Virus record (IMG/VR): IMGVR_UViG_3300045283_000159
Location: 1-57,683 of that record
Direction: 5' to 3' (one strand)
Origin: a virus
Length of the DNA stretch: 57,683 nt
Shown here: positions 1 to 57,683 of the stretch, in pieces
Layout: the number at the start of each line of letters is the position of its first letter
Position numbering within the stretch: the stretch's first letter is position 1
Notes under the pieces: generated by a model
The model's input: only the letters and a program-made list of their open reading frames with translations
Told to the model about the DNA's origin: nothing
Databases searched by the model: none
Translations under genes and position numbers: made by a program

Positions 1-79
1 CGCTGTAGGCGAGGCCGCCGAGGATCTGCGTCCGCAGCGGGTCGGGGGCGGCGGGCCCGGCGTCCCAGGGCGTCATCAT
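1..79 (-). CDS. Partial hypothetical protein, runs off the left edge
   Basis: Reading leftwards from an ATG at 79, 26 codons stay open to the window edge with essentially every third base G or C, as in the neighbours. It follows the stop of the next gene (91-93) by 11 bases, so it looks like the last visible member of the minus-strand operon. The visible N-terminus (MMTPWDAGPAAPDPLRTQIL) is not recognised. A second ATG at 76 is possible. Confidence 0.5.
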   Translation of the reverse strand, partial: MMTPWDAGPAAPDPLRTQILGGLAYS

Positions 80-90
80 GTCCGGCCAGC

Positions 91-366
91 TCACGAGGCC
101 ACCTCTGCCCACTGGCGCCGCAGCTCTTCCATGGACTCGTGGTGCTTGCGGGCGGTGCGGATCCGGACGGTACCCAGGTGGAAGTTGACCACCCCGGCTG
201 CGAGCGTGACGATGTTGAACCAGGCGATCCACCGTAGCGAGGGGGCTGACAGGTCCCATGCGGTCAGGCCGATGGCGGCGAGGATGAAGCTGACGCCGAT
301 GGCGCGGCCGATCCAGCCGGGGCGCGTGCTTTCCAGGTCGGTCATTTGCAGATCAGGCGGCAGCAT
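91..366 (-). CDS. Small membrane protein, unknown function
   Basis: 91 residues. Two hydrophobic segments (about residues 22-38 and 46-62) flank a short loop, and a charged C-terminal tail (about 67-91) is probably cytoplasmic. The ATG at 366 shares one base with the upstream gene's stop (TGATG), which supports this start and translational coupling. Family not recognised. Confidence 0.75.
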   Translation of the reverse strand: MLPPDLQMTDLESTRPGWIGRAIGVSFILAAIGLTAWDLSAPSLRWIAWFNIVTLAAGVVNFHLGTVRIRTARKHHESMEELRRQWAEVAS

Positions 367-659
367 CACCGGGTCACCTCCGCAGCCACGCGGACCGGGT
401 TGATGGCCACGTCGATCTCGGCCTCGAAGACCTTGCCGTCGGACTTGCGGCGCAGCAGGACTGCCATGCCGTCGTCGTCCTCGTATCCGGGGACCTCTTC
501 GCCGCTGACGATCTCGAAGTCCTCGCCGCCGAGGTGCAGCGTGTCGAAGCTGCCCCACAGGTGCTCGCAGAGCATCAGGCCGAGGTCACCGTCACGCTTC
601 ATGCGCTGGTGGAAGTCGTCTTCGCGCTGCTGGCGCTCTGCTTCGGTCTCGGCGGTCAT
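366..659 (-). CDS. Hypothetical acidic protein
   Basis: 97 residues, soluble, rich in Glu and Asp (EEVPGYEDDDG near the middle), starting with a charged helix of Glu, Gln and Arg. ATGA overlap with the upstream 66-residue gene and TGATG junction with the downstream membrane protein place it in the coupled minus-strand operon. No family recognised. Confidence 0.75.
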   Translation of the reverse strand: MTAETEAERQQREDDFHQRMKRDGDLGLMLCEHLWGSFDTLHLGGEDFEIVSGEEVPGYEDDDGMAVLLRRKSDGKVFEAEIDVAINPVRVAAEVTR

Positions 660-856
660 AGCGTCGCCGCCTCTCTGCGGGCGGCCGCGGTGCCGGTGTC
701 GACCCTGGCGATGGAGGCGAGGTACCGGTAGTCCTTCACGGTCTGGTAGACGAGGACCTTGGCGGCCTGCCCGCCGGCGAGCTGGTCTTCGAGCCAGTCG
801 GCTTGCCGGTCGAGGGCTGCGGCGATGGTGTTGAACGCTTCGATGATGTCGTTCAC
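656..856 (-). CDS. Hypothetical small protein
   Basis: 66 residues from a GTG at 856 that overlaps the previous stop as GTGA. The sequence is mostly predicted helix (VNDIIEAFNTIAAALDRQAD...). No motif recognised. The start is chosen because it makes the same four-base overlap used throughout this operon. Confidence 0.7.
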   Translation of the reverse strand: MNDIIEAFNTIAAALDRQADWLEDQLAGGQAAKVLVYQTVKDYRYLASIARVDTGTAAARREAATL

Positions 857-1023
857 CGGGTCACCGCCGGAGGCAATCCGAGGGCTGCCCGCCACTCCTG
901 CGGGTCGTGCCCGGCCTTGTGTTCGTGCCACTCGCGGCCGACGTTCAGGCTTTGCCCGCAGACCGGGCATGGCGCGTGGGTGGTGTCGTGCCACCACTGC
1001 CGTATCCGCTGGATGGGGTTCAT
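853..1023 (-). CDS. Zinc-ribbon-like small protein
   Basis: 56 residues. It carries CPVCGQSLN followed by a His-containing stretch (REWHEHKAGH), a plausible Cys2-His2 zinc site. ATG at 1023 overlaps the stop of the 222-residue gene (ATGA) and its own stop overlaps the GTG of the next gene (GTGA), so both ends are fixed by coupling. Function unknown; small zinc proteins are frequent in early regions of actinophages. Confidence 0.7.
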   Translation of the reverse strand: MNPIQRIRQWWHDTTHAPCPVCGQSLNVGREWHEHKAGHDPQEWRAALGLPPAVTR

Positions 1024-1688
1024 CGCCGGCCTGCCGTGTACCGGCCGCGCCCGGAGCCGAGGTGGTCCTCCGACGCGAGCATGACGTCGACGGCCAGGAT
1101 CGCGCCGGGGCAGACGCAGTCAGCGTCGAGGTTCCCCCAGTCGTGCCGCTTGCAGGTAATGATCACGCCGCGTCCGTACACCTCAAGCTGTCCCTGCCGC
1201 GCCTTCCACGCCTCGCCCTGCTGGCAGTCGGGGCAGGTCCAGATGAAGTCGGTGTCGAACGCCCACCCGGCGCGGACGGCGAGCCAGTTGACGTGCCCGA
1301 TGATCCGGGTCCGCTCGAGGATCCCGTCAGGGACGGGCGGGGGGGTGCCGCAGTGCCCGCACGGCAGCGGGGTGAGCTTGGGTCCCCACGTGTCGTCGCG
1401 GGTGAGGGCGTCGCCGATGCTGATGGCGGGCCGGCCGATGGCGCGCATGGGCCCGGTGGTGGCGGCGTACCCGGCGGGTGCGGGTTCGGGGGGCTGGTAG
1501 CGGGGTTCGGCGCGGAGCGGGCCGATGGGCTCGGTGCGGGGGCCGGGGTCGGGCAGGCCTACGTCGGACGCGCCGGCGAACTCGATGGTGGTGGCGTCGT
1601 AGCCGGCTGTGCGCAGCTGCGGTACGGGCTCGGCGCGGCGGTGGCGTTCCTCGCGGCGGGTGCGCCGGGCTGATTTGGAGGATGTCAC
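1020..1688 (-). CDS. Hypothetical protein with Cys-rich C-terminal half
   Basis: 222 residues from a GTG at 1688 preceded by an AAGGGA-type ribosome site. The N-terminal half is Arg/Pro/Ala-rich and probably disordered. The C-terminal half has paired cysteines (CGHCG, then CPDCQ) and a later Cys-rich stretch (CKRHDWG...CVCPG), suggesting two zinc-binding knuckles. Family not recognised. It is the second largest gene of the minus-strand left operon. Confidence 0.7.
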   Translation of the reverse strand: MTSSKSARRTRREERHRRAEPVPQLRTAGYDATTIEFAGASDVGLPDPGPRTEPIGPLRAEPRYQPPEPAPAGYAATTGPMRAIGRPAISIGDALTRDDTWGPKLTPLPCGHCGTPPPVPDGILERTRIIGHVNWLAVRAGWAFDTDFIWTCPDCQQGEAWKARQGQLEVYGRGVIITCKRHDWGNLDADCVCPGAILAVDVMLASEDHLGSGRGRYTAGRR

Positions 1689-1770
1689 TGGTTGTTATCC
1701 CTTCGTCTGTTTTGTTAACATGTGAGCGGTTGTTGTCCCGCTCGTTGGCCCGGTCGTTGCGTTGGCTCGC

Positions 1771-1788
1771 ACGGCCGGGCCGTTTTTT
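1771..1788 (+). terminator. Short GC hairpin followed by six T (plus-strand terminator)
   Basis: ACGGC-cgg-GCCGT is followed directly by TTTTTT on the plus strand, a compact intrinsic-terminator shape. No plus-strand gene lies upstream, so it would stop antisense transcription into the minus-strand operon. On the minus strand the T-run precedes the hairpin as A residues, so it is not a terminator for those genes. Confidence 0.45.
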
Positions 1789-1792
1789 GCGT

Positions 1793-2008
1793 CTAGGCGG
1801 CTGTAACCAGCCGGGTGATGCCTTCTGCGCGCTCGTAGCGGATGCGCTCGTGGTTGCGCACCACGACGCGGCCGAACGCGGGGTGGCCGAACGCGGGAAT
1901 GCCGTGCTGCGGCGGGTGTACGTGCCGTCCGACATCACGGCCGGAGCCGCACGCGGAGCCGTCGCAGTCCACCTCAAGGTTGCTCAGCGGGATGTCGTCG
2001 GCGTTCAT
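1793..2008 (-). CDS. Hypothetical small protein
   Basis: 71 residues from an ATG at 2008. It begins with an acidic stretch (MNADDIPLSNLEVDCDG) followed by a Gly/His/Arg-rich region containing a short internal repeat (IPAFGHPAFG). It sits 16 bp downstream of the XRE regulator and is probably co-transcribed with it. No family recognised. Confidence 0.6.
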   Translation of the reverse strand: MNADDIPLSNLEVDCDGSACGSGRDVGRHVHPPQHGIPAFGHPAFGRVVVRNHERIRYERAEGITRLVTAA

Positions 2009-2024
2009 GAGTCCTCTTTCGTGT

Positions 2025-2294
2025 CTAGGAGGCCAGGGCCTTCGGCTCCGGCTCGCTCACGTCCTCGTCGCCGGTCCAGTCGCTGATGTCGCTCAGCCTG
2101 ACGCGGAGCCCGCGGGCGATCGGGCGGAGAGTCCTGATGGCGACCGGCCTGGGCGTGCCCCGGCTGGTGATGTCCCAGATCCTGTCCCGGTGCACGCCGA
2201 TCTCCCGGGCGAAGTCGCTGATGCTGTCGCCGCGCCGCCGGATCAGCGCGCGGATCTTGACTTTGTCCGGCACTGCGCTCGGTATGTCTGGCAT
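2025..2294 (-). CDS. XRE-family HTH transcriptional regulator
   Basis: 89 residues. A Cro/CI-type helix-turn-helix spans about residues 12-65, with the typical 'IRRRGDSISDFAREIGVHRDRIW' pattern broken over helices 2 and 3, followed by an acidic tail. The protein is small enough to be a Cro-like or prophage switch regulator. ATG 2294 abuts a perfect inverted repeat (2295-2320), suggesting autoregulation. It is transcribed divergently from the HTH gene at 2503, the arrangement expected of a lysogeny or transfer control switch. Which of the two acts as repressor cannot be decided. Confidence 0.8.
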   Translation of the reverse strand: MPDIPSAVPDKVKIRALIRRRGDSISDFAREIGVHRDRIWDITSRGTPRPVAIRTLRPIARGLRVRLSDISDWTGDEDVSEPEPKALAS

Positions 2295-2320
2295 GTGGAG
2301 ACCATAAGCCTCGTCTCCAC
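2295..2320. promoter_or_regulatory. Inverted-repeat operator at the XRE gene start
   Basis: GTGGAGAC (2295-2302), ten-base spacer, GTCTCCAC (2313-2320): perfect 8-bp arms that extend by two more matches after one mismatch on each side. It touches the start codon of the XRE gene and occupies the position of its leader or promoter, so it is a likely operator for that regulator or for its divergent partner. Confidence 0.6.
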
Positions 2321-2333
2321 GTGCCGTCAACCC

Positions 2334-2393
2334 AATCGCAGGTAAATCGCAGTCGGCGGCATCAGCGATATATCTGCGGTAACTCTGCGGTAA
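2334..2393. repeat. Two sets of 11-bp-period direct repeats in the divergent promoter region
   Basis: AATCGCAG occurs at 2334-2341 and 2345-2352; TCTGCGGTAA occurs at 2373-2382 and 2384-2393. Both pairs repeat every 11 bp, about one helical turn, so they present identical faces on the same side of the DNA. They lie between the divergent HTH genes (2294 and 2503) and are candidate binding sites of one of the two regulators. Confidence 0.55.
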
Positions 2394-2502
2394 GCGGTCT
2401 AAGCTGCGCTTTCCTGCTACGGTGGGGGTTGCTTGACGGCAACCGGAACGGCAGTCACAGTCAGTACGGAGCGGTACATCCGGGCACGAAGGGGACGCAG
2501 CC

Positions 2503-3111
2503 ATGCCAGCTAACCGGAGACGGTCCGCGGCGACCGCGCCATACGACAGGTGGGAGCTGCTCGGCAGGCTCCTGGAGACCCGCCGCCGGGTTCTCGGTCA
2601 CACCTGGCGGACCACGTTCGAGCGTGACCGTGGCGTCAACACGCGGCTCGCCGCCGAGATCGAGAAGGCAGCCAAGGACCGGGTCAACCACTTCATGCCC
2701 GGGACGCTGCAGCTGGTCGCTGAGGGGTACCAGGTAACGTACGAGTCGGTGCTTGCCCTGCTGCGCGGCGAGAGGGACGACCTGGTCCCGGCCGCGCCCG
2801 CCGCGCCCGCGCCCGTCGTGCCCCTCTTCCCCGACGAGCCGCCGGGGTGGCTGGCGGACGAGCCGGGGAGGTCCGCGGCGAACCGCCCCTACATGGAACG
2901 GATCCGGGGCCGCCTGGACGTGCTCCGCCTCCAGGGCGTCACCGCCCCGTCGGGCGCGCAGCTGTTCGGCGAGGGCACCCCCGACGCGCGGGAGTGGGAT
3001 AAGTATTCCGCCGACTGGGAGACCCGCGACGTGGTGTGGTTCGTCGCGGACCTCCAGCGCCGCGCCGCCGCCCGCGAGGCCGGCCCGGAGGAGAACTCCC
3101 ACGGCGCGTAA
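2503..3111 (+). CDS. HTH-type DNA-binding protein (XRE-like)
   Basis: 202 residues. Residues about 15-90 resemble the XRE-like regulators common in actinomycete mobile elements (WELLGRLLETRRRVLG, then MPGTLQLVAEGYQVTYESVL). A Pro/Ala linker and an alpha-helical C-terminal domain follow. It is divergent to the smaller XRE gene across a repeat-rich 208-bp intergenic region, so the pair probably controls the lysogenic or transfer decision. The ATG lies 10 bp after an AAGGGG ribosome-site-like run. Confidence 0.75.
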   Translation: MPANRRRSAATAPYDRWELLGRLLETRRRVLGHTWRTTFERDRGVNTRLAAEIEKAAKDRVNHFMPGTLQLVAEGYQVTYESVLALLRGERDDLVPAAPAAPAPVVPLFPDEPPGWLADEPGRSAANRPYMERIRGRLDVLRLQGVTAPSGAQLFGEGTPDAREWDKYSADWETRDVVWFVADLQRRAAAREAGPEENSHGA

Positions 3112-3305
3112 CATCGCAGGCCCGGGGCTTATGTCGCGTTTGCCCGTGACGCCCGTCATGGTTATCGTCTACATTCCGTGTAACACTTGCGCACCCGCGT
3201 GCGCTTCGCGTATGACGAACCTTTGAGGATTGCCGCAAAGTGAGACGCCCGTCGCGGAGCGGAGCGGCCCGGGACCCCCGGGCGGGCCTGGCATGGGAGG
3301 GGCAG

Positions 3306-3653
3306 ATGGCTGAACCCGCGTGCGCGGGCGAGGGCGGGGGAAGACCCGGCCACCCGGAGGCGGCGGTGCTGGACCCGCGGAAGCTCATCTGGGCTGACGT
3401 GCGGCACGACCTGGTCCTGTGGGCGGAGACGGCCGCCAGGCAGGTCGCCATCCTGGCCACCCGCCCGGATGACGATCCCGCGCGGGAGGTGGCCCGGCTG
3501 TGCCTGGCCGGCTTTGAGCGGGCGTTTGAGATGGCCTGCAAGTGGAAGGTGGACGAGGCGGTCCTGGAAGCCCAGTGGCAGGCCGGGTACGACGAGGGCT
3601 ACCGGGCATGCAAGGCGAACCGGTGCCGCCTCGAGGTGATCGACGGCGGCTAG
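3306..3653 (+). CDS. Hypothetical protein
   Basis: 115 residues. ATG 3306 has a strong GGGAGGGGCAG ribosome site directly upstream, which decides against a longer in-frame start. The central part is a helix-rich segment (WAETAARQVAILA...LCLAGFERAFEMACKWK) with a Tyr/Gly/Cys tail. Converges on, and overlaps by 4 bp, the minus-strand gene ending at 3650. Upstream (3267-3283) is a short GCCCGGG/CCCGGGC hairpin. Function unknown. Confidence 0.65.
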   Translation: MAEPACAGEGGGRPGHPEAAVLDPRKLIWADVRHDLVLWAETAARQVAILATRPDDDPAREVARLCLAGFERAFEMACKWKVDEAVLEAQWQAGYDEGYRACKANRCRLEVIDGG

Positions 3654-3895
3654 CCGCCCAGCCTGGCGAGCAGCACGTCAAGCCGGGCCAGCAGGTCATC
3701 GAGCTTGCGGCACGGCCGCAGCTCGGTCCCGCTCCTGCTGCCGGCCGCGTCCTCGATCCACGCCCGCCAGAGCTCCCCGGCACGCCAGATGCTCACTTCA
3801 GGGTGCGCGCGCTCATACTCGGCGGCCGCGGCTCCGAGCTGTCTGCTGATCCCCTCCATGACCGCAGGGTAAAACACCACGAAACCCGGCGTCAT
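3650..3895 (-). CDS. Hypothetical protein, possibly DNA-associated
   Basis: 81 residues from ATG 3895, which overlaps the HNH stop as ATGA. A Trp-rich central helix (SIWRAGELWRAWIEDAAG) is followed by a Leu-rich C-terminal helix (LDDLLARLDVLLARLGG) that could form a coiled coil. No family recognised. Translationally coupled to the HNH endonuclease gene. Confidence 0.6.
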   Translation of the reverse strand: MTPGFVVFYPAVMEGISRQLGAAAAEYERAHPEVSIWRAGELWRAWIEDAAGSRSGTELRPCRKLDDLLARLDVLLARLGG

Positions 3896-4563
3896 CCAGC
3901 CAGCGGGCCGCTCTCGTCGATATCGAACAGTTCCGTCTGGACAAGCTTGGCGGTAAGGCATGTCGCGACCTTGGCGTTCGCCACCCTCAAACGCGCCGCC
4001 GCGCGCTCCATCCGGTCGGGGTTATCCCCGAACATCGCGACGCCAACGTTGCAGCGCGCGCACGCGAGGCCGCGAATGCACCGGCCGCACGACGTATTGC
4101 CCGGGCAGCACGAGTGATCATGGTCAACGTGGATGTTGCGCTTATTTTCAAGATCTACGGGCTCGCTGCAGAGATAGCAAAGGCCGCCCTGCTCGGCGAG
4201 TAGCCGACTCCACTGATCAGCGGAGAGCCCGTATTTCCGTTTGAGCGTATAGTCAAACGCCTGGGCAGGAGTACGAGCATCTTTCTTCCCCTGGGCGCGG
4301 CGTTTTGCTGAGTACTGACGCGACTGCTCCCGGGACTTCTCGGGATTAGCCGCACGCCAGCGTCGCCGCTGGATGCGGTTGGCCTCATTGAGTCGATCGC
4401 GGTTCGCTTCCCGGTAGCGGCGCTTGTATTCCAGCTGTCGCTGCTTTACCTCCTCTGGGGCGTTCGCCCGGGACCGGCGCTCGTATCCGCTCTGCTTCTC
4501 CCGGTTTGCCCCACGCCAGCGACGCTCGTATTCGCGCCGCTTCTCGGGATCTTTGCGTGGCAC
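3892..4563 (-). CDS. HNH endonuclease, recombination endonuclease VII family
   Basis: 223 residues, GTG start at 4563. The N-terminal about 95 residues are basic repeats of the form (R/Y)REANR, seen in free-standing homing enzymes of this family. The C-terminal half has the endonuclease VII core: LLAEQGGLCYLC, the HVDHDHSC His-Asp-His motif, and RGLACARCNVGVAMFGDNPD, giving two Cys pairs for zinc plus the catalytic His and Asn. The downstream gene is coupled by ATGA. Related in architecture to the HNH at 38996-39664. Likely a mobile homing-type nuclease; DNA junction cleavage is the family's known activity. Confidence 0.85.
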   Translation of the reverse strand: MPRKDPEKRREYERRWRGANREKQSGYERRSRANAPEEVKQRQLEYKRRYREANRDRLNEANRIQRRRWRAANPEKSREQSRQYSAKRRAQGKKDARTPAQAFDYTLKRKYGLSADQWSRLLAEQGGLCYLCSEPVDLENKRNIHVDHDHSCCPGNTSCGRCIRGLACARCNVGVAMFGDNPDRMERAAARLRVANAKVATCLTAKLVQTELFDIDESGPLAG

Positions 4564-4569
4564 GACAGG

Positions 4570-5292
4570 TCATGCCTGCGGTTCGCGCTGCAGCTCGTCC
4601 AGGTACTGGCGCACAGCCTCATACATGTCCGGCATCAGGTCCCGCGTCTCGTCGATGCTGGCCCACCGGACCTCTTCCAGATCCTCCGGGTCACCGTTCA
4701 GCGGATCGCCCGGTCCTGCCTCGACGTGGCAGTACACCATGACTCGTGAGGTCTTCGGATGGATCCGGCGGCCGATGAACCGGACCGACTGCGCCTCCAG
4801 GCCGCTCTCGGCCCGGACCCGGCGGCGCAGCGCCCCGGCCGGCGACTCGCCTTCATGGATGTCGCCGCCCAGGAACGTCCACGGCGGGATGCCGTCGCGG
4901 CGCTTGGCGATGAGGACCCGCAGGTCCGGCGATGTGATGATGGCCAGCCCGACGTGGGGCTGCTCGGGGAGGGTGGCTGGTTCGGTCACGGGATTTCCCT
5001 TCTCTCGTGCGCGTGCGATGATCTGGCTGACCCGCGCCCTGGACACGCCCATGAACTCCGCCAGCTCGTCATGCGTGAGGCTGTGGGCGTCGGCCATGTA
5101 GGCGGCGAGCCAGCCGCGGAAGTCCGCGGTCTGGGTGCGCATCGTCTCGACGAGTTCGGTGAGGGCCTTGGCGGCTTCCCATGCCTCAGCCGTGTTCGGC
5201 CAGACCTGGATCGCGGTGGTGGCCCGGTAGAAAGCCTCGCGCATGTGCGTCATCTCGCCGCCCGGAGTGTCGCCCTTTATGTAACCCGTCAT
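4570..5292 (-). CDS. HTH-Nudix protein with degenerate Nudix box (Pif-like candidate)
   Basis: 240 residues. An HTH of sigma-70 region 4 type lies near residues 71-96 (DELAEFMGVSRARVSQIIAR), followed by a Nudix domain from about 112. The Nudix box GX5EX7REUXEEXGU is present as G143, E149, R157-R158-V, A161-E162-S-G164-L. Two of the consensus Glu residues are Arg158 and Ala161, so hydrolase activity may be weak or lost. HTH-Nudix proteins are common beside AICE transfer genes, and pSAM2 Pif, a transfer immunity factor, carries a Nudix motif. That link is by context, not by alignment. It is divergent from the TraB-like operon, which suits control of transfer. Confidence 0.75.
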   Translation of the reverse strand: MTGYIKGDTPGGEMTHMREAFYRATTAIQVWPNTAEAWEAAKALTELVETMRTQTADFRGWLAAYMADAHSLTHDELAEFMGVSRARVSQIIARAREKGNPVTEPATLPEQPHVGLAIITSPDLRVLIAKRRDGIPPWTFLGGDIHEGESPAGALRRRVRAESGLEAQSVRFIGRRIHPKTSRVMVYCHVEAGPGDPLNGDPEDLEEVRWASIDETRDLMPDMYEAVRQYLDELQREPQA

Positions 5293-5320
5293 GAAGCCTC
5301 AGTGTAAGGCAAGAGGCGGG

Positions 5321-5349
5321 TTGCGGCTATGTTAGGTGTGAGTTACGGT
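5321..5349 (+). promoter_or_regulatory. Candidate promoter of the transfer operon
   Basis: TTGCGG (5321-5326), 17-bp spacer, TACGGT (5344-5349), in the gap between the divergent Nudix gene and the TraB-like operon. The spacer holds GTTAGGTGTG, whose reverse complement recurs at 11029-11038 and nowhere else noticed, so it may be a shared operator. Confidence 0.45.
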
Positions 5350-5480
5350 GGTTGGCATGACCACCACTGCGGACGACCTGACGGCCCACCCCGCACATGA
5401 AAGCGAGGCCCGTGCGCTGCGAACGCCGAGCCTCGCCGCAGCCCGCCCTACCCGTAGCCCTACGAACAGGAGCATGACTG

Positions 5481-5627
5481 ATGACCGCCACGATACACGA
5501 GCCCACTGTCAGCGGCACGGACCCGCTGCCGGAGCCGGGCACCATCCCGTACTTCCGCCGGGAGCTCGACGCCGCCGCGGAACGCTGGGGCCTGGACCCT
5601 GTGCCGTGGGGCCCCCTGGCTGCCTGA
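5481..5627 (+). CDS. Small hypothetical protein upstream of TraB-like gene
   Basis: 48 residues with near-complete G/C third positions and a GGAG ribosome site 8 bases before ATG 5481. The protein ends in ELDAAAERWGLDPVPWGPLA. A different frame from ATG 5357 stays open to 5683 and ends on the TraB start as TGATG. Its codon use worsens after about 5470, so only the first part could be real and it is not called. Function unknown. Confidence 0.55.
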   Translation: MTATIHEPTVSGTDPLPEPGTIPYFRRELDAAAERWGLDPVPWGPLAA

Positions 5628-5633
5628 CCGCAC

Positions 5634-5666
5634 TGGCGGCGGCGTCCTTCCCCTGCGCCGCCGCCA
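5634..5666 (+). promoter_or_regulatory. Perfect 11-bp hairpin in the leader of the TraB-like gene
   Basis: TGGCGGCGGCG (5634-5644), 11-base loop, CGCCGCCGCCA (5656-5666). It ends 4 bases before the CTGGAG ribosome site of the TraB-like gene and has no T-run, so it looks like an mRNA structure controlling translation or transcript stability rather than a terminator. Confidence 0.55.
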
Positions 5667-5682
5667 TGAACTGGAGCACGTG

Positions 5683-7725
5683 ATGACCGAGCATGAGATC
5701 CCCGAGTCGCGGGCGCAGGTCGTCCAGCTCCGCGCGGTGGACGCGCAGACCGAGGTAGCGCTGGACGAGGGCAGGCCGCCCGGCCCCGCCTACGTCGACC
5801 TGACCGGCGCCGAGGCGAAGCGCCGCGCGATCATCCCCGAGCACTGGCGCACCCGGGAGAACGCGAAACGCCATGTCGCCCTCGCCGCCGCCCGGCACGG
5901 CCACCGCGCCGCCTACCACGGCGTCCGCTCGCCCGGCTACCTGGTCAAGGCCGCCGGCTACGCGGTCCGCGGCGTGTTCGTCACCGCCGGGCACCTGATC
6001 TCCTGGTGGCACATCCCGGGGACGTCCAGCCTGGAACATCAGGCCGCGGCGGACGGGCTGCTGAACGACCACCTGCGGCTGCACAAGGCCGCGAAGGAGA
6101 CCCGCAAGGCCCGCGGCACGATCCTCGCCGCCGCCGCCGTGGCGGCGTTCATCGCGGCTGACGCCATGGTCCTGCTCGCGCCGTGGTGGGGATGGGCCCT
6201 GCTCGCCGTCGTCCTGTTCACCGCCGCGGCGCTGGCGGGCCGGCCGCAGGGCAAGACCATCACGACGAAGGCGGAGCTGCCCGCGCAGGTGCAGCCGCCG
6301 ACCCAGGACGTCATCACCCGGGCGCTCGGGTCGATCGGCATCCCCGGCATCAGCCAGGCCATCCGCAACGGCGAGCCGCTCAGCTTCCCGTCCCCCGTGC
6401 GGGAGGACGGCCCCGGCTGGCGGTTCGACTGCGACCTGCCCTACGGCGTCACCGCCACGCAGGTCATCGAGCGGCGCGAGCAGTTCGCGTCCGGGCTGCG
6501 GCGCCCGCTCGGCGCGGTGTGGCCGGAGGTGGCCGCGCACGAGCACGCCGGCCGCCTCGAATGCTGGGTCGGCAAGACGGACATCTCCAAGGCGAAGCCG
6601 GCGCCGTGGCCGTGGCTGCGGACGGGCGGCGGGGACGTGTTCGGGCCGCTGCCGTTCGGCACCGACCCGCGCGGACGCCGGGTCGACGGGCACGTGATCG
6701 AGCACAACTGGCTGCTGGGTTCCATGCCCGGCCAGGGCAAGACGTCGGCCCTGCGGGTGCTGGCCGGCGCCGCCGCGCTCGACCCGACGTGCGAGCTGTG
6801 GATCTGCGAACTGAAGGGCACCGGGGACCTCGACCCGTTCGAGCGGGTCTGTCACCGGTTCGTCTCCGGCATCGACGACGACTCCATCGCGTACGCGGCG
6901 GAGTCGCTGAAGAAGCTCCGCGCCGAGGTGACGGCCCGCGCCGACCGGCTCAAGAAGCTGCCCCGCGAGCTGTGCCCGGACAGGAAGATCACCCGGCAGA
7001 TCGCGAACCGCCGCGGCCTGAAGCTGCATCCGCTGGGGTGCTTCATCGACGAGTGCCAGAACCTGTTCGCCCACCCGAAGTTCGGCAAGCAGGCCGCCGA
7101 GGACGCCATCTTCATCATCAAGATCGGCCGGGCGCTGGGCGTGTTCCTGATCCTGGCCACCCAGCGCCCGGACAGGGACTCGCTGCCGACCGGGGTGTCC
7201 GGGAACGTGTCGACGCGGTTCTGCCTGAAGGTCGCCGGCCAGGTCGAGAACGACATGATCCTGGGCACCAGCGCGTACAAGAACGGGGCCCGCGCTACGA
7301 CGTTCCGGCCGAAGATCGACGCGGGCCTGGGCTACCTGAAGGGCGAGGAGGACGTGCCCCGGGTGGTGCGGACGTACTACCTGAACGGCCACGACGCCGA
7401 GCGGGTCGCCCGGCGGGCGCGGGCGCTGCGCGAGGCGGCCGGGACGCTGACCGGCGTCGCCGCCGGCGAGGACGACGAGGCGGAGCGCCGCGACGTGCTG
7501 GCCGACGTGCTGGACGTGTTCGCGGGCGACGCAGGGCTGCAGTGGCAGGTGCTGGCCGCCCGGCTCGCCATGCGGTTCCCCGAGCGGTGGGATGACGCGT
7601 CGGCCGACGCGGTGTCCGCCGAGCTGCGGGCCCGCGGCGTGCCGAGCGTGAACGTGAAGGCGGACGGGCAGGTGGCCCGCGGCTGCCGCCTGGCCGCCGT
7701 CGAGGCCGCGGCGGAGCCGGCGTGA
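5683..7725 (+). CDS. traB: FtsK/SpoIIIE-type DNA translocase, TraB-like
   Basis: 680 residues from ATG 5683 (GTG 5680 also possible). Two adjacent membrane segments lie at about residues 146-187. The cytoplasmic motor has Walker A GSMPGQGKT at 346-354 and Walker B GCFIDE at 452-457, then a RecA-like core with 'ILATQRPDRDSLPTGVSGN'. The last about 75 residues (LQWQVLAARLAMRFP...VNVKADGQVARGCR) match the winged-helix end of actinomycete conjugative TraB proteins, which reads 8-bp repeats in clt and moves double-stranded DNA between hyphae. The C-terminus is followed at once by an octamer cluster (7736-7843). Membrane-anchored hexameric pump is the expected form. A chromosomal FtsK is unlikely because the long N-terminal membrane region and linker are absent. 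The gene symbol is by similarity of architecture. Confidence 0.85.
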   Translation: MTEHEIPESRAQVVQLRAVDAQTEVALDEGRPPGPAYVDLTGAEAKRRAIIPEHWRTRENAKRHVALAAARHGHRAAYHGVRSPGYLVKAAGYAVRGVFVTAGHLISWWHIPGTSSLEHQAAADGLLNDHLRLHKAAKETRKARGTILAAAAVAAFIAADAMVLLAPWWGWALLAVVLFTAAALAGRPQGKTITTKAELPAQVQPPTQDVITRALGSIGIPGISQAIRNGEPLSFPSPVREDGPGWRFDCDLPYGVTATQVIERREQFASGLRRPLGAVWPEVAAHEHAGRLECWVGKTDISKAKPAPWPWLRTGGGDVFGPLPFGTDPRGRRVDGHVIEHNWLLGSMPGQGKTSALRVLAGAAALDPTCELWICELKGTGDLDPFERVCHRFVSGIDDDSIAYAAESLKKLRAEVTARADRLKKLPRELCPDRKITRQIANRRGLKLHPLGCFIDECQNLFAHPKFGKQAAEDAIFIIKIGRALGVFLILATQRPDRDSLPTGVSGNVSTRFCLKVAGQVENDMILGTSAYKNGARATTFRPKIDAGLGYLKGEEDVPRVVRTYYLNGHDAERVARRARALREAAGTLTGVAAGEDDEAERRDVLADVLDVFAGDAGLQWQVLAARLAMRFPERWDDASADAVSAELRARGVPSVNVKADGQVARGCRLAAVEAAAEPA

Positions 7726-7735
7726 CCCCCCGCGA

Positions 7736-7843
7736 GGGTAGCGCCGCCGCTACCGCCCCTGACCTGCGCGGACGAGGGCTGCCCGCTACCGCCGCTACCG
7801 GGCCGCCCGCCGTGACCTGCGCGGTAGCGGGTAGCGCCGCCGC
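7736..7843. other. Octamer cluster, candidate clt locus for the TraB-like translocase
   Basis: Six copies of (C/G)GGTAGCG lie in 101 bp: forward at 7736-7743, 7822-7829 and 7829-7836; reverse (CGCTACCG) at 7748-7755, 7784-7791 and 7793-7800. The first two form a perfect inverted repeat with a 4-bp gap. A 15-bp direct repeat (gggtagcgccgccgc at 7736 and 7829) and a 12-bp one (tgacctgcgcgg at 7760 and 7813) overlay this. The stretch is non-coding, begins 10 bp after the translocase stop, and resembles the TraB recognition sequences of Streptomyces plasmids in size and position, though with a different octamer. Confidence 0.7.
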
Positions 7844-7870
7844 ACGTCAGATGACGGAGGAAACGGCCCC

Positions 7871-8071
7871 ATGGCCCTGCTGCCGGGCGCGCGGGATGAG
7901 CACCGCTACCAGCTCTGCCAGGACGAGTTCTGCGACCGGTTCCCCTGCCGCCTGTACAAGGAAGGCCGGGGCGACGGCGAGCAGTACGGCTATCAGCGCG
8001 GCCACGCCGAGGGGTACGCGGAGGGGTTCGGCGACGGCCTGGAGTCGTGTCCGGGCCCGCATGGCGGGTGA
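7871..8071 (+). CDS. Hypothetical small protein of the transfer operon
   Basis: 66 residues, ATG 7871 with a strong ACGGAGGAAAC ribosome site. It has CQDEFCDRFPC near residues 17-27 and a Gly/Tyr/Glu repeat (YGYQRGHAEGYAEGFGDG). First gene after the octamer cluster. Family not recognised, though small proteins of this type occur beside AICE translocases. Confidence 0.65.
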   Translation: MALLPGARDEHRYQLCQDEFCDRFPCRLYKEGRGDGEQYGYQRGHAEGYAEGFGDGLESCPGPHGG

Positions 8072-8077
8072 TGCGTG

Positions 8078-8365
8078 ATGGCCGCCCTGCTCATCATCCT
8101 GATCCTGCTCGCGGCCTGGGCCGGGTCGCTGTACCTGTGGCCGTTCCGTCCGTGCCTGCGGTGCGGCGGCACCGGCCGGAACAAGGGCAGCACCGGGAAG
8201 CGGTTCGGCTTGTGCAAGGCGTGCGGCGGATCCGGGCGCAGGCAGCGTTTCGGGTCCAGGACACTGCACCGCTGGGCGAGGTCGGCCCGGACGGAGATCG
8301 CCCGGGGGCGGGAGAAGCGGCGTATCGAGCGCGTGAAGCGCAGGACGGAGAACCCCAGGCCATGA
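8078..8365 (+). CDS. Membrane-anchored DnaJ-type zinc-finger protein
   Basis: 95 residues. One N-terminal membrane segment (about residues 2-22) is followed by CLRCGGTGRN and CKACGGSGRR, two CxxCGGxG knuckles as in DnaJ zinc centres, then a very basic tail (RGREKRRIERVKRRTE). Similar small membrane zinc proteins sit in AICE transfer operons. ATG 8078 is preferred over GTG 8075, which reads VM. The basic tail suggests nucleic-acid or membrane-face contact near the translocase; this is inference. Confidence 0.7.
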   Translation: MAALLIILILLAAWAGSLYLWPFRPCLRCGGTGRNKGSTGKRFGLCKACGGSGRRQRFGSRTLHRWARSARTEIARGREKRRIERVKRRTENPRP

Positions 8366-8541
8366 GCACCGAAGAAAACGAGCTGGACCTAGCGAAACTG
8401 CTGGGCAACGGGCTCAACCTGGCGGTAGTGCACGCATTCGACGCAGCGGACGAGGGCCAGGTCACGTGGATCACCGAGGGTGGCGTGCGGATCGCGGCAA
8501 TTGCCCCAGTGGAACGCATCACACAGGAGGACGGGCGATGA
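8362..8541 (+). CDS. Hypothetical small acidic protein
   Basis: 59 residues, ATGA overlap with the zinc-finger gene and again with the next gene. Sequence reads as a small alpha/beta fold (ENELDLAKLLGNGLNLAVVH...VTWITEGGVRIAAIAPVE). No family recognised. Confidence 0.7.
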   Translation: MSTEENELDLAKLLGNGLNLAVVHAFDAADEGQVTWITEGGVRIAAIAPVERITQEDGR

Positions 8542-8759
8542 AGGACACGGAGATGACAGCCGGAGACGAGCGCATAGACCGCGTGACGAGGCTTGCCGCG
8601 GTCATCCTGGCGGTCTTCGTTCTCGTGTTGTTCCTGGTGGCATCGGTCATGCTGCTGGCCGGGTGCTCTGACCCGTGCGCGGGTCATGGCGGGATCAGGT
8701 CCCAGGGGGGCGGCTGGACGTATTGCAATGACGGCACGCAGATTGCGGGCTACGGATGA
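8538..8759 (+). CDS. Small membrane protein, possible lipoprotein
   Basis: 73 residues. A charged 20-residue N-terminus is followed by a single hydrophobic helix (AAVILAVFVLVLFLVASVML) ending in LLAGCSDPC, a possible lipobox with Cys at about 44. The N-terminus is long for a lipoprotein signal, so a plain bitopic membrane protein is equally possible. Coupled on both sides by ATGA overlaps in the transfer operon. Confidence 0.65.
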   Translation: MKDTEMTAGDERIDRVTRLAAVILAVFVLVLFLVASVMLLAGCSDPCAGHGGIRSQGGGWTYCNDGTQIAGYG

Positions 8760-9208
8760 GACGGCCGGAGAGCACGCAGAACCGGGGCCTGCTGGCGGGG
8801 TTCAGCCCGCTGGCGGGTGTCTCGGCGGGCACTGCGCTGGTGCTGTTCGCGTTCGGGGTGCTGTGCCTGGCCTGGCATCAGGTGTCGGGGCACGTGTCGC
8901 TGGCCATCACCATGCTGGCCTACGCGGTGATCGCCGCCCTGGCCGTGGTCACCGGCGCCGGAACGTGGCTGGTCGTGCTATGGGTCGCGCACCGTCACCG
9001 TAACCCGGAGCTGCTGGTGCGGCAGGTGGTCCGGGCCGAGGTCGTCGACCCGGCCGCGCCGCCGGCCATCGCCGCTGCGCAGCCTGCCGCGATCGAGCCG
9101 CCCCGCGTCTACCTGAACGTCACACCGGACCAGCTCGCAACTCTTGTGCGGCAGCAGGTTACAGACACGCAACTACCCCGCGACAACCATGACCAGGGGA
9201 CAGCATGA
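8756..9208 (+). CDS. Two-helix membrane protein, Spd-like candidate
   Basis: 150 residues. Two membrane segments (about 21-39 and 47-72) are followed by a soluble C-terminal domain of about 75 residues ending in a helical region (NVTPDQLATLVRQQV). Position between the TraB-like gene and the DUF2637 gene, with ATGA overlaps at both ends, fits the spread (Spd) genes of actinomycete conjugative elements. The family assignment rests on context and topology only. Confidence 0.6.
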   Translation: MRRPESTQNRGLLAGFSPLAGVSAGTALVLFAFGVLCLAWHQVSGHVSLAITMLAYAVIAALAVVTGAGTWLVVLWVAHRHRNPELLVRQVVRAEVVDPAAPPAIAAAQPAAIEPPRVYLNVTPDQLATLVRQQVTDTQLPRDNHDQGTA

Positions 9209-9897
9209 CAACCATGAAACTCCCAGCCTGGACCCGCCGCATCCGTGACCGGCTGCGCCCGTCCGCGCCCGCGCCCGCGCCCGTCCGCGGTGACAAGGCG
9301 TTCGCTTTCGTCACCCTGGCCGTGGTCGCGGCGGTGGCCGTCATCGCGTTCTCCGCGTCGTACCAGCACCAGTACGAGCTGTCCATCTACTACCGGCAGA
9401 CTCACTGGGTGGCGGGCATGATGCCGTTCTCTGTTGACCTGCTCATCGTGGCGGCGGGCCTGGTGATCTGGTATGCGGCCCGGCACGGCTATCCGCGTCC
9501 CCTGCGGGCGTATGCGGCGCTGTCGGCCGGGGTGGCTGCGACGGTGATCGCGAACCTCGCCGCGGATCATCATTACGCCTGGCCGTGGCTCGGCCCGGGG
9601 ATCAGCGTGTGGCCCGCGATCGCTTTCGTCGGCGCGTACGAGATGGCGGTGTGGCTGGTCCGCAAGCGGCAGGAGACGGCAGCCGGGGCGGAGGGCGGCG
9701 GCACGGTTCCGTCGCCCGGTTTCAGCGACGCCGAAACCGCGGCGCTGGCGTCTTTGAGGGCGACACTGGCGGCGGGGAACCCGTGGTCGCAGAATCAGCT
9801 TCAGGACCGGTTCGGCCTGTCCCGTGCGGAGGCGGCGAAAGTGCGTAAGCGGGTGCTGGCCGGATCCAACGGGCACGACGCAGGGAGCCAGCCGTGA
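9205..9897 (+). CDS. DUF2637 membrane protein with C-terminal HTH
   Basis: 230 residues. About residues 30-160 have four hydrophobic segments in the DUF2637 pattern (FSASYQHQYELSIYYRQTHW, SVDLLIVAAGLVIW, then AFVGAYEMAVWLV). Residues about 175-220 form a helix-turn-helix-like C-terminus (NQLQDRFGLSRAEAAKVRKR). DUF2637 proteins are frequent in actinomycete conjugative elements and are thought to act with transfer or spread genes. ATGA overlap with the previous membrane gene and GTGA with the next place it inside the transfer operon. Confidence 0.8.
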   Translation: MTTMKLPAWTRRIRDRLRPSAPAPAPVRGDKAFAFVTLAVVAAVAVIAFSASYQHQYELSIYYRQTHWVAGMMPFSVDLLIVAAGLVIWYAARHGYPRPLRAYAALSAGVAATVIANLAADHHYAWPWLGPGISVWPAIAFVGAYEMAVWLVRKRQETAAGAEGGGTVPSPGFSDAETAALASLRATLAAGNPWSQNQLQDRFGLSRAEAAKVRKRVLAGSNGHDAGSQP

Positions 9898-10028
9898 ACG
9901 ACGAGGAACTCATCGCCCGGGCCCGCCAGCTGGCCGAGGATGGCGTCAGGTCCGCCGAGGCTCAGGCCCTGGCGCGGGAGCTGCTGCGGCAGCTGGCCGA
10001 CCGGCTGGAGGAGGACGGCGATGACTGA
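9894..10028 (+). CDS. Small helical protein
   Basis: 44 residues from GTG 9894, overlapping the DUF2637 stop as GTGA. Almost entirely predicted amphipathic helix rich in Glu, Arg and Ala (EELIARARQLAEDG...ALARELLRQLADRLEE). Its end overlaps the start of the next gene by 8 bases. Unknown function. Confidence 0.6.
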   Translation: MNDEELIARARQLAEDGVRSAEAQALARELLRQLADRLEEDGDD

Positions 10029-10257
10029 GCGTGCCCCGAACCGCACCAAGGCGATGCAGGCAGCGGGCGAGTTCTGGGTCGTGATGTGCGCGACCTGCCA
10101 CCACCCCGGCGGTCTGCACATCATCGATCAGTGGGAACCGCGTGTCACGCACTGCCGCTGCTGCACGGATTGTCACCTTTACGTTGACGGCGAGTATGGC
10201 GTGTGGAGTGATGCCCGAACGGCGGAGGCCGCCGAGGCGGAGCGGCCCCCGATATGA
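10021..10257 (+). CDS. Small zinc-binding protein
   Basis: 78 residues with CATCHHPGG near residue 23 and CRCCTDC near residue 45, enough Cys and His for one or two zinc sites. Starts inside the previous gene. Last gene of the continuous transfer operon before an 80-bp gap. Family not recognised. Confidence 0.65.
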   Translation: MTERAPNRTKAMQAAGEFWVVMCATCHHPGGLHIIDQWEPRVTHCRCCTDCHLYVDGEYGVWSDARTAEAAEAERPPI

Positions 10258-10338
10258 TAGCCACGACCTCCCGGTCACACCCCCCGCAGGCCTCACCGCC
10301 AACGCCCCGTGCATTGGCGTCCCCGCAGAAGGAGGCGC

Positions 10339-10521
10339 ATGGTCAGCGAGGATGCTGCCGCCGCGCTGGTGGTCCGCGAGGCGATGGCGCTGAAGCTGGA
10401 AGGGTATGACCCGGTGATCACGGCGGCGAACGAGCGGCGGCTGGTGCGGCTGGCCGCGCTGCTGCTGGACGGGTTCGGCGTCGGGACCGCCCGGGAGACC
10501 ACGGAGGAAAACGATGACTGA
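10339..10521 (+). CDS. Hypothetical protein sharing its C-terminus with the next gene
   Basis: 60 residues, ATG 10339 after GAAGGAGGCGC. Helical (DAAAALVVREAMALKLEGYD...LVRLAALLLDG), ending in FGVGTARETTEENDD. The last 18 codons, with the ribosome site and start of the following gene, lie in a 54-bp perfect direct repeat copied 175 bp downstream. Function unknown. Confidence 0.6.
   Translation: MVSEDAAAALVVREAMALKLEGYDPVITAANERRLVRLAALLLDGFGVGTARETTEENDD
10468..10521 (+). repeat. 54-bp direct repeat, copy 1
   Basis: Perfect copy of 10643-10696. It covers the last 18 codons of one gene and the ribosome site (ACGGAGGAAAAC) and ATGACTGA of the next, so each copy ends one gene and starts another. 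Confidence 0.9.
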
Positions 10522-10696
10522 CGAGGGTCCGCGATTGCGCGTGGTGGGTGCAGGTCCACTACGGATGCCGTGGGAGCGGAAGCGGCAAGCTAAATCGTAC
10601 GACGAGGCCAAAGCCATACTCAGGGCCGCTGACGGCTTCCGGGACGGGTTCGGCGTCGGGACCGCCCGGGAGACCACGGAGGAAAACGATGACTGA
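10514..10696 (+). CDS. Hypothetical protein, C-terminus duplicated from upstream gene
   Basis: 60 residues from ATG 10514, overlapping the upstream stop. The N-terminus (MTDEGPRLRVVGAGPLRMPW) differs from the upstream protein, but the C-terminal 18 residues are identical to it at DNA level. This looks like a recombination or segmental duplication product. Middle codons (around 10590-10610) are less G/C-rich than usual here. Confidence 0.55.
   Translation: MTDEGPRLRVVGAGPLRMPWERKRQAKSYDEAKAILRAADGFRDGFGVGTARETTEENDD
10643..10696 (+). repeat. 54-bp direct repeat, copy 2
   Basis: Identical to 10468-10521, 175 bp apart; flanking bases differ on both sides. It again supplies a gene end plus the ribosome site and start codon of the next gene. 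Confidence 0.9.
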
Positions 10697-10973
10697 GACC
10701 GAATCACCGTGCGACTTCCACTGCGGCTACGTCAGCAGCGGCAGGGACCTCTGGGAGCACATCGCCTGGGAGCATCAGGACTGCGGCGAGTGCGGGAACA
10801 GTCCCCGCCACGATGAAGCCGGCAATGAGGCCGTCACTCACAAGCCGGACTGCCCGCGCCTCCAGCCCGGATATGCCTACCCGTCGGCCGGCAGCGGCTA
10901 CACGCGATACGACGGGCCGCTTGAGGGTGATGACGACCCGTACGTCAACGACGTCATCGGCGACCTCACATGA
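10689..10973 (+). CDS. Cys/His-rich zinc-finger-like protein
   Basis: 94 residues. CDFHCGYVSSGRDLWEHIAWEH resembles a C2H2-like finger, followed by CGECG and a lone CPR. The C-terminus is acidic (DDDPYVNDVIGDL). Start lies within the second copy of the 54-bp repeat. Function unknown. Confidence 0.6.
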   Translation: MTETESPCDFHCGYVSSGRDLWEHIAWEHQDCGECGNSPRHDEAGNEAVTHKPDCPRLQPGYAYPSAGSGYTRYDGPLEGDDDPYVNDVIGDLT

Positions 10974-11068
10974 CCCGCCAGCCGCCCCTGTAATCCGCGC
11001 AACCCGGTCGGACGTCTGTAAGGTTGACCACACCTAACTGACGACACCGGGAGACGGCTCCACTTGAC

Positions 11069-11211
11069 ATCCTCCATCGGCCCGAAGGCCGAGGATTCCC
11101 GCGAGCAGCTGACGGTTGCCCAGCATAACAGCAGGGCCGCCACCGCTTGGCTATCGCGGTTGTGGCGGCCCTGCTCACGTTGGCATCTTCCGCGGAAGGT
11201 GTCAGCTGCTC
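11069..11211 (-). mobile_element. IS200/IS605-type end with structured RNA-like element, no transposase
   Basis: Read on the minus strand, 11096-11064 gives ATCC-TCGGCC-ttcg-GGCCG-ATGGAGGATGTCAA, the right-end hairpin and cleavage-site shape of IS605/IS1341-type elements, which is also the 3' end of TnpB guide RNAs. Upstream of it on that strand are nested inverted repeats: 11-bp arms at 11103-11113/11201-11211 enclosing 14-bp arms at 11130-11143/11162-11175. From about 11330 to 11206 a minus-strand frame could be a degraded TnpB C-terminus, but this is weak. No TnpA or TnpB gene is present. The rest of 10974-11354 shows no gene. Confidence 0.5.
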
Positions 11212-11354
11212 ACGGAGGTTCGCGGTTCACGGCCCGGCCTTACTGCGCCGAAGGGCTCCCCGCGCTGCCACCGCATGCCCTGCGGCGGGTCCTGTGGACT
11301 CGCCCACTCTACCGCGCCGTGCTAGGGCGGGGTTTCCGCACGGAAGGAATCCTG

Positions 11355-12170
11355 ATGTACAGACGCTTTATCGCACTGGCCGCCGCAATGGCCCTGGCCG
11401 TCCTCGGCGTCACCGCCTGGATGGCCGGAGGCGCGGCCGCGACCACGCTCACCTGTACCCACTCCGCCGGGGCGACCACCGTGCCGATCGGCTGCGGCGG
11501 CCTCCAGTCCGTCCTCGCCACCCACGGCACCCTCGACATGGCCGTCATCGGCACCGCCAGCGCCAACGGGAACTACTTCAACAGCCCCGTAGGCGTGAAG
11601 ACCGACACCCAGACCACCACCCCCGGGCAGCGCGAGGACTTCACCGTGTTCGCGGTCGGCGGCAGCATCACCGGCGGCCTCGGCGGCCTCGGCCAGTACG
11701 TCGCCATGTACACCCCGAACGGCCACGTCCCCGGCTTCCCCGCCGGCCAGCCGGCGGCTAACACGTCGTTCATGCCGAACAGCCAGGACTTCTGCCTGTC
11801 CGTGACGCAGCTCCCGAACGGCCCCCACGGCGCGCTCCGCTGGAACGCCGTCCTGCGGAACTGCAACACGAACGGCACGTTCCACATGGGCGACAACGCG
11901 GGCGTGGAGAACTCGGTGACCTCGAGCCACGCGAACCGGTGGCAGGTGTGGGCCCCCGCGACCGGCGCGGCCGGCCTGGAGATGGTCAACGTCAGCCTGC
12001 ATAACCACTTCAACGTGCCGTACGTCCTGGACATCAAGGGCTCCGGCGGTGACGGGTCGAGGCTGCTGGCGTTCCCCACGCACAACGCCGCGAACGAGGA
12101 GTGGACGCTGATCGGGTGCACGCACCCGGCTGACGAGATCAACGGCGGCTCGTACGCGGCCTGCCCGTAG
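11355..12170 (+). CDS. Secreted lectin-like (beta-trefoil-like) protein
   Basis: 271 residues. A signal peptide covers about residues 1-29 (basic MYRR, hydrophobic core, AGGAAA end). The mature protein has paired cysteines (LTCTHS..., FCLSV..., LRNCNTN, IGCTH...ACP) and a Trp-rich C-terminal half (RWQVWAP...VLDIKGSGGDGSRLLAF...EEWTLIGC) like ricin-type beta-trefoil carbohydrate-binding modules. An AAGGA ribosome site precedes ATG 11355. It is unlike neighbouring phage genes and follows the IS605-type remnant, so it may be cargo exported by the lysogen. Carbohydrate binding is inferred. Confidence 0.65.
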   Translation: MYRRFIALAAAMALAVLGVTAWMAGGAAATTLTCTHSAGATTVPIGCGGLQSVLATHGTLDMAVIGTASANGNYFNSPVGVKTDTQTTTPGQREDFTVFAVGGSITGGLGGLGQYVAMYTPNGHVPGFPAGQPAANTSFMPNSQDFCLSVTQLPNGPHGALRWNAVLRNCNTNGTFHMGDNAGVENSVTSSHANRWQVWAPATGAAGLEMVNVSLHNHFNVPYVLDIKGSGGDGSRLLAFPTHNAANEEWTLIGCTHPADEINGGSYAACP

Positions 12171-12369
12171 GACTCCCACTAGGGGGATCGTTCAGGGAAG
12201 GGTAGTGCGGGTGCGTGCCTTGAGTCCCGCCCGGCGGCCAGAGCCGATCTGACTGGCTCCCTGATCCCCCGCCCTCACCGGCAGGACCCCGGTCTCCTGG
12301 CACGCGGGAGGCCGGGCCTGCCGTCATACGATGGAACTCCAGTGACTCCTGATGGCGGGTGAGACGTTA

Positions 12370-12621
12370 ATGGTGAGCAGCCAGGAGGTATACGACCTGC
12401 TCCGCGGCGTCGAGTACAACGACGACCTGCGGCCACAGCACTGGGTGATGAACCTTGAGTGGTACAAGGCGATCCGCCGTGAGTTCCTCCGCCCCGACGA
12501 CGACGCCAGGAACGAAGCGGAATGGGAGCCGTCCGACATCGACATGGTCCTCGGCTACTACGTCACCGTGACCGAGGACGGCGGACGGCCGCACCTGGTG
12601 GAACAGCAGGTGCGACGTTGA
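12370..12621 (+). CDS. Hypothetical protein
   Basis: 83 residues from ATG 12370, preceded by GGTGAG; ATG 12352 would add six residues but has no ribosome site. Mixed alpha/beta, acidic, with PHLVEQQVRR at the end. Stop overlaps the TTG start of the next gene (TTGA). Upstream 12171-12369 is non-coding and holds a GGGGGATC/GATCCCCC inverted repeat (12182 and 12264) that could end the lectin transcript. Function unknown. Confidence 0.6.
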   Translation: MVSSQEVYDLLRGVEYNDDLRPQHWVMNLEWYKAIRREFLRPDDDARNEAEWEPSDIDMVLGYYVTVTEDGGRPHLVEQQVRR

Positions 12622-12920
12622 CCGACCCGGCGGACCTCGTACGCGGGCCATTGGCCGCGTGGGATGCACGCGACGCCGGATGGCCGTACCGCCGCCAGGA
12701 GAAGACGGACTGGCTTACGGCGCAGGGCCTGCCCGCGGACGAGATGTACCGGATCGAGTTCTTCCTGGCTGACATGCCCTGTGCCCGGATCTTCTGCTAC
12801 CACCTCAACGAGGACGGCAGACGGCACCTGGATGAGGAGCGCATCGCGTCGGTGGAGCCACCCCGCATGGTTCCGCTCACCGGCCTGCCGCCCCGGGAGC
12901 TACTGGGAGTCCCGGCGTGA
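12618..12920 (+). CDS. Hypothetical protein with TTG start
   Basis: 100 residues. TTG 12618 overlaps the previous stop. The first nine residues (MTDPADLVR) and their DNA are identical to the start of the next gene, a 27-bp repeat. The rest (WPYRRQEKTDWLTAQGLPAD...) is unrelated to it. GTGA overlap with the next gene. Function unknown. Confidence 0.6.
   Translation: MTDPADLVRGPLAAWDARDAGWPYRRQEKTDWLTAQGLPADEMYRIEFFLADMPCARIFCYHLNEDGRRHLDEERIASVEPPRMVPLTGLPPRELLGVPA
12619..12645 (+). repeat. 27-bp gene-start repeat, copy 1
   Basis: Identical to 12918-12944 and placed at the same codon positions of two consecutive genes, encoding TDPADLVR after the start codon. Confidence 0.85.
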
Positions 12921-13522
12921 CCGACCCGGCGGACCTCGTACGCGACAACTGCGTCCAGCTTCGCCTCCTCCACCCCCGCCTCGAGTACGCCATCACGCAG
13001 GCGTCATCCGGCGACGGGGACAGCATGGCGCCGCGCCCGGCTGACGCGCCGTTCCCCGGTAACGCGGAGGCGTTCGGCGCGCTCATGGTCATCATCGAGA
13101 AGGTCCCCCGCCTGGAGGCGTCGCTGCTGCGGGCCGTCGCCGGCCATCCGGGGCTGCGGCGCGGCGGGTCGACCGGGAATTTCCTCGACGCGCTCGGCGC
13201 CATCCCGGGCCTGGCCGCCGGGCTGAAGGACGCCGATGACGAGGCCGCGGCCGGGCGGATCCTGGAATGGCTGGTGAAGCTGGCGCAGCAGGTCCGGGCG
13301 ATCGACGAGGCGGAGCGGTGGCGCCCGCTGCCGCAGCGGCCGTGCCCCCGCTGCGGCTGCTACTTCCTGCGGGTCCAGGAGGACGCGCGGGGGCAGCCGG
13401 GGCCGGGCGCGAGGTGCTTCGGGCACCTGGAGTCGGGTGAGCCGTGCCGGGCGGCGTGGGCCAGCCTCGCCGAGATCGCGCACGACCTGGAACGCGCCGA
13501 GACCGCGAATGTGGACGGGTGA
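12917..13522 (+). CDS. Hypothetical protein with C-terminal zinc ribbon
   Basis: 201 residues from GTG 12917. The N-terminal 130 residues are mainly helical (FGALMVIIEKVPRLEASLLR, RILEWLVKLAQQVRAIDEAE). The C-terminal part has CPRCGCYFL and a later CFGH...EPC, giving a four-ligand zinc-ribbon pattern. Proteins of this layout are common in early regions of actinophages and actinomycete elements; role unknown. Confidence 0.65.
   Translation: MTDPADLVRDNCVQLRLLHPRLEYAITQASSGDGDSMAPRPADAPFPGNAEAFGALMVIIEKVPRLEASLLRAVAGHPGLRRGGSTGNFLDALGAIPGLAAGLKDADDEAAAGRILEWLVKLAQQVRAIDEAERWRPLPQRPCPRCGCYFLRVQEDARGQPGPGARCFGHLESGEPCRAAWASLAEIAHDLERAETANVDG
12918..12944 (+). repeat. 27-bp gene-start repeat, copy 2
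   Basis: Perfect copy of 12619-12645, 299 bp apart, again directly after a start codon (GTG here, TTG there). Confidence 0.85.
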
Positions 13523-13524
13523 CC

Positions 13525-13677
13525 ATGGCCGAAGGCGACAAGGTGACCGTCAGCGGAGTCATCACCTGGGACTATGCAGGTAACGACTGGGTAGAGGTCC
13601 GCTTCGCGGATGGTCCTAACGGGGCGGCGGTCATTCCGCGCAGCCTGCTGCCCGCGCCGGCGGACGCGGACGGGTGA
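13525..13677 (+). CDS. Small beta-rich protein
   Basis: 50 residues. The pattern GDKVTVSGVITWDYAGNDWV...VEVRFADG is that of a small SH3/KOW-like barrel. An in-frame GTG at 13519 overlaps the previous stop as GTGA and may be the true start. Function unknown. Confidence 0.55.
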   Translation: MAEGDKVTVSGVITWDYAGNDWVEVRFADGPNGAAVIPRSLLPAPADADG

Positions 13678-13687
13678 AGGCGGTGCC

Positions 13688-13888
13688 ATGGCGCAGGAGT
13701 ACGCGAAAGGCGTCTGCCCTGAGTGCAGGCGGACCATCTCCGGCCGCGCCACCGGCATCGAGAAAGCCCACGCCGACCGCCGGTTCGTCGCCCTCCAGCC
13801 GCACACCCGCGCCAGGAACGGCCACGGCCGCGACGTCGTGTGCCTCGCCAAAGGTGCCCGCCGCGTCGTCCCCCGCATCCGTGACTGA
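13688..13888 (+). CDS. Hypothetical small protein with CxxC
   Basis: 66 residues after AAGGCGG. CPECRRTISGRA near residue 10 and a later lone Cys (DVVCLAKGARR) give a possible partial zinc site. Basic overall. Ends inside the start of the next gene. Function unknown. Confidence 0.6.
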   Translation: MAQEYAKGVCPECRRTISGRATGIEKAHADRRFVALQPHTRARNGHGRDVVCLAKGARRVVPRIRD

Positions 13889-14000
13889 GACCTGGGGCTT
13901 CGGGCGGCGTGACGTGCGCGGCGACCCGTGCGGCGACCCCCCGCTGAGACCAGCCGGGCGGCTGCGCGACCTGATTGCCATGCGGGGCGCCCATGGTTGA
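13881..14000 (+). CDS. Small basic peptide
   Basis: 39 residues from GTG 13881, overlapping the previous gene by 8 bases. Arg/Gly-rich (VTETWGFGRRDVRGDPCGDP). Overlaps the next gene by 8 bases. Codon use is high-GC3 like its neighbours. Function unknown. Confidence 0.45.
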   Translation: MTETWGFGRRDVRGDPCGDPPLRPAGRLRDLIAMRGAHG

Positions 14001-14238
14001 AGGGTGGACCATAGCCGAGGCGCGGGAGCAGTTCGCGCAGGCGGGCGTCCCGTTCGACGGCCTCGCCCGGGTCATCCAGGTGCTGCCCGGCTTCCAGCGC
14101 ACCGGCGAGAAGAAGAAGCCGCCCGGCAGCAAAGGCGGCCGCGGCGAGCTCGTGTACGACATCGGCGACCTGCAACAGCTTCACGCTGTCCTCGCGCGAT
14201 GGCTCGTCCCGCAGGTGACGACACCGGGAGACACGTGA
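13993..14238 (+). CDS. Putative small DNA-binding protein
   Basis: 81 residues. The N-terminus reads like a helix-turn-helix (WTIAEAREQFAQAGVPFDGL), followed by a basic loop (RTGEKKKPPGSKGGRG) and a C-terminal helix (DIGDLQQLHAVLARWL). This helix-basic wing-helix layout resembles small MerR/Xis-type proteins, but homology is not established. Its 3' end lies in the 17-bp repeat shared with 11039-11055. Confidence 0.55.
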   Translation: MVEGWTIAEAREQFAQAGVPFDGLARVIQVLPGFQRTGEKKKPPGSKGGRGELVYDIGDLQQLHAVLARWLVPQVTTPGDT

Positions 14239-14248
14239 CGCCCGGCTC

Positions 14249-14276
14249 TTGACAACGGGTTGGTTTCCCTTAGCCT
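14249..14276 (+). promoter_or_regulatory. Candidate promoter of the late-early gene block
   Basis: TTGACA (14249-14254), 16-bp spacer, TAGCCT (14271-14276). It follows a 17-bp sequence (tgacgacaccgggagac, 14216-14232) also found at 11039-11055, where a TTGACA lies 9 bp after it. A structured leader with no long gene follows to 14435. Confidence 0.55.
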
Positions 14277-14291
14277 GTGCCTAGGAGCAGT

Positions 14292-14411
14292 ATGCCCGCA
14301 CCCCCCGAGGGCAAGCTCTCCATCCGCTAGCCCGCGAGCTTCCAATCCTCTCGCGGGTGCCAGCAGCGGCTATTGCGGGCCCGGCGCCCAACTCCTTCCC
14401 GGACGCCGGGC
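14292..14411 (+). promoter_or_regulatory. Leader peptide and two hairpins, attenuator-like
   Basis: A 12-codon frame (14292-14330, MPAPPEGKLSIR) has its own AGGAG ribosome site. Its TAG is immediately followed by CCCGCGAG/CTCGCGGG (14331-14338/14350-14357, 11-base loop) and then GCCCGGCG/CGCCGGGC (14379-14386/14404-14411). Short peptide plus hairpins between promoter and first gene is the shape of a translation-coupled attenuator. Neither hairpin has a T-run. Confidence 0.45.
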
Positions 14412-14435
14412 CTGTCGCTTACCCGGAGGGACACC

Positions 14436-14591
14436 ATGGACATCGAGCGCGTCATCCGCGAGGCCGCCGACACCCTGGTAGACGCGGCCCCCCCGGAGCG
14501 CAAGAGCGAGGTCCGTGCCGCGTCCCTCACCTTCCTCAATGACGTGACCGCCGCCTTCATCGCGGACGTGCGGTGCCCTGACCATGGCTGA
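14436..14591 (+). CDS. Hypothetical small helical protein
   Basis: 51 residues with a CGGAGGGAC ribosome site. Predicted helices (IERVIREAADTLVDAAP, VRAASLTFLNDVTAAFIADV) and a C-terminal Cys. First gene after the structured leader. Function unknown. Confidence 0.6.
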   Translation: MDIERVIREAADTLVDAAPPERKSEVRAASLTFLNDVTAAFIADVRCPDHG

Positions 14592-14751
14592 CCTGCCAGG
14601 CGGACCCGGCTGGTACCGGCTCGGTGACCACGGCTGGGAGCACGTCCCCGACGACATAGCCGAGGCCGAGTACGCAGCCAAGGTCCCCGGGTATGAGGAG
14701 CTCGTGTACTACTCGGGCACGGCACCCATGACCGCCGCCGCGCTGTTCTGA
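14584..14751 (+). CDS. Hypothetical small protein
   Basis: 55 residues overlapping the previous gene by 8 bases. Aromatic and acidic (GWYRLGDHGWEHVPDDIAEA). No family recognised. Confidence 0.55.
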   Translation: MADLPGGPGWYRLGDHGWEHVPDDIAEAEYAAKVPGYEELVYYSGTAPMTAAALF

Positions 14752-14763
14752 ACCGGAGGAACC

Positions 14764-14865
14764 ATGCCAAGGTTCACGATCCCCCGCACCGCCAACTGCG
14801 AAAGCGGCGCGACCAGGCGGAACCCGTCCCCCCAGTACCGCTACGAGCACTACGACCCCCGCTGA
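14764..14865 (+). CDS. Small basic protein
   Basis: 33 residues with a very strong AACCGGAGGAACC ribosome site. Arg/Tyr-rich (RRNPSPQYRYEHYDPR). Function unknown. Confidence 0.5.
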   Translation: MPRFTIPRTANCESGATRRNPSPQYRYEHYDPR

Positions 14866-14877
14866 CCGGAGGCAACT

Positions 14878-14970
14878 GTGACAACCCTGCAAGGGTGGAT
14901 CCTGATCGTCCTGATCGGCATCATCGCGCTCGCCTACCTCATCGGCCTGTTCCGGGGCCGGGCGGCATGA
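14878..14970 (+). CDS. Single-helix small membrane protein
   Basis: 30 residues from GTG 14878 (ribosome site CGGAGG). One membrane helix (WILIVLIGIIALAYLIGLF) and a short basic end. One of three tiny membrane proteins in this block, with 15155-15229 and 15692-15793. ATGA overlap with the next gene. Confidence 0.6.
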   Translation: MTTLQGWILIVLIGIIALAYLIGLFRGRAA

Positions 14971-15155
14971 CCGACGAGGAAGCGCACGAGTTCTACAAGG
15001 ACCCGGAGCACCTGAAGCCCGCCGGGCCGTGGGCCGCCGCCTTCATCAGGCCGGGCATCAGGGAACTGCGGTACGATCCGCCGTCGTGCGGCCCGCAGGC
15101 GCAGACGGTGAACGTCGGCTCGCTGCCGTACGGGCAGCGAGACCCCGCCGCCTGA
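14967..15155 (+). CDS. Hypothetical small protein
   Basis: 62 residues; ATGA overlap upstream and TGATG junction downstream. Sequence MTDEEAHEFYKDPEHLKPAG followed by a Pro/Gly-rich end. No family recognised. Confidence 0.6.
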   Translation: MTDEEAHEFYKDPEHLKPAGPWAAAFIRPGIRELRYDPPSCGPQAQTVNVGSLPYGQRDPAA

Positions 15156-15229
15156 TGTACATCGGCCTCGGCGTCGTCCTGGTGATCGTCGTGCTCGTCG
15201 TCCTGATCGTCCTCCTGCGGCGGCGCTGA
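15155..15229 (+). CDS. Tiny single-helix membrane protein
   Basis: 24 residues: a Val/Leu/Ile helix (GLGVVLVIVVLVVLIVLL) ending in RRR. Start fixed by a TGATG junction. Unknown role. Confidence 0.5.
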   Translation: MYIGLGVVLVIVVLVVLIVLLRRR

Positions 15230-15231
15230 CC

Positions 15232-15369
15232 ATGACCTGGTGGCTGTGCCCGAACGAGCCCCGGTGCCCGCACGGGGCCGTACTGCACGACATCGAGGAC
15301 TACGAGGACATCATGCCGCGCTGCTGCGTCGAGGGCTGCGACTGCGGCAAGCGCGAGCCAGGGCGCTAA
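15232..15369 (+). CDS. Small Cys-rich zinc protein
   Basis: 45 residues. CPNEPRCPHG at the start and CCVEGCDCGK near the end provide a plausible zinc cluster. Function unknown. Confidence 0.6.
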   Translation: MTWWLCPNEPRCPHGAVLHDIEDYEDIMPRCCVEGCDCGKREPGR

Positions 15370-15372
15370 CCC

Positions 15373-15690
15373 GTGCCTGCGCGCGTGCGGTGGACGGGCA
15401 CCACGACACAACGCGGGTACGGCCACGGTCACCAGTCAGAGCGTGAGCGCAGGCTGGCCGCGTACCGGCCGGGCGACCTGTGCGCCCACTGCGGGCGGCC
15501 GATGTGGTGGTGGCCGCTCACCACAGCACGCCAGTACATCGACCTGCCCCACACGGCGGACCGCAGCGGCTACCTCCCCGGCCTCGCGCATAGATCTTGC
15601 AACAGGCGAGACGGGCAGCGCATGACCACGGCGATCCTCAACGCCAGGCGCGGCAGGGCACGGGCGTGGGCACAGGCACGGCAGTGGTGA
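15373..15690 (+). CDS. HNH endonuclease upstream of terminase
   Basis: 105 residues from GTG 15373. RGYGHGHQSERERR is the typical N-terminus of the small HNH nucleases next to phage terminases. CAHCGRP and then HTADRSGYLPGLAHRSCNRRDG give the Cys pair, His, Asn and Arg of a degenerate HNH fold. Such HNH proteins work with the terminase in DNA packaging in several cos phages (HK97 gp74 type). Position just before the cos-like region and small terminase supports this. Confidence 0.75.
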   Translation: MPARVRWTGTTTQRGYGHGHQSERERRLAAYRPGDLCAHCGRPMWWWPLTTARQYIDLPHTADRSGYLPGLAHRSCNRRDGQRMTTAILNARRGRARAWAQARQW

Positions 15691-15691
15691 C

Positions 15692-15793
15692 ATGAGCCAT
15701 ACCTGGACATTGCTGATCTGGACAGCGCAGGTCGTGTTCGACGTGGCCGCGTGCGTCCTCATCGCGGTCCTCTGGCTGGCATCACGCGACTAG
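15692..15793 (+). CDS. Single-helix small membrane protein
   Basis: 33 residues with one hydrophobic helix (TLLIWTAQVVFDVAACVLIAVLW). Begins one base after the HNH stop. Function unknown. Confidence 0.5.
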   Translation: MSHTWTLLIWTAQVVFDVAACVLIAVLWLASRD

Positions 15794-15822
15794 CGCGGCA
15801 GTGGTGACCAGCGCACACCACG

Positions 15823-15877
15823 CATGCACGTTGCACATGCACGTTGCATTCGTACATTGCGTACGTACATGTACGAA
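15823..15877. repeat. Tandem and inverted repeats in the gap before terminase, cos-like
   Basis: CATGCACGTTGCA is repeated head-to-tail at 15823-15835 and 15836-15848. TTCGTACAT (15849-15857) and ATGTACGAA (15869-15877) follow as a perfect inverted repeat around a GTACGTAC palindrome. The surrounding 15794-16117 is non-coding, markedly less GC-rich, and also holds an ACCACCCC/GGGGTGGT palindrome near 15964-15981. Location directly upstream of the terminase genes suggests the packaging site (cos or small-terminase binding). The cut site itself is not identifiable. Confidence 0.55.
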
Positions 15878-16117
15878 CAGATGGACGTGTACTGACAGTG
15901 ACCACACTGCCTGACCACCTCCCGGCCTGACCACCCGCCACCCCACCACCCTAGGGACTCCAACCACCCCCAGGGGTGGTAGCTGATCGACCATCCAGGG
16001 TGATTGACCTGCGAAGATAGACGACCATCGAATCGCGAACCGGACAAAGCGGACATTTTGGACTGCCGCAGCCATGATTTCTACACACGGCTTTCCCCCA
16101 ACATCCCGAGGTGCCCA

Positions 16118-16405
16118 ATGTCGTCACTGAGGGTAGTGAAGGACAGCCCGACCCCCCGCCGGCGCAAACCGGCGACGGTGCGGTCCGCGGCGGAGAGCGG
16201 CAGCCGCCGCGCGCTGCTGACCGCCTTGCGGGCCCGGATCGCGACGGGCATAGACAACCCGGATACGCCCGCGCGGGATCTGGCGGCCCTGTCGCTGCGG
16301 CTGCTGGACATCGCCCGGGAGCTGGAGCTGCTGGACGCGGCGGAGAAGGCGGACGGCATTGGCGAGGCGGCAGCAACCCCGGACCAGCGCTGGACTGCTC
16401 CCTGA
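16118..16405 (+). CDS. Terminase small subunit
   Basis: 95 residues from ATG 16118. A basic N-terminus is followed by LLTALRARIATGIDNPDTPARDL and LSLRLLDIARELELLDAAEK, the short helical pattern of actinophage small terminases. Position directly before the large subunit and after a repeat-rich gap supports DNA recognition at the packaging site. Overlaps the large-subunit start by 47 bp. Confidence 0.7.
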   Translation: MSSLRVVKDSPTPRRRKPATVRSAAESGSRRALLTALRARIATGIDNPDTPARDLAALSLRLLDIARELELLDAAEKADGIGEAAATPDQRWTAP

Positions 16406-17291
16406 GGCTGCGCATCTCGTCCTGCCCAGGGGCATAGCCAGTGACGGCTTCCCGAGCACGCGGCGAGTGTGCGAGCGGATCGGGATCGTCTTCGACCCGT
16501 GGCAGCGTGACCTGAACCGGTGCCTGCTGTCGAAATCGCGCGATGGCCTGTACGCGGCGGACACGGCGCTGCTGTCGATCCCGCGGCAGGTGGGCAAGAC
16601 GTTCGACGTCGGCGGCGTGGTGTTCGCCGACTCGATCATCAACCCGGGCACGGTGACGGTGTGGACGGCGCACCGGTTCAAGGTGGCCCGGGAGTCGTTC
16701 AATGAGATGCGGGCGTGGGCGAAGTCGCCGCTGTTGGTCCCGCATATCGACTACGCCGACATCACCACGGGCGCGGGCAATGAGTGCATCCCGTTCCGGA
16801 ACGGCTCGCGGATCGTGTTCGCGGCCCGGGAGCGGGGCTCGGTCCGCGGGTTCACGAAGGTGCGGCGGCTGGTGCTCGACGAGGGCCAGATCCTGACGGA
16901 GATAGCGCTGTCGGACCTGGTTCCGACGATGAACCAGGCGGTTAACCCGCAGATCATCTTGATGTGCACGCCGCCGAAGCCGTCGGACCCGTCCGAGGTG
17001 GTGACCCGGCTGCGGGCTGACGCGCTGGACGGCGAGAGCACCGGCGTCCTGTACGTGGAGCTGTCGGCGCCGGCGGGCTGCAAGCCGGATGACCGGGCGG
17101 CGTGGCGGAAGGCGAACCCGTCCTATCCCCGCCGGACCCCGGCGAAGGCGATCCTGCGGATGCGCAAGCTGCTGAGCCCGGAGGATTTCATGCGCGAGGC
17201 GCTGGGCGTGTGGGATGACCCGGACGGCGCGTGGGAGGTCATCGCCGAGGATACGTGGGGTGCGGCGGCCGTGCGGCAGGGGGCGCTGTGA
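16359..17291 (+). CDS. Terminase large subunit, ATPase part
   Basis: 310 residues from TTG 16359 (AGGCGG upstream). Walker A is PRQVGKT at residues 75-81 after LLSI; Walker B is LVLDEG with D174-E175; a coupling stretch MCTPPKPSDPSE follows. The protein stops right where the nuclease domain would begin. The rest of the enzyme is in the -1 frame from 17288. One extra G in the GGGGG run at 17279-17283 would fuse the two frames. So this is a frameshift (real or sequencing), a recoding site, or a truly split terminase coupled by GTGA. Confidence 0.85.
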   Translation: MARRQQPRTSAGLLPEAAHLVLPRGIASDGFPSTRRVCERIGIVFDPWQRDLNRCLLSKSRDGLYAADTALLSIPRQVGKTFDVGGVVFADSIINPGTVTVWTAHRFKVARESFNEMRAWAKSPLLVPHIDYADITTGAGNECIPFRNGSRIVFAARERGSVRGFTKVRRLVLDEGQILTEIALSDLVPTMNQAVNPQIILMCTPPKPSDPSEVVTRLRADALDGESTGVLYVELSAPAGCKPDDRAAWRKANPSYPRRTPAKAILRMRKLLSPEDFMREALGVWDDPDGAWEVIAEDTWGAAAVRQGAL

Positions 17292-17815
17292 TCGGCGCGG
17301 TCGCGTTCGGGTGTGCGATCAGCGACAGCTGCACCTGCCACGGGAAGGCCCGCCAGCACGGCTCGATCGTGGCGGCCGGCCGGTCCGGGCCGGGGAAGAT
17401 CCTGGTGGATCTGGCGCCGTTCTACGGTTCTCCCGGGCTGCTGGTGGCGCGGATGGCCGTCCTGTACGCCAAGCATGACCCGGTCGCGGTGGTGGTGAAC
17501 CCGAAGTCGCATTCGGGGACGCTGGTCAAGCCGCTGGGTGAGGCGGGGATCCTGGTCCGCGAGGTTACGGCGCAGGACGTGGCGGTGGCCCACGGGGAGT
17601 TCCTCGACTTGGTTGACGACGGCGGCCTCGAGCACCTCGACCAGCCGCCGTTGACCTCTGCCGTGCGGGCGGCGCAGCAGCGGCCGCTGGCGGGTGCGCA
17701 GGCGTGGGATCCGAAGGTGGCGACCGACCAGAGCCCGCTCGTGGCCGCCACGCTCGCCTGCTGGGCGTTCCGCCGGTGGGAGGAACTCGCGCAACCGTCC
17801 GTGTGGGCGATCTGA
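17288..17815 (+). CDS. Terminase large subunit, nuclease part
   Basis: 175 residues from GTG 17288, overlapping the ATPase stop as GTGA. It carries the C-terminal elements of actinophage TerL: AVAFGCAISD (first acidic residue), ILVDLAPFYG, AVVVNPKSHSGTL, HGEFLDLVDDGGLEHLD, and the closing DQSPLVAATLACWAF with a catalytic Asp. RNase H-fold nuclease that cuts the concatemer at packaging. The two parts together (about 485 residues) match a normal large terminase, so no domain is missing. Confidence 0.8.
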   Translation: MIGAVAFGCAISDSCTCHGKARQHGSIVAAGRSGPGKILVDLAPFYGSPGLLVARMAVLYAKHDPVAVVVNPKSHSGTLVKPLGEAGILVREVTAQDVAVAHGEFLDLVDDGGLEHLDQPPLTSAVRAAQQRPLAGAQAWDPKVATDQSPLVAATLACWAFRRWEELAQPSVWAI

Positions 17816-17817
17816 GC

Positions 17818-17971
17818 GGCCGGAGGAGTAGGCGCGTAGCGGTGCCTCGTTCTTAAGCCGCAGTCACGCTCAAGCCCTCCGGACCGTGCCCGGCTACCCG
17901 TCGGGACTGGCTTGACTTCGCCCGCGCATTTAGGGACCTGCCCTGGTACCTGGCTGCGGCCTCCTCCGGCC
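17818..17971. repeat. Long-range inverted repeat bounding a non-coding gap
   Basis: GGCCGGAGGAG (17818-17828) and its exact complement CTCCTCCGGCC (17961-17971) enclose most of the 181-bp gap between terminase and the next gene. No convincing gene lies inside. The left arm overlaps a ribosome-site-like GGAGGAG. Confidence 0.4.
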
Positions 17972-17996
17972 ACCCATCCGAACTTAGGAGGCGATC

Positions 17997-18218
17997 ATGC
18001 GGTTGTCTATTGCTTTGCTGCTCGTCTCCCTGCTCGGCGTCCTGGCCGGCGGGTGGCTGACGGGCCGTCTCGGGTTCGGCCTGTGCGTGATCGCCGACAG
18101 CGTGGCGGTGGGTTTCCTGGCGCTGCGCCTCGACGACGGGACGGGCGATCAGCAGCCGCAGGTGCACGGCGTGCCGACGCTGCAGGACGTGCTCGAGCGT
18201 GCGAGGCGGGCCGGGTGA
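17997..18218 (+). CDS. Small two-helix membrane protein
   Basis: 73 residues, strong TTAGGAGGCG ribosome site. Two hydrophobic helices (about 2-20 and 26-44) and a soluble acidic tail (VHGVPTLQDVLERARRAG). Overlaps the portal start as GTGA. Small membrane proteins between terminase and portal are seen in some actinophages; role unknown. Confidence 0.6.
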   Translation: MRLSIALLLVSLLGVLAGGWLTGRLGFGLCVIADSVAVGFLALRLDDGTGDQQPQVHGVPTLQDVLERARRAG

Positions 18219-19636
18219 CGCGGCTGTGGGACCGCCTCATCAAGCGGGACGGCTACTGGGAAGGCATGGCCAGCGGCGCGTCGGTCCTGACGACCTCCTA
18301 CGCGTCGCCTGACCGGGAGCCGGTCCTGCCGCAGCTCGCCGCGTACGCGCAGCAGGCCAACTCGTCCAACGCGATCATCTTCGCCGCGATCCTCGTGAGG
18401 ATGAGCCTGTTCTCGGAGGCGCGGTTCGCGTTCCAGGCGAAGGACGACCGGCACCTGTTCGGCACCACGGCCCTGGCCAAGCTGGAGGAGCCGTTCGGGC
18501 CGGAGAGCACGACGGGGCACCTGCTGGCCCGGATGGAGCAGGACGCGTTCCTCGCCGGGAACGCCTACATCTGGGATCCGCCGGGCGAGGACCGGCTGGT
18601 GCGGCTGCGGCCCGACTGGGTGACCATCGTGTCCGAGCGGGTGCGCGTGGCGGACAGCGGCTGGTACCGCCGCCCGGTGGCCTACTGGTTCGAGCCGCCC
18701 AGGTCCCTGATGTCCAGGGATGAGGGGTTCCTCGTCCCGGCGGCCGAGTGCGTCCACTGGGCGCCCATCCCCGACCCGCAGGCCGACTTCCGGGGCATGA
18801 GCCCGCTGACCCCGATCGCCCGGGATCTCGCCGGTGACGACGGGATGACCCGGTACAAGCTGCGCTACCTGCAAAATGACGCCAGCCCGAACGTGATCAT
18901 CAAGTACGCGCAGAAGCTGCAGGAATCGACGATCGACAAGATCCGGGAGCGGACGGCCGCCCGGTACGCCGGCCCCGACAATGCGGGCAAGACGCTGGTC
19001 CTGGATCAGGGCGCGGACCTGACGCTGGTGGGCAACAGCCTGAGCCAGATGGATTTCTCCGGGGTGTCGTCGGTCGGGGTGGAGCGGATCCTGGCGGCGT
19101 GCGCGGTGCCGGGCGTCCTGGTGGGCCTGGAGCCGCTGCGGGGCGCGGGCCGGGGCTTTGGCGAGAGCATGACGAAGTTCGCGAACTTGTGGGCGCGGCC
19201 GGAGTGGCGGTCAGCGTGCGGGGCGCTGGAGAAGATCACGGACGTCCCCGCAGGCAACAGATTGTGGTTCGACGTCGCTGATATCCAGGCGCTGCAGGAG
19301 GGCGAGACGGCCCGGGCGCAGGCCGCTTTGGTGCGGGCTCAGGCGCTGCTGGCGCACCACCAGGCGGGTTATGACCTGATGTCCGCGGTCGCGGCGGTGG
19401 AGAGCGGGGACCTGACGCAGCTGAAGGCCGCGCCGGTCCCGCCGCCGCCGCCGAACCTGCCGGTGCAGCACCTGCTGCCGCAGCAGTCGCCGGGCGCGGC
19501 GGCTGAGCCGCTGCCGGCGGGGGCGATGCCCCGCCTGCCGGTCGGGTCCACGTCGCCGGGGGACGGCGGGAACAACACCAGGCCGACACCGCGGCCGTCC
19601 AGCGCGCGGCGGGTACTGAACGGAGCGCCCGGCTAG
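18215..19636 (+). CDS. Portal protein, HK97-like
   Basis: 473 residues from GTG 18215. The core matches the siphoviral portal family: SSNAIIFAAILVRMSLFSEA, HLLARMEQDAFLAGNAYIW, GMSPLTPIARDLAGDDGMTR, NDASPNVIIKY, GVERILAACAVPGVLVGLEP. The C-terminal 80 residues are Pro-rich and disordered. It would form the dodecameric DNA gate at the capsid vertex. Overlaps the preceding small membrane protein by GTGA; a terminator-like hairpin follows. Confidence 0.9.
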   Translation: MTRLWDRLIKRDGYWEGMASGASVLTTSYASPDREPVLPQLAAYAQQANSSNAIIFAAILVRMSLFSEARFAFQAKDDRHLFGTTALAKLEEPFGPESTTGHLLARMEQDAFLAGNAYIWDPPGEDRLVRLRPDWVTIVSERVRVADSGWYRRPVAYWFEPPRSLMSRDEGFLVPAAECVHWAPIPDPQADFRGMSPLTPIARDLAGDDGMTRYKLRYLQNDASPNVIIKYAQKLQESTIDKIRERTAARYAGPDNAGKTLVLDQGADLTLVGNSLSQMDFSGVSSVGVERILAACAVPGVLVGLEPLRGAGRGFGESMTKFANLWARPEWRSACGALEKITDVPAGNRLWFDVADIQALQEGETARAQAALVRAQALLAHHQAGYDLMSAVAAVESGDLTQLKAAPVPPPPPNLPVQHLLPQQSPGAAAEPLPAGAMPRLPVGSTSPGDGGNNTRPTPRPSSARRVLNGAPG

Positions 19637-19655
19637 CCGTAACCAAGATCTGGGG

Positions 19656-19690
19656 GCCCCTCGTCCTTCCCTGGAGCGAGGGGCTTCCTT
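19656..19690 (+). terminator. Terminator-like hairpin after portal
   Basis: GCCCCTCG (19656-19663), 13-base loop, CGAGGGGC (19677-19684), then TTCCTT. A weak intrinsic terminator or attenuator between the portal and the following lower-GC gene. Confidence 0.5.
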
Positions 19691-19724
19691 ATGTCCACAT
19701 CCAGGGAGATCCAGGGAGACAACC

Positions 19725-20402
19725 ATGCGACTCGGAGAGTACGGCAGGATCGAACGCGATATCTCAGCCGCCGAGAACGGCACCATCTGGCACCGCTGGC
19801 GTTACGGCCGACGGCTGATGTGCGACACGGATATCACCACGCCGAACGGGAATTTCAGGCATGGCGTCATCGAGAAGATCGTGCGCGCAAGTGGCGGGAA
19901 GCTCACGGAACGTGAGCTTCGCGCTCGTCGCCAGTGCGGAAAGGCGTACCCAAACCGGTCTCAAATCCGTCAGGCTCTGACGGATTTCGAGACCTGGAAT
20001 CAGCTCCTGGACGCCAGTTTTCCGCCGTACGAGGGCGAGGAAGACGAGCTTCCGTACAACCCGCTGCTGACGGAAGAACTCATCAAACAGCACGAGACGG
20101 GTGCGGGTCACATCGCTGAGGACAGCCAGTACGAGGGCGGCGGCATCATGCCGCGCGACGACTGCGAAGAGCACGGCGAAGAGCCCAGCGAGGGCGCGCT
20201 CATCCCGCGTAACACTTACCCGGACACCACTCCGCTGAGCGAACTTGTGCGATGGGCGGAACAGGAAAGAGAGCTAGCGCGCCGCTTCAATGCCCGCGTG
20301 GACAGGCTGTGCCACTACATCGACAGTCTCGTAAAGGCCGCAAACGGCGACCTTAACATGACGCTCGGTGAGGCTGAGAAGCGGCTGCACGGTCGTGACT
20401 GA
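19725..20402 (+). CDS. Hypothetical protein, possible insertion
   Basis: 225 residues. Soluble and charged, with a basic N-terminal third (WHRWRYGRRLMCDTDITTP, KLTERELRARRQCG) and an acidic middle (YEGEEDELPYNP). Third positions are less GC-rich than in structural genes, suggesting a later acquisition. A 10-bp perfect hairpin (GAAGCTCACG/CGTGAGCTTC, 19898-19920) lies inside the coding sequence. Coupled to the VRR-NUC gene. Family not recognised. Confidence 0.6.
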   Translation: MRLGEYGRIERDISAAENGTIWHRWRYGRRLMCDTDITTPNGNFRHGVIEKIVRASGGKLTERELRARRQCGKAYPNRSQIRQALTDFETWNQLLDASFPPYEGEEDELPYNPLLTEELIKQHETGAGHIAEDSQYEGGGIMPRDDCEEHGEEPSEGALIPRNTYPDTTPLSELVRWAEQERELARRFNARVDRLCHYIDSLVKAANGDLNMTLGEAEKRLHGRD

Positions 20403-20685
20403 GCGCATGCTCCAAGCAAGCGTCATCAAGCTATGCCAACTGTTCGGCATCACCTCGTACCACACATTCGACAGCCGCCGCTCAGACAGAGGCTGGCCCG
20501 ACTTGGCCATGTGCGGCCCGCGCGGATTCATCACCCGCGAACTCAAGTCCGACAGCGGGACCGTGACCGCCGAGCAGGAGCACTGGGGAGTCAGGCTCCG
20601 GCAGGCGGGTGTCGACTGGGGCGTCTGGCGGCCGGCCGATCTCCGTTCGGGCCGGATTGAGAACGAACTGCGGGCGATCAAGTGA
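20395..20685 (+). CDS. VRR-NUC domain nuclease
   Basis: 96 residues from GTG 20395. It has the compact VRR-NUC/PD-(D/E)XK pattern: LFGITSYHTFDSRRSDRGWP with PDLAM (catalytic Asp), then ITRELKSDSG (E-x-K), and QAGVDWGVWRPAD at the end. Stand-alone VRR-NUC proteins are frequent in phages and act as Holliday-junction-type or flap nucleases. Unusual position between portal and protease, together with the previous gene. Confidence 0.8.
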   Translation: MTERMLQASVIKLCQLFGITSYHTFDSRRSDRGWPDLAMCGPRGFITRELKSDSGTVTAEQEHWGVRLRQAGVDWGVWRPADLRSGRIENELRAIK

Positions 20686-20698
20686 GGTAGGGGCATCG

Positions 20699-21421
20699 GT
20701 GACTGACACGTGGTCGTACGGCGCGGAGCGGTTCAACCCTGTGCACGCGCCCGCCGGGTCCGCTGCCGGCGGCCAGTTCGCCGCCTCCGCCGGCAGCAGC
20801 GGCGGCGCGGCCAAGGGCACCAAGCCCGCCACCCCCAGCAACCAGCACCCGGTCGGCCAGGGGGAGCACGGCAAGCGGGTCTCCGACCTGCAATCCCGCC
20901 TCAACGCCCTCGGCGCGAAACCGCCCCTGAAAGTCGACGGGATCTTCGGCCCCAAGACCCTCGCCGCGGTGAAGGCGTTCCAGAAGTCGCACGGCCTCAA
21001 GGTCGACGGGCTCGTGGGCCCGAAGACGACGGCGTCGCTCCGCGGCAAGAGCCCGGCCGCGCACCACGCCCCGGCGCACACCGCCACCCACGCCACCGCG
21101 CACGCCAAGGCCAAGCCCGCCGCGTCGCACGCCGCCGCCGGCCATAAGCCGTCCGACAAGCCCGGCAGCATCACCGCCAGCCAGAAGGACGCGATCAAGC
21201 AGGCCGTCAAGGACCGCAAGGTCCCCGGCCCGGACGCCGCCGACGCGACCAACCCCAGGGAGATGGCCGCGCTGGCCGAGTCGGAGGCGCAGGCGCTGCT
21301 CAAGCACCTGAAATCCTTCCCGCCGCGCAAGACGGTCAAGCGTGACGCGGACCCGTACGGCCACGACCTGTACGTGTCCCGCTCACGCGAGATGCGCGCG
21401 GCCGCCGGACTGCGCTGGTAA
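20699..21421 (+). CDS. Head-operon protein with peptidoglycan-binding domain
   Basis: 240 residues from GTG 20699. It opens with RFNPVHAPAGSAAGGQFA, a motif common at the start of head-morphogenesis proteins. A PG_binding_1 domain follows at about residues 58-120 (GKRVSDLQSRLNALGAKPPL, DGIFGPKTLAAVKAFQKSHG), then an Ala/His-rich linker and a helical C-terminus. It is in the same frame as the protease gene and separated from it only by TAA plus one codon, so the two may once have been one polyprotein. A wall-binding module carried with the capsid is inferred. Confidence 0.7.
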   Translation: MTDTWSYGAERFNPVHAPAGSAAGGQFAASAGSSGGAAKGTKPATPSNQHPVGQGEHGKRVSDLQSRLNALGAKPPLKVDGIFGPKTLAAVKAFQKSHGLKVDGLVGPKTTASLRGKSPAAHHAPAHTATHATAHAKAKPAASHAAAGHKPSDKPGSITASQKDAIKQAVKDRKVPGPDAADATNPREMAALAESEAQALLKHLKSFPPRKTVKRDADPYGHDLYVSRSREMRAAAGLRW

Positions 21422-21424
21422 GCG

Positions 21425-22786
21425 ATGGACGAGACGGGCGCGGCCCGGGCGTCTGACCTGAAGTACGGCCACGGGTCGGCGCTGTGGAAGTACTGGACGA
21501 CGGGCGCGGGTGCCGCGAAGTGGTCCGGGGCCGTGCACAAGTGGACGACGCTGCGTGACCTGCTGCTGAAGGCAGGCGTCCCGGCCATCTCAGCCGACGG
21601 GCTGACCACCAACATCATCCAGGCGGTCATGCCCGGCTACATGAAACAGGCCCACGCGAAGACGGGGCACGCGGGAAGGGCAGCGATGAGCACACCGGAC
21701 GGCGGGTACGACGCGGACGGCCTCGACGGGTCCTGGGACGGCGACCACTCCGACCTGCCCGACCTGTCCGGCCTGGACGTCGCCGACCTCGAAGCCGCCG
21801 ACGGCACGGCCCCGGACACGGCGTCCCGCGCCATGCCGGCACCCGGCACCGGCGCCCGGTTCGCCCGGCTCAAGTCGTCGCTGGCCGCCAAGGGCGCCAA
21901 GGACCCCGGAGCGCTCGCCGCCTACATCGGGCGGAAGAAGTTCGGCAAGGGCAAGTTCACCAAGCTGGCCGCGAAGGCACGCGGGAAAGGCGGTGCGAGC
22001 CGGATGGCCCCACTGGAGTACTTCCGCACGTACGAGCTCGAGGACATCCATATCGTCCGCTCCGCGCAGGGCGACGCGACCGGCCGGCTCGTCGAGGCGT
22101 ACGCGGCGGTGTTCAACCAGCCCGCGGAGATCCACGACCACGAGGGCCACTACGTCGAGGAGATCGACCCGGCCGCGTTCAACAAGGTCGTCGCCGACAT
22201 CGGCCGGTCCCGCGCCGGGTTCGGCAAGGTCAAGGTCATGTTCAATCACGGCCTGACCATGCACGGCACCCCCAGCGAGCGAGGGTCGATGCCGATCGGG
22301 ACGCCGGTGGAAATCCGCCCGGAGGCCCGCGGGCTGCTGACCCTGACCCGCTACTCGGAGACGCCGTTCGCCGATGAGGTGCTGGAGAACATCCGCAACG
22401 GCGCGATCACCGCCCAGTCCTTCACCGGGCGGATCGTCCGTTCCGACCCGCAGCTCCGCCGCGGCGACAAGCACTACCCGCGCGGCGGGCAGCTGACCAC
22501 GGTCCGCCGCACCGAGCTGGGCCTGAAGGAGTTCGGCCCCACGCCGTTCGCGGCGTACAGCGGCGCCGAGATCGTCGGCGTCCGCATGTCCACTCCCGGC
22601 GCCTTCGGCGACCCGGAGCCGGACGAGCACGAAGAGCACGACGAACAGGCACTTCCCCCCGATGGTGAAGCCGCCGCCGACGAGCCGCCCCCCGCTGAGG
22701 GCCAGGCACTCGAGCGGCATCACCAGCACGCACTGTTCGCCCTGCGATCCAAGGAGGCGCGCGAACGGATCGGGCTGGTCTGGTAA
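21425..22786 (+). CDS. Prohead protease, S78 (HK97) family, with N-terminal extension
   Basis: 453 residues. The first about 190 are a helical and acidic extension (YGHGSALWKYWTTGAGAAKW, then Asp-rich). The protease core runs from about 195 to 390: GRLVEAYAAVFNQPAEI, MFNHGLTMHG with catalytic His275, and ITAQSFTGRI with catalytic Ser332. The C-terminus is acidic (DEHEEHDEQ). It would cleave the capsid delta domain during maturation. The long extension could act as scaffold. A typical upstream neighbour of the major capsid gene. Confidence 0.9.
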   Translation: MDETGAARASDLKYGHGSALWKYWTTGAGAAKWSGAVHKWTTLRDLLLKAGVPAISADGLTTNIIQAVMPGYMKQAHAKTGHAGRAAMSTPDGGYDADGLDGSWDGDHSDLPDLSGLDVADLEAADGTAPDTASRAMPAPGTGARFARLKSSLAAKGAKDPGALAAYIGRKKFGKGKFTKLAAKARGKGGASRMAPLEYFRTYELEDIHIVRSAQGDATGRLVEAYAAVFNQPAEIHDHEGHYVEEIDPAAFNKVVADIGRSRAGFGKVKVMFNHGLTMHGTPSERGSMPIGTPVEIRPEARGLLTLTRYSETPFADEVLENIRNGAITAQSFTGRIVRSDPQLRRGDKHYPRGGQLTTVRRTELGLKEFGPTPFAAYSGAEIVGVRMSTPGAFGDPEPDEHEEHDEQALPPDGEAAADEPPPAEGQALERHHQHALFALRSKEARERIGLVW

Positions 22787-22810
22787 TTCAGACCGAAAGG
22801 AGCGGTCCCC

Positions 22811-24301
22811 ATGGCCGCTTTGCAGGAACTCCTCGACGAGCAGGCCGCCATCAAGGCGGAACTGCAGCGCATGGAGGACTCTTCCGAGACCACGGAAGAG
22901 CAGGACGGCGATTTCAGGGACACCCTGATCGCCCGGTGGGAAGCGCTGGACGAGAAGGTCAAGCCGATCGTCGAGCGGATGGAGCGCATCAAGGCGATCA
23001 CCCGGCTGGCCGGTGACGAGGCTAACCTCGAGCGCCCCGACCCCGAGTACAACGGCAACGGCAACGGCGGCGCCGTCCGCCGCACCGCGGCCGGGGGCGC
23101 GGACGACCCGTACGGCACCGGCCGGTACGGCACCAGCGGCCCCGACCTCGTGATCCGGAACAACCGGGACCCGTACGACTGCCAGGACGCGATCCGCAAC
23201 GAGAAGCAGATCCTCATGCGGCGCTCCGAGCTCCGCGAGCGGGCGATGGACGCCATCGAGATCGAGGCCCGCCGCGGCCGCCTGATGCACGACTTCGCCG
23301 AGGAAGCCACCAGGAAGGCGCAGGAGCAGTTCTTCGGCCAGTCGAACGTCGCCCGGCACATCCTGATGACCGGCAGCCAGGAGTACCAGGACACGTGGCA
23401 GGAGTACCTGCAGGACCCGATCGCCAACGCCCAGCGTGCCGCGCTGACGCTGACCCCGGGGTCTGCGGGCGGGTTTTTGCTCCCGTACGTGCTCGATCCC
23501 AGCATCATCTTGACCAACGCCGGCAGCGCCAACCCCTGGCGTCGCATCAGCCGCATCGTCCAGACGACCTCGAACACGTGGAACGGGGTCAACAGCGCCG
23601 GCGTGAACGCGGCGTGGCTCGCTGAGCAGACGATCGTCACCGACGGCACCCCGACCCTGGGCAACGTGGTCGTGACCCCCGTCAAGGCCGCCGCGTGGGT
23701 GTTCGGTTCCTACGAAGTCCTCGAGGACACCGACTTCGGCCAGCAGCTCCCGGCGCTCCTCGCGGACGCCAAGGACAGGCTGGAGGAAGCGGCGTTCGCC
23801 ACCGGCGGCGGCACCACCGTCCCGAACGGCGTCGTGGTCGGCGCGACCACCGTCGTGACCGGCGCGACGACCCTGGTCTACGCGATCGGCGACGTGTACA
23901 GCACGCACGCGGCGCTCCCGGCCAGGTTCAGGAACTCGCCGAAGGTCGCGTGGGTCATGAACGTGGCCTACATCAACAAGACCCGGCAGCTCGACCCCGC
24001 CGGCGGCTCGTCGTTCTGGACGAACCTGGGGCAGGGTGCGCCCGAGACGCTGCTGGGTGCCCCGATCTACGAGTCGACCACCATGTCCGCCGCAACGGCG
24101 GCGGGCACCCTCGAAGCGATCTTCGGGGACTTCAACCAGTTCATCATCGCGGACCGCGTGGGAGTCAGCATGATCTACGACCCCCTCGTCCAGGGCACGG
24201 GCGGCATCCTCCCGAGCGGCCAGGCTGGCTGGTTCATGTTCTGGCGCACAGGCTCGTCACTCTCGACGATCAACGCCTTCAGGGTCCTCAAGGGAGCCTG
24301 A
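22811..24301 (+). CDS. Major capsid protein, HK97 fold
   Basis: 496 residues with a GGAGCGG-type ribosome site. Residues 1-75 are a charged coiled coil (delta/scaffold domain), followed by a Gly/Asn-rich linker near 75-90. The HK97 core is recognisable from about 215: TPGSAGGFLLPYVLDPSIIL, WVFGSYEVLEDTDFGQQLPA, WVMNVAYINKTRQLD, and FGDFNQFIIADRVGVSM. Directly follows the protease and is followed by a 15-bp hairpin that could protect or attenuate its mRNA. Confidence 0.92.
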   Translation: MAALQELLDEQAAIKAELQRMEDSSETTEEQDGDFRDTLIARWEALDEKVKPIVERMERIKAITRLAGDEANLERPDPEYNGNGNGGAVRRTAAGGADDPYGTGRYGTSGPDLVIRNNRDPYDCQDAIRNEKQILMRRSELRERAMDAIEIEARRGRLMHDFAEEATRKAQEQFFGQSNVARHILMTGSQEYQDTWQEYLQDPIANAQRAALTLTPGSAGGFLLPYVLDPSIILTNAGSANPWRRISRIVQTTSNTWNGVNSAGVNAAWLAEQTIVTDGTPTLGNVVVTPVKAAAWVFGSYEVLEDTDFGQQLPALLADAKDRLEEAAFATGGGTTVPNGVVVGATTVVTGATTLVYAIGDVYSTHAALPARFRNSPKVAWVMNVAYINKTRQLDPAGGSSFWTNLGQGAPETLLGAPIYESTTMSAATAAGTLEAIFGDFNQFIIADRVGVSMIYDPLVQGTGGILPSGQAGWFMFWRTGSSLSTINAFRVLKGA

Positions 24302-24311
24302 CCTGCGGTTC

Positions 24312-24347
24312 TGTTCTGGCGGGCCGCCTGAACGGCCCGCCAGAACA
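24312..24347 (+). promoter_or_regulatory. Perfect 15-bp hairpin after the capsid gene
   Basis: TGTTCTGGCGGGCCG (24312-24326), six-base loop, CGGCCCGCCAGAACA (24333-24347), without a T-run. It begins 10 bp after the capsid stop. Likely an mRNA stabiliser or partial terminator that raises capsid output over the downstream genes. Confidence 0.7.
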
Positions 24348-24372
24348 TGAACCATCAGCGCACCTAAAGGAA

Positions 24373-24603
24373 GTGGTTGTCATCGCTGCTCGCTACGCGC
24401 TGCAGGATTTCTGGTGGACGACAGCGGCCGGCGCCGCCGTGTTCGTCGAGGAAGGCGCCCTCCGGGACTCCGTGACGTCGCCGGTGGCGGTGGCACTGCC
24501 GTCGCTGTTCGGGACGGTCGCGCCTACCTCGGGCGGGTCGCCGCACATGACGGGCCGGCGGGCGCAGCACCTGTCGCAGTACCCGGCCGGGTCGGAACTC
24601 TGA
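24373..24603 (+). CDS. Small capsid-associated protein, short paralogue
   Basis: 76 residues from GTG 24373. It shares the start (AARYALQDFW) and end (FVEEGALRDSVTSP...MTGRRAQHLSQYPAGS) with the next protein, which has an extra middle domain. The AAGGA ribosome site is only one base from GTG, whereas by alignment with the paralogue (ATG GCC GCG CGT) translation would begin at ATC 24382. So the true start may be the rare codon ATC. Decoration or cement role is suggested by position after the capsid gene. Confidence 0.6.
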   Translation: MVVIAARYALQDFWWTTAAGAAVFVEEGALRDSVTSPVAVALPSLFGTVAPTSGGSPHMTGRRAQHLSQYPAGSEL

Positions 24604-25151
24604 TGGCCGCGCGTTACGCGACGCAGGATTTCTGGTACACGCCTGTCCTGGCGGCCCCGTCGACGCTGGCGGCGTCGCCGAACGTGGGCGGCGGGACGTT
24701 CGCGAACGCCGCCTACTTCTGGAAGATCACCGGCCTCAACGGCAACGGCGAGACGACCGGCTCGAATGAGGCGACGTGCACGGTGGCCACCAACGGCACC
24801 GCGTCGCTGACGTGGGCGGCGCTCCCGGCGGGCACGACCGGGGTGAAGGTGTACCGGGGCACCGTGACGAACACGGAGAACGTGCTGGTCGCAACCCTCG
24901 GCGCGGTGGTGGCCTACACCGACACGGGGACCGTCGGCGTGGCTGCGACGGTGCCGGCGCTGAACACGGCGCCGCTCGCGTCGGTGTTCGTGGAAGAGGG
25001 GGCGCTGCGGGACTCGGTGACGTCGCCGGAGGTGGTGGCGAACGCGTCGCTGTTCGGGACGGTCGCGCCGGTCGTCGGGCAGGCCACCGGGCACATGACG
25101 GGGCGGCGGGCTCAGCATCTGGCGCAGTACCCGGCCGGATCGCAACTGTAG
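24603..25151 (+). CDS. Capsid-associated protein with inserted Ig/Fn3-like domain
   Basis: 182 residues, TGATG junction with its shorter paralogue. N-terminal AARYATQDFWYT and C-terminal FVEEGALRDSVTSPEVV...MTGRRAQHLAQYPAGS are shared. Between them lies a beta-sandwich-like domain (AYFWKITGLNGNGETTGSNE, TGVKVYRGT). Probably a head decoration protein whose Fn3-like domain is displayed on the capsid surface; this is inferred from context. Confidence 0.65.
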   Translation: MAARYATQDFWYTPVLAAPSTLAASPNVGGGTFANAAYFWKITGLNGNGETTGSNEATCTVATNGTASLTWAALPAGTTGVKVYRGTVTNTENVLVATLGAVVAYTDTGTVGVAATVPALNTAPLASVFVEEGALRDSVTSPEVVANASLFGTVAPVVGQATGHMTGRRAQHLAQYPAGSQL

Positions 25152-25154
25152 AGC

Positions 25155-25493
25155 TCAGGCGGGAATGCGGATGACGCCATAGTCACCCGCAAGGGCACGC
25201 CTGACCTGCTCGGGGTAATGCGTTACGACGAACTGGATCAGGTCGTCGTATGGCCATGGCTCCAGGTGCGGTGCGCCGCCCTGGCGGCGCATCTCGACGG
25301 GCAGGCCGAGGAGCAGCGCCGGACCCTCGGAGGGTTCCCACCAGAAATTACCGCCGTCGTCAAGGGCGCGGATGTCGTCAAGCCAGTCCGGGCTCATAAT
25401 CCAGCGCGACCGGCGGCGCATCTCCGGTGCCACCTCGTCGCGGCCCGCGTGGACCTGTTCGCGGAGCTGCCGGAGCATTTCAGCATCGGTCAT
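25155..25493 (-). CDS. Hypothetical protein, reverse orientation in the head operon
   Basis: 112 residues from ATG 25493 (ATG 25505 also in frame). Trp- and Pro-rich (RWIMSPDWLDDIRALDDGGN, HLEPWPYDDLIQFVV). It converges on the preceding plus-strand gene and is one of several short minus-strand genes set between structural genes. Family not recognised. Confidence 0.65.
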   Translation of the reverse strand: MTDAEMLRQLREQVHAGRDEVAPEMRRRSRWIMSPDWLDDIRALDDGGNFWWEPSEGPALLLGLPVEMRRQGGAPHLEPWPYDDLIQFVVTHYPEQVRRALAGDYGVIRIPA

Positions 25494-25531
25494 ACCGCCA
25501 ACCATACGGAACTGCAGGAAAGGGGCCTGGC

Positions 25532-25756
25532 GTGTATCAGGCGATGGACTCGTTCGTGGCGGCGCTGAAGTCGGGGGCGGAGCTGCGGGTGATGAAGGGC
25601 GAGGTGCTGCCGGACAAGCATGAGCTTGTCCTGCGGGACCTGGCGGGCAGCGGGACGCTGTTCCGGAAGCTGAACCTGGACGATGAGGACGCCCCGCCGG
25701 CGGCGGGCCCGAAGCCGAAGGCGTCCCTGAACCTGGGCCGGAAGAGTCCTGCCTGA
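25532..25756 (+). CDS. Small head-region protein
   Basis: 74 residues from GTG 25532 with an AGGAAAGGGG ribosome site. VAALKSGAELRVMKGEVLPD followed by HELVLRDLAG, then a Pro/Lys-rich end. Position suggests a minor head or connector component; family uncertain. Confidence 0.6.
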   Translation: MYQAMDSFVAALKSGAELRVMKGEVLPDKHELVLRDLAGSGTLFRKLNLDDEDAPPAAGPKPKASLNLGRKSPA

Positions 25757-26022
25757 TGGATATCCAGGCGCCGTACGAGCCGGGTACCCCGGACCCGATC
25801 TTCGTGGGCGGTGACGCTGACGCGGGGGGCCGTGACATCGTGGCCGGGTCGGTCGCGGAAGCGGTGGCGAACGCGCAGGCCCGGTTCGGCGAGATGCAGG
25901 CGGACACGTTCGGGCAGGGTTCCCAGGTCGGTGACAACGTGACGCTGCCGGGCCCGCCGCCGCCGTTCGAGGAAATGTACTTCCCTGAGACCAACCAAGG
26001 CCCGCCCGGAGGTGGTTCGTGA
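25756..26022 (+). CDS. Hypothetical head-region protein
   Basis: 88 residues, TGATG junction at both ends. Acidic and Pro/Gly-rich, mostly disordered (DIQAPYEPGTPDPIF, then PGPPPPFEEMYFPETNQ). Function unknown. Confidence 0.6.
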   Translation: MDIQAPYEPGTPDPIFVGGDADAGGRDIVAGSVAEAVANAQARFGEMQADTFGQGSQVGDNVTLPGPPPPFEEMYFPETNQGPPGGGS

Positions 26023-26336
26023 TGACCGTTCCCGATATCCCCGACGCGACCCCGGAGGGCCGCATGTCGTATCCGAAGACCCCGGTGCAGTCGTTCACGG
26101 GGGTGCCGCTGCCGTCGGAGGAGGTCCAGGCGGCGTTCGACCAGGCGATCGCCGAGGGCGGGTCCGGGGTGCTGTACCCGATGTCGCCGCGGATCGCGGA
26201 GGCGAAGGCGCTGCTGGAGTCCCCGCAGGGGTTCGGCGCGGCCGGGTACGACATCTCCTCAGGCGCGGCGGGGGGGTGGCCGACGGACGTGGAGCCCCCG
26301 GAGGGTTACGAGACGCCGCTGCGTCCCGGCCCGTGA
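26022..26336 (+). CDS. Hypothetical head-region protein
   Basis: 104 residues from ATG 26022 (GTG 26019 also possible). Pro-rich with a helical middle (SEEVQAAFDQAIAEGGSGVL). GTGA overlap with the next gene. No family recognised. Confidence 0.6.
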   Translation: MTVPDIPDATPEGRMSYPKTPVQSFTGVPLPSEEVQAAFDQAIAEGGSGVLYPMSPRIAEAKALLESPQGFGAAGYDISSGAAGGWPTDVEPPEGYETPLRPGP

Positions 26337-26587
26337 TAGCCCAGCGTTTCTTCTTCGACGGTGACCGCCCTGATGCCGTGTCCTCCTGGCGCTGCCTGGG
26401 ATGCGGAGCCAAGGTGCGCGAGGGCGTCATGAACCACGCCGACCACTGCCCCCAGATGGGCGCGGATGAGCGGATACGGGAGCTGCGCGAGGCCATCGCG
26501 GAGAAAGACCGGGTGCTGGCGGAGAAGGACCGCGAGCTGGGCGCCCTGCATGTCTGGGGTGCGCCAGAAGAGACCCTGACGCTTTGA
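26333..26587 (+). CDS. Zinc-finger plus coiled-coil small protein
   Basis: 84 residues from GTG 26333. WRCLGCGAKVREGVMNHADHC gives a Cys2-His-Cys zinc site; a charged heptad region follows (ERIRELREAIAEKDRVLAEK). Overlaps the glycosyltransferase start as TTGA. Function unknown, perhaps an accessory of that enzyme. Confidence 0.65.
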   Translation: MIAQRFFFDGDRPDAVSSWRCLGCGAKVREGVMNHADHCPQMGADERIRELREAIAEKDRVLAEKDRELGALHVWGAPEETLTL

Positions 26588-27240
26588 CCGCTGATCATGC
26601 CGTCATCGGCTACGTCACCGGCGGATGGAACCGCAACGAGTTCACCGCGTCGCTGCTCGCCGTGTGCATGGAAGGCAAGACGCCGGTTGACGCCGTGATC
26701 GGGTTCGAGTCCGGGCCGAACATCTCCACGCCGCGGAACATGATCTGCCGGGAGTTCCTCGACGCCCAGGCCGCGCCGTGGCTGTTCATGTGCGACACCG
26801 ACATGTGGTTCGGAGCGGACACCCTGGACCGGCTCATTGCCGCGGCCGACCCCGGGGAACGCCCCGTGGTCGGCGGGCTGGCGTTCAGCAAGAACGCGGA
26901 CGGCGGCGCACCCTACTCCACGATGTACGAGCTCACCGACAAGGGCGAGGGGCGGCTGGCGTTCGTCCGTTACGAGACGTGGCCGGAAGACCAGTGCGTG
27001 CAGGTGTCCGCGACGGGGGCGGCGTGCCTGCTGATCCACCGGACGGCGCTCGAGCAGGTGGAGAAGGACACCGGTGACATCGCCGCGCCGTGGTTCCGGG
27101 AAACCGGGCTGCGGAACGCCCCGATGGCGCTGATGGGTGAGGACATGACGTTCTGCCTGCGCTGCGCGGCCGCGGGGATCCCCGTGCACGTCCATACCGG
27201 CGTCAAGGCCGGCCACATGAAGACCCAGATGCTGATCTAG
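26584..27240 (+). CDS. GT-A type glycosyltransferase
   Basis: 218 residues from TTG 26584. The family pattern is clear: PNISTPRNMICREFLD, LFMCDTDMWF with DxD at 71-73 for metal and nucleotide sugar, TLDRLIAAADPG, a VGGLAF segment, and a GEDMTFCLRCAAAGIPVHVH close. This matches the small GT2/GT-A enzymes found in structural gene blocks of actinophages. In some mycobacteriophages such enzymes glycosylate capsid or tail proteins. Its place after the capsid genes favours virion glycosylation. Confidence 0.85.
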   Translation: MTADHAVIGYVTGGWNRNEFTASLLAVCMEGKTPVDAVIGFESGPNISTPRNMICREFLDAQAAPWLFMCDTDMWFGADTLDRLIAAADPGERPVVGGLAFSKNADGGAPYSTMYELTDKGEGRLAFVRYETWPEDQCVQVSATGAACLLIHRTALEQVEKDTGDIAAPWFRETGLRNAPMALMGEDMTFCLRCAAAGIPVHVHTGVKAGHMKTQMLI

Positions 27241-27259
27241 GAGGCCCGCGGGAGGACCC

Positions 27260-27342
27260 GGGGGGCTGGCCCGGGCGCGGTGGCTCAGCGAGAAGACCAC
27301 CGTCGTGCGGGCGTACCACGGTACGGCCCGGGCCAGCTCCCC
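27260..27342 (+). promoter_or_regulatory. Large hairpin between glycosyltransferase and next gene
   Basis: A 17-bp stem (27260-27276 with 27326-27342; one pair is a G-U in RNA) encloses about 50 bases that hold an inner ACCGT/ACGGT stem. It starts 20 bp after the glycosyltransferase stop; no T-run follows. Possibly an mRNA processing or stabilising element, or a small RNA. Confidence 0.55.
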
Positions 27343-27386
27343 GGCCCCCCTGGGCCCGCGTGCCGCATATTACCGAAGGAGCCGCT

Positions 27387-27587
27387 ATGCACCTGCTCGG
27401 CACCGCGAAGCTCGTGATCCCCGAATGGGAGCCGGATCAGGGCTGGCGGGTCCTGGATCCGGACGGTCACGTGGTCGACGCGGGCGGCAAGACGATCATC
27501 CGCGTGGAGCTCTCGTTCACGCATGAGTTCACGCATGAGTTCGGCGTGGACGGCAACCGGGTGCCGCTGCTCCGGCAGGTCAGCTGA
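27387..27587 (+). CDS. Hypothetical protein, GWxVLDPDGHV paralogue 1
   Basis: 66 residues, ribosome site CGAAGGAG. It contains EWEPDQGWRVLDPDGHVVDA and a short tandem repeat THEFTHEF. The next gene repeats the GWxVLDPDGHV core. Small beta-rich unit of unknown function. Confidence 0.6.
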   Translation: MHLLGTAKLVIPEWEPDQGWRVLDPDGHVVDAGGKTIIRVELSFTHEFTHEFGVDGNRVPLLRQVS

Positions 27588-27721
27588 TGACCGAGGGACT
27601 CGCATTCGAGCCGGAGGACGATCCGGCGGGGTGGCAGGTGCTGGACCCGGACGGCCACGTGGCCGCGTCCGGCGGGCAGTCCGTGACGGAAGCGTCCGCA
27701 GGCGCAGGCGACGGTTCTTAG
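27587..27721 (+). CDS. Hypothetical protein, GWxVLDPDGHV paralogue 2
   Basis: 44 residues, TGATG junction with the previous gene. PAGWQVLDPDGHVAASGG parallels the upstream protein, so the two arose by duplication. The following 27722-27904 is non-coding and contains CCGCCCCG/CGGGGCGG arms (27732-27739/27772-27779) around a smaller CCGCC/GGCGG stem. Confidence 0.55.
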   Translation: MTEGLAFEPEDDPAGWQVLDPDGHVAASGGQSVTEASAGAGDGS

Positions 27722-27904
27722 GTCCGACCGGCCGCCCCGGCAGGAACACCGCCTGGCGGCGGCTTAGCCGACGGGGCGGGCGGGCAAAGGTCGGCTCGCA
27801 TGTTGCTCCCGCGTTGCTCCTGGTCCTGTACCTGCCACGGCCTCGGGTCCAGGCATAGAGCTTCAGTCTACGCAGCAGCTTGATAACTCAACAGGGAGCC
27901 CGCA

Positions 27905-28351
27905 GTGCCAGCGATAGATAACACTCAGATCAGCAACGTCCTGAACGCGCTGACGCCGACGGGTGCGGCGGGGATCCCGGGGTCGTTCACGGCGTTCGCG
28001 GCGTCGGCGATGAAACTGCGGCTGAACTCGACGCTGTCCACGGCGTCGGCGGCGGGGACGGACATCGGCACGCAGACCTCCGGGTACACGGCGGGAGGTT
28101 TCACGCTGGGGACCACGGCGTCTACCGCGTCGTCGGCGGGCAGCGCGGTGGGGGTGCCGTTCATCACCCAGTCGTTCGTCAGCAGCGGGGCGCCGACCGC
28201 GGTCGTGTCGTTCGACCTGACGTCCTCGGCGGCGGTGCGGGGGTTCTGGGGCCCGTTCAACGGCCAGCCGGTGAACGTGGCGTCCGGCAACACATTTCAA
28301 ATAACTGGCGGGTCGGGTGCGGCGGCGGGCATCCAGATCAGCCTGACGTGA
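27905..28351 (+). CDS. Beta-rich virion-like protein
   Basis: 148 residues from GTG 27905, ribosome site CAGGGAG. Thr/Ser/Gly/Ala-rich with regular strands (SGYTAGGFTLGTTAST, VVSFDLTSSAAVRGFWGPF). Similar in style to the protein at 49759-50208 (both have the GGYTAGG-like element). First of a run of low-complexity beta-rich proteins. Probably a capsid or fibre component. Confidence 0.6.
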   Translation: MPAIDNTQISNVLNALTPTGAAGIPGSFTAFAASAMKLRLNSTLSTASAAGTDIGTQTSGYTAGGFTLGTTASTASSAGSAVGVPFITQSFVSSGAPTAVVSFDLTSSAAVRGFWGPFNGQPVNVASGNTFQITGGSGAAAGIQISLT

Positions 28352-28671
28352 TGGTCGTTCCGCTGCTGACCACGATGACCGACTGGTACTGCCCCAACTG
28401 CGCCATCGCCCTGACCGCCCCGGAACCGCCGCCGGGACAGTCGAAATTCCACGTGTGCGGGTCACTGCACGGCCTGACCGCCCCCCTGATCCGCGCCGGG
28501 GTCCGGTGCAAGGTCGAGGCGGAGGAGCGGCAGGACTACCTGGGCAGCGAGATCCAGGCGACGGGTGACGACGGCAAACCGTACATGGCGGTCCGGACGA
28601 CCCGGGGTGACGGGTGCGACCTGGCGGTCAACGCCGGGCTCGCGCAGGCGCGGCTAGGAGACTACAGATGA
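28351..28671 (+). CDS. Zinc-ribbon protein
   Basis: 106 residues, start within a GTGATG junction. WYCPNCAIALTAPEPPPG, then FHVCGSLHG and later Cys residues, make a zinc-ribbon. The C-terminal half (YLGSEIQATGDDGKPYMAVR) is alpha/beta. Function unknown. Confidence 0.6.
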   Translation: MVVPLLTTMTDWYCPNCAIALTAPEPPPGQSKFHVCGSLHGLTAPLIRAGVRCKVEAEERQDYLGSEIQATGDDGKPYMAVRTTRGDGCDLAVNAGLAQARLGDYR

Positions 28672-28790
28672 GCGAGCAGACCCCGGAGCAGGTCCCGGAA
28701 GAGACCCCGGCGGTGGTGGTGCAGGCAGGGCTGGCCAGCGCCGCCGCCGGGACAGGCCCGGCTGCCGCGGCGGAAGACGACGAGGACTGA
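28668..28790 (+). CDS. Small acidic disordered protein
   Basis: 40 residues; ATGA overlap. Glu/Pro-rich start (SEQTPEQVPEETPAVVV) and an acidic end (AAAAEDDED). Possibly a minor virion component; unknown. Confidence 0.5.
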   Translation: MSEQTPEQVPEETPAVVVQAGLASAAAGTGPAAAAEDDED

Positions 28791-28793
28791 CCC

Positions 28794-29318
28794 GTGACGT
28801 TCGGGGCGTTCTCCGCGATCTTCCAGCAGGCCATGCTCAACCCGATCATGGGCAGGGTCTGGTCGACTGCCGTGCCGCCGACGTACACCAGCCTGTCCGC
28901 GGATGACGTCCGGGCGGCGCTGTACGGCAACACCGGCACCCCGTCCAAGTCGGTGACGCTGGCTAACTCCTGCTATGCCGTGGATCAGTGGGTGACCGGC
29001 AACGAGGTGACAGATGTCACCAACTGGACGGCGGGCGGCCGGGCGCTCGGAACCAAGGCGTTCACCATCGACACCGGCTCGTCGAGCATCTGCTTCCAGG
29101 CGGCCGGGACCTCCGGGGCGGGGAACGTCACCATCACGAACGCCTACGGGTGCCTCGTCTACGACAACACGATCACCGGGGCGGGCACCGCCAAGCAGGG
29201 CCTCTGCTACAACAGCTTCGGCGGGTCCCCCCAGGGGGTAACCGCCGGGACCTTCACGATCCTCTGGGCGACCGTGGGGGCGCTGACTAATACCGTCGTG
29301 TTCAACGTGACGGTCTGA
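28794..29318 (+). CDS. Beta-rich virion-like protein
   Basis: 174 residues from GTG 28794. After MTFGAFSAIFQQAMLNPIMG come regular strands rich in Thr, Gly and Asn (VTDVTNWTAGGRALGTKAF, CFQAAGTSGAGNVTITNAYG). Several Cys. Found directly before the hydrolase gene. Likely a structural or decoration protein; family not recognised. Confidence 0.55.
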   Translation: MTFGAFSAIFQQAMLNPIMGRVWSTAVPPTYTSLSADDVRAALYGNTGTPSKSVTLANSCYAVDQWVTGNEVTDVTNWTAGGRALGTKAFTIDTGSSSICFQAAGTSGAGNVTITNAYGCLVYDNTITGAGTAKQGLCYNSFGGSPQGVTAGTFTILWATVGALTNTVVFNVTV

Positions 29319-29324
29319 CCTGCC

Positions 29325-30695
29325 ATGCCGTCGTACATCACGGGCCTGTCCGGGGGCGGCAGCGGCTCCTTCGTAGACCAGACGGGGACACCCCGCCTGT
29401 TCTGGGCGGATGAGGCGTGGGGGCTGCCGGAGAACGCGGGCCGGTGGAACGGCGGCGACTGGGCGCTGGAGTACGACACGTATTTCGCGGCGCGCGCCGC
29501 GCAGGGGTTCACCGCGCTGGTGTGCCATCCGTGGGGCCACACCCACACCGGCTGCAATAACAGCGTGGGGAACACGTGGGACGGGGTTTCGCCCTGGTCC
29601 GGCGGCGTCCCGAACCTGAATAACACGTTCTGGACGCGCATCGATTACATGTTCACCAGCGCTGCCGCGCGGGGCATCACGATCTTCTTCGACCTGACGA
29701 TGGGCTGCGACAACGACCGCGGGACGTCGTTCGCGGGGACCGGGGTGTGGCACGGCGTCTCGGATCCGAATATCACCGCCGCGGCGCAGAACATCGCCTC
29801 CCGGTACCTGGCCACCCCGAACCTGGTGTGGATGTACGGCGACGACACCAACTCCGCCGACGAGCCGGTCTTTGACCTGGTGCTGGCCGGCATCTCGGCG
29901 GCGGGAGACAACCGGGACATCTCGGTGGAGTACTACCCGACCGGCACGACGAGCCGGGAGGACCTGACCGGCAGCCCGACCGCGACCCCGTTCACCTGGG
30001 GCGGCGCGAACGCCACGTTCAACTACGTCTACTACTACTGGGTCACCTACTGGGGTGTCGAGCAGGCGTACAAGGAGAACAACCAGATCCCGGTGGTGTG
30101 GGGCGACGGGTATTTCTGGGGCGGGGAATCCGGTACGGAGCTGACCGCGACGAGTAATAAGACGATGCGGTTCCAGGTGTGGTGGGCGCTCGCGTCGGGG
30201 GCGCGCGGCTGCACGATGGGTTCCCATTTCGTGTGGAACTGGCCGTCCGTGGCGCAGGCGGCGGTCGCCGGGGAAGGCTGGTACGTGAACAGCGCCGCGC
30301 CGGTCCGGGCCGTGATCGAGTCGCTGACCGGGTGGAACAAGCTGATCCCCGATCTCACGAACCAGCTGGTCACCGCCGGGCGGGGCACGCGGGCCGCGTA
30401 CAACGCCGGCAACTGGTCTTCCGACAGCCCGGACACGTACGTGGCGGCGTCGCGGGTGCCGGACGGGTCGCTGGCCCTGCTGTACCTGCCCGCCGCGACC
30501 ACCGTCACCATTGACCAGACGAAGATGGCCGCCGGGTACTCCGCGAAGTGGATCGACCCGCTCACCGGGGCCACGTCGACGGCCGTCACCGGGTCCACGT
30601 ACAACTCGACGGCGAAGGGCGCCAACTCGGGCGGGGACGCGGACTGGGCGCTGGCCCTGTTCGCGCCGCCGTACGCGACCTGGACCGTGCCGTGA
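29325..30695 (+). CDS. Apiosidase-like (DUF4038) glycoside hydrolase
   Basis: 456 residues, no signal peptide. The TIM-barrel pattern of the DUF4038/GH140-related family is visible: TPRLFWADEAWGL, YFAARAAQGFTALVCHPWG, RIDYMFTSAAARGITIFFDL, ASRYLATPNLVWMYGDD, IPVVWGDGYFWGGES. A C-terminal beta-sandwich like the companion 'collagen-binding' domain follows from about residue 360 (SRVPDGSLALLYLP, YSAKWIDPLTGATS). Asp/Glu catalytic residues are not assigned. Placed among virion-type genes, it is probably a particle-borne enzyme that trims surface glycans. Substrate unknown. Confidence 0.75.
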   Translation: MPSYITGLSGGGSGSFVDQTGTPRLFWADEAWGLPENAGRWNGGDWALEYDTYFAARAAQGFTALVCHPWGHTHTGCNNSVGNTWDGVSPWSGGVPNLNNTFWTRIDYMFTSAAARGITIFFDLTMGCDNDRGTSFAGTGVWHGVSDPNITAAAQNIASRYLATPNLVWMYGDDTNSADEPVFDLVLAGISAAGDNRDISVEYYPTGTTSREDLTGSPTATPFTWGGANATFNYVYYYWVTYWGVEQAYKENNQIPVVWGDGYFWGGESGTELTATSNKTMRFQVWWALASGARGCTMGSHFVWNWPSVAQAAVAGEGWYVNSAAPVRAVIESLTGWNKLIPDLTNQLVTAGRGTRAAYNAGNWSSDSPDTYVAASRVPDGSLALLYLPAATTVTIDQTKMAAGYSAKWIDPLTGATSTAVTGSTYNSTAKGANSGGDADWALALFAPPYATWTVP

Positions 30696-30710
30696 CCGGG
30701 GGGTGGCGGG

Positions 30711-31520
30711 ATGGCGGTCGCTTACGACGCGGTAGGCCCGGGCGCGACCGGCACGGGCGTGCAGGGGCCGGCGTCGCTGTCGTGGAGCCATACGGTCACC
30801 GGGTCGAACATCGCGGTGGTGGCGGGGGTCGCGGTGGACGGCAGCCCGGACACGATGACCTGCACGGCCACCTGCAACGGCACGTCGATGACGTCGCTGG
30901 GCAAGGTGCACTCCGGCGGCTCCACGGCCGGGTACCTGGAGGTGTTCGGGATCGCCGCGGTGACCGCGGGCAGCGCGAGCCTGGTGGCCACCGCGAGTTC
31001 CGCCCCGGCGGACCTGAACGGCGGGTCGCTGTCGTTCACCGGGGTGTCGCCGGGCACGCCGTTCGGCACGGCTGGTACCGGGTCGGGCAATTCGGGTACC
31101 GCGTCAGCGGCGACCACGGGCAGCACGTCGGGCAACATGGTCGCCGGGTTCGCCATCGAGGGCACGGGGATCACGTCGGCGACCGCCCCGTCGACCAGCC
31201 GGTTCATCGAGAACTACCGGGGCATCGCGGGCAACGCGGCGGGGAACTCCGCCGGGGCCACGTCGCCGTCCACCGGGTCGGCGGTCACGATGGCGTGGGC
31301 GGTCACCTCCGACTTCTGGGCCGCGCTGGCGGTGGAGGTGCTGGCCGGGGGCGCCGGGCAGGCGAACGCGGTCCTGGCCACCGCCGCCGGGGCCGCCCTG
31401 ACAGCGCTGACCAGCCCGTCAGCCCTGCTGTCCGGCCCGGATTACCCGGCGCTCGCCTCGGTCCTGGGCGGCGGTTCCGGGACGTGGACGAACCCGCTGC
31501 TCGCCGAGGGCCCCCCGTAA
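30711..31520 (+). CDS. Beta-rich virion-like protein
   Basis: 269 residues, GGGGGGTGGCGGG upstream. Almost only Gly, Ser, Thr, Ala and Val strands (VTGSNIAVVAGVAVDGSPDT, GTSMTSLGKVHSGGSTAGYL). Its N-terminal two thirds resemble the start of the tail protein at 46730 (both have a CTATCNGTSMTS / MACTGFTSK-like strand). Jelly-roll-like fold suspected; receptor or decoration role inferred. Confidence 0.55.
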   Translation: MAVAYDAVGPGATGTGVQGPASLSWSHTVTGSNIAVVAGVAVDGSPDTMTCTATCNGTSMTSLGKVHSGGSTAGYLEVFGIAAVTAGSASLVATASSAPADLNGGSLSFTGVSPGTPFGTAGTGSGNSGTASAATTGSTSGNMVAGFAIEGTGITSATAPSTSRFIENYRGIAGNAAGNSAGATSPSTGSAVTMAWAVTSDFWAALAVEVLAGGAGQANAVLATAAGAALTALTSPSALLSGPDYPALASVLGGGSGTWTNPLLAEGPP

Positions 31521-31536
31521 ACGAAAGGCGGCGCAG

Positions 31537-32091
31537 GTGCCGAAGCAAACATGGTCGGGGCTCCTCAACGACGGGGCGCCGTGGCAGACAACGCAGGGTG
31601 CGACCCTGTCCACCGCGGCGACCGCGACGATCAGCCCGCAGGCCCCCACGACGCAGGACTGGTCGATGCCCGGCCAGATGTGGTACCCCGGCGCGGTCCT
31701 CGAAGTCTCGGCCCGCGGCATCTACACGATGGGGTCCACCGCCACGAACTTCACGTTCACGCTGCTGGCCGGGGCGACGACCCTGGTGACGACGGGCGCG
31801 TTCGCGGCGACGGTGACGCAGACGAACCAGCCGTGGAAGCTGGAGGCGGCGATCCGGTGCATCGCCTACGGGTCGACGGGGAACACGATGGAAACCCAGG
31901 GGGAGGTGGTCCTGTCGGTGGCCGCGACGCCGTTCACGATCCAGGTCCCGATGCCGCTGACCAACGGTCCCACCGTCGCCGCGGTCGACACCACCATCGC
32001 GAAGATCATGCCGCTGCAGGCAACCCTCAGCCAGGTCACCGGGTCGCCGACGATCAAGTGCACCCAGTACCTGCTCAAGGCCATCAACTAG
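31537..32091 (+). CDS. Beta-rich virion-like protein
   Basis: 184 residues from GTG 31537 (AAAGGCGGCGCAG upstream). WSGLLNDGAPWQTTQGATLS, then TNFTFTLLAGATTLVTTGAF and VPMPLTNGPTVAAVDTTIAK. This pattern recurs in phage structural proteins of unknown place. No enzymatic motif. Confidence 0.55.
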   Translation: MPKQTWSGLLNDGAPWQTTQGATLSTAATATISPQAPTTQDWSMPGQMWYPGAVLEVSARGIYTMGSTATNFTFTLLAGATTLVTTGAFAATVTQTNQPWKLEAAIRCIAYGSTGNTMETQGEVVLSVAATPFTIQVPMPLTNGPTVAAVDTTIAKIMPLQATLSQVTGSPTIKCTQYLLKAIN

Positions 32092-32094
32092 GCC

Positions 32095-32643
32095 ATGCCG
32101 CCCGCGCCGCCGCTGTGGCCCCGCCCGCAGGCCGTAGTCGGCCCGGGGCTCCTCGACCAGCCCGGGCTGCCGGTCCTGCCGAAAACGGGCCTCCAGTTCG
32201 TCCCCGTCATATCCCCCGGCCTGGAACTGTCCCAGTTCGGCACGTTCACCGGGGTCACCACCGGCACCCCCATCACCCTGGTCACCCTGAACGTGAACCA
32301 GTTCACCACCGACGCGAACATCGCCCCCCTGAGTTACGAACTGTGGGACTTCACGGGCACCCCCGCCCTGCTCGGCACCGCCGCGGGAACCGTGTCGACC
32401 ACCAGCAGCAATGTGGACACCGCTAATTTCACCGGCGTCACCTACCCGATGCTCGGCACGCTCCGGGTCCGCATCTACGCCGCGCAGGGCACCGCCACCA
32501 GCGGGGCGCAGCAGGCCGTCGGGTGGGCGTCGCTCACCGTCACCTATTCCGCGGACACCGGCACCGGCCTCGCGGTACCCCAGCGGGCCGCCAGCATGCG
32601 GGTACTGCCACCCCAGCCGCCAGGCGGGGCCACATTCACCTGA
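32095..32643 (+). CDS. Beta-rich virion-like protein
   Basis: 182 residues. A Pro-rich N-terminus (PPAPPLWPRPQAVVGPGLL) leads into strands (FGTFTGVTTGTPITLVTLN, LRVRIYAAQGTATSGAQQAV). Probably part of the same surface assembly as its neighbours; unknown. Confidence 0.55.
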   Translation: MPPAPPLWPRPQAVVGPGLLDQPGLPVLPKTGLQFVPVISPGLELSQFGTFTGVTTGTPITLVTLNVNQFTTDANIAPLSYELWDFTGTPALLGTAAGTVSTTSSNVDTANFTGVTYPMLGTLRVRIYAAQGTATSGAQQAVGWASLTVTYSADTGTGLAVPQRAASMRVLPPQPPGGATFT

Positions 32644-32659
32644 CGGGAAGGCTCAGCAA

Positions 32660-33175
32660 TTGTCTGAATACCGGGCGGCACCGCGGGCCACCTCCACCCC
32701 GTTCGCGCCGGTCGTCGTGGCGCTGGCCGCGGCGACGACGAAGACGGTGCTGCAGGTGAACATCCCGTCGGCGCAGGACATCCGGGTCATCGGCTGGGGC
32801 GTGTCGTTCGACGGCGCCAGCGGGACGGCGGTCCCGGTGATCTGCCAGCTGATCGAGGGGGACGTCGCCGCGTCGACCGGGACGTCGTTCACCCCGGAAC
32901 CGTGGGGCAACGCGATCTCCACCGCCAGCGTGTGCATCGGCGGCGCCGCCCTGACCGGGTACGGGTTCACCACCGAGGGCACCATGACCGCGGTCCGGGA
33001 GCTCGACACGCAGCATGTGCACCCGCAGTCAGCGTACGGGGTGTTCTGGCCGGCGACGGACACCCAGCCGAGATGCGGTGCGGCGGCGGCGGCGCGGTTC
33101 CTGCGGGTCCGGTGCACCGCCGCCGCGATCGTGAACGTGATCCCGTGGGTGATCTGGACCGAACCGGCAGTCTGA
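32660..33175 (+). CDS. Beta-rich virion-like protein with TTG start
   Basis: 171 residues from TTG 32660, GGGAAGG ribosome site at 7 bases. LSEYRAAPRATSTPFAPVV, TVLQVNIPSAQDIRVIGWG, FLRVRCTAAAIVNVIPWVIW. Single-domain beta protein; function unknown. Confidence 0.55.
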   Translation: MSEYRAAPRATSTPFAPVVVALAAATTKTVLQVNIPSAQDIRVIGWGVSFDGASGTAVPVICQLIEGDVAASTGTSFTPEPWGNAISTASVCIGGAALTGYGFTTEGTMTAVRELDTQHVHPQSAYGVFWPATDTQPRCGAAAAARFLRVRCTAAAIVNVIPWVIWTEPAV

Positions 33176-33183
33176 GGTAGCTG

Positions 33184-34425
33184 ATGCCGATCCGCGGCGC
33201 GGCCGCTAACGTCCGGTTCGGCCGGCCCGCCCCGGACACCGCGGGCGCCACGTCCGCCGGCACCGCCGCGGTTGCCGGGGCCGCAGCCGTCACTGCGGTC
33301 GTCACGCAGATCGCCCCGGCCGCCGCCGCGGGGACGGGCGCGGTCACCGCCGTAGCGACGGTCATCGCCCCGGCCACGACGGCTGGCGCCGGGACGGTCA
33401 CCGCCGTAGCAACCCAGATCGCGCCGGGGAGCGCCGCCGGGGCTGGCGCTGTCACGGATGTTGTCACGCAGGCCGCAACCGCGGCATCAGCGGGCGCCGG
33501 GTCCGTCGCTGACGTAGTGACCCAGGCCGCCACCGCTACGCCGGCTGGCGCGGGCGCGGTCACGGCGCAGGCCACGCAGATCGCCCCGGCTACCGCCGCG
33601 GGCGCGGGCGCGGTCACGGATGTCGTCACCCAGATCGCGGGTGCGTCCGCCGCCGGGGCGGGGTCTGTCACTGCCATCGGGTCGTCGTCGGGCGCGGCGA
33701 CCGCTACTGCCGCGGGTGCCGCCGCTGTCACGGCGGTTGTCACGCAGATCGCGCCTGCGGCAGCGGCGGGCGCTGCCGCGGTCACGGATGTCGTTACCCA
33801 GGTCGCGGGCGGCGCCGCGGCGGGCGCGGCTGCTGTCACCGATGTCGTCACCCAGATCGTCCCGGCTACTGCTGCTGGCGCGGGGTCTGTCACGGATGTC
33901 GTGACGCAGATCGCCACCGCGACGGCGGCTGGCGCCGGGTCGGTCACCGCGGCGGGCAGCTCCGGCGGCGCGAGCACCGCCTCGGCTGCGGGTGCCGCCG
34001 CGACCACGGCCGCCGCCACGCAGATAGCCCCCGCTGCCGCAGCGGGCGCGGGCGCGGTCACCGCCGTAGCGACGCAGATAGCCACCGCGGCCGGGACCGC
34101 CGCCGGGGCCGCCAGCGCCTCCGGGGTCATCCCCGGCACCGCAAACGTGGCCGGCGCGGGAACCGCCACCGCGAAGGCCGCCCAGGCAGTCCCCGCCCAG
34201 GCAGCCGGCGCGGCGGTCCTGTCCGCGCTGGCCACCCAGCAGGCCGCCGCCGTCATCACCGCAGCCGGGACGGTCACCGCCGCTGGCGGTATCCAGCTGG
34301 CGTTCACCGTCGGCACCCTCACCGCCACCGACCGGCCCGCGGCGGTCCTCGCCGCGGTATCGGCCGCCACCGCACCCCAGGCGGTCCTCACAGGCGCGAC
34401 AAGCTCGACAGGAGGGCCATCGTGA
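33184..34425 (+). CDS. Repeat protein built of 16-residue AGAGxVTxVVTQIA units
   Basis: 413 residues, over 70 percent Ala, Gly, Thr and Val. From about residue 25 to 320 a 16-residue (48-bp) unit of the type AAGAGAVTDVVTQIAP recurs, with small variations and two breaks (IGSSSGAAT, AAGSSGGAST). The regular spacing suggests a fibrous solenoid or stalk. The N-terminus (RGAAANVRFGRPAPD) and C-terminus (GGIQLAFTVGTLTATDRPAA) are non-repetitive caps. No coiled coil and no collagen-type GXY pattern. Likely a rod-like virion decoration; inference. Confidence 0.65.
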   Translation: MPIRGAAANVRFGRPAPDTAGATSAGTAAVAGAAAVTAVVTQIAPAAAAGTGAVTAVATVIAPATTAGAGTVTAVATQIAPGSAAGAGAVTDVVTQAATAASAGAGSVADVVTQAATATPAGAGAVTAQATQIAPATAAGAGAVTDVVTQIAGASAAGAGSVTAIGSSSGAATATAAGAAAVTAVVTQIAPAAAAGAAAVTDVVTQVAGGAAAGAAAVTDVVTQIVPATAAGAGSVTDVVTQIATATAAGAGSVTAAGSSGGASTASAAGAAATTAAATQIAPAAAAGAGAVTAVATQIATAAGTAAGAASASGVIPGTANVAGAGTATAKAAQAVPAQAAGAAVLSALATQQAAAVITAAGTVTAAGGIQLAFTVGTLTATDRPAAVLAAVSAATAPQAVLTGATSSTGGPS

Positions 34426-34598
34426 AGAACCCCAGCGCGCCCTGCGGCCGGCGCGGGTGCGGCGACCCCCTCTCCGTCCACGAGCATTACACCAGGCCAG
34501 GCGACCTGCGCTGCGGCCTGTGCCCCTGCCGCCGCTGGCGCCGCGCCTGGTGGCCCCGCAGGAAACCCAAAGCGCCCGTGACGGGAGGGCCGAGTTGA
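34422..34598 (+). CDS. Small basic Cys-rich protein
   Basis: 58 residues from GTG 34422, GTGA overlap upstream and TTGA downstream. CGRRGCGDPLSVHEHY and CGLCPCRRWRRAWWPRR give a zinc-binding, strongly basic protein. Function unknown. Confidence 0.6.
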   Translation: MKNPSAPCGRRGCGDPLSVHEHYTRPGDLRCGLCPCRRWRRAWWPRRKPKAPVTGGPS

Positions 34599-35479
34599 GC
34601 CGGTACCCTCTCGGCGCCCCGGTACGGGTCAGCACGACCGTCCGGGATGTCACCGGGGCGCTCGTCAACCCCGGCACCCTGATCCTGCTCGTCAAGACCG
34701 CAGCCGCCGACGGCACCTGGACCACTACCGGCACTTATTCCAGCCCGGCCAATGATTCCACTGGTACCTATCATCAGGACATCCCCGTCACCGACCTGGC
34801 CACGGCCGGGCACTACCAGTACACGTGGACCAGCACCGGCACCGGGGCTGGCGTCTCCTTCGGCGAGTTCGACATCTTCGACCCCTTTGAAACGTCGGTC
34901 ATCTCGTTGCAGGACGCGAAGGACCAGCTGAACATCCCGGCCTCCAATACGGCCAGCGACGCGGAGATCGCCTCCTGGATCGCCACGATCGAGTCCAACC
35001 TCAAGCGCGCCACCGGCGGCCCCGTCGTCAACCGCACCGTCACCGAGCGCGCCGAGATGATGAGCAACCAGACCGTCATCCTGGTCCGGCAGCGGCCCCT
35101 GGTGTCCGTCACCAGCATCGCCTCGACGTCCGGCGGGACGATCGACATCAGCGCGGGCCTGGACCTGGACGTCAACGCCGGGCTGATCCGCCGCAAGCTC
35201 GGCCTGCCGTTCTACGGCCCTTTCTTCCAGTGGATGCCCGCGGTCACGGTCACCTACGTGGCCGGGTGGGGCGTGTCGGTCCCGGCGGCGTTCGCCAGCT
35301 TCGCCCGGATCGTCCTCGCCCACCTGTGGAGCAGCCAGCGGGGCCCGCTCACCGTGCCCATGGGCGGCGGGGACCTGACCACCCCCCCGGGATTCGGTTT
35401 CGCGATCCCGAATATGGCCGCCGAGCTTCTCAACGGCTCCCAGGGGGGCGTACCTTTCCTGTCTGAGGCGTTCGTGTGA
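34595..35479 (+). CDS. Head-tail connector (gp6-like) with N-terminal Ig-like domain
   Basis: 294 residues from TTG 34595. Residues 1-100 form an Ig-like beta domain (RVSTTVRDVTGALVNPGTLI, AGHYQYTWTSTGTG). From about 105 the helical connector begins (ISLQDAKDQLNIPASNTASD, EIASWIATIESNLKRATGG) with later strands (YVAGWGVSVPAAFASFARIV). This matches the gp6-like head-tail connector family of siphoviruses, which sits below the portal. The Ig-like addition is common in actinophage connectors. Confidence 0.75.
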   Translation: MSRYPLGAPVRVSTTVRDVTGALVNPGTLILLVKTAAADGTWTTTGTYSSPANDSTGTYHQDIPVTDLATAGHYQYTWTSTGTGAGVSFGEFDIFDPFETSVISLQDAKDQLNIPASNTASDAEIASWIATIESNLKRATGGPVVNRTVTERAEMMSNQTVILVRQRPLVSVTSIASTSGGTIDISAGLDLDVNAGLIRRKLGLPFYGPFFQWMPAVTVTYVAGWGVSVPAAFASFARIVLAHLWSSQRGPLTVPMGGGDLTTPPGFGFAIPNMAAELLNGSQGGVPFLSEAFV

Positions 35480-35943
35480 CCTACTACTCGTCGGTTCCCG
35501 CCGCGATGACCGGCCTGGTGGCCGCGTTCAGGACGTCGACGGGGCTGGGCCTGGCCGGGGTCGCGGTCCGCGACGGGCCCGCCCTCACCGCCGACCCCGC
35601 CCTGGAAGCCGTCGCGGTCGGGTACGCCGACGACCAGAACCAGGACGTCGTGACCGGCACCGCATCCCCTGAGGGGCTGGGCACCGGGGGGGACCGGGAA
35701 CGGTACGCCATCTCCTGCACCGTCGAGGTACTCGACCCGGGCGGCGACATCGCCGCGGCCCGCACCCGGGCGTACGCGCTGCACGCCGCGTGCGGCGCGG
35801 CCATCGCCGTGGACCACACACTCGGCAGGGTGGTGCTGCAGGCGTCCATCGGGATCGGGTCGCTGCGGCAGCAGCAGACGGCGGGCGGGGCCCTGGCCCG
35901 GGTCGCCTTCCCCGTCAACTGCGACGCGTACACCGCCCGCTGA
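35476..35943 (+). CDS. Tail terminator / head-tail joining protein
   Basis: 155 residues from GTG 35476, GTGA overlap with the connector. PAAMTGLVAAFRTSTGLG, ISCTVEVLDPGGDIAAARTR, YALHAACGAAIAVDHTLG and a closing ARVAFPVNCDAYTA are the layout of actinophage tail terminators. It would cap the tail tube and join it to the head. It converges on the minus-strand cassette. Confidence 0.65.
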   Translation: MTYYSSVPAAMTGLVAAFRTSTGLGLAGVAVRDGPALTADPALEAVAVGYADDQNQDVVTGTASPEGLGTGGDRERYAISCTVEVLDPGGDIAAARTRAYALHAACGAAIAVDHTLGRVVLQASIGIGSLRQQQTAGGALARVAFPVNCDAYTAR

Positions 35944-35945
35944 CC

Positions 35946-36050
35946 TCAGTTCTCCCGCTGGCGGCGGAACAGCCGCGACCGGCGCTGGCGGCGGAACAGG
36001 CTCCACAGCTTCCCGCCCGCCGGCTTCCACGTCCGCCAGCGGCCCCTCAC
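35946..36050 (-). CDS. Short highly basic peptide
   Basis: 34 residues from GTG 36050, GTGA overlap with the lipoprotein gene. Arg-rich with two FRRQR units (LWSLFRRQRRSRLFRRQREN), from a 16-bp tandem DNA repeat. Last gene of the five-gene minus-strand cassette. Unknown function; nucleic-acid or membrane binding possible. Confidence 0.5.
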   Translation of the reverse strand: MRGRWRTWKPAGGKLWSLFRRQRRSRLFRRQREN

Positions 36051-36277
36051 GATCCGGCCATGATCTCGCTGACGATCTTCTGCAGCGTCGCGTCGGATAT
36101 GCCCTTGCACGCGGCCGGCCTGGTGGCCGCCGGGGCGTCCGGGTGGGCGAGGGCGTAGTGGTAGTCGCGGGTCATCGCGGCCTTGCACGCTGACTCGGAC
36201 GGCCCGCCGCCGCACCCGGCGAGACTCCCGGCCAGTGCGGCGGTGATCGCCAGCGCGGCGATCCTGGTCCTGGTCAT
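36047..36277 (-). CDS. Small lipoprotein
   Basis: 76 residues. Signal peptide MTRTRIAALAITAALAGSLA with lipobox LAGC (Cys at 22), then a 54-residue mature domain with two more Cys (SACKAAM, PAACKGIS), likely a disulfide. Exported lipoproteins in prophage cassettes often alter the lysogen surface, for example in superinfection exclusion; here that is inference. Coupled by ATGA and GTGA. Confidence 0.75.
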   Translation of the reverse strand: MTRTRIAALAITAALAGSLAGCGGGPSESACKAAMTRDYHYALAHPDAPAATRPAACKGISDATLQKIVSEIMAGS

Positions 36278-36441
36278 GATGCGTCCCGGGGCGCGTTCGC
36301 GGCGATGATGGCACGGCGGGCAGCCGCTGCCGACTGCACCACCTGTAGCGCCGCGCCCGGTGGTACGCCAGCTTTAAGCAACCTGGTCAGGGCGCGAATC
36401 TGCTCGACTCCATCATCCGATGAGTTCTCGTTGCCGGTCAT
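36274..36441 (-). CDS. Hypothetical small helical protein
   Basis: 55 residues, ATGA overlaps on both sides. DGVEQIRALTRLLKAGVPPG followed by an Ala/Arg-rich helix. Codon use is less biased than in structural genes. Function unknown. Confidence 0.6.
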   Translation of the reverse strand: MTGNENSSDDGVEQIRALTRLLKAGVPPGAALQVVQSAAAARRAIIAANAPRDAS

Positions 36442-36569
36442 GACTTCAGTCCCTTGGTGATCAGGATGCGGATGGCGTCGGCGATGCTGATGCCGCCGTT
36501 GGCCTCGGCGTAGGCCTTGACGGCGGCGGCTTGCCTGTCGTCGAGGCGGATGTTGGTCGTGTAGGTCAT
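36438..36569 (-). CDS. Ribbon-helix-helix (CopG/Arc-like) regulator
   Basis: 43 residues: strand MTYTTNIRLDDRQA, helix AAVKAYAEANGG, turn ISIADAIRILITKGLKS, the full length of an RHH fold. RHH dimers bind tandem operators about one helical turn apart, and the promoter of this cassette carries GGTACCAGG twice at 11-bp spacing (36784-36803). So autoregulation is likely. No toxin partner was recognised, so an antitoxin role is open. Confidence 0.8.
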   Translation of the reverse strand: MTYTTNIRLDDRQAAAVKAYAEANGGISIADAIRILITKGLKS

Positions 36570-36751
36570 AGTCCGTCGTCCTCTTCGGCGCGCATTTGCG
36601 CGTAGGCCATTACCTCGGCGCACTCGCGGCGTGCCCGTGCGCTGCCTCCGAGAGCGCGGTCGCACACCTTGACCTGCTTCAGGTCGCCGGCGCTTCCGGC
36701 GTCGTCCCGCAGTGCGCGTATCTGCTCGTCGCTGATCTCGGGGTGGTTCAT
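36566..36751 (-). CDS. Hypothetical acidic protein, first gene of the reverse cassette
   Basis: 61 residues from ATG 36751. Helical, charged (HPEISDEQIRALRDDAGSAG, ARRECAEVMAYAQMRAEEDD). ATGA overlap with the RHH gene. Leads the cassette directly after its promoter-operator. Unknown. Confidence 0.65.
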   Translation of the reverse strand: MNHPEISDEQIRALRDDAGSAGDLKQVKVCDRALGGSARARRECAEVMAYAQMRAEEDDGL

Positions 36752-36781
36752 GATCGCGCTCCCTCTCTAGGTGATACCCAT

Positions 36782-36810
36782 ACGGTACCAGGTTGGTACC
36801 AGGAACGCAA
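36782..36810 (-). promoter_or_regulatory. Promoter of the reverse cassette with tandem operator
   Basis: On the minus strand TTGCGT (36810-36805), 17-bp spacer, TACCGT (36787-36782). The spacer and -10 carry GGTACCAGG twice (36784-36792 and 36795-36803), 11 bp apart, so a bound RHH protein would block polymerase. A third GGTACC lies at 36816-36821 next to the ribosome site of the plus-strand gene. Confidence 0.6.
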
Positions 36811-36827
36811 CCGGAGGTACCTAAGCC

Positions 36828-37175
36828 ATGGCGGCTCTCACAGCACAGGTCGTCCCGCACGCCGGCGTAACGCCGACCCTGACAGCCGCGCTCGGCGGCA
36901 CCACCGCCAACACGGCGCCCTGCGGGTCCGGGCTGGGCCTGATGTTCGTCAATACCGCCGGCACCACGTGCGTGATCACGATGCGCGTGCCCGCCACCAC
37001 CACGTTCGACGGGCTCGTCATCCCCAACCGGACGTTCACGCTGCCGGCCACGGCCAACGCCGTCAGCTTCATCCCGCTGGTGGCCTCGTCGTACGCCGAC
37101 CCGGTGACCGGCCTGGCAACGTTCGACGTCGCGGCGGGCACCGTCTCCGCGGCCGTAGTCGGGATCAGCAGCTAA
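36828..37175 (+). CDS. Putative tail/head-tail protein
   Basis: 115 residues, ACCGGAGGTACC ribosome site. Beta-rich (TAQVVPHAGVTPTLTAALGG, CVITMRVPATTTFDGLVIPN). Position just before the major tail protein suggests a virion or tail-tube-associated role. Family not recognised. Confidence 0.6.
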   Translation: MAALTAQVVPHAGVTPTLTAALGGTTANTAPCGSGLGLMFVNTAGTTCVITMRVPATTTFDGLVIPNRTFTLPATANAVSFIPLVASSYADPVTGLATFDVAAGTVSAAVVGISS

Positions 37176-37189
37176 GGAGGCGCGGCGTC

Positions 37190-37396
37190 ATGAGCGAATG
37201 GGTCACGATCATCCACCCGGGGACCGGCGGCACCAGCGAGGTGCACCAGTCCTCTCTCTATCAGTGGTACGCGGCGGGGTGGCGGCTGCTCTCCGACGAC
37301 GAGGCCCCCGCGCAGGAACCGGAGCCGGAACCGCCGCCGGTGACCAAGGCCCAGGCCGCCAGAGCCGCTAAGGCCGGAACCAGCGAGGAGAACTAG
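37190..37396 (+). CDS. Small acidic protein
   Basis: 68 residues after CTAAGGAGGCG. VTIIHPGTGGTSEVHQSSLY and YAAGWRLLSDDE are typical of the short proteins preceding major tail genes in actinophages; the C-terminus is Glu/Pro-rich then Ala/Lys-rich. Function unknown. Confidence 0.6.
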   Translation: MSEWVTIIHPGTGGTSEVHQSSLYQWYAAGWRLLSDDEAPAQEPEPEPPPVTKAQAARAAKAGTSEEN

Positions 37397-37398
37397 CC

Positions 37399-37878
37399 AT
37401 GCCGCCGACACCGCTGACCGCAACCCTCCGGTACATCCCGCCGGGCACCCGGAAAATCTACTGGATCACCACGATCGCCACGTACACCGCGCCGTCCCGC
37501 GGCGAGCTGAACGCCGGGATCGACCTGTCCGCCGAGGTCGCCGAGATCAACGGTTTCTCCGTCACCTCCGGCACGGTCGACACCCCCGACCTGTCGAGCC
37601 GGTTCACGTCCAAGATCCCCGGGCCGATCACCGCCGACAACTCGTCCCTGTCGTTCTACGCCTCCACCACGTCGTCGGACGTGCGCACGGTGCTGCCCCG
37701 TGACACCTCCGGGTTCGTCGTGTTCCTGTGGGAGGGCGACATCACCGGGCAGAGAATGGACGTCTTCCCCGCGAAGGTCACCTCGTCCGCGCTGGACGGC
37801 AACATGACCGACCCGGAGAAGGTCAACATCAGCTTCGCGATCACGAAGATCCCGGCCAGCAACGTGGTCATCCCCTGA
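37399..37878 (+). CDS. Major tail protein
   Basis: 159 residues. TRKIYWITTIATYTAPSRGE, LSAEVAEINGFSVTSGTVDT, LSSRFTSKIPGPITADNSSL, LPRDTSGFVVFLWEGDITGQ: the phage tail-tube fold of actinophage siphoviruses. It is followed directly by tail chaperones with a frameshift site, the canonical order. TGATG junction with the next gene. Confidence 0.85.
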   Translation: MPPTPLTATLRYIPPGTRKIYWITTIATYTAPSRGELNAGIDLSAEVAEINGFSVTSGTVDTPDLSSRFTSKIPGPITADNSSLSFYASTTSSDVRTVLPRDTSGFVVFLWEGDITGQRMDVFPAKVTSSALDGNMTDPEKVNISFAITKIPASNVVIP

Positions 37879-38261
37879 TGGGGTCGTATCTCACCAGGGA
37901 CGCGATCCTCGCCGCGGGCGCACTGAAGACCGAAGAGGTCGACGTATCCGACACCGCATGGGGCGGCATCGTGCTGGTGCGGGAGCTGCGGGGCCGCGAA
38001 CGCGACGAGTGGGAGGCGTCGCTGGCCGTGCAGCGCGGACGGCAGATGGTCCCCGACGTGGCGAACATGCGCGCCAAGCTCGTCGCCCGCTGCGTGGTCG
38101 ACGCGGATCTCGAGCCGCTGTTCTCGCAGCAGGACGTGAACGCGCTCGGCGAGCTGTCCGCCGTGGCGCTCGACCGGGTGTTCGACGTGGCGTCCCGGCT
38201 GTCCGGGCTGAACCCGGCCGACGTGGAGGAGAAGGCAAAAAACTCCGGGACCGGCCCGTAA
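37878..38261 (+). CDS. Tail assembly chaperone (gpG-like)
   Basis: 127 residues. RDAILAAGALKTEEVDVSDT, then GIVLVRELRGRERDEWEASL and ELSAVALDRVFDVASRLSGL: the N-terminal product of the actinophage tail chaperone pair. Near its end lies the slippery heptamer A AAA AAC (38237-38243) in the correct phase, followed by the -1 frame extension to 38410. Confidence 0.85.
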   Translation: MGSYLTRDAILAAGALKTEEVDVSDTAWGGIVLVRELRGRERDEWEASLAVQRGRQMVPDVANMRAKLVARCVVDADLEPLFSQQDVNALGELSAVALDRVFDVASRLSGLNPADVEEKAKNSGTGP

Positions 38262-38410
38262 GGAGGTTCTGCTTCGGGCTGGCCCGCGACCTCGGCTGCA
38301 CCGTCGCCGAGCTCCTCGACCGGATCTCCTCATCGGAGCTGACGGAGTGGATGGCCTGGTACCAGGCCGAGGAAGAAGACCGGGAACGCGAGGAGAAAAG
38401 GCGGCGGTGA
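37878..38410 (+). CDS. Tail assembly chaperone fusion (gpGT-like) by -1 frameshift
   Basis: Slippage at A AAA AAC (38237-38243) joins 122 codons of the gpG frame to 55 codons of the -1 frame. The extension reads LRDRPVRRFCFGLARDLG, CTVAELLDRISSSELTEWMA and ends in EEEDREREEKRRR, giving about 177 residues. The second frame has no good own start, and its sequence is the usual gpT part. Known in most siphoviruses, where a fixed ratio of the two products guides tape-measure assembly. Coordinates span both frames. Confidence 0.85.
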
Positions 38411-38901
38411 TGGCTGACCTGGCGAGCGAGCTGGAGGCTGTCGCGTTCCGGCTGCGCCGCGCCGGCGATGAGGACCTGGGCCGGGAGCTCACGCGGGCGA
38501 TGAGCCGCGGCGTCCAGGAGGTCCCGGACCTCATCCGGGCCGGGCTGGGCTCGCACCTGCCCGACCGGTACGCCGCCGACCTGGCCGCCGACCTGGACAT
38601 CAAGACCACCGCCCGGAACAGCGGCGGGGCCGACGCCGACGCCGCCGTGGCGGTCTACGCGCAGACCCGCGGGAAAGGCCGGAGGCTGCGCCGCCTCGAC
38701 GCGGGCCTGCTCACGCATCCCCTGTACGGGGACAGGGGGCACTGGTATACGCAGGCCGGCGGGGGCGGCACGGGACCCGGAATGCATTCCGGCTGGTTCA
38801 CCAGCCCCTGCGAAGACGCCGCCCCCCGGGTCCGCGGCAACCTAGAGCAGGCGCTGGAAAACGTCAGTAACCGCGTGACCGGCAAGGGAGCGTTACCGTG
38901 A
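38410..38901 (+). CDS. HK97 gp10-like protein (neck/tail completion)
   Basis: 163 residues, TGATG junction with the chaperone extension. An N-terminal helical part (ELEAVAFRLRRAGDEDLGRE, AMSRGVQEVPDLIRAGL) and GLLTHPLYGDRGHWYTQAGG, GMHSGWFTSP are typical of the gp10 family. Such genes usually lie between connector and tail terminator. Here it follows the chaperones, a shifted position. Confidence 0.7.
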   Translation: MADLASELEAVAFRLRRAGDEDLGRELTRAMSRGVQEVPDLIRAGLGSHLPDRYAADLAADLDIKTTARNSGGADADAAVAVYAQTRGKGRRLRRLDAGLLTHPLYGDRGHWYTQAGGGGTGPGMHSGWFTSPCEDAAPRVRGNLEQALENVSNRVTGKGALP

Positions 38902-38927
38902 CCAGCCAGTCGATCTACCTGCGATAA
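38898..38927 (+). pseudogene. Stranded start of the tape measure gene
   Basis: GTG 38898 overlaps the previous stop and reads VTSQSIYLR then TAA. The true tape measure start 774 bp downstream reads VATQSITYEF. The two share CCAGTCGATC and the coupled GTG position. This suggests that insertion of the HNH gene separated the original start from the gene. Confidence 0.5.
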
Positions 38928-38939
38928 TAGACAGGAAGT

Positions 38940-38968
38940 GCCCCGGCGAGGCGGTAACCTCCCGGGGC
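38940..38968 (+). promoter_or_regulatory. Hairpin before the HNH gene
   Basis: GCCCCGG-c-GAGG, loop cggtaa, CCTC-CCGGGGC: 11 pairs with one bulge. It ends 27 bp before the HNH start and precedes an AGAGG ribosome site. It may stop or slow read-through and keep expression of the inserted gene low. Confidence 0.5.
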
Positions 38969-38995
38969 TGGCCGAACCTAGGTAAGAGGTCCGAC

Positions 38996-39664
38996 ATGGC
39001 TGAGCCTAACCCTGACGCCAAGGCGCGCAAGCGGGAGTACAACCGCCGGTACCGCGAGGCCAACCGCGAGCAGCTCCGGGAAAAGAACCGGGAATACCGC
39101 GAGGCCAACCGCGACGAGATCAACGAGCGTCATCGTCAGCGGTACGACCCCCAGCAGAACGCCGCCCGCTACCAAGCCAACCGCGCCAAGATCAGCGAGC
39201 AGCAACGCGCGTACTACCAGGCCAACCGCCAGGAGAGGCTAGAGGCCGTCAAGGCGTACACGGAAGCCAATCAGGGCAAGGTCCGCGAATACAAGCGCCA
39301 GTATTACCAGGCCAGCGGTGCCAAGGTCCGGCAGAAGGCCCTTGAGGACAAGCATGGGCCGAACATCGCCGCCGACTGGGCTGTCATGTGGGAGGCGCAG
39401 CAAGGCCGCTGCTACCTCTGCGGACGCGACATGGATCCTGACGACGCGCACGTTGAGCACTGGCACGGCTGCGCCGCCCATGGCCCGAAGAAATCCTGCC
39501 GGGCCTGCCGTCGCGGGCTGGCGCACCAGAACTGCAACATCATCGTCGGTCAGGCAGCGGACGATCCCTCTCTGCTGAGAATCATCGCGGACAACCTCGA
39601 ACGGGCCAACACTGACATCGCAGCACGTCAGGCGGTGATGCCGCAGCACATAACACTCTTCTAG
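38996..39664 (+). CDS. HNH endonuclease, endonuclease VII family, inserted before tape measure
   Basis: 222 residues. The first about 115 residues are basic YREANRE / YYQANR repeats, then the endonuclease VII core: WEAQQGRCYLCGRDMD, HVEHWHGC (His-rich catalytic motif), CRACRRGLAHQNCNIIVGQA. Same architecture as the HNH at 3892-4563. The core has HVEHWH where that enzyme has HVDHDH. Sits between the gp10-like gene and the tape measure and leaves a stranded start codon upstream, as expected of a homing endonuclease insertion. Confidence 0.85.
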   Translation: MAEPNPDAKARKREYNRRYREANREQLREKNREYREANRDEINERHRQRYDPQQNAARYQANRAKISEQQRAYYQANRQERLEAVKAYTEANQGKVREYKRQYYQASGAKVRQKALEDKHGPNIAADWAVMWEAQQGRCYLCGRDMDPDDAHVEHWHGCAAHGPKKSCRACRRGLAHQNCNIIVGQAADDPSLLRIIADNLERANTDIAARQAVMPQHITLF

Positions 39665-39671
39665 GGGAGCC

Positions 39672-42600
39672 GTGGCCACCCAGTCGATCACCTATGAGTT
39701 TCTGAGCCGGGGCGCTGCGTCACTAGCTCGTGACTTCAGGTCAACGGGCGACAGTGCTTCGGCCGCGGCGCGGGGCGCGGCGGTCCTCCAGAAAGTCATC
39801 GCCGACCTGGGGCAGAAGGAGAACCGCACCGCGGCGGAGTCGGTGGCCCTAGCGAAGGCGCTGCGGCTGACCGGCGACGCGGAGGACCGGGCCGCCGCGA
39901 AGGCCCTGGCGGCTGACATCGCGATCCGCCGCCTCGACGACGCGCTGAAGGACTCGTCCAAGAGCACGGGCGGCGCCAGGGCGGGGTTCGCGAGCCTGGC
40001 CGGGGAGGTCACCGGGTTCGGCGCCGCCTCCGACGCGGCGACCAGCGGGGGAAACAAGTTCAAGCTGGCCCTGGCCGGGCTGAACCTCGCCTCCGGGGTC
40101 CTCGAGCCCGCGCTGGCCGGGGTCGTGGTCGCCGCAGGCGGCCTCGCGGCGGCGTTCTCTGCCGCCGGGGCCGGGGTCATCGCCTACCAGGTCGCGCTGA
40201 AGCCGCTGCTGTCCCAGACCACCGACGTGATGAAGGCCCAGGCGGCGCTGGACAAGGCGCAGGCCACGGCGCAGGCGAATTACGCGGCGGCCATCAAGTC
40301 CGGGGTGAGCGCCAAGACCGCGGACGCGGCGCGGACCAAGGCGATGACCGCGGCGCAGCAGCAGTACAACCTGGCCGTCGCGGCCGCCCCCGCGCCGGTC
40401 CGCGAATTCGCCAGGGCGGTGGAAGACACCAAGTCCGGCTACACCGCGTGGGCCGATTCCCTCGCCCGGCCCGTGCTGAGCCCCCTGTCGACGGCGCTGA
40501 AAATAGTCGAGCCCGCGCTGAAGGCGATCACGCCGCTGGTGCGGGTCACGGCCGGCGCGTTCGGGATGCTGGTCACCGAGATATCCAGGAAGGTCGACGC
40601 GGGCGGCCTGACGTCCGTCGTGACCACGGTGCTGCCGCACGTGCGGGACACGATCCTCGACCTCGGGCACGCGGCGGGGAACGTGGCCGCCGGGATCTGG
40701 GGCATCCTCAAGGCGTTCATGCCGGTGTCCGGGCAGATCACCGCCGGGGTCGTCAAGCTGACCGCCAAGTTCAAGGAGTGGGGCCAGTCCCTGTCCGGCG
40801 GCACCGGGTTCCAGTCGCTGATGACCACGTTCCGCACCGAGACGCCGCAGGCCATGGCGATCCTGACGAACCTCGGCACGGTGATCACCAACGTCGGCAA
40901 GGCGATGTTCGGCCTCTCCTCGTTCAGCAATTCCCGGCTGCTGCTGTCCGCGCTGCTGCCCCTGTCCGGGGTGATGGCCAGCCTGAGCAAGAACACGGAC
41001 CTCGTGCGGATAGCGATGTACGCGCTGCTCGCGGTGAAGATCGGGCAGCAGTTCTCCTGGGTCACCGACGCGTGGAAGGGGATCGTCAAGTTCGCCGCCG
41101 CCGCAGAGGGCGCGACGGTCGCGGAGACCATCGCCGCCGCCGCGACGAGGGCGTGGGGGCTGGCGATGACCGCGCTGCCGTGGGTCGCGCTCGCCACCGC
41201 CGTCGTCGCCGTCGCGCTGCTGATCATCAAGTACCACCAGCAGATCTGGACGTTCATCCAGAAGGTGTGGCACGACATCCTCGCCGTGATCATGGGCGTG
41301 TGGAACTGGGTCAGGACGAACTGGCCGCTGCTGCTCGGCATCATCACCGGGCCGATCGGCCTGGCGATCTTGTGGGTCGTCCAGCACTTCGGCGAGATCA
41401 CCACTGCGGTCAAGGCGGTGCTGAACGCCGTGCAGACCGCGTGGAACGCCGTGTGGGGCGCGATCAGGGCCGCGTTCGCCGTGTTCATCTCCGCCGGGAT
41501 CATCGCCCCGTTCAATACGATCACCGGCGCCATCAGGACGGTCCTGTCCGCCGTGTCGTCGGCGTGGAATAACACGTGGAACACGCTGAAAGCCGCGTTC
41601 CGGATCTTCGTCGTCGACGGGGTGCTGGGCCCGCTCGGCCTGATCATCAACGGGGCGGCGAAGGCGTTCAGCTGGGTTCCCCTCGTCGGCGACAAGCTGA
41701 AGGGCGCGGCGGCGGCGTTCAACACGTTCCGGGCTAACGTCAACTCGTCGCTCGGCGGGATCAACGGCCGGACCGTCAACGTCTCCGTCGCCATGACGTC
41801 CGCGACCAACCCGTACGGCGGGATCACCCCGAAAACAGCCCGCGGCTGGCTGGTATCCGGCGGGACGCCCGGCAGGGACAGCGTGCCGATCCTGGCCATG
41901 CCGGGCGAGCTGGTGGTACCCACGCACATCGTCCGGGCCGGGGCGGTCGACCACCTGCGCGGCCGGATCCCCGGGTTCGCGGCGGGCGGCGTGGTCGGCG
42001 CTCCCGGCACGGGCGTGGTCGTCGCCCCGCACACCCCGACCGTCGCGCAGGTCCAGTCGACGCTGATGGCCAGCGTCATGAAACTCGCCGTGGTGTTCGC
42101 GAAAGCCGCGCAGGCCGCCGCGAAGGCGGCCGCGGGAGGGGCCGGGACGCCAGGTCCGGGCGGCGGCGCCCCCGGCGCGAACGCCGCGCTGGCCCGCCGG
42201 CTGATGCCCTCCTGGGGCAGCGGCGCCGAATGGAACGCGTGGAACTACCTGGAAATGCGGGAGGCGGGCTGGAACCAGTTCGCCCGCAACCCGTCATCGG
42301 GCGCGTACGGCATCCCGCAGGCGCTACCACCCGGGAAGATGGGTGCTGCGGCGAACCCGCCGCAGTCCAACCCCACCGCGCAGATCCGCTGGATGATCGG
42401 CTACATCCAGAGCCGGTACGGCGATCCGATCGCGGCGGCCGCCCATGAGCGGGCGTTCAACTGGTACGGCGGCGGCCTGGATGCCATGTTCACCCGGCCG
42501 ACACTAATCGGCGTCGGCGAGCGCGGCCCCGAGCACGTCCAGGTCACACCCGGCGGCGGCGGGGGCGGGGACCTCGGCGCCAAGCTGGACCGGCTCATCG

Positions 42601-42731
42601 CGGAAGTCCGGCAGCTCACCGGCGTCGCCGCGGGCATCCCCGCCGCGACCGGCCGCCACGTCGGCGGGGCCATCAACAGCTCCGCCGGAGCGGCCAGCTT
42701 CCGGAACCGCTACCCGCAGGGCGGTGCGTAA
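39672..42731 (+). CDS. Tape measure protein with C-terminal lytic transglycosylase-like domain
   Basis: 1019 residues from GTG 39672, ribosome site AGGGGAG. Long Ala-rich helices, hydrophobic stretches (ALEPALAGVVVAAGGLAAAF near 140-160 and WVALATAVVAVALLIIKYHQ near 505-525) and repeated Trp-containing helices near 530-680 are typical tape measure features. Residues about 836-940 (WNYLEMREAGWNQFARNPSS, GAYGIPQALPPGKMG, IRWMIGYIQSRYGDP, FNWYGGG) form an SLT-like muramidase domain seen in Streptomyces phage tape measures. Catalytic Glu is probably in YLEMREAGW. It sets tail length and helps DNA cross the cell wall. Confidence 0.9.
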   Translation: MATQSITYEFLSRGAASLARDFRSTGDSASAAARGAAVLQKVIADLGQKENRTAAESVALAKALRLTGDAEDRAAAKALAADIAIRRLDDALKDSSKSTGGARAGFASLAGEVTGFGAASDAATSGGNKFKLALAGLNLASGVLEPALAGVVVAAGGLAAAFSAAGAGVIAYQVALKPLLSQTTDVMKAQAALDKAQATAQANYAAAIKSGVSAKTADAARTKAMTAAQQQYNLAVAAAPAPVREFARAVEDTKSGYTAWADSLARPVLSPLSTALKIVEPALKAITPLVRVTAGAFGMLVTEISRKVDAGGLTSVVTTVLPHVRDTILDLGHAAGNVAAGIWGILKAFMPVSGQITAGVVKLTAKFKEWGQSLSGGTGFQSLMTTFRTETPQAMAILTNLGTVITNVGKAMFGLSSFSNSRLLLSALLPLSGVMASLSKNTDLVRIAMYALLAVKIGQQFSWVTDAWKGIVKFAAAAEGATVAETIAAAATRAWGLAMTALPWVALATAVVAVALLIIKYHQQIWTFIQKVWHDILAVIMGVWNWVRTNWPLLLGIITGPIGLAILWVVQHFGEITTAVKAVLNAVQTAWNAVWGAIRAAFAVFISAGIIAPFNTITGAIRTVLSAVSSAWNNTWNTLKAAFRIFVVDGVLGPLGLIINGAAKAFSWVPLVGDKLKGAAAAFNTFRANVNSSLGGINGRTVNVSVAMTSATNPYGGITPKTARGWLVSGGTPGRDSVPILAMPGELVVPTHIVRAGAVDHLRGRIPGFAAGGVVGAPGTGVVVAPHTPTVAQVQSTLMASVMKLAVVFAKAAQAAAKAAAGGAGTPGPGGGAPGANAALARRLMPSWGSGAEWNAWNYLEMREAGWNQFARNPSSGAYGIPQALPPGKMGAAANPPQSNPTAQIRWMIGYIQSRYGDPIAAAAHERAFNWYGGGLDAMFTRPTLIGVGERGPEHVQVTPGGGGGGDLGAKLDRLIAEVRQLTGVAAGIPAATGRHVGGAINSSAGAASFRNRYPQGGA

Positions 42732-42931
42732 GGCACGCGTTCGGTCACGCAGGCGATACCGGCAATCTCACCCCGGCTGTTCAGGCTTGCCGTCGGGTGC
42801 GCGTCGCCGGGTGCTCCGCGTTCGCGCATGTCCGCGACGAACGCCGCCAGCTCATCTAGCGTCGCGCCGTCATCAAAGGGACGCCATGCCTGCCGGGCAT
42901 TGCGGTCCTCGGCGCGGATCTCAGCGCTCAT
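42710..42931 (-). CDS. Hypothetical small protein, reverse orientation
   Basis: 73 residues from ATG 42931, its end overlapping the tape measure end by 22 bp. AEDRNARQAWRPFDDGATLD, ELAAFVADMRERGAPGD, then SLNSRGEIAGIACVTERVP. Another short reverse gene between structural genes. Function unknown. Confidence 0.55.
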   Translation of the reverse strand: MSAEIRAEDRNARQAWRPFDDGATLDELAAFVADMRERGAPGDAHPTASLNSRGEIAGIACVTERVPYAPPCG

Positions 42932-42945
42932 GCCGCCATCGTAAG

Positions 42946-42987
42946 CCCCCGGAGGAGCTAGTGACCGCTGACCCGCAGGGCGGCCGG
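42946..42987 (+). repeat. 42-bp imperfect gene-start repeat, copy 1
   Basis: Nearly identical to 43140-43181 (five or so mismatches). Each copy contains CCCCGGAGGAGC, GTGAC and GCTGACCCGCA, a complete ribosome site, GTG start and first codons. Confidence 0.8.
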
Positions 42988-43044
42988 CCGGGGGCGCCTG
43001 ACGGCGGATGGACGCCGGACGGGAGAGCGCGCCTAACCGGCTGA
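42961..43044 (+). CDS. Very short protein after a strong ribosome site
   Basis: 27 residues from GTG 42961, ribosome site CCGGAGGAG. Reads VTADPQGGRPGAPDGGWTPD and ends in ARLTG. The start is repeated before the next gene, where it reads only VTADPHGGR. Possibly a decayed or leader coding sequence. Function unknown. Confidence 0.4.
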   Translation: MTADPQGGRPGAPDGGWTPDGRARLTG

Positions 43045-43139
43045 TCGCGCTCCTGCCCGGGATAGCTGAAGCCGGCGCGGTCCTCCAGGCGGCGGTGACT
43101 AGTACGTCCCGTCCGGTCATCCGGCAGTCATATTACCAA

Positions 43140-43181
43140 TCCCCGGAGGAGCCAGTGACAGCTGACCCGCACGGGGGCCGG
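43140..43181 (+). repeat. 42-bp imperfect gene-start repeat, copy 2, with nine-codon leader
   Basis: Second copy of 42946-42987. Here GTG 43155 opens a nine-codon frame (VTADPHGGR) whose TGA overlaps the ATG of the distal tail gene (TGATG at 43182). So the copied ribosome site may drive that large gene by coupling. Confidence 0.7.
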
Positions 43182-43183
43182 TG

Positions 43184-46100
43184 ATGACGTCCAGCCTCAT
43201 CCTGGGCAACGCGATCGAATTGCTGGGTGCTGAGGGGGGCGTCCCGTCGGTCAACCCCGCGTGCCCGGGGGCGATCTTCCTCCTCGCCGACGACGGCTCC
43301 TATGACCTGGGTGCCCCGGCGCCCACCTCGAGTTACGTGGCCAGCCTGATCCTCGACGGGGAACGGCCGTTCGGCCGCAGGGCCAGCAACCGGACCATCA
43401 CGCTGCCCATAAAGATCGTCGCGCCGAACGGCAGCCTGCAGCTCCTGGCCGCCGCCCGGGAATTTTTGCAGCAGACCGTCGACCAGGACGTGTGGACGAT
43501 CACGTGGGTACGCGACCCCGGTCCCGGCGGCACGCCGGTGCCGCTGATCATCGACTGCTTCCGCGCCCAGCCGTCCAGGCCGTCGTACGCGCCGCTGGCT
43601 GAGGCGCAGGGTGTCATGCGGGTCAACCTGACGATCCCCGCCCTGCCGTACGGCCGGTCCGACGTGCAGTCGCAGATCGCGTTCGCGGCGCCGATCCCGC
43701 AGACACCCCCGCCGCCCCCGGCACCGGTGGTCATCGACACGTTCAGCAGCATCAGCAGCACGCAGCATTTCCAGTCGGACCGGTGCATCGTCGGCCCCCG
43801 CTCCTGCGGGTGGGACCCGGACGACGCGCGGGTGGGTGACCCGGGCGGGCAGGCTAACCGGTTCCTCTACACGAACGCGTCGCTGGCCACCACGCTGAAC
43901 CTGACCGGCATGACCAGCCTCGCGATGTGGCTCGGGTTCGGGTCCCGCTACTACACGTACCTGGAGTATCACGGGAAGATCCACGGGGTCTCCCTCTACA
44001 TCACGCTGACGGACACGTCGGGGAACACGCTCGGGATGAGCCGCACCGGGCTGCGGCTGCCGGTGTCCCCGGACGCGCAGCAGCCCGTGTTCAGCCGCGT
44101 GTCGATGCCCATCCCGGCCAGCACCACGTTCAACTACGCGTCCGTCGGCGGGTACACGATCGAGATCCTCAACCGCCACGACCGGATCCGGCGGCTGTCC
44201 TGGGTGACCGCCTTCGTCGACGCGCTCACCGCCTACCCGCCGTCGCAGACCGCGAACCCGGTGACCCGCGGCGCCCTCTACACCCTGTACGGGCTGCAGG
44301 GGACGGCCAGGTCGGCGATGACGCTGGCGTTCCAGCAGCCCCCCACCGCAGGCACCCCCACGACGATCACCGCGACGGGGGCCGGCAACTACACCGTCCC
44401 CGCGCTGGCCGCGTGGCTGAAGGTGGAGGCGGTCGGCGGGGGCGGCGCGGGAGCGTCGCTGACCGCGACGGGCAACGGCGGAGGCGGAGGCGGAGGCGGC
44501 TACTCAGCCGAGTACGTGTTCCCAGCGACGCCAGCCCAGGTCATCCCGTATTACGTGGGCCTCGGCGGCACGGCCGGGGCCAGCCCGGTCGACGGGCAGC
44601 CGACCGTGTTCGGCCCCGGCCCGTCCGGGCCGATGGCGGTCACCGCGAACGGCGGGAAGTCCGCCCTGCAGAACTCCTCCGCCGGGGCGCTCGGCGGCCT
44701 GGCGTCCGGGAACGCGGTCACCTTCCCCGGCGGCACCGGCCGGACCGCCACCGGGTCGGTAGGCGGCGGCGGTGGCAGTTCCGGCGGGAACGCGTCGGCG
44801 GGCCTGTCCCCGACCGGCACGGCGGCCACCGTGTTCACCTCGCCCGGCACCGCGAACTGGACCTGCCCGCCCGGCGTGACCCAGGTCTACGCGGAATGCT
44901 GGGGGTCCGGCGGGTCCGGGGCCCTGGGAGCGTCCGGCGGCGGCAACGGCGGAGGCGGAGGGGCCGCCGAATATGCGGCGCAGTTCGTCAACGTGACGCC
45001 GGGCAACAGCTACAGCTACACGGTGGCGGCGGGTGGCGCTGCCGTGTCCACCTCCGCCACGAACGGTAATAACGGGGCCAGCTCGACGTTCACCGGGGAC
45101 GCCGCCGTCACGGTCACCGCGCACGGTGGTGGCGCCGGCCTGTACCGGACCAGCAGCGGCGGCCAGGGCCCGGCAGGTACCGGGTCATCGAACGCGGTGC
45201 ATTTCAACGGCGGCCAGGGCGGTCCGGCGTTTCCCTATTCCGGGTCGGGTGGAAGCTCAGCCGGGCAGGCGGCGGCCGGCAACAACGGCAACGGCTATGG
45301 CAGCGCGACCCCCGCGCCGACCGGTGGTGGTGCCGGGGGCGCCGGGACCGGGGCAACCACCGGAAACGGAACCGCCGGAACAGCTCCCGGTGGTGGCGGC
45401 GGTGGTACCTACACCAGCCCGGGAACCTCTGGGGCGGGCGCGGCCGGCCAGGTGCGGCTTACCTTCCCGGGCGGCCTGGGAGCCCCGACGAACAACGGCG
45501 CCGCAGCCGTGTCCGGCGGCGGTGCGGGCGGGGCGGGCGGCCCGTCCGCCAACACCGTGGGCAGTGCGGGATCCCAGCCGGGCGGAGCGGGCGGCGGGGC
45601 GTGCTCCACCGGGACCGCCGAGGCCGGCGGCGCGGGGGGCGCGGGCAAGCTCATCATCACCCCGTACTCGTCCGCGCCGTTCAAGAGCTTGATCGTGCAC
45701 CGGCCGCCGCTCGGCGCCTTGAAAACTTTCGTGCCGCTCGTCCCCGTCGGTGCCGGGGTCGACGCGCCGGACGGAACCCACGCGTACACGGTCCCGCAGC
45801 CCGTCACCGGGGTGAACGCGGACTTCGGCGGGACGTACACCCTGTACCTGATCGCCTCGTCGCTGAACGGCAGCTCGGCCAGGACGATCACGGTGACCGT
45901 GACGCAGTACGAGTTCGCGGGCGGCCCGTCCTACTCCGTGTCGACCCTGCCGGTCACGGTCACCCCGGCGCAGGTGACCAACGGCATCCTGACGGCGGGC
46001 GTCCTCACCCTGCCGGTCAAGGCCGTCGCTGCGGACAACTCGGGCGGCTACTACTCCGTCAGCGTGACCGACACGAACAACGCGGACCGCTGGCTGGACT

Positions 46101-46396
46101 GCATCTTCCTGGACTGTCAGGGAAGCACCGTGACTATCAATGGCACCGGCAGTTACATCAACTACTACCTGGATGCGCCGGAGCCGAACCTGGACCTGGG
46201 CCTGATCATGGGGTCCTCCCAGGGGCGGCCGTCCGCGGTGTCCGTGTTCGACGCCTGCCAGGCGATCAGCGGCGGGGCCATGGCCATCGAACCCGCCGAC
46301 GGGGAGAACGCGCTTTTTGCATATTCCGCTGACGCGTCGGCCCCGAACATCTCCGTCAGCTACTACCCGAATTGGTTCTTCGACCGGACACAGTGA
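43184..46396 (+). CDS. Distal tail protein with two glycine-rich domains
   Basis: 1070 residues from ATG 43184. Residues 1-180 resemble siphoviral distal tail proteins (LILDGERPFGRRASNRTITL, LAAAREFLQQTVDQDVWTI). A beta-sandwich at about 185-370 follows. Two Gly-rich domains lie at about 385-540 and 548-830 (VPALAAWLKVEAVGGGGAGA; CPPGVTQVYAECWGSGGSGA), each an N-terminal strand then G-rich helical bundle as in phage 'glycine-rich domain' adhesins. A C-terminal beta part ends near 1070. Adhesion to the host surface is likely. Confidence 0.75.
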   Translation: MTSSLILGNAIELLGAEGGVPSVNPACPGAIFLLADDGSYDLGAPAPTSSYVASLILDGERPFGRRASNRTITLPIKIVAPNGSLQLLAAAREFLQQTVDQDVWTITWVRDPGPGGTPVPLIIDCFRAQPSRPSYAPLAEAQGVMRVNLTIPALPYGRSDVQSQIAFAAPIPQTPPPPPAPVVIDTFSSISSTQHFQSDRCIVGPRSCGWDPDDARVGDPGGQANRFLYTNASLATTLNLTGMTSLAMWLGFGSRYYTYLEYHGKIHGVSLYITLTDTSGNTLGMSRTGLRLPVSPDAQQPVFSRVSMPIPASTTFNYASVGGYTIEILNRHDRIRRLSWVTAFVDALTAYPPSQTANPVTRGALYTLYGLQGTARSAMTLAFQQPPTAGTPTTITATGAGNYTVPALAAWLKVEAVGGGGAGASLTATGNGGGGGGGGYSAEYVFPATPAQVIPYYVGLGGTAGASPVDGQPTVFGPGPSGPMAVTANGGKSALQNSSAGALGGLASGNAVTFPGGTGRTATGSVGGGGGSSGGNASAGLSPTGTAATVFTSPGTANWTCPPGVTQVYAECWGSGGSGALGASGGGNGGGGGAAEYAAQFVNVTPGNSYSYTVAAGGAAVSTSATNGNNGASSTFTGDAAVTVTAHGGGAGLYRTSSGGQGPAGTGSSNAVHFNGGQGGPAFPYSGSGGSSAGQAAAGNNGNGYGSATPAPTGGGAGGAGTGATTGNGTAGTAPGGGGGGTYTSPGTSGAGAAGQVRLTFPGGLGAPTNNGAAAVSGGGAGGAGGPSANTVGSAGSQPGGAGGGACSTGTAEAGGAGGAGKLIITPYSSAPFKSLIVHRPPLGALKTFVPLVPVGAGVDAPDGTHAYTVPQPVTGVNADFGGTYTLYLIASSLNGSSARTITVTVTQYEFAGGPSYSVSTLPVTVTPAQVTNGILTAGVLTLPVKAVAADNSGGYYSVSVTDTNNADRWLDCIFLDCQGSTVTINGTGSYINYYLDAPEPNLDLGLIMGSSQGRPSAVSVFDACQAISGGAMAIEPADGENALFAYSADASAPNISVSYYPNWFFDRTQ

Positions 46397-46400
46397 GCGG

Positions 46401-46694
46401 CTAGGGCTTCCACTCCTGCCGGTAGTCCGGGTGGTCGCTCCAGACGGCGGCGAGATGGCGCACCGTGGGGCACGGATACGGTAGCCAGCCATAGCCAGCC
46501 GGATGCGGCTCCTCGTCGTCCAGCACGCAGCGGAAGCACATGTGATCGCCGTACGCCATCCAGTCCGTCGGATGATGCTCGGCAAGGATCGCCCGCGCGG
46601 CGGCGAGCCAGCGGAGCGCGGGGTCGGCTGCCGCCTTCGCCGCCGCCTCGTCCTCGTCGAGGCGGGCGTTCAGGAAGGCGATCAGGTCATCCAC
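46401..46694 (-). CDS. DUF6221-like protein, reverse orientation
   Basis: 97 residues from ATG 46694. MDDLIAFLNARLDEDEAAAK, LRWLAAARAILAEHHPT, CFRCVLDDEEPHPAGYGWLP, CPTVRHLAAVWSDHPDYRQE W: the length and order of the DUF6221 family of actinomycetes and their phages. CFRC and a later Cys-His suggest zinc. Function of the family is unknown. Confidence 0.7.
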   Translation of the reverse strand: MDDLIAFLNARLDEDEAAAKAAADPALRWLAAARAILAEHHPTDWMAYGDHMCFRCVLDDEEPHPAGYGWLPYPCPTVRHLAAVWSDHPDYRQEWKP

Positions 46695-46729
46695 CCGCTC
46701 ATCATCACACGCGAGGAGGTGAGCGCGGC

Positions 46730-48892
46730 GTGAGCCTGTCCTACCGGGCCGCCCCCGCGTTCACCAACACCGGCAGCACCGGCGTCACCAGCACCAGCGT
46801 CACCAAGCAGGCCGGGACGACGGCCGGCGACTGGATCTTCATCTACGTGTTCGCCGGCACCGCCTCGATGGCGTGCACGGGGTTCACCTCCAAACCCGAC
46901 GCGAACGGGTTCGGCGGGCTGCTGTACCGGCTCGCGGACGGGTCCGAAGGGTCCTCGTTCAGCGTCACGGGGCTGGCCGGGAACCGGGCGAGCACGATGA
47001 TCGTCACGGTCGCCGGGGCAGCGGCGACGCTGGACCCGGCCACCGTCGCCACGCCCACGTCCGGCGGGGCGGGCACATCCATCGCCGTCGCGTCGATCAC
47101 CCTGGCCAACTCCACCGACTGGTGCCTGTGGTTCTGCGCCAACCAGAACGGTTACAGCGGCGCGGGGATGGCGATCACCCCGCCGTCCGGGTTCACCAGC
47201 CAGGGCACCAACGGGGCCCTCGCCTCCAACGCGACCATCATGCTGGCCGACAACGAGTCGATCGCCAGCGGGGCGACCGGCACCAAGACCGGCACGTTCA
47301 CCAGCTCAACCTTCTACAGCGGCGTCATGGCGGGGCTCACCCCCGCCGCCGGCACGTCACACCCCGGGACCGCCGCGCTGACCGGCCTGGGCACCCTGAC
47401 CGGCCTGGGCGTGTTCGCCGGGACCGCCGCCCTGTCCGGGATCGGCACGCTGTCCGGGACCGCGACCCACGTCACCGGCCACGGCGCCGGGACCGCCGCC
47501 CTGACCGGCATAGGCACACTGAGCGCCCTGCCGACCGGCGTCTTCATCCAGGCCGCCGCACTGTCCGGCATCGGCACCCTGTCCGCCGCCTGGACCGGCA
47601 TCCTGCTGCAGCCCCCGGCGGTCCTGTCCGGCACCGGCACCCTCAACCTGTCCGGCTACATCCTCAGCGTCCCCGCCGGGCTGTCCGGCAACGGCACCCT
47701 GTCCGTCCTGCAGGCCACCGGCGGGCTCGTGTTCGCGTCCCCCGGCGCCACCGTCCCCTACGCCTACCCGCTGTCATCCCAGGTGATGGTCGCGCCGCCC
47801 GGCACGTCGGCGTGGCGGCCCCTCGGCTCCGTCGGGGCCGTCACCGCGCTCACCTACTCGTTCACATGCCCCGGCGGAGCAGACAAGATGACCGCCACCG
47901 TGATGGCCCCCGCCGCGTACCGCACCCAGCTGTTCAATCCGGGATGGCAAGTCAAGATCACCCGCGGCGGTCACCAGGTCTGGAGTGGACGGCTGGATGA
48001 ACCGCAGCCATCCGCCGGATCGGGCTGGACCCTGACAGCCGTCGGTACCGGCAACAGGGGCACCGACTTCACCGCCGTCTACACGTCCACGTGGCCATCC
48101 TCGGAACCCGACCAGGCGATAAACGCTGCGATAGGGCGGGGCCTCAACTGGATAAATCCGGGCGTGGGCACCCCGTCCGGGGCGTGGTTCGGGCAGGCGC
48201 CGGACTCCGGCTCGACCACGATCACCGGGCTCCTCAACCTCATCTGCACCAGGGGCGGGCTCACCTGGTATGTCAACTCCCAGCCGGGCGGGATCCCCGG
48301 CGACGACCTGGCCGTGTTCCCCCTCCCCACGGTGGCGAACCGGCTGCTGGTCTGCACGCAGCCGGTCGGCAGGACCCTCGGCGGGGACATCAACACCATC
48401 CAGATCCGCTACCAGGTGAGCGCTGATGACCCCTCCGGGTCCGGCGCGGCCGCCGTGTACGCCGTCACCTCCGTGACCAGCGCCGCCAGCGTCGCCGCCC
48501 ACGGCGTCATCGAGACCTACATCGACCTGTCATCCGCCGGGGTCATGTCCGCCGGGGCCGCGCAGGCAGTCGGGACAAAAGTCCTCGCCATCTACCAGCG
48601 CGCGAGCTTTGCCGGGCCGTTCACCGCCCGGTACGGGCAGCTGACCACCACCGGAGGCGTCCCCGTCGACCCGGGGTGCGACCAGGCCGGCACCGTGGTC
48701 AAGCTGGTTTTGGTCGATTTTGGCTATGGCGGAGAAATAGTTCCAGGGCCGATCAGCTTCCTGGTCGGCGGCTACGAGTGGAACGACCTGGACCAGACCG
48801 CCACGATCACCCCGTACCAGAACGTGAATCAAAGCCTCACGGGCCTGCTCTCCCTGGCCAGCCAAGGGCTGACACCCATCACGGCCGCGTAA
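46730..48892 (+). CDS. Tail protein, baseplate/receptor-binding region, with repeat segment
   Basis: 720 residues from GTG 46730 (GAGGAGG upstream). Residues 1-210 form a beta-sandwich (WIFIYVFAGTASMACTGFTS). Residues about 215-335 are imperfect repeats of the form AALSGIGTLSG, each 14-25 residues. From about 340 the C-terminus reads like a Tal/gp37-like tail protein (WQVKITRGGHQVWSGRLDEP, INAAIGRGLNWINPGVGTPS, GLLNLICTRGGLTWYVNSQP). Position after the distal tail protein fits a tail-tip or host-contact protein. Confidence 0.7.
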   Translation: MSLSYRAAPAFTNTGSTGVTSTSVTKQAGTTAGDWIFIYVFAGTASMACTGFTSKPDANGFGGLLYRLADGSEGSSFSVTGLAGNRASTMIVTVAGAAATLDPATVATPTSGGAGTSIAVASITLANSTDWCLWFCANQNGYSGAGMAITPPSGFTSQGTNGALASNATIMLADNESIASGATGTKTGTFTSSTFYSGVMAGLTPAAGTSHPGTAALTGLGTLTGLGVFAGTAALSGIGTLSGTATHVTGHGAGTAALTGIGTLSALPTGVFIQAAALSGIGTLSAAWTGILLQPPAVLSGTGTLNLSGYILSVPAGLSGNGTLSVLQATGGLVFASPGATVPYAYPLSSQVMVAPPGTSAWRPLGSVGAVTALTYSFTCPGGADKMTATVMAPAAYRTQLFNPGWQVKITRGGHQVWSGRLDEPQPSAGSGWTLTAVGTGNRGTDFTAVYTSTWPSSEPDQAINAAIGRGLNWINPGVGTPSGAWFGQAPDSGSTTITGLLNLICTRGGLTWYVNSQPGGIPGDDLAVFPLPTVANRLLVCTQPVGRTLGGDINTIQIRYQVSADDPSGSGAAAVYAVTSVTSAASVAAHGVIETYIDLSSAGVMSAGAAQAVGTKVLAIYQRASFAGPFTARYGQLTTTGGVPVDPGCDQAGTVVKLVLVDFGYGGEIVPGPISFLVGGYEWNDLDQTATITPYQNVNQSLTGLLSLASQGLTPITAA

Positions 48893-48910
48893 GCAGAACG
48901 GAGTATCACC

Positions 48911-49120
48911 ATGCGGACCATCGTCTGCAAGAACTGCCAGGCCAGCGTCACCCTGTACGGGGACGAGGACCCGCACGCCGCGCTCACCTGTGACTGTTGC
49001 GACCAGGACCACCACCACGGGGCCGCCGCCGAGACCACCGGCGAACCCTGCCGGCCCGTCCACCACATCTACGGCGGGCAGCTCGGCGCACCGGGAAACG
49101 TCAGCCTGACCAGCGGCTAA
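48911..49120 (+). CDS. Zinc-ribbon small protein
   Basis: 69 residues. IVCKNCQASVTLYGDEDPHA then CDCCDQDHHH give a four-Cys zinc site. Its end overlaps the minus-strand HNH gene by 4 bp. Function unknown. Confidence 0.6.
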   Translation: MRTIVCKNCQASVTLYGDEDPHAALTCDCCDQDHHHGAAAETTGEPCRPVHHIYGGQLGAPGNVSLTSG

Positions 49121-49620
49121 TCAGGGAAGTTGAGACAAGCGAACTCACCGAATGCCGCACGCGCGGCAGCATCGTAAGCTTGTGCAGCGCTGACCTCATC
49201 GGGAAAGGTTCCCAGGCACCTAACCTTCCCTATGTCCTTAATGCTGGCGCGCCAGCGTCCTCGGCGCTGGTCTCGGTAAACACCCTTGTACCGGCTGCTG
49301 CTTCCGGTCTTAGTCCTCTTATTGCGGCCATTCTGCACATCAGTCGCCTCGCGCAGGTTGTGTCGCTGGTTGTTCAGGCCGTCGTGGTCTTCATGATCAA
49401 CCCTGGCGAACCCAGTGATCAGCGTGTGCATCAAGAGGCAGTTGACCTTGCCGTCGACCCTCCAGAAAGTCCTGGCATAGGGTCCGTTCAGGCGCCTGGC
49501 CCCTGGTCGCATGTACTCATGCACGGTCCATCGGTACTGCATCACCAGGTCGTAGTCAGCGTCGTCAACCAGCGCGACGCGGCCTGCCGCGGTCTTCCCG
49601 TGCAGGGGTACGGTCTTCAT
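49117..49620 (-). CDS. HNH homing endonuclease with AP2 DNA-binding domain
   Basis: 167 residues. HNH_3-type core: YARTFWRVDGKVNCLLMHTL, FARVDHEDHDGLNNQRHNLR with His, Asp, Asn and His, and REATDVQNGRNKR. C-terminal AP2/ERF-like domain from about 108 (SSRYKGVYRDQRRGRWRASI, FPDEVSAAQAYDAAARAAFG). HNH-AP2 proteins are classic phage homing endonucleases. Codons are less GC-biased than in neighbours, and it is inverted, so it is probably a recent insertion. Confidence 0.88.
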   Translation of the reverse strand: MKTVPLHGKTAAGRVALVDDADYDLVMQYRWTVHEYMRPGARRLNGPYARTFWRVDGKVNCLLMHTLITGFARVDHEDHDGLNNQRHNLREATDVQNGRNKRTKTGSSSRYKGVYRDQRRGRWRASIKDIGKVRCLGTFPDEVSAAQAYDAAARAAFGEFACLNFPD

Positions 49621-49758
49621 GTCGGCCTGCTTTCATCAGGTCGTCCACGCCCCGGGGCCAGTTGCATGGTCGCCGGGGCCTCAGCTTCTCATCTTACCAG
49701 GTCATCCACCACGCGCCCACCTCTCCGGGTGCCGTCAGTAATCGGAAGGTGACGCATA

Positions 49759-50208
49759 GTGGCAAATATGACGGACCAAACTCGAGTAAATTGGATGCTC
49801 CAGGCGTTCTTCACCGCGTCGGCGACCGCCACGTTCACCCCCGGCACCGGCGGCGGCTCCGCCCTGGTCATCACCCCGCCGTACAAGCTGCGGCTCATGT
49901 CCGCGCAGGGCTCCAACTCGTCCAACGGCACCGAGCTGACCACGTTCGGCGGGTACACCGCCGGCGGCGCCTCGCTCGGCTCCACGTTCTGCGCCGCGCC
50001 GTCCGCCGGGCAGCAGTCCAACAGCAACGCTGTGTCCTGGTCCGCGACCAACACGTGGGCGACCGTCGTCGCGATCGAGATCTGGGACTCCGCCGGCACC
50101 CCGCTGCGGTGGCTGCAGGGAGCCATCACGTCAATCACCGGGGTGGTAAACGGTGACACCGTGAGCTTCGCTATAGGCAGCATCACCATAAACGCGAGCC
50201 AGTGGTAA
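49759..50208 (+). CDS. Beta-rich tail/fibre protein
   Basis: 149 residues from GTG 49759. It is related in style to 27905-28351 (FGGYTAGGASLGSTFCAAPS against SGYTAGGFTLGTTAS; WLQGAITSITGVVNGDTVSF). Single beta domain, probably a tail or fibre component. Upstream 49621-49758 contains a GCCCCGG/CCGGGGC hairpin near 49651-49678. Confidence 0.6.
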   Translation: MANMTDQTRVNWMLQAFFTASATATFTPGTGGGSALVITPPYKLRLMSAQGSNSSNGTELTTFGGYTAGGASLGSTFCAAPSAGQQSNSNAVSWSATNTWATVVAIEIWDSAGTPLRWLQGAITSITGVVNGDTVSFAIGSITINASQW

Positions 50209-50342
50209 TGCCGCCGCGCTGGAAGTGGGCTTATCTGCTGTACCGCATCGGCGGCTGGCCTGTCTTCAGCGCAGAGGCCGAGGAATACGAGCACAGGCTT
50301 ATCGCACGCCGACGGCGGCAGCCGTGGGCAGACGAGGACTAA
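50208..50342 (+). CDS. Small basic protein
   Basis: 44 residues, TAATG junction. PPRWKWAYLLYRIGGWPVFS, AEEYEHRLIARRRRQPWADE. Common style of small proteins in actinophage tail regions; unknown role. Confidence 0.5.
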   Translation: MPPRWKWAYLLYRIGGWPVFSAEAEEYEHRLIARRRRQPWADED

Positions 50343-50352
50343 GGAGGCCACG

Positions 50353-50994
50353 GTGGGCGTGCGCGCGGTCCTGACGATCCTGGTCCTCCGCCTGGCCTGG
50401 CCGGCTTGGGCCGTCCTCACCGAGGCGGCCTGGCACCTGGCCGGGCAGGCGTGGGCGTTCGCCGTCCTGGCCGCCGGGCTGGGATGGCTCGCGGCCAGGC
50501 TGCCCGCCGCGATGGCCGCCGCGTCCGCGAAAGCCTACGCGGTCGAGGCCCGCGTCGACGGGCTCGTCCCCGCGGTCCACGGCGCCCTGACCGCCGCGTC
50601 CACCGCCCAGTCCGCCGCGTCCACCGCCCAGTCCGCCGCGAACAACGCCAACGGCCGGGTCGGCAACCTGTCCGGCAGGAACACGACGAACGCCGGCCTG
50701 TCGGACGGGGGCACCAACGGCTCCTCCGGCAGCTCCGGGCTGTCAGACGGGGGCATCAACGGGTCGTCCAGCGGCGCCGGGCTCCCAGACGGGACCCTCA
50801 ACGGGTCGTCCGGGCAGATCAACACCGGGGGAGGCACGGCGCACACCCACGGCCCCGGCTCCTACGCGGTCGCGAACGGGTTCCACTCCCACTCCAACGG
50901 CTCCTACGCGGTCGCGAACGGGAACCACTCCCACGGGGCCGGCTCCTACGCGGTGGGGAACGGGAACCACTCCCACACCCTGCCGAGCGTGTGA
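50353..50994 (+). CDS. Membrane-start fibre-like protein with HxH repeats
   Basis: 213 residues from GTG 50353, AAGGAGG ribosome site. Two hydrophobic helices (about 3-20 and 27-55), then an Ala/Ser helix with tandem TAQSAAS units. Gly/Ser/Asn repeats follow (SDGGTNGSSGSSG), then GTAHTHGPGSYAVANG, FHSHSNGSYAVANG, NHSHGAGSYAVGNG, NHSHTLP: four HxH motifs at 13-residue spacing. HxH arrays bind metal ions along the axis of T4-type fibre needles, so a trimeric metal-stabilised tip is plausible. The membrane-like N-terminus is odd for a fibre. Confidence 0.6.
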   Translation: MGVRAVLTILVLRLAWPAWAVLTEAAWHLAGQAWAFAVLAAGLGWLAARLPAAMAAASAKAYAVEARVDGLVPAVHGALTAASTAQSAASTAQSAANNANGRVGNLSGRNTTNAGLSDGGTNGSSGSSGLSDGGINGSSSGAGLPDGTLNGSSGQINTGGGTAHTHGPGSYAVANGFHSHSNGSYAVANGNHSHGAGSYAVGNGNHSHTLPSV

Positions 50995-51018
50995 CCCTGT
51001 AACAGCCGGGGGGCGAGC

Positions 51019-51792
51019 ATGAGCGAGGCGCGGATCGAGCACCCGCCGGGGCAGGGCTGGTGGGTCACCCAGGACCCCACCGAGCTCACCAACACCGCCG
51101 TCACCCAGGCCAAGGACGACCTCCGCCGCGAGCTAGCCTCCGACCGGGAACTGCTATCCGAGCGGATCCTGCGGACCGAGACCATCCTCCGCGACCTCGA
51201 CATCCGGCTCAAAGGCGAGATCGCCGACAGCATCAACAGCCTCGAGGCGATCCTCACCCAGCGGATCTCCGGGCTCGAGAAGATCATGAAGCTCCTGGAC
51301 CAGGCGCTGAGCCGGGGACCGGAACAGGCCGACGACCTCCGGGAACGGCTCCAGACCGACATCAAGATCGCGGTGGAAGGGCTCCGGCAGCTCCATGAGG
51401 AACGGTTCAACGCGATCCAGCAGCAGTTCAATGAGCGGGACACACGGGGGGATCAGGAGAAGAAGGCCAGCAAGGAAGCGCTCGACGCGGCGCTGCTCGC
51501 CCAGAAAGAGAGTGTCGCGCAGCAGAACGACGCCAACACCACGGCAGCGGCGAAGACTGAACTTAACTTCACAAAACAGAACGATCAGACAGCTGTCCTG
51601 ATCTCCACCCTGGAGAAGAGCCTCTCGGATCGGCTGACTGAGCTGAAGGAGAGAATTGACCGGGGAGAGGGCAGCAACGCCGGCGCCGCTGGCACCCGCG
51701 TCGACCAGCGGGCCAGCCTCGGCACCGTCATCGCGGCGGTCGCGACCCTCGTCGCGGTCATATCGTTCGTTCTCTACGTCGTGAAGAAGTGA
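51019..51792 (+). CDS. Coiled-coil protein with C-terminal membrane anchor
   Basis: 257 residues. N-terminal PPGQGWWVTQDPTELTNTA, then long charged coiled coil (about 30-205), and a C-terminal hydrophobic helix (TVIAAVATLVAVISFVLYVV) ending in KK. Proteins of this type precede holins in actinophage lysis cassettes and may act as spanin-like or antiholin partners. Role inferred from position. Confidence 0.65.
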   Translation: MSEARIEHPPGQGWWVTQDPTELTNTAVTQAKDDLRRELASDRELLSERILRTETILRDLDIRLKGEIADSINSLEAILTQRISGLEKIMKLLDQALSRGPEQADDLRERLQTDIKIAVEGLRQLHEERFNAIQQQFNERDTRGDQEKKASKEALDAALLAQKESVAQQNDANTTAAAKTELNFTKQNDQTAVLISTLEKSLSDRLTELKERIDRGEGSNAGAAGTRVDQRASLGTVIAAVATLVAVISFVLYVVKK

Positions 51793-51798
51793 GGGGCC

Positions 51799-52032
51799 GT
51801 GGCCGCCAGGGTCAGGGCGTGGATCGCCGCGCATCGGAAGGTAATCGTCGCCGTGACCGGCGCCGCCCTCACCCTGGCCATCCAGGTGTGGGGCACCGGC
51901 AACCCGTGGGTCTCGTTCGCGATCCTGGCCGCGACCAGCCTCGGCGTGTACGGAGCCCCCAACCAGGCCCCGCCCGCCGCGCCGTCCCGGGCCGAGAAGA
52001 CCCTGATCCAGCCTCCCGCCGCCCCGGAGTGA
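51799..52032 (+). CDS. Holin-like protein
   Basis: 77 residues from GTG 51799. Two membrane helices (VIVAVTGAALTLAIQVWG at about 15-32; WVSFAILAATSLGVYG at about 37-52), a basic N-terminus and a Pro/Ala tail. It resembles the holins that precede endolysins in Streptomyces phages. It would permeabilise the membrane and time lysis. Confidence 0.7.
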   Translation: MAARVRAWIAAHRKVIVAVTGAALTLAIQVWGTGNPWVSFAILAATSLGVYGAPNQAPPAAPSRAEKTLIQPPAAPE

Positions 52033-52113
52033 CCCGCTGCGGCGGGAGCCAGGCGCGGACACCAACCCCGCTGCCCCGGACCCCGGCAGCCCTGGCCGTC
52101 TGAGGAGACCGCC

Positions 52114-52248
52114 ATGGCCTACTGCCGCTGCTGCGGCGTCTTCGCCGACCTCGACGCCGCCAAGATGTGCGACACCTGCCGCGCCAATTGGCAGCCAACC
52201 GGCAGCAAGCCCGACGACCTCGGAACCCGCCACCCAGGAGCCCCATGA
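52114..52248 (+). CDS. Small Cys-rich zinc protein
   Basis: 44 residues, TGAGGAG ribosome site. CRCCGVFADLDAAKMCDTCR forms a compact zinc ribbon. Overlaps the endolysin start as ATGA. Function unknown. Confidence 0.6.
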   Translation: MAYCRCCGVFADLDAAKMCDTCRANWQPTGSKPDDLGTRHPGAP

Positions 52249-53009
52249 CGATCGCCACGGTCACCGTCTGTGATGCTATTCGCGCCAACATCAGCCACCT
52301 CCCCAAAGGACCCGCCGCCGGGTACACGACCGGCCACGGCATCGTCCCGTGGGGCGCGGCGGAGTGGAAGGCGCACCCTGGTGCGGTGAGGATCTGCCAG
52401 GACCCCGGCGCCACCGACACCACCGCCGACGTCCTCGACGTCGAGGCCGGCGCGGCCACCATCGCCCGGTGCGCCCCGTGGGCCGAAGCCGCCGCCGCGA
52501 ACTTCGCCCAGGGGAAACGCGCCGGGCAGCGGAGCCCCGCCGTCTACATGAGCCTCAGCGCCGTCACGCCCGTCGTCAACGCCCTCGTCCACGGCGGCAT
52601 CAGCGAAGGCGTCGGCCTGTGGGTCGCGAACTGGAACCTCACCGTCGCCGAGGCCACCGCCCTCGTCGCCCACGCGGGCGGGCCGTTCCCCATCGTCGGC
52701 GTGCAGTACCGCAACGCCGGGACCTACGACGTGTCCGTGTTCAGCAAGCCGTGGCTCGGCGCGGTGTCCGGGGACCCGGTGACGCACCCGCCGAAGGGGT
52801 TCCACGGCGAATGGGTCACCAAAGGGCAGCTGTCCCTCGCGCAGCTCGCCGCCACGTTCGGCCTGAAACCCTCCACGCTGCTCCGCATGACCGCCGTGCA
52901 CTTCGGCCAGTTCGGGCCCGAGCTCGCCTCATACGTCAACGCGGTCCACAACGGGACGCTGCGCCCCAACTCGCCGCTCCCCGCGGCCAGCGTCCTGTGG
53001 GTCGACTGA
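52245..53009 (+). CDS. Putative endolysin, GH25-like with LysM-like C-terminus
   Basis: 254 residues, no signal peptide. The N-terminal about 175 residues have a TIM-barrel-like GH25/DUF1906-type pattern: VRICQDPGATDTTADVLDVE (Asp-Glu pair near 65-67), SPAVYMSLSAVTPVV, VGLWVANWNLTVAEATALV, IVGVQYRNAGTYDVSVF. The last about 60 residues (LSLAQLAATFGLKPSTLLRM) look like a LysM-type wall-binding motif. Last gene of the structural and lysis operon, just after the holin-like gene and before a strong terminator. Catalytic type is inferred. Confidence 0.7.
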   Translation: MTIATVTVCDAIRANISHLPKGPAAGYTTGHGIVPWGAAEWKAHPGAVRICQDPGATDTTADVLDVEAGAATIARCAPWAEAAAANFAQGKRAGQRSPAVYMSLSAVTPVVNALVHGGISEGVGLWVANWNLTVAEATALVAHAGGPFPIVGVQYRNAGTYDVSVFSKPWLGAVSGDPVTHPPKGFHGEWVTKGQLSLAQLAATFGLKPSTLLRMTAVHFGQFGPELASYVNAVHNGTLRPNSPLPAASVLWVD

Positions 53010-53043
53010 ACTGTAATACGCTTGACCCCTCTCGGGGTGACGG

Positions 53044-53078
53044 CAGGGCCCTCCGCGCATCGCGGAGGGCCCTGTTTT
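53044..53078. terminator. Strong intrinsic terminator after the late operon
   Basis: CAGGGCCCTCCGCG, loop cat, CGCGGAGGGCCCTG, then TTTT: a perfect 14-bp stem. It closes the rightward late operon and separates it from the leftward excisionase-like gene ending at 53084. Works best for plus-strand transcripts. Confidence 0.9.
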
Positions 53079-53083
53079 CGCGT

Positions 53084-53317
53084 TCATGAGGCCTTCGCCG
53101 CCTGCGCCTCGGCGATCAGCCGCTGCACGTACGCATCCACCGACGCCCGCGTGTACCGGGCCAGCGAGCCGAGCTTCACCTTCTGGATCTCGTCCTCGGC
53201 GGCCAGGCGGGTGACCTTCTTCGGCGAGCACTTCAGCCGCTGCGCCACCTCGCCGGTAGTGAGCAGGTCGAGCACTTCCAGGCCCACGTCGGCCATCGCG
53301 GTTCCAGAGCCGGTCAT
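53084..53317 (-). CDS. xis: Excisionase-like HTH protein
   Basis: 77 residues from ATG 53317 (GAAGGGAAG upstream). LDLLTTGEVAQRLKCSPKKV then LAAEDEIQKVKLGSLARYTR and ASVDAYVQRLIAE: the winged-HTH MerR/Xis (HTH_17) fold of excisionases. Lies beside the integrase and is divergent from it, so it can be expressed separately for excision. It could also act as a regulator of int. Confidence 0.75.
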   Translation of the reverse strand: MTGSGTAMADVGLEVLDLLTTGEVAQRLKCSPKKVTRLAAEDEIQKVKLGSLARYTRASVDAYVQRLIAEAQAAKAS

Positions 53318-53443
53318 CGTCTTCCCTTCGCCTGCCGGGGCCTGGAGACAGGCTCCCGTGTTCTCCCGCCACGGTTGACGGTAAATGGAGACATCCGGAG
53401 TCCACTCTAGACCAGACATGTCCATCCTGGGTACCGTGGTGTC

Positions 53444-53602
53444 ATGAAATGCGGGAAGATTTGCTACACGAGCGCGTATGCCGCACTCAGGGCGTCCCTG
53501 CGCATGAAGCCGCCGCCGACCGGCGTGCTGCCGGTGCGGTCCTATCGCTGCGGCAAGTGCAAGGCGTGGCACCTGACCAGCCGGGTTCGGAGGCCGGCGT
53601 GA
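53444..53602 (+). CDS. Small zinc-ribbon protein coupled to integrase
   Basis: 52 residues. CGKICYTSAYAALRASLRMK and SYRCGKC followed by AWHLTSR make a zinc-binding, basic protein; similar ones often precede phage integrases in actinomycetes. GTGA overlap with int implies translation coupling. Confidence 0.65.
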   Translation: MKCGKICYTSAYAALRASLRMKPPPTGVLPVRSYRCGKCKAWHLTSRVRRPA

Positions 53603-54897
53603 CCGGGAAGCCGGCCGGGGCGCGGCCCAACCGCGAAGGCAAACCCTGGCGGCGCGCCGACGGCCGCTGGCAAGCCCGCGCCTACCCGCCCGCCGGCGGC
53701 ATCGACCGCAAGCCGCGCACCGTCTACGGCAAGACCCGCGCCGAAGCCAAGGCCAACGCCGCCGAGCTCACCGCGCAGCTGGCACGCGGCATCCCGTCGG
53801 ACTCCGGGCAGACCGTCGCCGACGCGTTCGCCAGATGGCTCGGCGTCACGCTCCCCCAGTACGTCCGCGCGGGCCGCCTGGCCGCCTCCACGATGGACTC
53901 GTACCGTGACAACGCGCGGCTGCACATCCTGTCCGGGCGTGACGGCATAGGCCATATCAGGCTCACGGAGCTCCGCGCGGACACCGTACGGGAGTGGCAG
54001 GACCGCCTCTCACGCAAGCCATCCGGCCGCCAGCCCCGCAAATCCCGTGACGAACCGCGTGACGACCGGCGTGACGCGTCACGCAACGCGTCACGAAAGA
54101 CGCTCTCACCGCGCACCGTCGCCTACTGCCGGGAGATCCTCCACAAGATGATCGCCGACGCGATCCGCGACGAGACCGCCGGCCTCACCCGCAACGTCGT
54201 CGACCTCGTAGAACCACCCAAGGCACGCCCGGCCGAACCGGTCATCCCCACCCCCGACGAGACCTCGGCGCTGCTGATCGCGATGGCCGACGACCGGTGG
54301 TGGTGCTACTGGCTCCTGGCGTTCCTGCTCGGCTTCCGCCGCGGCGAGGGCCTCGGCATGCGGTGGGACGACCTGGACCTGGAGCGGCGGATCTGGACGC
54401 CGGGCATGCAGGTGCAGCGGCTCCGCGGCGACGCCGACCCCGCCACGGGGAAGCGTGGCCGGGGGCGGCTGGTGGCCAAGGAGCTGAAGACGCAGGCGTC
54501 ACGGGACCGGGCGCCGCTGCCTGACGCGGCCGTGGAGGCCCTGACGGCGTGGCAGCGGGAGCAGCGGCGCCAGCGGATGGCCGCGCCCGCGTGGGCCGAC
54601 CTCGGCCTCGTCTTCACCACGAACCTGGGGACGGCGGTCGAGCCGCGGAACATCAACCGGCAGTGGGAGAAAGTCCGCGCCCGCGCCGGAATCCAGCGGC
54701 CCGCCCGGCTGCACGACCTGCGGCACGCCTGCGCGTCCTACGCCCTCGCCGGGGGCGCGGACCTGAAGACGGTGCAGCGGATGCTCCGGCACGCGCGGAT
54801 CTCCACGACGCAGGTGTACGTGCACGCGCTGGAGGACGTGCCGCGGGCCGGGGCGGACGTGATGGACCGGGTACTCGAAGGGCTGCGGCAGCGCTAG
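53599..54897 (+). CDS. int: Tyrosine-type integrase
   Basis: 432 residues from GTG 53599. An N-terminal arm-binding region (WRRADGRWQARAYPPAGG) and core-binding SAM-like domain (TVADAFARWLGVTLPQYVRA, STMDSYRDNARLHIL) precede the catalytic domain. Active-site residues: R247 (GFRRGEG), H372-x-x-R375 (HDLRHAC), H398 (LRHARIS), Y407 (QVYVH). A basic insertion at about 150-172 comes from CGTGACG/CGTCACG repeats (54045-54101). It recombines attP, here a tRNA-Arg 3' half 560 bp downstream, with the host site. Confidence 0.92.
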   Translation: MTGKPAGARPNREGKPWRRADGRWQARAYPPAGGIDRKPRTVYGKTRAEAKANAAELTAQLARGIPSDSGQTVADAFARWLGVTLPQYVRAGRLAASTMDSYRDNARLHILSGRDGIGHIRLTELRADTVREWQDRLSRKPSGRQPRKSRDEPRDDRRDASRNASRKTLSPRTVAYCREILHKMIADAIRDETAGLTRNVVDLVEPPKARPAEPVIPTPDETSALLIAMADDRWWCYWLLAFLLGFRRGEGLGMRWDDLDLERRIWTPGMQVQRLRGDADPATGKRGRGRLVAKELKTQASRDRAPLPDAAVEALTAWQREQRRQRMAAPAWADLGLVFTTNLGTAVEPRNINRQWEKVRARAGIQRPARLHDLRHACASYALAGGADLKTVQRMLRHARISTTQVYVHALEDVPRAGADVMDRVLEGLRQR

Positions 54898-55358
54898 GAC
54901 GCTTCCCACAGGGACCGCTGGATTCCTCCGGGTCCGTCGGGGTCGCGCAGGTGCCGGAGGGTGACGCTGGACTCTGCCCAGCCCGGTCGCGGGGATAGCT
55001 CCGCGATGAGGCGCCAGCCAGCTGCGCGGAGCGATGCCCCCGACTCACCCTCCTGCGTGTAGGTGATCAGCCGCCGGTAGCCGAGCGCCTTCGCGGCCCG
55101 CCACGCGGCACCGTAGAGCATGGAATTTACATTGGGCGTGCCGTCGAGGGTGCAGGTGCGATTGACCTCTAGCGTGTACCCGTCGTCCAGGTGGCGCGCG
55201 ACCGGGCGGCCTACCGTGGCCACGCCGACGAGCGTGTCCACGATCGCCACGCCGAGGCAGAACTTCATCCCCTGCGGCGGCTTATGGTGCCGGTGGTGAG
55301 CGTCGATGAAGGCCCTTGCTTGCCGGAATGAGACCGGGACTATGACGAGCCTGCTCAC
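54894..55358 (-). CDS. XF1762/Mom-like GNAT-fold protein
   Basis: 154 residues from GTG 55358. VPVSFRQARAFIDAHHRHHK, GVAIVDTLVGVATVGRPVAR, LEVNRTCTLDGTPNVNSMLY, GAAWRAAKALGYRRLITYTQ, then ESGASLRAAGW. This is the XF1762 family, distant relatives of Mu Mom, a GNAT-fold enzyme that modifies adenine in DNA. Role in DNA protection is inferred from that relation and from the methyltransferase next door. Its stop overlaps the int stop region by 4 bp (convergent). Confidence 0.75.
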   Translation of the reverse strand: MSRLVIVPVSFRQARAFIDAHHRHHKPPQGMKFCLGVAIVDTLVGVATVGRPVARHLDDGYTLEVNRTCTLDGTPNVNSMLYGAAWRAAKALGYRRLITYTQEGESGASLRAAGWRLIAELSPRPGWAESSVTLRHLRDPDGPGGIQRSLWEAS

Positions 55359-55615
55359 TGGCCGCGCTCGCGGTTGCTGTCACGGTTGCGGTCATTCAAC
55401 CGACCGCAACCCGTCAGAAGGTCACCACGTCCCGTGTTCCCGCTGGTCAGGCTAGCGCGCTCGGAGGGACTCGAACCCCCAGCCTTCTGATCCGTAGTCG
55501 TAGGCGGCGGTGGACAGGCGTGGACTCCGGTGCGGTAAAACCAGGTCACGGGCACTCCAGTCCGCTGCTGGCCGCTGGTGTCCGCCGCGGCGGTTGCTGT
55601 CAGCGTTGCGGTCAC
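55355..55615 (-). CDS. Frame spanning the attP region, uncertain gene
   Basis: 86 residues from GTG 55615, which overlaps the methyltransferase stop as GTGA; its own stop overlaps the XF1762-like start likewise. These overlaps argue for a gene. However, the middle (TTDQKAGGSSPSERAS) is the translated tRNA-Arg fragment, and both ends lie in the flanking 25-bp repeats. It may be a chance frame or a gene that captured the att site. Confidence 0.35.
   Translation of the reverse strand: MTATLTATAAADTSGQQRTGVPVTWFYRTGVHACPPPPTTTDQKAGGSSPSERASLTSGNTGRGDLLTGCGRLNDRNRDSNRERGQ
55370..55614. other. attP region: tRNA-Arg 3' half with flanking direct repeats
   Basis: 55456-55499, read on the minus strand, is the 3' half of a tRNA-Arg(ACG): anticodon loop GACTACGGATCAG, then T-arm with GGTTCGAGTCC. 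No tRNA 5' half precedes it. A 25-bp sequence (GCGGTTGCTGTCA...GTTGCGGTCA) lies at 55370-55394 and 55590-55614 with two adjacent mismatches, bracketing the core by 62 and 91 bp. The left copy ends in a perfect 10-bp inverted repeat (55384-55393/55402-55411). This is the expected build of an attP: identity core plus arm-type integrase or Xis sites. Confidence 0.75.
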
Positions 55616-57150
55616 GCGACCACTCCGTCATCGCGGCCGAACATGACCGGCTGGATCGGCTTGGACAGGCGCTTGCGGATCAGGTCCGCCGACTTCGGGT
55701 CCTTCTCGATGATGACGCAGCGGAACCCCTCGACGATGCACGCCTCGGCGACCGGGCCGGAACCGCCGAACATGTCCAGCACCGTCCCGCCGGGCGGGGT
55801 GATGAGCCGGGCCGCCCAGGAGATGAACCCGAGGGGCTTGACCGTCTCATGCGCCGTGCCGTCCTCGAGGCGGGGCCGCTCCGAGGCGGGGGCCTTGGCC
55901 TGATAGCGGAAGGTCGGGTAGAACCGGGACGCGCCGCCGACATCCTTGTACATCGGCCCTTGACGTGTTCCGACTCCGCCAAACATGCCGGGCGGGAAGT
56001 CCTGCCTTGAGGAGACGCCCCCAGATCTGGAATCCCCGCTCTGGCGGTCTAGCTCGCCTGCCGGGCAGTCCGGGGCGCACGCGCCGTCACACGCGGCCGA
56101 GTGGGTGAGCACGATGTTCGCCGGCCAGCGGCCAGTCACCTCTGACTCCTGCCCTACGGAGGTCGTCACGTTCGGCCGGTAGCCAGCCTCAACGCGGGAG
56201 ACGCGCTGCAGGCTGGATGAGCCGCCAGCGTTGTTCGTCCGCACCTCGCTGCCGACCTTGCACCCGTCGATGTTCAGCGCTCCCGTGCCGTACTCCAGCA
56301 CATTGGCCGCCACGGTGCCCTTCAGGGGCTTGCGGGCGAGCCACCACATCTCCTGGCCGGGTTTCAGCGCCGTCCCCCAGCCTTCCCAGCGGGCCGCGTC
56401 CTCGGTGGCGGGGGCGGTGATGTCCGCGCATACCTCGCGGCGATCACCTACACGCAACTGAAGCGACGTGCCGCCACCTTGGATCGCGGTGCGCTCCTTG
56501 ATGACCTCCCGTTCGGCAGCGATGAACTGCGCCCGGTCACCCTCGATCAGAGCGTCATAGTCGTCGGCGATCCCGAGCGCGACCTTGATTGCGGGCCACA
56601 TCTCAACGCTTGGCAGCTGCTGATGCTCCCAGTTCCAGCACGCCCCGGACGGCGTACCGACGACGGCCAGCGAGACCTGCTGCGGGGTCATGCCCTTGGC
56701 TTCGCGGTGCAACCGGATCACCTCGGCGACAGCGGCGATGCGCCGTTTCGTGTCGATGTTCTCCTCGGCGCGCTTGTCGATGGCCTTGGACACGTCCAGC
56801 GACTTCGGGAACCCCGACCCGAACAGGTGCAGCACGCAATCCCTCAGATCAAACCCCGCGTCCTCGACAGCCCACGCCGTCCAGTGCGAGGTGCGCGGGA
56901 TCGACCACACCAGCGCGTGCCCGCCCGGCTTCAGCACCCGCCACGCCTCCGCCATCCGCTCGGCGAGCATGTCAACGAACCGGCTCCGGGCCCGGCAGAA
57001 GTCATCCCAGTCGCGGCCCATGAACGCGATCCCCGCCGGCGGGTCCGTGACGATCGCGTCGATGCTGTCCGCTGGCAGCGTCCGCAGCACGTCCAGGCAG
57101 TCCCCCAGGTACAGCGTAACGTCCTCGTCGGCGTAGTACGGCGCGCTCAC
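55612..57150 (-). CDS. Amino-DNA methyltransferase (beta class) with inserted domain
   Basis: 512 residues from GTG 57150, overlapping the next gene's stop as GTGA. Motif IV comes first: LYLGDCLDVLRTLPADSIDA then TDPPAGIAF; the SAM-binding motif comes last (TVLDMFGGSGPVAEACIVEG, CVIIEKDP), as in beta-class N6-A/N4-C enzymes. The DPPAG variant is common in phage enzymes. A helical insert at about 130-230 (EVIRLHREAKGMTPQQVSLA, IKVALGIADDYDALIEGD) contains an HTH-like part. It probably modifies phage DNA against restriction. Target sequence unknown. Confidence 0.85.
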   Translation of the reverse strand: MSAPYYADEDVTLYLGDCLDVLRTLPADSIDAIVTDPPAGIAFMGRDWDDFCRARSRFVDMLAERMAEAWRVLKPGGHALVWSIPRTSHWTAWAVEDAGFDLRDCVLHLFGSGFPKSLDVSKAIDKRAEENIDTKRRIAAVAEVIRLHREAKGMTPQQVSLAVVGTPSGACWNWEHQQLPSVEMWPAIKVALGIADDYDALIEGDRAQFIAAEREVIKERTAIQGGGTSLQLRVGDRREVCADITAPATEDAARWEGWGTALKPGQEMWWLARKPLKGTVAANVLEYGTGALNIDGCKVGSEVRTNNAGGSSSLQRVSRVEAGYRPNVTTSVGQESEVTGRWPANIVLTHSAACDGACAPDCPAGELDRQSGDSRSGGVSSRQDFPPGMFGGVGTRQGPMYKDVGGASRFYPTFRYQAKAPASERPRLEDGTAHETVKPLGFISWAARLITPPGGTVLDMFGGSGPVAEACIVEGFRCVIIEKDPKSADLIRKRLSKPIQPVMFGRDDGVVA

Positions 57151-57674
57151 GGCGCGGTCTCCCAGTCCGCCGCGATAGCCAGCTGCGCCGCCGCCAGCGA
57201 CACCCGTCCCGCGCACACCTCGGCGTGCAGCCGGTTCTCCACGGCATCCTTGACGTTCGGCACCCGCCCCACTTCGGGCCAGAGATTACCGATGTCGTTC
57301 GACCCGCCCAGCTCCAACGGCACGAGGTGGTCGAGCTCGGACGGCGTGGCCGCCGGGATCCCGTACGCCGGGTAGGCCACGTCGTGCTTGGCGTGGTCTG
57401 TCGCGGACGCCGGGGGGCGGACGGCCGCGGTCCACCCGTGACGGCAGATCGTGCTCCCGATGCTGGCCTGGGTGATGCGCGGGTCAAGGCTGCCCGGCGT
57501 GCAGGCCGGGTCGGGGAGGCGGCCGTTGTCGCGGGCGTGGCACTGGCCGGGCCGGAGCGTGACCGTGTAGGTGACGCGGCCCTCGTCCGCGACGGCGGCC
57601 AGGGTGCCGGGGATGGCGGCGGAGACGCCCGGGACGGACACGGCGGGCGGCACGGGTGACGGCGGCGGGGGCAT
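57147..57674 (-). CDS. HNH-type protein with Pro-rich N-terminus, probably truncated by the window edge
   Basis: 175 residues from ATG 57674, nine bases from the right edge; the frame is open to the edge, so the true start, and possibly a signal peptide, may lie outside. TLRPGQCHARDNGRLPDPAC and STICRHGWTAAVRPP precede the HNH-like SELDHLVPLELGGSNDIGNL with WPEV and a C-terminal VSLAAAQLAIAADW. Such proteins are widespread in actinomycetes, often exported. Nuclease activity is inferred from the DHxxP...LGG...N motif. Coupled to the methyltransferase. Confidence 0.7.
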   Translation of the reverse strand: MPPPPSPVPPAVSVPGVSAAIPGTLAAVADEGRVTYTVTLRPGQCHARDNGRLPDPACTPGSLDPRITQASIGSTICRHGWTAAVRPPASATDHAKHDVAYPAYGIPAATPSELDHLVPLELGGSNDIGNLWPEVGRVPNVKDAVENRLHAEVCAGRVSLAAAQLAIAADWETAP

Positions 57675-57683
57675 GGTCCCCGC

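Follow-up and report, generated by a model that had tools for sequence, protein, structure and literature searches.

A temperate actinomycete siphovirus genome with a candidate TraB/clt-type DNA transfer module

The viral contig analysed here (the window, 57,683 nucleotides in full) comes from a virus of a soil actinomycete and carries a transfer module at 5683–9897, composed of tra and the genes of DUF2637 and CxxC membrane proteins, as well as the packaging, capsid and tail set of a tailed phage at 16359–46396 (Table 1). The tra gene starts with the ATG at 5683, in an ORF open from 5680, and ends at 7725, encoding a protein of 681 amino acids. The TraB-like FtsK translocase originally predicted for this module was borne out by a match to phrog_1358 (FtsK/SpoIIIE, 2.7e-25) in the PHROG profile search, by Walker A (GSMPGQGKT) and Walker B motifs of an FtsK motor, and by two N-terminal transmembrane segments in the hydropathy profile (residues 148–166 and 169–187); no Pfam match was obtained at 0.01, the FtsK_SpoIIIE family included. 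Two N-terminal membrane segments are likewise reported for TraA of pWTY27 (PMC3583192). The AlphaFold model (mean pLDDT 86.6) has the FtsK motor 6t8b as its best PDB match and also matches the conjugation protein TcpA. The helix-strand order of its C-terminal region is compatible with a winged helix, the candidate repeat-binding domain.

Table 1. Predicted features of the contig
Feature	Coordinates	Strand	Basis
Cro/CI-type HTH regulator	2025..2504	-	PF13443, 1.3e-4
NUDIX-HTH protein, transcribed divergently from tra	4570..5292	-	Domain match
TraB/FtsK-like DNA translocase (Tra)	5683..7725	+	phrog_1358 match, frame, hydropathy, AlphaFold model
clt-like array	7726..7910	+	Repeats in sequence
Small tra-module protein	7871..8071	+	Homologues beside other phage-set Tra genes; 10/114 loci, contig included
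One-TM CxxCxGxG protein	8075..8365	+	TM prediction; 72/114 loci, contig included
Small single-TM protein	8538..8759	+	TM prediction
Two-TM protein, candidate spread protein	8756..9208	+	TM prediction
DUF2637 membrane protein	9205..9897	+	PF10935, 3e-12; 56/114 loci, contig included
Terminase large subunit, ATPase part	16359..17291	+	PHROG match
Terminase large subunit, nuclease part, separate ORF	17288..17815	+	Sequence comparison
Portal protein	17912..19636	+	PHROG match
Prohead protease	21425..22786	+	PHROG match
Major capsid protein	22811..24301	+	PHROG match
Head-tail adaptor	34457..35479	+	Profile match
Major tail protein	37399..37878	+	Profile match
Tape measure protein with transglycosylase region	39672..42731	+	PHROG match
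Tail protein	43181..46396	+	PHROG match
Small membrane protein, holin candidate	51799..52032	+	Weak, phrog_17495 at 7e-4
Tyrosine integrase	53449..54897	+	Pfam, phrog_1; sole phrog_1 match in contig
attP core, 45 bp, 3' half of tRNA-Arg(ACG)	55455..55499	-	Sequence comparison

Directly 3' of the tra stop codon begins an array of the 8-bp repeat CCGCTACC, with copies at 7747, 7783, 7792 and 7903 and a further one, reverse-complemented, near 7823; GGGTAGCG occurs in it at 7736 and 7829, and a TGACCTGCG box lies 34 nt past the stop. A candidate clt locus had been anticipated in this region, and the array is a clt candidate by its position, which is that of clt in the Streptomyces plasmid pWTY27, mapped to 16 bp of traA and the following 159 bp (PMC3583192); as judged by sequence alone, these would be cis-acting clt-type repeats adjoining tra. 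Among related loci, significant 8-mer arrays follow tra in 13 of the 35 loci of the phage set, which includes five viral records that have neither terminase nor capsid, and in 44 of 78 other relatives, compared with 18/502 and 39/1196 random-region controls, respectively. The exact 8-mer test detected no significant array in the remaining 22 phage-set loci, that of the plasmid pPaSha2 included. A CTGACCTGCG box is found near many clt-like arrays, including those of some AICEs; it was first spotted by eye in the contig and in loci L009, L027, L032 and L163, and its counts, taken on the same phage set, include these five.

The coupled small membrane proteins and DUF2637 protein of the original prediction were recovered as three products with predicted transmembrane segments and one PF10935 match. 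In AICE-like loci, the CxxCxGxG protein gene also lies directly 3' of tra and the DUF2637 gene is a common tra neighbour, whereas neither the small single-TM protein nor the candidate spread protein has a homologue in the other loci of the 114-locus neighbourhood comparison. The divergent NUDIX-HTH protein is a weak candidate for Pif-like transfer immunity, with a homologue in the colinear prophage of S. himalayensis. A strict NUDIX box was matched near Tra in one of the 35 phage-set loci versus 18 of 82 others, and not by the contig's own NUDIX protein; a Pif-like NUDIX gene was therefore rejected as a general companion of phage Tra and is kept as a lead for the contig and the S. himalayensis prophage.

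The phage part contains the markers of a temperate tailed phage, namely terminase, portal, protease, major capsid, tape measure and integrase. The two terminase ORFs overlap by GTGA, and the ORF of the nuclease part has no Pfam match. Of the packaging, capsid, tail and lysis genes originally assigned to 15373–53009, the first three groups are confirmed by family matches, but the presumed lysis gene at 52167–53009 matched no family in Pfam or PHROG. Since this gene lacks a family match and that of the holin candidate is weak, we grade the siphovirus programme encoded here as no more than likely to be complete. A tRNA-Arg(ccg) called by ARAGORN at 39993–40077 was taken as false, because it falls within the tape measure gene and has no Rfam match.

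The integrase expected at the end of the element is present as a single gene. An att site between the transfer and structural blocks, which would speak against one element, was looked for, and attP was found outside both. No 5' half of the tRNA was found in the contig, and this form of attP suggests that the sequenced copy was not integrated. Circular closure was considered and dropped, as neither an end repeat nor a coding-like ORF over the joined ends was found. The AICE replication family PF09250 is absent from the contig, no Pfam Rep was detected in the main ORFs scanned at 9.9–15.7 kb, and the contig ORFs scanned gave no match to a plasmid Rep or Par. Among the components that define AICEs, the contig has integrase and Tra, and no Rep of the RepSA, RepAM or Prim-Pol kind was recognised in these Pfam scans. 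Surveys of AICEs in which Int, Tra and Rep are all required (PMC3218068) would miss elements such as the contig, in which no Rep is recognised.

A TraB-like protein and a terminase on one contig, the co-occurrence proposed as a check of the original prediction, were found in plasmids, colinear prophages and viral records. The closed circular Pseudonocardia plasmids pPaSha2 (CP052773) and NZ_CP053567 each carry Tra, DUF2637, terminase, portal (recognised by profile in NZ_CP053567), protease and capsid genes. They differ from the contig in being deposited as plasmids and in their TerL, which is ~30% identical to that of the contig; NZ_CP053567 differs further by a primase/polymerase gene. Prophages of Streptomyces ossamyceticus NRRL B-3822 and S. 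himalayensis PSKA28 are colinear with the contig in the order Tra-TerL-portal-protease-MCP-adaptor, with Tra located between the integrase/replication genes and TerL, and in G332 Tra lies beside TerL. Among viral records, a scan with a single Tra sequence gave no match, and a five-sequence Tra alignment as query found 29 loci, of which 19 have a terminase, 15 a capsid gene and 24 either.

In the Tra tree, phage-labelled proteins fall into several clades among AICE Tra, and the starred branches force five label changes. The label 'no phage' denotes loci with no phrog_9 terminase visible nearby on their contig (for L003 and L005, loci where profile searches were empty); contig-end loci cannot be judged, and L094 and the five viral rows lacking both terminase and capsid are unlabelled. 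The contig and nine viral contigs make up one clade, which is phage-only and set on a long stem. The closest Tra homologues found belong to phage-like contigs, actinomycete plasmids or AICE-like loci, and not to division loci, to which they would be confined had the original prediction been wrong; the nearest Tra proteins in genomes lie in loci that have no terminase nearby.

Comparable systems are known. The Streptomyces plasmid-phage pZL12/PhiZL12 (GQ919031) likewise combines an actinomycete phage genome, including an integrase and structural genes, with a locus for transfer (PMC3583192, PMC5431353), but differs in its 90 kb size and ParAB. It gave no match to the contig Tra by tblastn of the phage collection or by a Tra profile scan of its bases 1–50000, and Pfam detected no FtsK domain in three ORFs around its Tra3-like gene. 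AICEs of the pSAM2 type share a tyrosine integrase that uses the 3' end of a tRNA gene and a TraB-type Tra (Ghinet 2011, PMC3218068), as well as DUF2637, CxxC neighbours and a clt-like array, whereas the contig has phage head and tail genes and no recognised Rep. PhiNon1 of Nonomuraea gerenzanensis, a plasmid-phage of ~59 kb with 70% GC that occurs both as a circle and integrated at the 3' end of a tRNA gene, resembles the contig in size, GC and type of integration site, but uses tRNA-Val, and the passages considered do not mention TraB (PMC5431353). A Nonomuraea Tra match was rejected as PhiNon1; the locus around it is chromosomal and AICE-like, carries DUF2637 and integrase genes, and gave no profile match for TerL or capsid in 42 kb. 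Its neighbours are presumably gyrA and gyrB. Conjugal transfer is reported for the Streptococcus pyogenes prophage Phi1207.3, which differs in host phylum and whose published abstract names no TraB system (PMC4260502). Searches of an open-licence library found no paper on TraB/clt temperate phages. Precedents for combining phage and conjugation exist (pZL12, Phi1207.3).

The original proposal of a conjugation-like module and a siphovirus on one element stands as regards the single element, the AICE-type module and the temperate siphovirus genes. It is very improbable that two adjoining elements or an assembly chimera account for the contig: although the record, a virus contig, shows no repeats at its ends, it has one phrog_1 integrase with attP outside both blocks, and closed circles and colinear prophages carry both modules. 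The module could instead be a passenger gained by recombination with an AICE, now neutral or decaying. Consistent with this, Tra is accessory, being found beside one capsid lineage in two of four Streptomyces genomes and not in the other two, no Rep is recognised in the module, and Tra and TerL identities are uncorrelated (Spearman 0.04) over 15 records, comprising the contig, two plasmids and 12 viral records whose terminase matched in one piece, with L029 dropped for its fragmentary Tra and 4 of 14 contig TerL alignments shorter than 70 residues. Against this explanation stand a tra frame intact over 681 codons (GC3 0.98), a Walker A pattern recovered in 113 of 117 Tra rows (of the four rows lacking it, three are fragments), a phage-only clade, a fixed position upstream of TerL in distant prophages and the cis repeat array, and we regard it as rather improbable. 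The dN/dS ratio is below 1 in all 21 Tra pairs, with only moderately low values (0.32–0.75) that are biased by the extreme GC3.

Alternatively, the translocase may act within its own host, moving or segregating phage DNA through septa or into spores while that host grows or sporulates; the array would then be the loading site, and individuals would not exchange the DNA. The FtsK motor fold of the Tra model, the failure to find an AICE Rep and the low-identity FtsK-like stretches that P. broussonetiae Tra as query found in 144 phage records, with Bacillus and Mycobacterium phages predominating, are compatible with such a role. Transfer nevertheless fits better, because the nearest kin of Tra are AICE-like and plasmid Tra proteins and the module has DUF2637, a CxxC protein and an array placed like the clt of plasmids; we consider segregation unlikely. 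It should be noted that intramycelial spread and segregation overlap as readings. Counted against transfer were the accessory nature of Tra, the missing AICE Rep, the phage-set loci without arrays, the rarity of the strict NUDIX box in that set, the moderate dN/dS, the FtsK-like proteins of other phages and the nearest genomic Tra loci without a nearby terminase.

Recurrence, colinear prophages, arrays and several Tra clades argue, at the level of sequence comparison, for a maintained transfer module. We find it reasonably probable that the contig represents a temperate actinomycete siphovirus that integrates at tRNA-Arg(ACG), acquired an AICE transfer module also kept by its kin, and uses it for DNA transfer. 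After excision or upon infection, the phage DNA would be circular; by analogy with known TraB, Tra hexamers would bind the clt-like array through the C-terminal winged helix and pump double-stranded phage DNA over a hyphal contact or cross-wall into the neighbouring compartment, possibly assisted by the membrane proteins of the module. Once there, the circle would recombine at attB, so that another lysogen would arise with no lytic step. Particles would carry the phage over long distances, and Tra would spread it within and between mycelia. Whether several temperate actinophage lineages are dual-route, using virions and a TraB/clt pump for double-stranded DNA, with clt made of lineage-specific 8-bp repeats, often around a CTGACCTGCG box shared with some AICEs, appears to us evenly balanced.

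Like conjugative elements, phages are usually classified by a single transmission route. If the transfer reading is true, this virus may spread both in particles and by direct cell-to-cell DNA transfer. In terms of TraB-clt matching, each phage would come with a pump and an 8-bp motif of its own, and if a recurrent phage group has both routes, its DNA would have a receptor-free path through multicellular hyphae and the boundary between AICEs and prophages would be blurred.

The record, 57,683 bases classed as viral with a GC content of 66 to 75% in 2-kb windows, carries the gene of the TraB/FtsK-like translocase (Tra), the DUF2637 gene and the small membrane genes at the positions originally predicted. 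Downstream of Tra, profile matches were obtained for terminase, portal, prohead protease, major capsid, tape measure and tail proteins, and a head-tail adaptor, a major tail protein and an integrase were also recognized by profile. Of the complete siphovirus programme proposed in the original prediction, the packaging, capsid and tail parts are supported by these matches, while the gene assigned there to lysis matched no family in the family and profile searches. The large terminase subunit (TerL) is encoded by two ORFs with a GTGA overlap. Four other viral records (G006, G019, G026 and G029) likewise gave a two-piece phrog_9 match, so a split TerL may be the natural state for some members of this group. 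A 54-base repeat array between the capsid and adaptor genes perhaps encodes a repetitive structural protein. The DUF2637 protein also matches phrog_733, whose PHROGs label 'excisionase' looks doubtful because the protein is a membrane protein. The tRNA-Arg(ccg) reported by ARAGORN inside the tape measure gene has no Rfam match and is probably false.

Features of the window and their coordinates
Feature	Position	Strand
Endonuclease VII-like gene (PF02945)	3892-4563	-
Tra, TraB/FtsK-like translocase	5683-7725	+
GGGTAGCG copies	7736, 7829	
CCGCTACC copies	7747, 7783, 7792, 7903	
DUF2637 gene	9205-9897	+
TerL, two ORFs (ATPase and nuclease parts)	16359-17815	
54-base repeat array	33217-34280	
Endonuclease VII-like gene (PF02945)	38996-39664	+
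tRNA-Arg(ccg) call, probably false	39993-40077	
Mom-family protein (PF25680)	54894-55358	-
45-bp stretch, candidate attP	55499-55455	-
DNA methylase (PF01555)	55612-57216	-

The transfer and structural blocks belong to one element rather than two, as originally proposed: the window has a single phrog_1 integrase, and its candidate attP lies outside the interval between the blocks, where an att site would have spoken for two elements. When 30 records, the window among them, were searched, phrog_1 matched 19, and in 17 of the 19 there was a single match. The candidate attP spans 45 bp and shares up to 98% identity with sites in actinobacterial genomes; an 81-base query matched 134 of 198 sampled genomes, and of six loci examined, four have a tRNA-Arg(ACG) placed by ARAGORN at the position of the match and two have none. 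ARAGORN found no tRNA-Arg(ACG) in the window, which therefore contains only the 3' half of the gene. Since the stretch is also flanked by the integrase on one side and by a DNA methylase with phage-family matches (phrog_67) on the other, we infer that it is the attP of a non-integrated genome. The Mom-family and methylase genes flanking it form a DNA-modification cassette.

The combination of Tra with phage genes is real and recurrent, being found on one contig in viral records, plasmid circles and Streptomyces prophages. A tblastn search of 72,556 plasmid records with Tra matched 69, including Pseudonocardia alni pPaSha2 (49% identity over 68% of the query); both this plasmid and P. broussonetiae NZ_CP053567 are closed circles on which genes for terminase, protease and capsid are present as well, together with a portal gene identified by annotation or profile. 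A viral search with five aligned Tra proteins as query gave 29 viral loci, with terminase (phrog_9) in 19 of the records, capsid (phrog_10) in 15 and at least one of the two in 24; G001, G005, G010, G011 and G016 (5.8 to 44.6 kb) have neither. Among genome contigs the search gave 439 relatives; the 80 best were taken, and 79 of these, in 74 distinct genomes, were examined. Many of the 79 show the gene order of actinomycete integrative conjugative elements (AICEs), with DUF2637 before Tra and a CxxC protein after it, and the terminase lists gave no terminase within about 8 kb of the 79 loci. Terminase is present in 27 of the 74 genomes, and in three of these (G037, Streptomyces ossamyceticus G044 and S. 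himalayensis G074) a Tra-type gene, a more distant family member, lies within about 8 kb of it.

In the synteny comparison that had been suggested, the regions of G044 and G074 proved to be colinear with the window. Identities to G044 and G074, respectively, are 32 and 29% for Tra, 31 and 30% for TerL, 34 and 40% for its nuclease part, 40 and 38% for portal, 58 and 30% for protease, 45 and 36% for capsid, and 38 and 30% for adaptor; the tape-measure matches are short (59 and 71 residues). Tra is situated inside both prophages, because its side away from the structural genes is occupied in G044 by a serine integrase and a DNA polymerase/primase-like gene, and in G074 by a replication initiator, an exonuclease, a polymerase exonuclease subunit and a tyrosine integrase. 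A NUDIX gene is divergent to Tra in G074, as in the window; the NUDIX protein Pif of pSAM2 gives conjugal immunity, according to PMC3218068. The G044 capsid, searched against 246 Streptomyces genomes, was found in four, among them G044 itself. Tra is an accessory gene at a fixed place, since it adjoins TerL in G044 and genome G332, yet was not found in 46 kb around the capsid copy of genome G377 or in 99 kb holding two tandem copies in genome G402. In the latter (C1, 8778711-8825049), two copies of one prophage structural block lie about 41 kb apart.

Past the tra stop, the tabulated CCGCTACC copies are accompanied by one inverted copy, and this layout resembles several AICE-like loci, with an inverted first copy near +10 and others near +20, +42 and +54. 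Exact 8-mer clusters (p of 0.01 or less, 230-base region around the Tra stop) were detected at 13 of the 35 loci of the phage set, which includes five viral records without terminase or capsid, and at 44 of 78 other Tra loci, compared with 1/31 and 3/81 upstream of Tra and 18/502 and 39/1196 in random regions. Within 300 nt of the stop, the TGACCTGCG box occurs on the Tra strand at 12/35 phage-set and 8/78 other loci and on the opposite strand at 6/35 and 1/78, against about 0.01 per 300 nt elsewhere. A CTGACCTGCG box amid lineage-specific 8-bp repeats was seen in the first 300 nt past the stop at many phage-set and some AICE-like loci. In pWTY27, deletion and footprint work mapped the cis-acting transfer site (clt) to the final 16 bp of traA together with the 159 bp that follow (PMC3583192). 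The clt-like array may also help with pSAM2, for which PMC9513070 states that no clt motif had been described.

The AlphaFold model of Tra, built from 30 sequences (the window and its loci), has a mean pLDDT of 86.6 and a winged-helix-like order of elements in its C-terminal 70 residues; in a Foldseek comparison the top matches were FtsK motor domains, and the conjugation protein TcpA appeared from rank 14 onwards. A tree of 117 Tra rows groups the window with nine viral contigs in a ten-row clade (support 100, stem 0.73). On this tree the phage label (30 rows versus 81) needs six changes, of which starred branches force five; shuffled labels needed 27 on average. The tree is a quick one with long branches, which makes the exact number soft. 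Tra and TerL identities across 15 records are uncorrelated (Spearman 0.04; some TerL alignments are short), and the nearest TerL among plasmid records (49%) belongs to a Propionimicrobium circle in which a Tra profile search gave no match. Structural and transfer cassettes are exchanged; the combination nonetheless persists. For seven Tra genes compared in all 21 pairs, NG86 dN/dS is always below 1 (0.32 to 0.75), which is weak evidence because GC3 is near saturation.

Among 50,697 phage records, matches to the window Tra were limited to Gilgamesh (two records, 24%) and a single faecal phage; the P. broussonetiae Tra gave 144 matches of low identity and the G044 Tra none. A non-exhaustive search of the open-licence literature, which is not proof, gave no temperate phage with a TraB/clt module by title or abstract. 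Plasmid-phages have precedents in pZL12 and PhiNon1 (PMC5431353), and a conjugative prophage has one in Phi1207.3 (PMC4260502). That the Tra and phage architecture is spread across divergent lineages points to an old origin. On balance, and with moderate confidence, we consider the most likely reason for its retention to be a lifestyle with two routes, virus particles and direct cell-to-cell DNA transfer of the TraB/clt type.

Follow-up and report, generated by a model that had tools for sequence, protein, structure and literature searches.

A repeat cluster behind a TraB-like translocase gene in a tailed temperate phage as a probable clt-like locus with a candidate specificity code

What is the role of a compact cluster of short repeats that lies directly behind a TraB-like translocase gene in a virus genome? 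The window analysed here is the whole 57,683-nucleotide stretch of IMG/VR record IMGVR_UViG_3300045283_000159. In the original prediction, its cluster was described as six (C/G)GGTAGCG octamers, three per orientation, and was regarded as a candidate recognition sequence of the TraB-like protein. When the window was searched, six exact copies of GGTAGCG were located at 7737 (+), 7748 (-), 7784 (-), 7793 (-), 7823 (+) and 7830 (+). Each strand carries three, together they span 7737-7836, and as octamers they occupy 7736-7836 just as described. The translocase gene stops with TGA at 7723-7725, the first octamer begins 10 bp further on, and the intergenic stretch ends at the next likely gene (start at 7871, preceded by GGAGGAA), which bears out the claim of a non-coding stretch beginning 10 bp past the stop. 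The 15-bp repeat GGGTAGCGCCGCCGC occurs exactly at 7736-7750 and again at 7829-7843. When the repeat region was scanned for Rfam families, promoters and terminators, no match was obtained.

Table 1 Features of the repeat locus and of its surroundings in the window
Feature	Position	Strand	Remark
TraB-like FtsK/SpoIIIE-family DNA translocase, 681 aa	5680..7725	+	
C-terminal winged helix, residues 606-678, predicted DNA reader	7495..7713	+	AlphaFold2 model
Arg667 codon, wing	7678..7680	+	alignment column tracks base after TAG core
Whole clt-like intergenic locus, translocase to next gene, 145 bp	7726..7870	no strand	
Repeat 1, GGGTAGCG	7736..7743	+	
Repeat 2, CGGTAGCG	7748..7755	-	
Constant box 1, TGACCTGCGCGG, core TGACCTGCG	7760..7771	+	
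Repeat 3, CGGTAGCG	7784..7791	-	
Repeat 4, CGGTAGCG	7793..7800	-	
Constant box 2, TGACCTGCGCGG	7813..7824	+	53 bp after box 1; runs into repeats 5 and 6
Repeat 5, CGGTAGCG	7822..7829	+	
Repeat 6, GGGTAGCG	7829..7836	+	direct repeat, 7 bp after repeat 5
Small Cys-containing ORF, 66 aa, directly downstream of locus	7871..8071	+	
DUF2637 membrane protein (Spd-like)	9205..9897	+	Pfam E 3e-12

In the whole window GGTAGCG was counted 15 times against 7.8 expected. The nine copies outside the cluster were considered background because the whole-window count is near expectation. The original prediction had called these other copies isolated, and they do occur at the background rate, but its list was incomplete (the copies at 1496, 4413, 18863, 39167 and 42322 were missing). 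Nowhere in the window are copies of a 7-mer packed more densely than in the cluster, and its six copies within 110 bp are unmatched by any other 7-mer. When the whole window was shuffled 60 times with its dinucleotides preserved, the maximum was 3-4 copies of any 7-mer per 110 bp. An equal density of the octamer elsewhere, which would have spoken against a specific site, was therefore not observed. Next in density among the 7-mer clusters was that of CGTCACG (five copies within 110 bp around 54046), which lies inside the integrase ORF.

The translocase contains two predicted N-terminal membrane segments from about residue 146 (hydropathy peaks at 146-188), a P-loop (PGQGKTS) near residue 350 and a Walker B motif (FIDEC) near residue 457. 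The Pfam FtsK_SpoIIIE match was weak and below the cut-off. Using tblastn, 32.6 % identity to pSVH1 TraB was found over residues 239-618, the motor (E-value 2e-32), and homologues were observed in actinobacterial plasmids. The C-terminal domain was modelled by AlphaFold2 as a winged helix, with pLDDT of about 90 or more over most of the domain and residue 667 in the second wing strand. A Foldseek search with this domain gave largely winged-helix proteins as the best matches, all weak (E > 0.03), and FtsK-gamma was not singled out. The window thus holds several features of a TraB/clt module, namely a TraB-homologous FtsK-type motor with membrane segments and a C-terminal winged helix, and at least four repeats of 7-9 bp in non-coding DNA beside tra (six in the window). 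In FtsK-gamma/KOPS and SpoIIIE/SRS, a short G-rich octamer is recognised by a winged helix at the C-terminal end of an FtsK-type motor. KOPS are scattered along the chromosome with a polarity, whereas the sites in the window form a compact cluster in two orientations.

As a single query, the window translocase gave no match in viral or genome contigs, and an alignment of four homologues was used instead, yielding 80 genome loci and 32 virus loci. The relatives share 35-68 % identity with the translocase, are found in actinobacterial genomes, plasmids and phage contigs, and mostly have a repeat cluster of their own in the corresponding position, in most cases starting about 10 bp past the translocase stop. 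When the 160 bp after the stop were examined by 7-mer count, a cluster at shuffle p ≤ 0.01 was observed in 71 of 113 related loci. This count is crude and misses diverged or short sites, and for this reason many phage loci look cluster-negative; some relatives show no evident cluster by it. The repeat sequences vary by lineage (GGTAACG, CTAGAGG, GATAGCG, AAGCG, CGACACG and others). Many Streptomyces elements carry GCTACCGGTAGC, Nonomuraea and Actinomadura carry CCTCTAG-NN-CTAGAGG, one Kitasatospora carries GCTATCGATAGC and one Frankia GCTTGCGCAAGC. The nearest kin of the window (translocase identity 67-68 %) have GGTAACG. L163, L164 and L116 represent a further specificity class: they have CGAAACC/GGTTTCG palindromes as sites, and Lys occupies the code position described below or one close to it. 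In the positive control, pSVH1, five of the seven GACCCGGA copies lie within about 115 bp past the traB stop; these repeats are the TraB sites defined by experiment. The check for conserved repeats in related elements was thus passed, since most relatives, and pSVH1, carry clusters at the same place while the sequence diverges.

The original prediction had both a 15-bp and a 12-bp repeat overlying the octamers. This was found for the 15-bp repeat, which is exact in both copies, but the 12-bp repeats (TGACCTGCGCGG) are, as judged by comparison of the loci, a separate conserved element distinct from the octamers. A looser box (TGAYCWG, forward strand, 170 bp after the stop) was present at 96 of 187 loci (51 %), redundant ones included, versus 7.9 % of control windows. 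Two copies stand 53-54 bp apart in the window, L087, L096 and L102. In the window, box 2 is followed by two direct half-sites, TGACCTGCG-CGGTAGCG-GGTAGCG, and the box and the first site share junction bases. The TGACCTGCG box was also located beside the repeats of pSVH1 (L196:6991), in the korB-adjacent region of pIJ101 (L204:6887), beside repeats in several plasmids, and in other TraB families. It was absent beside several distant TraB relatives, including L208, L210 and L220. No description of the box was found in the titles and abstracts of papers that combine the string with Streptomyces, which concerned unrelated subjects; the primary clt papers lay outside this search.

The locus was compared with known systems. 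pSVH1 of Streptomyces venezuelae resembles the window in its homologous TraB motor, in five 8-bp repeats from about 15 bp past the traB stop, in a TGACCTGCG box that follows the repeats and in a nearby SpdB2 gene. It differs in being a rolling-circle conjugative plasmid, whereas the window is a phage, and in its TRS, GACCCGGA, so the statement that the known pSVH1 octamer is different was correct. In the literature cited in PMC3583192, recognition by pSVH1 TraB is credited to helix alpha-3, whereas the strongest specificity signal in the family of the window is in the wing. In pIJ101, whose clt was mapped to the korB-adjacent region (PMC3583192), a TGACCTGCG box is likewise followed by tandem sites, GTTGCAAGGTTGCG, and this box-plus-sites module (TGACCTGCGAAGTTGCAAGGTTGCG), similar to that of the window, adjoins korB; the plasmid is of the rolling-circle type, its repeat is another one and its clt is not directly beside tra. 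pWTY27, compared by its published description only, has 7-bp repeats directly behind its tra gene as in the window, but it is a theta plasmid with another repeat: its clt consists of four TGACACC copies directly after the single tra gene and was footprinted by TraA (PMC3583192). AICEs share the translocase family, DUF2637, a small zinc-binding gene and repeats past the tra stop, but they have Rep or prim-pol genes where the window has head and tail genes.

When the repeats were compared with the C-terminal domains, the base after the TAG core was found to follow the residue aligned to Arg667 of the window. Co-variation was tested over translocase columns only, and the p-values assume exchangeable branches and are a ranking device rather than exact probabilities. 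In the hand-labelled test, on a tree built from motor residues 200-600 only, 10 of 11 base changes fell on branches with a change in column 667 (11 changes in all; p = 6e-15), and the next best of 716 columns had p = 1e-4. An automatic label rule matched every hand label within its coverage. In the automated test of 107 non-redundant loci, newly fetched genomes included, 10 of 10 base changes were shared with column 667 (p = 2.5e-14), the best of 787 columns, followed by a column at 7e-8. In the held-out set, all 26 loci with Arg had C, and all 5 with Ile, Gln, Asn, Val or Ala had A or G (Fisher p = 3e-5); C was also seen at one locus whose residue is apparently Lys. The pattern was first spotted by eye and then tested, a circumstance that automatic labelling and held-out loci make up for only in part.

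The automatic tests require head-to-head palindromes, which dominate in chromosomal relatives. The window and its nearest phage kin are without tight head-to-head palindromes and were included only in the hand-labelled test; because of this, most of the evidence in the tests of 85 and of 107 loci comes from chromosomal cousins. Exceptions to the code were L095 (Tyr, TAGC), L105 (Arg, TAGA) and L184 (apparent Lys, TAGC). The pair in the window, Arg667 and TAGC, is as the code demands. Weaker signals than that of column 667 were obtained for the base before TAG (best columns 663-664, in the wing) and for the dinucleotide at the palindrome centre, whose best column is also in the wing (a Trp/Tyr/gap position).

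There is thus a cluster at a conserved position, its sequence changes between lineages, and it co-varies with the translocase at the level of a residue. From sequence comparison, we conclude that it is very probably the cis-acting recognition locus (clt) of the adjacent TraB-like dsDNA translocase. The prediction of a TraB recognition sequence thereby gained support from the pSVH1-like position and copy number, the repeats of the relatives and the co-variation with the wing residue. The system would be a variant of TraB/clt with a putatively readable specificity code. In the proposed mechanism, the winged helix of each subunit would read one GGTAGCG half-site, and Arg667 in the wing would specify the C after the TAG core. 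The sites in both orientations, together with the two TGACCTGCG boxes 53 bp apart, would direct the loading of a hexamer on the DNA of the element itself, and the loaded DNA would be pumped through a membrane pore. Physical binding, this loading, and a movement of the phage (or its excised circle) between hyphae or compartments are what we infer from these patterns.

The element that carries the locus is a tailed temperate phage of actinobacteria, a context that was not available to the original prediction. It is classed as a tailed temperate phage because terminase, portal, protease, capsid, tape measure, tail and integrase genes, as well as a DNA methyltransferase gene, are present between 16467 and 57216. 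The head genes lie downstream of the translocase and the DUF2637 (Spd-like) gene is near it; this family is often beside traB in plasmids and AICEs, and small zinc-binding genes are near several related translocases. A prim-pol search of the window gave no match, and a DUF3631 search was uninformative as its controls were silent. An AICE would have a plasmid-type replication gene (RepSA, RepAM or prim-pol) beside integrase and tra; in the window, phage structural genes were found instead. The combination of translocase and phage genes recurs, since a portal match was observed in 13 of the 32 virus contigs with a related translocase (L088, L093-L095, L099, L101-L103, L106, L108, L112, L114 and L117; two of the 13 matches were below the family cut-off). 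Phages with TraB-like modules may, on this evidence, form a recurring class. In PHROGs, such phage FtsK-like proteins are classed as morons.

Some other features of the window were recorded. On the minus strand just upstream of the translocase, 4570-5292 encodes a sigma-70 region 4-like helix-turn-helix fused to a NUDIX domain, and 3892-4563, also on the minus strand, a recombination endonuclease VII-type protein. A tRNA-Arg (CCG) was predicted at 39993-40077 within the tape measure gene and is probably a false positive.

Other explanations of the repeats were considered. A chance or dispersed genomic repeat, to which the nine further GGTAGCG copies in the window might point, has a negligible probability: the background is near expectation, the cluster exceeds every shuffle, and the shuffles and the co-variation together refute it. 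The repeats could also belong to a replication origin and act as iterons for a Rep or prim-pol protein from a neighbouring gene. Several relatives have a bifunctional primase/polymerase among the next genes, and direct and inverted repeats occur in the iterons of theta plasmids such as pWTY27, but in pWTY27 the iteron and clt are at separate places (PMC3583192). We regard iterons as very unlikely, given that the repeat tracks one translocase residue, that the window has no prim-pol match, and that a similar site stands beside traB in rolling-circle pSVH1 and near korB in pIJ101, the repeats following the translocase across replication types. Inverted 7-mer clusters are typical of operators, and conjugation genes are tightly regulated. 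On this general knowledge, the repeats might be operators for a repressor of the translocase or downstream genes, with a coincidental link to the translocase. However, the site lies after the translocase gene and not before it, no promoter-like or terminator-like match was obtained, and the co-variation with the translocase wing emerged over 787 columns (translocase columns only), so operators are given hardly any credence. Both the origin and the operator explanations are weaker because neither explains why the repeat follows one wing residue.

It is quite possible, if not the reading we would favour, that the translocase reads the site as proposed but that its use by the phage is non-conjugative (spreading the prophage through mycelial septa, partitioning it into spores or controlling superinfection). 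The tailed-phage nature of the carrier and its integrase, the portal matches, the moron class and the Spd-like DUF2637 gene fit such a use. On the other hand, conjugative plasmids and AICEs have this same module, and a phage-specific partner is not known. As this explanation overlaps with that of a clt, the confidences given here do not add up to one.

In actinobacteria, only a few plasmids are known to conjugate by means of a single protein. According to a 2022 paper, even pSAM2, the archetypal AICE, still had no described clt (PMC9513070). With a clt as the preferred explanation, the docking site appears to be readable from sequence in many elements, a residue in the wing may account for its specificity, and classical clt regions and phages were found to share a TGACCTGCG box. 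More tentatively, and with some doubt, we suggest a class of temperate tailed actinophages with a complete TraB/clt module that would spread in two ways, as virions and by hypha-to-hypha pumping of dsDNA, the DNA bearing a private address that is recognised through a simple amino-acid code. The finding would enable prediction of which elements can mobilise each other, the code could be put to the test with point mutations in laboratory plasmids, and the question arises of what use phages make of the module.
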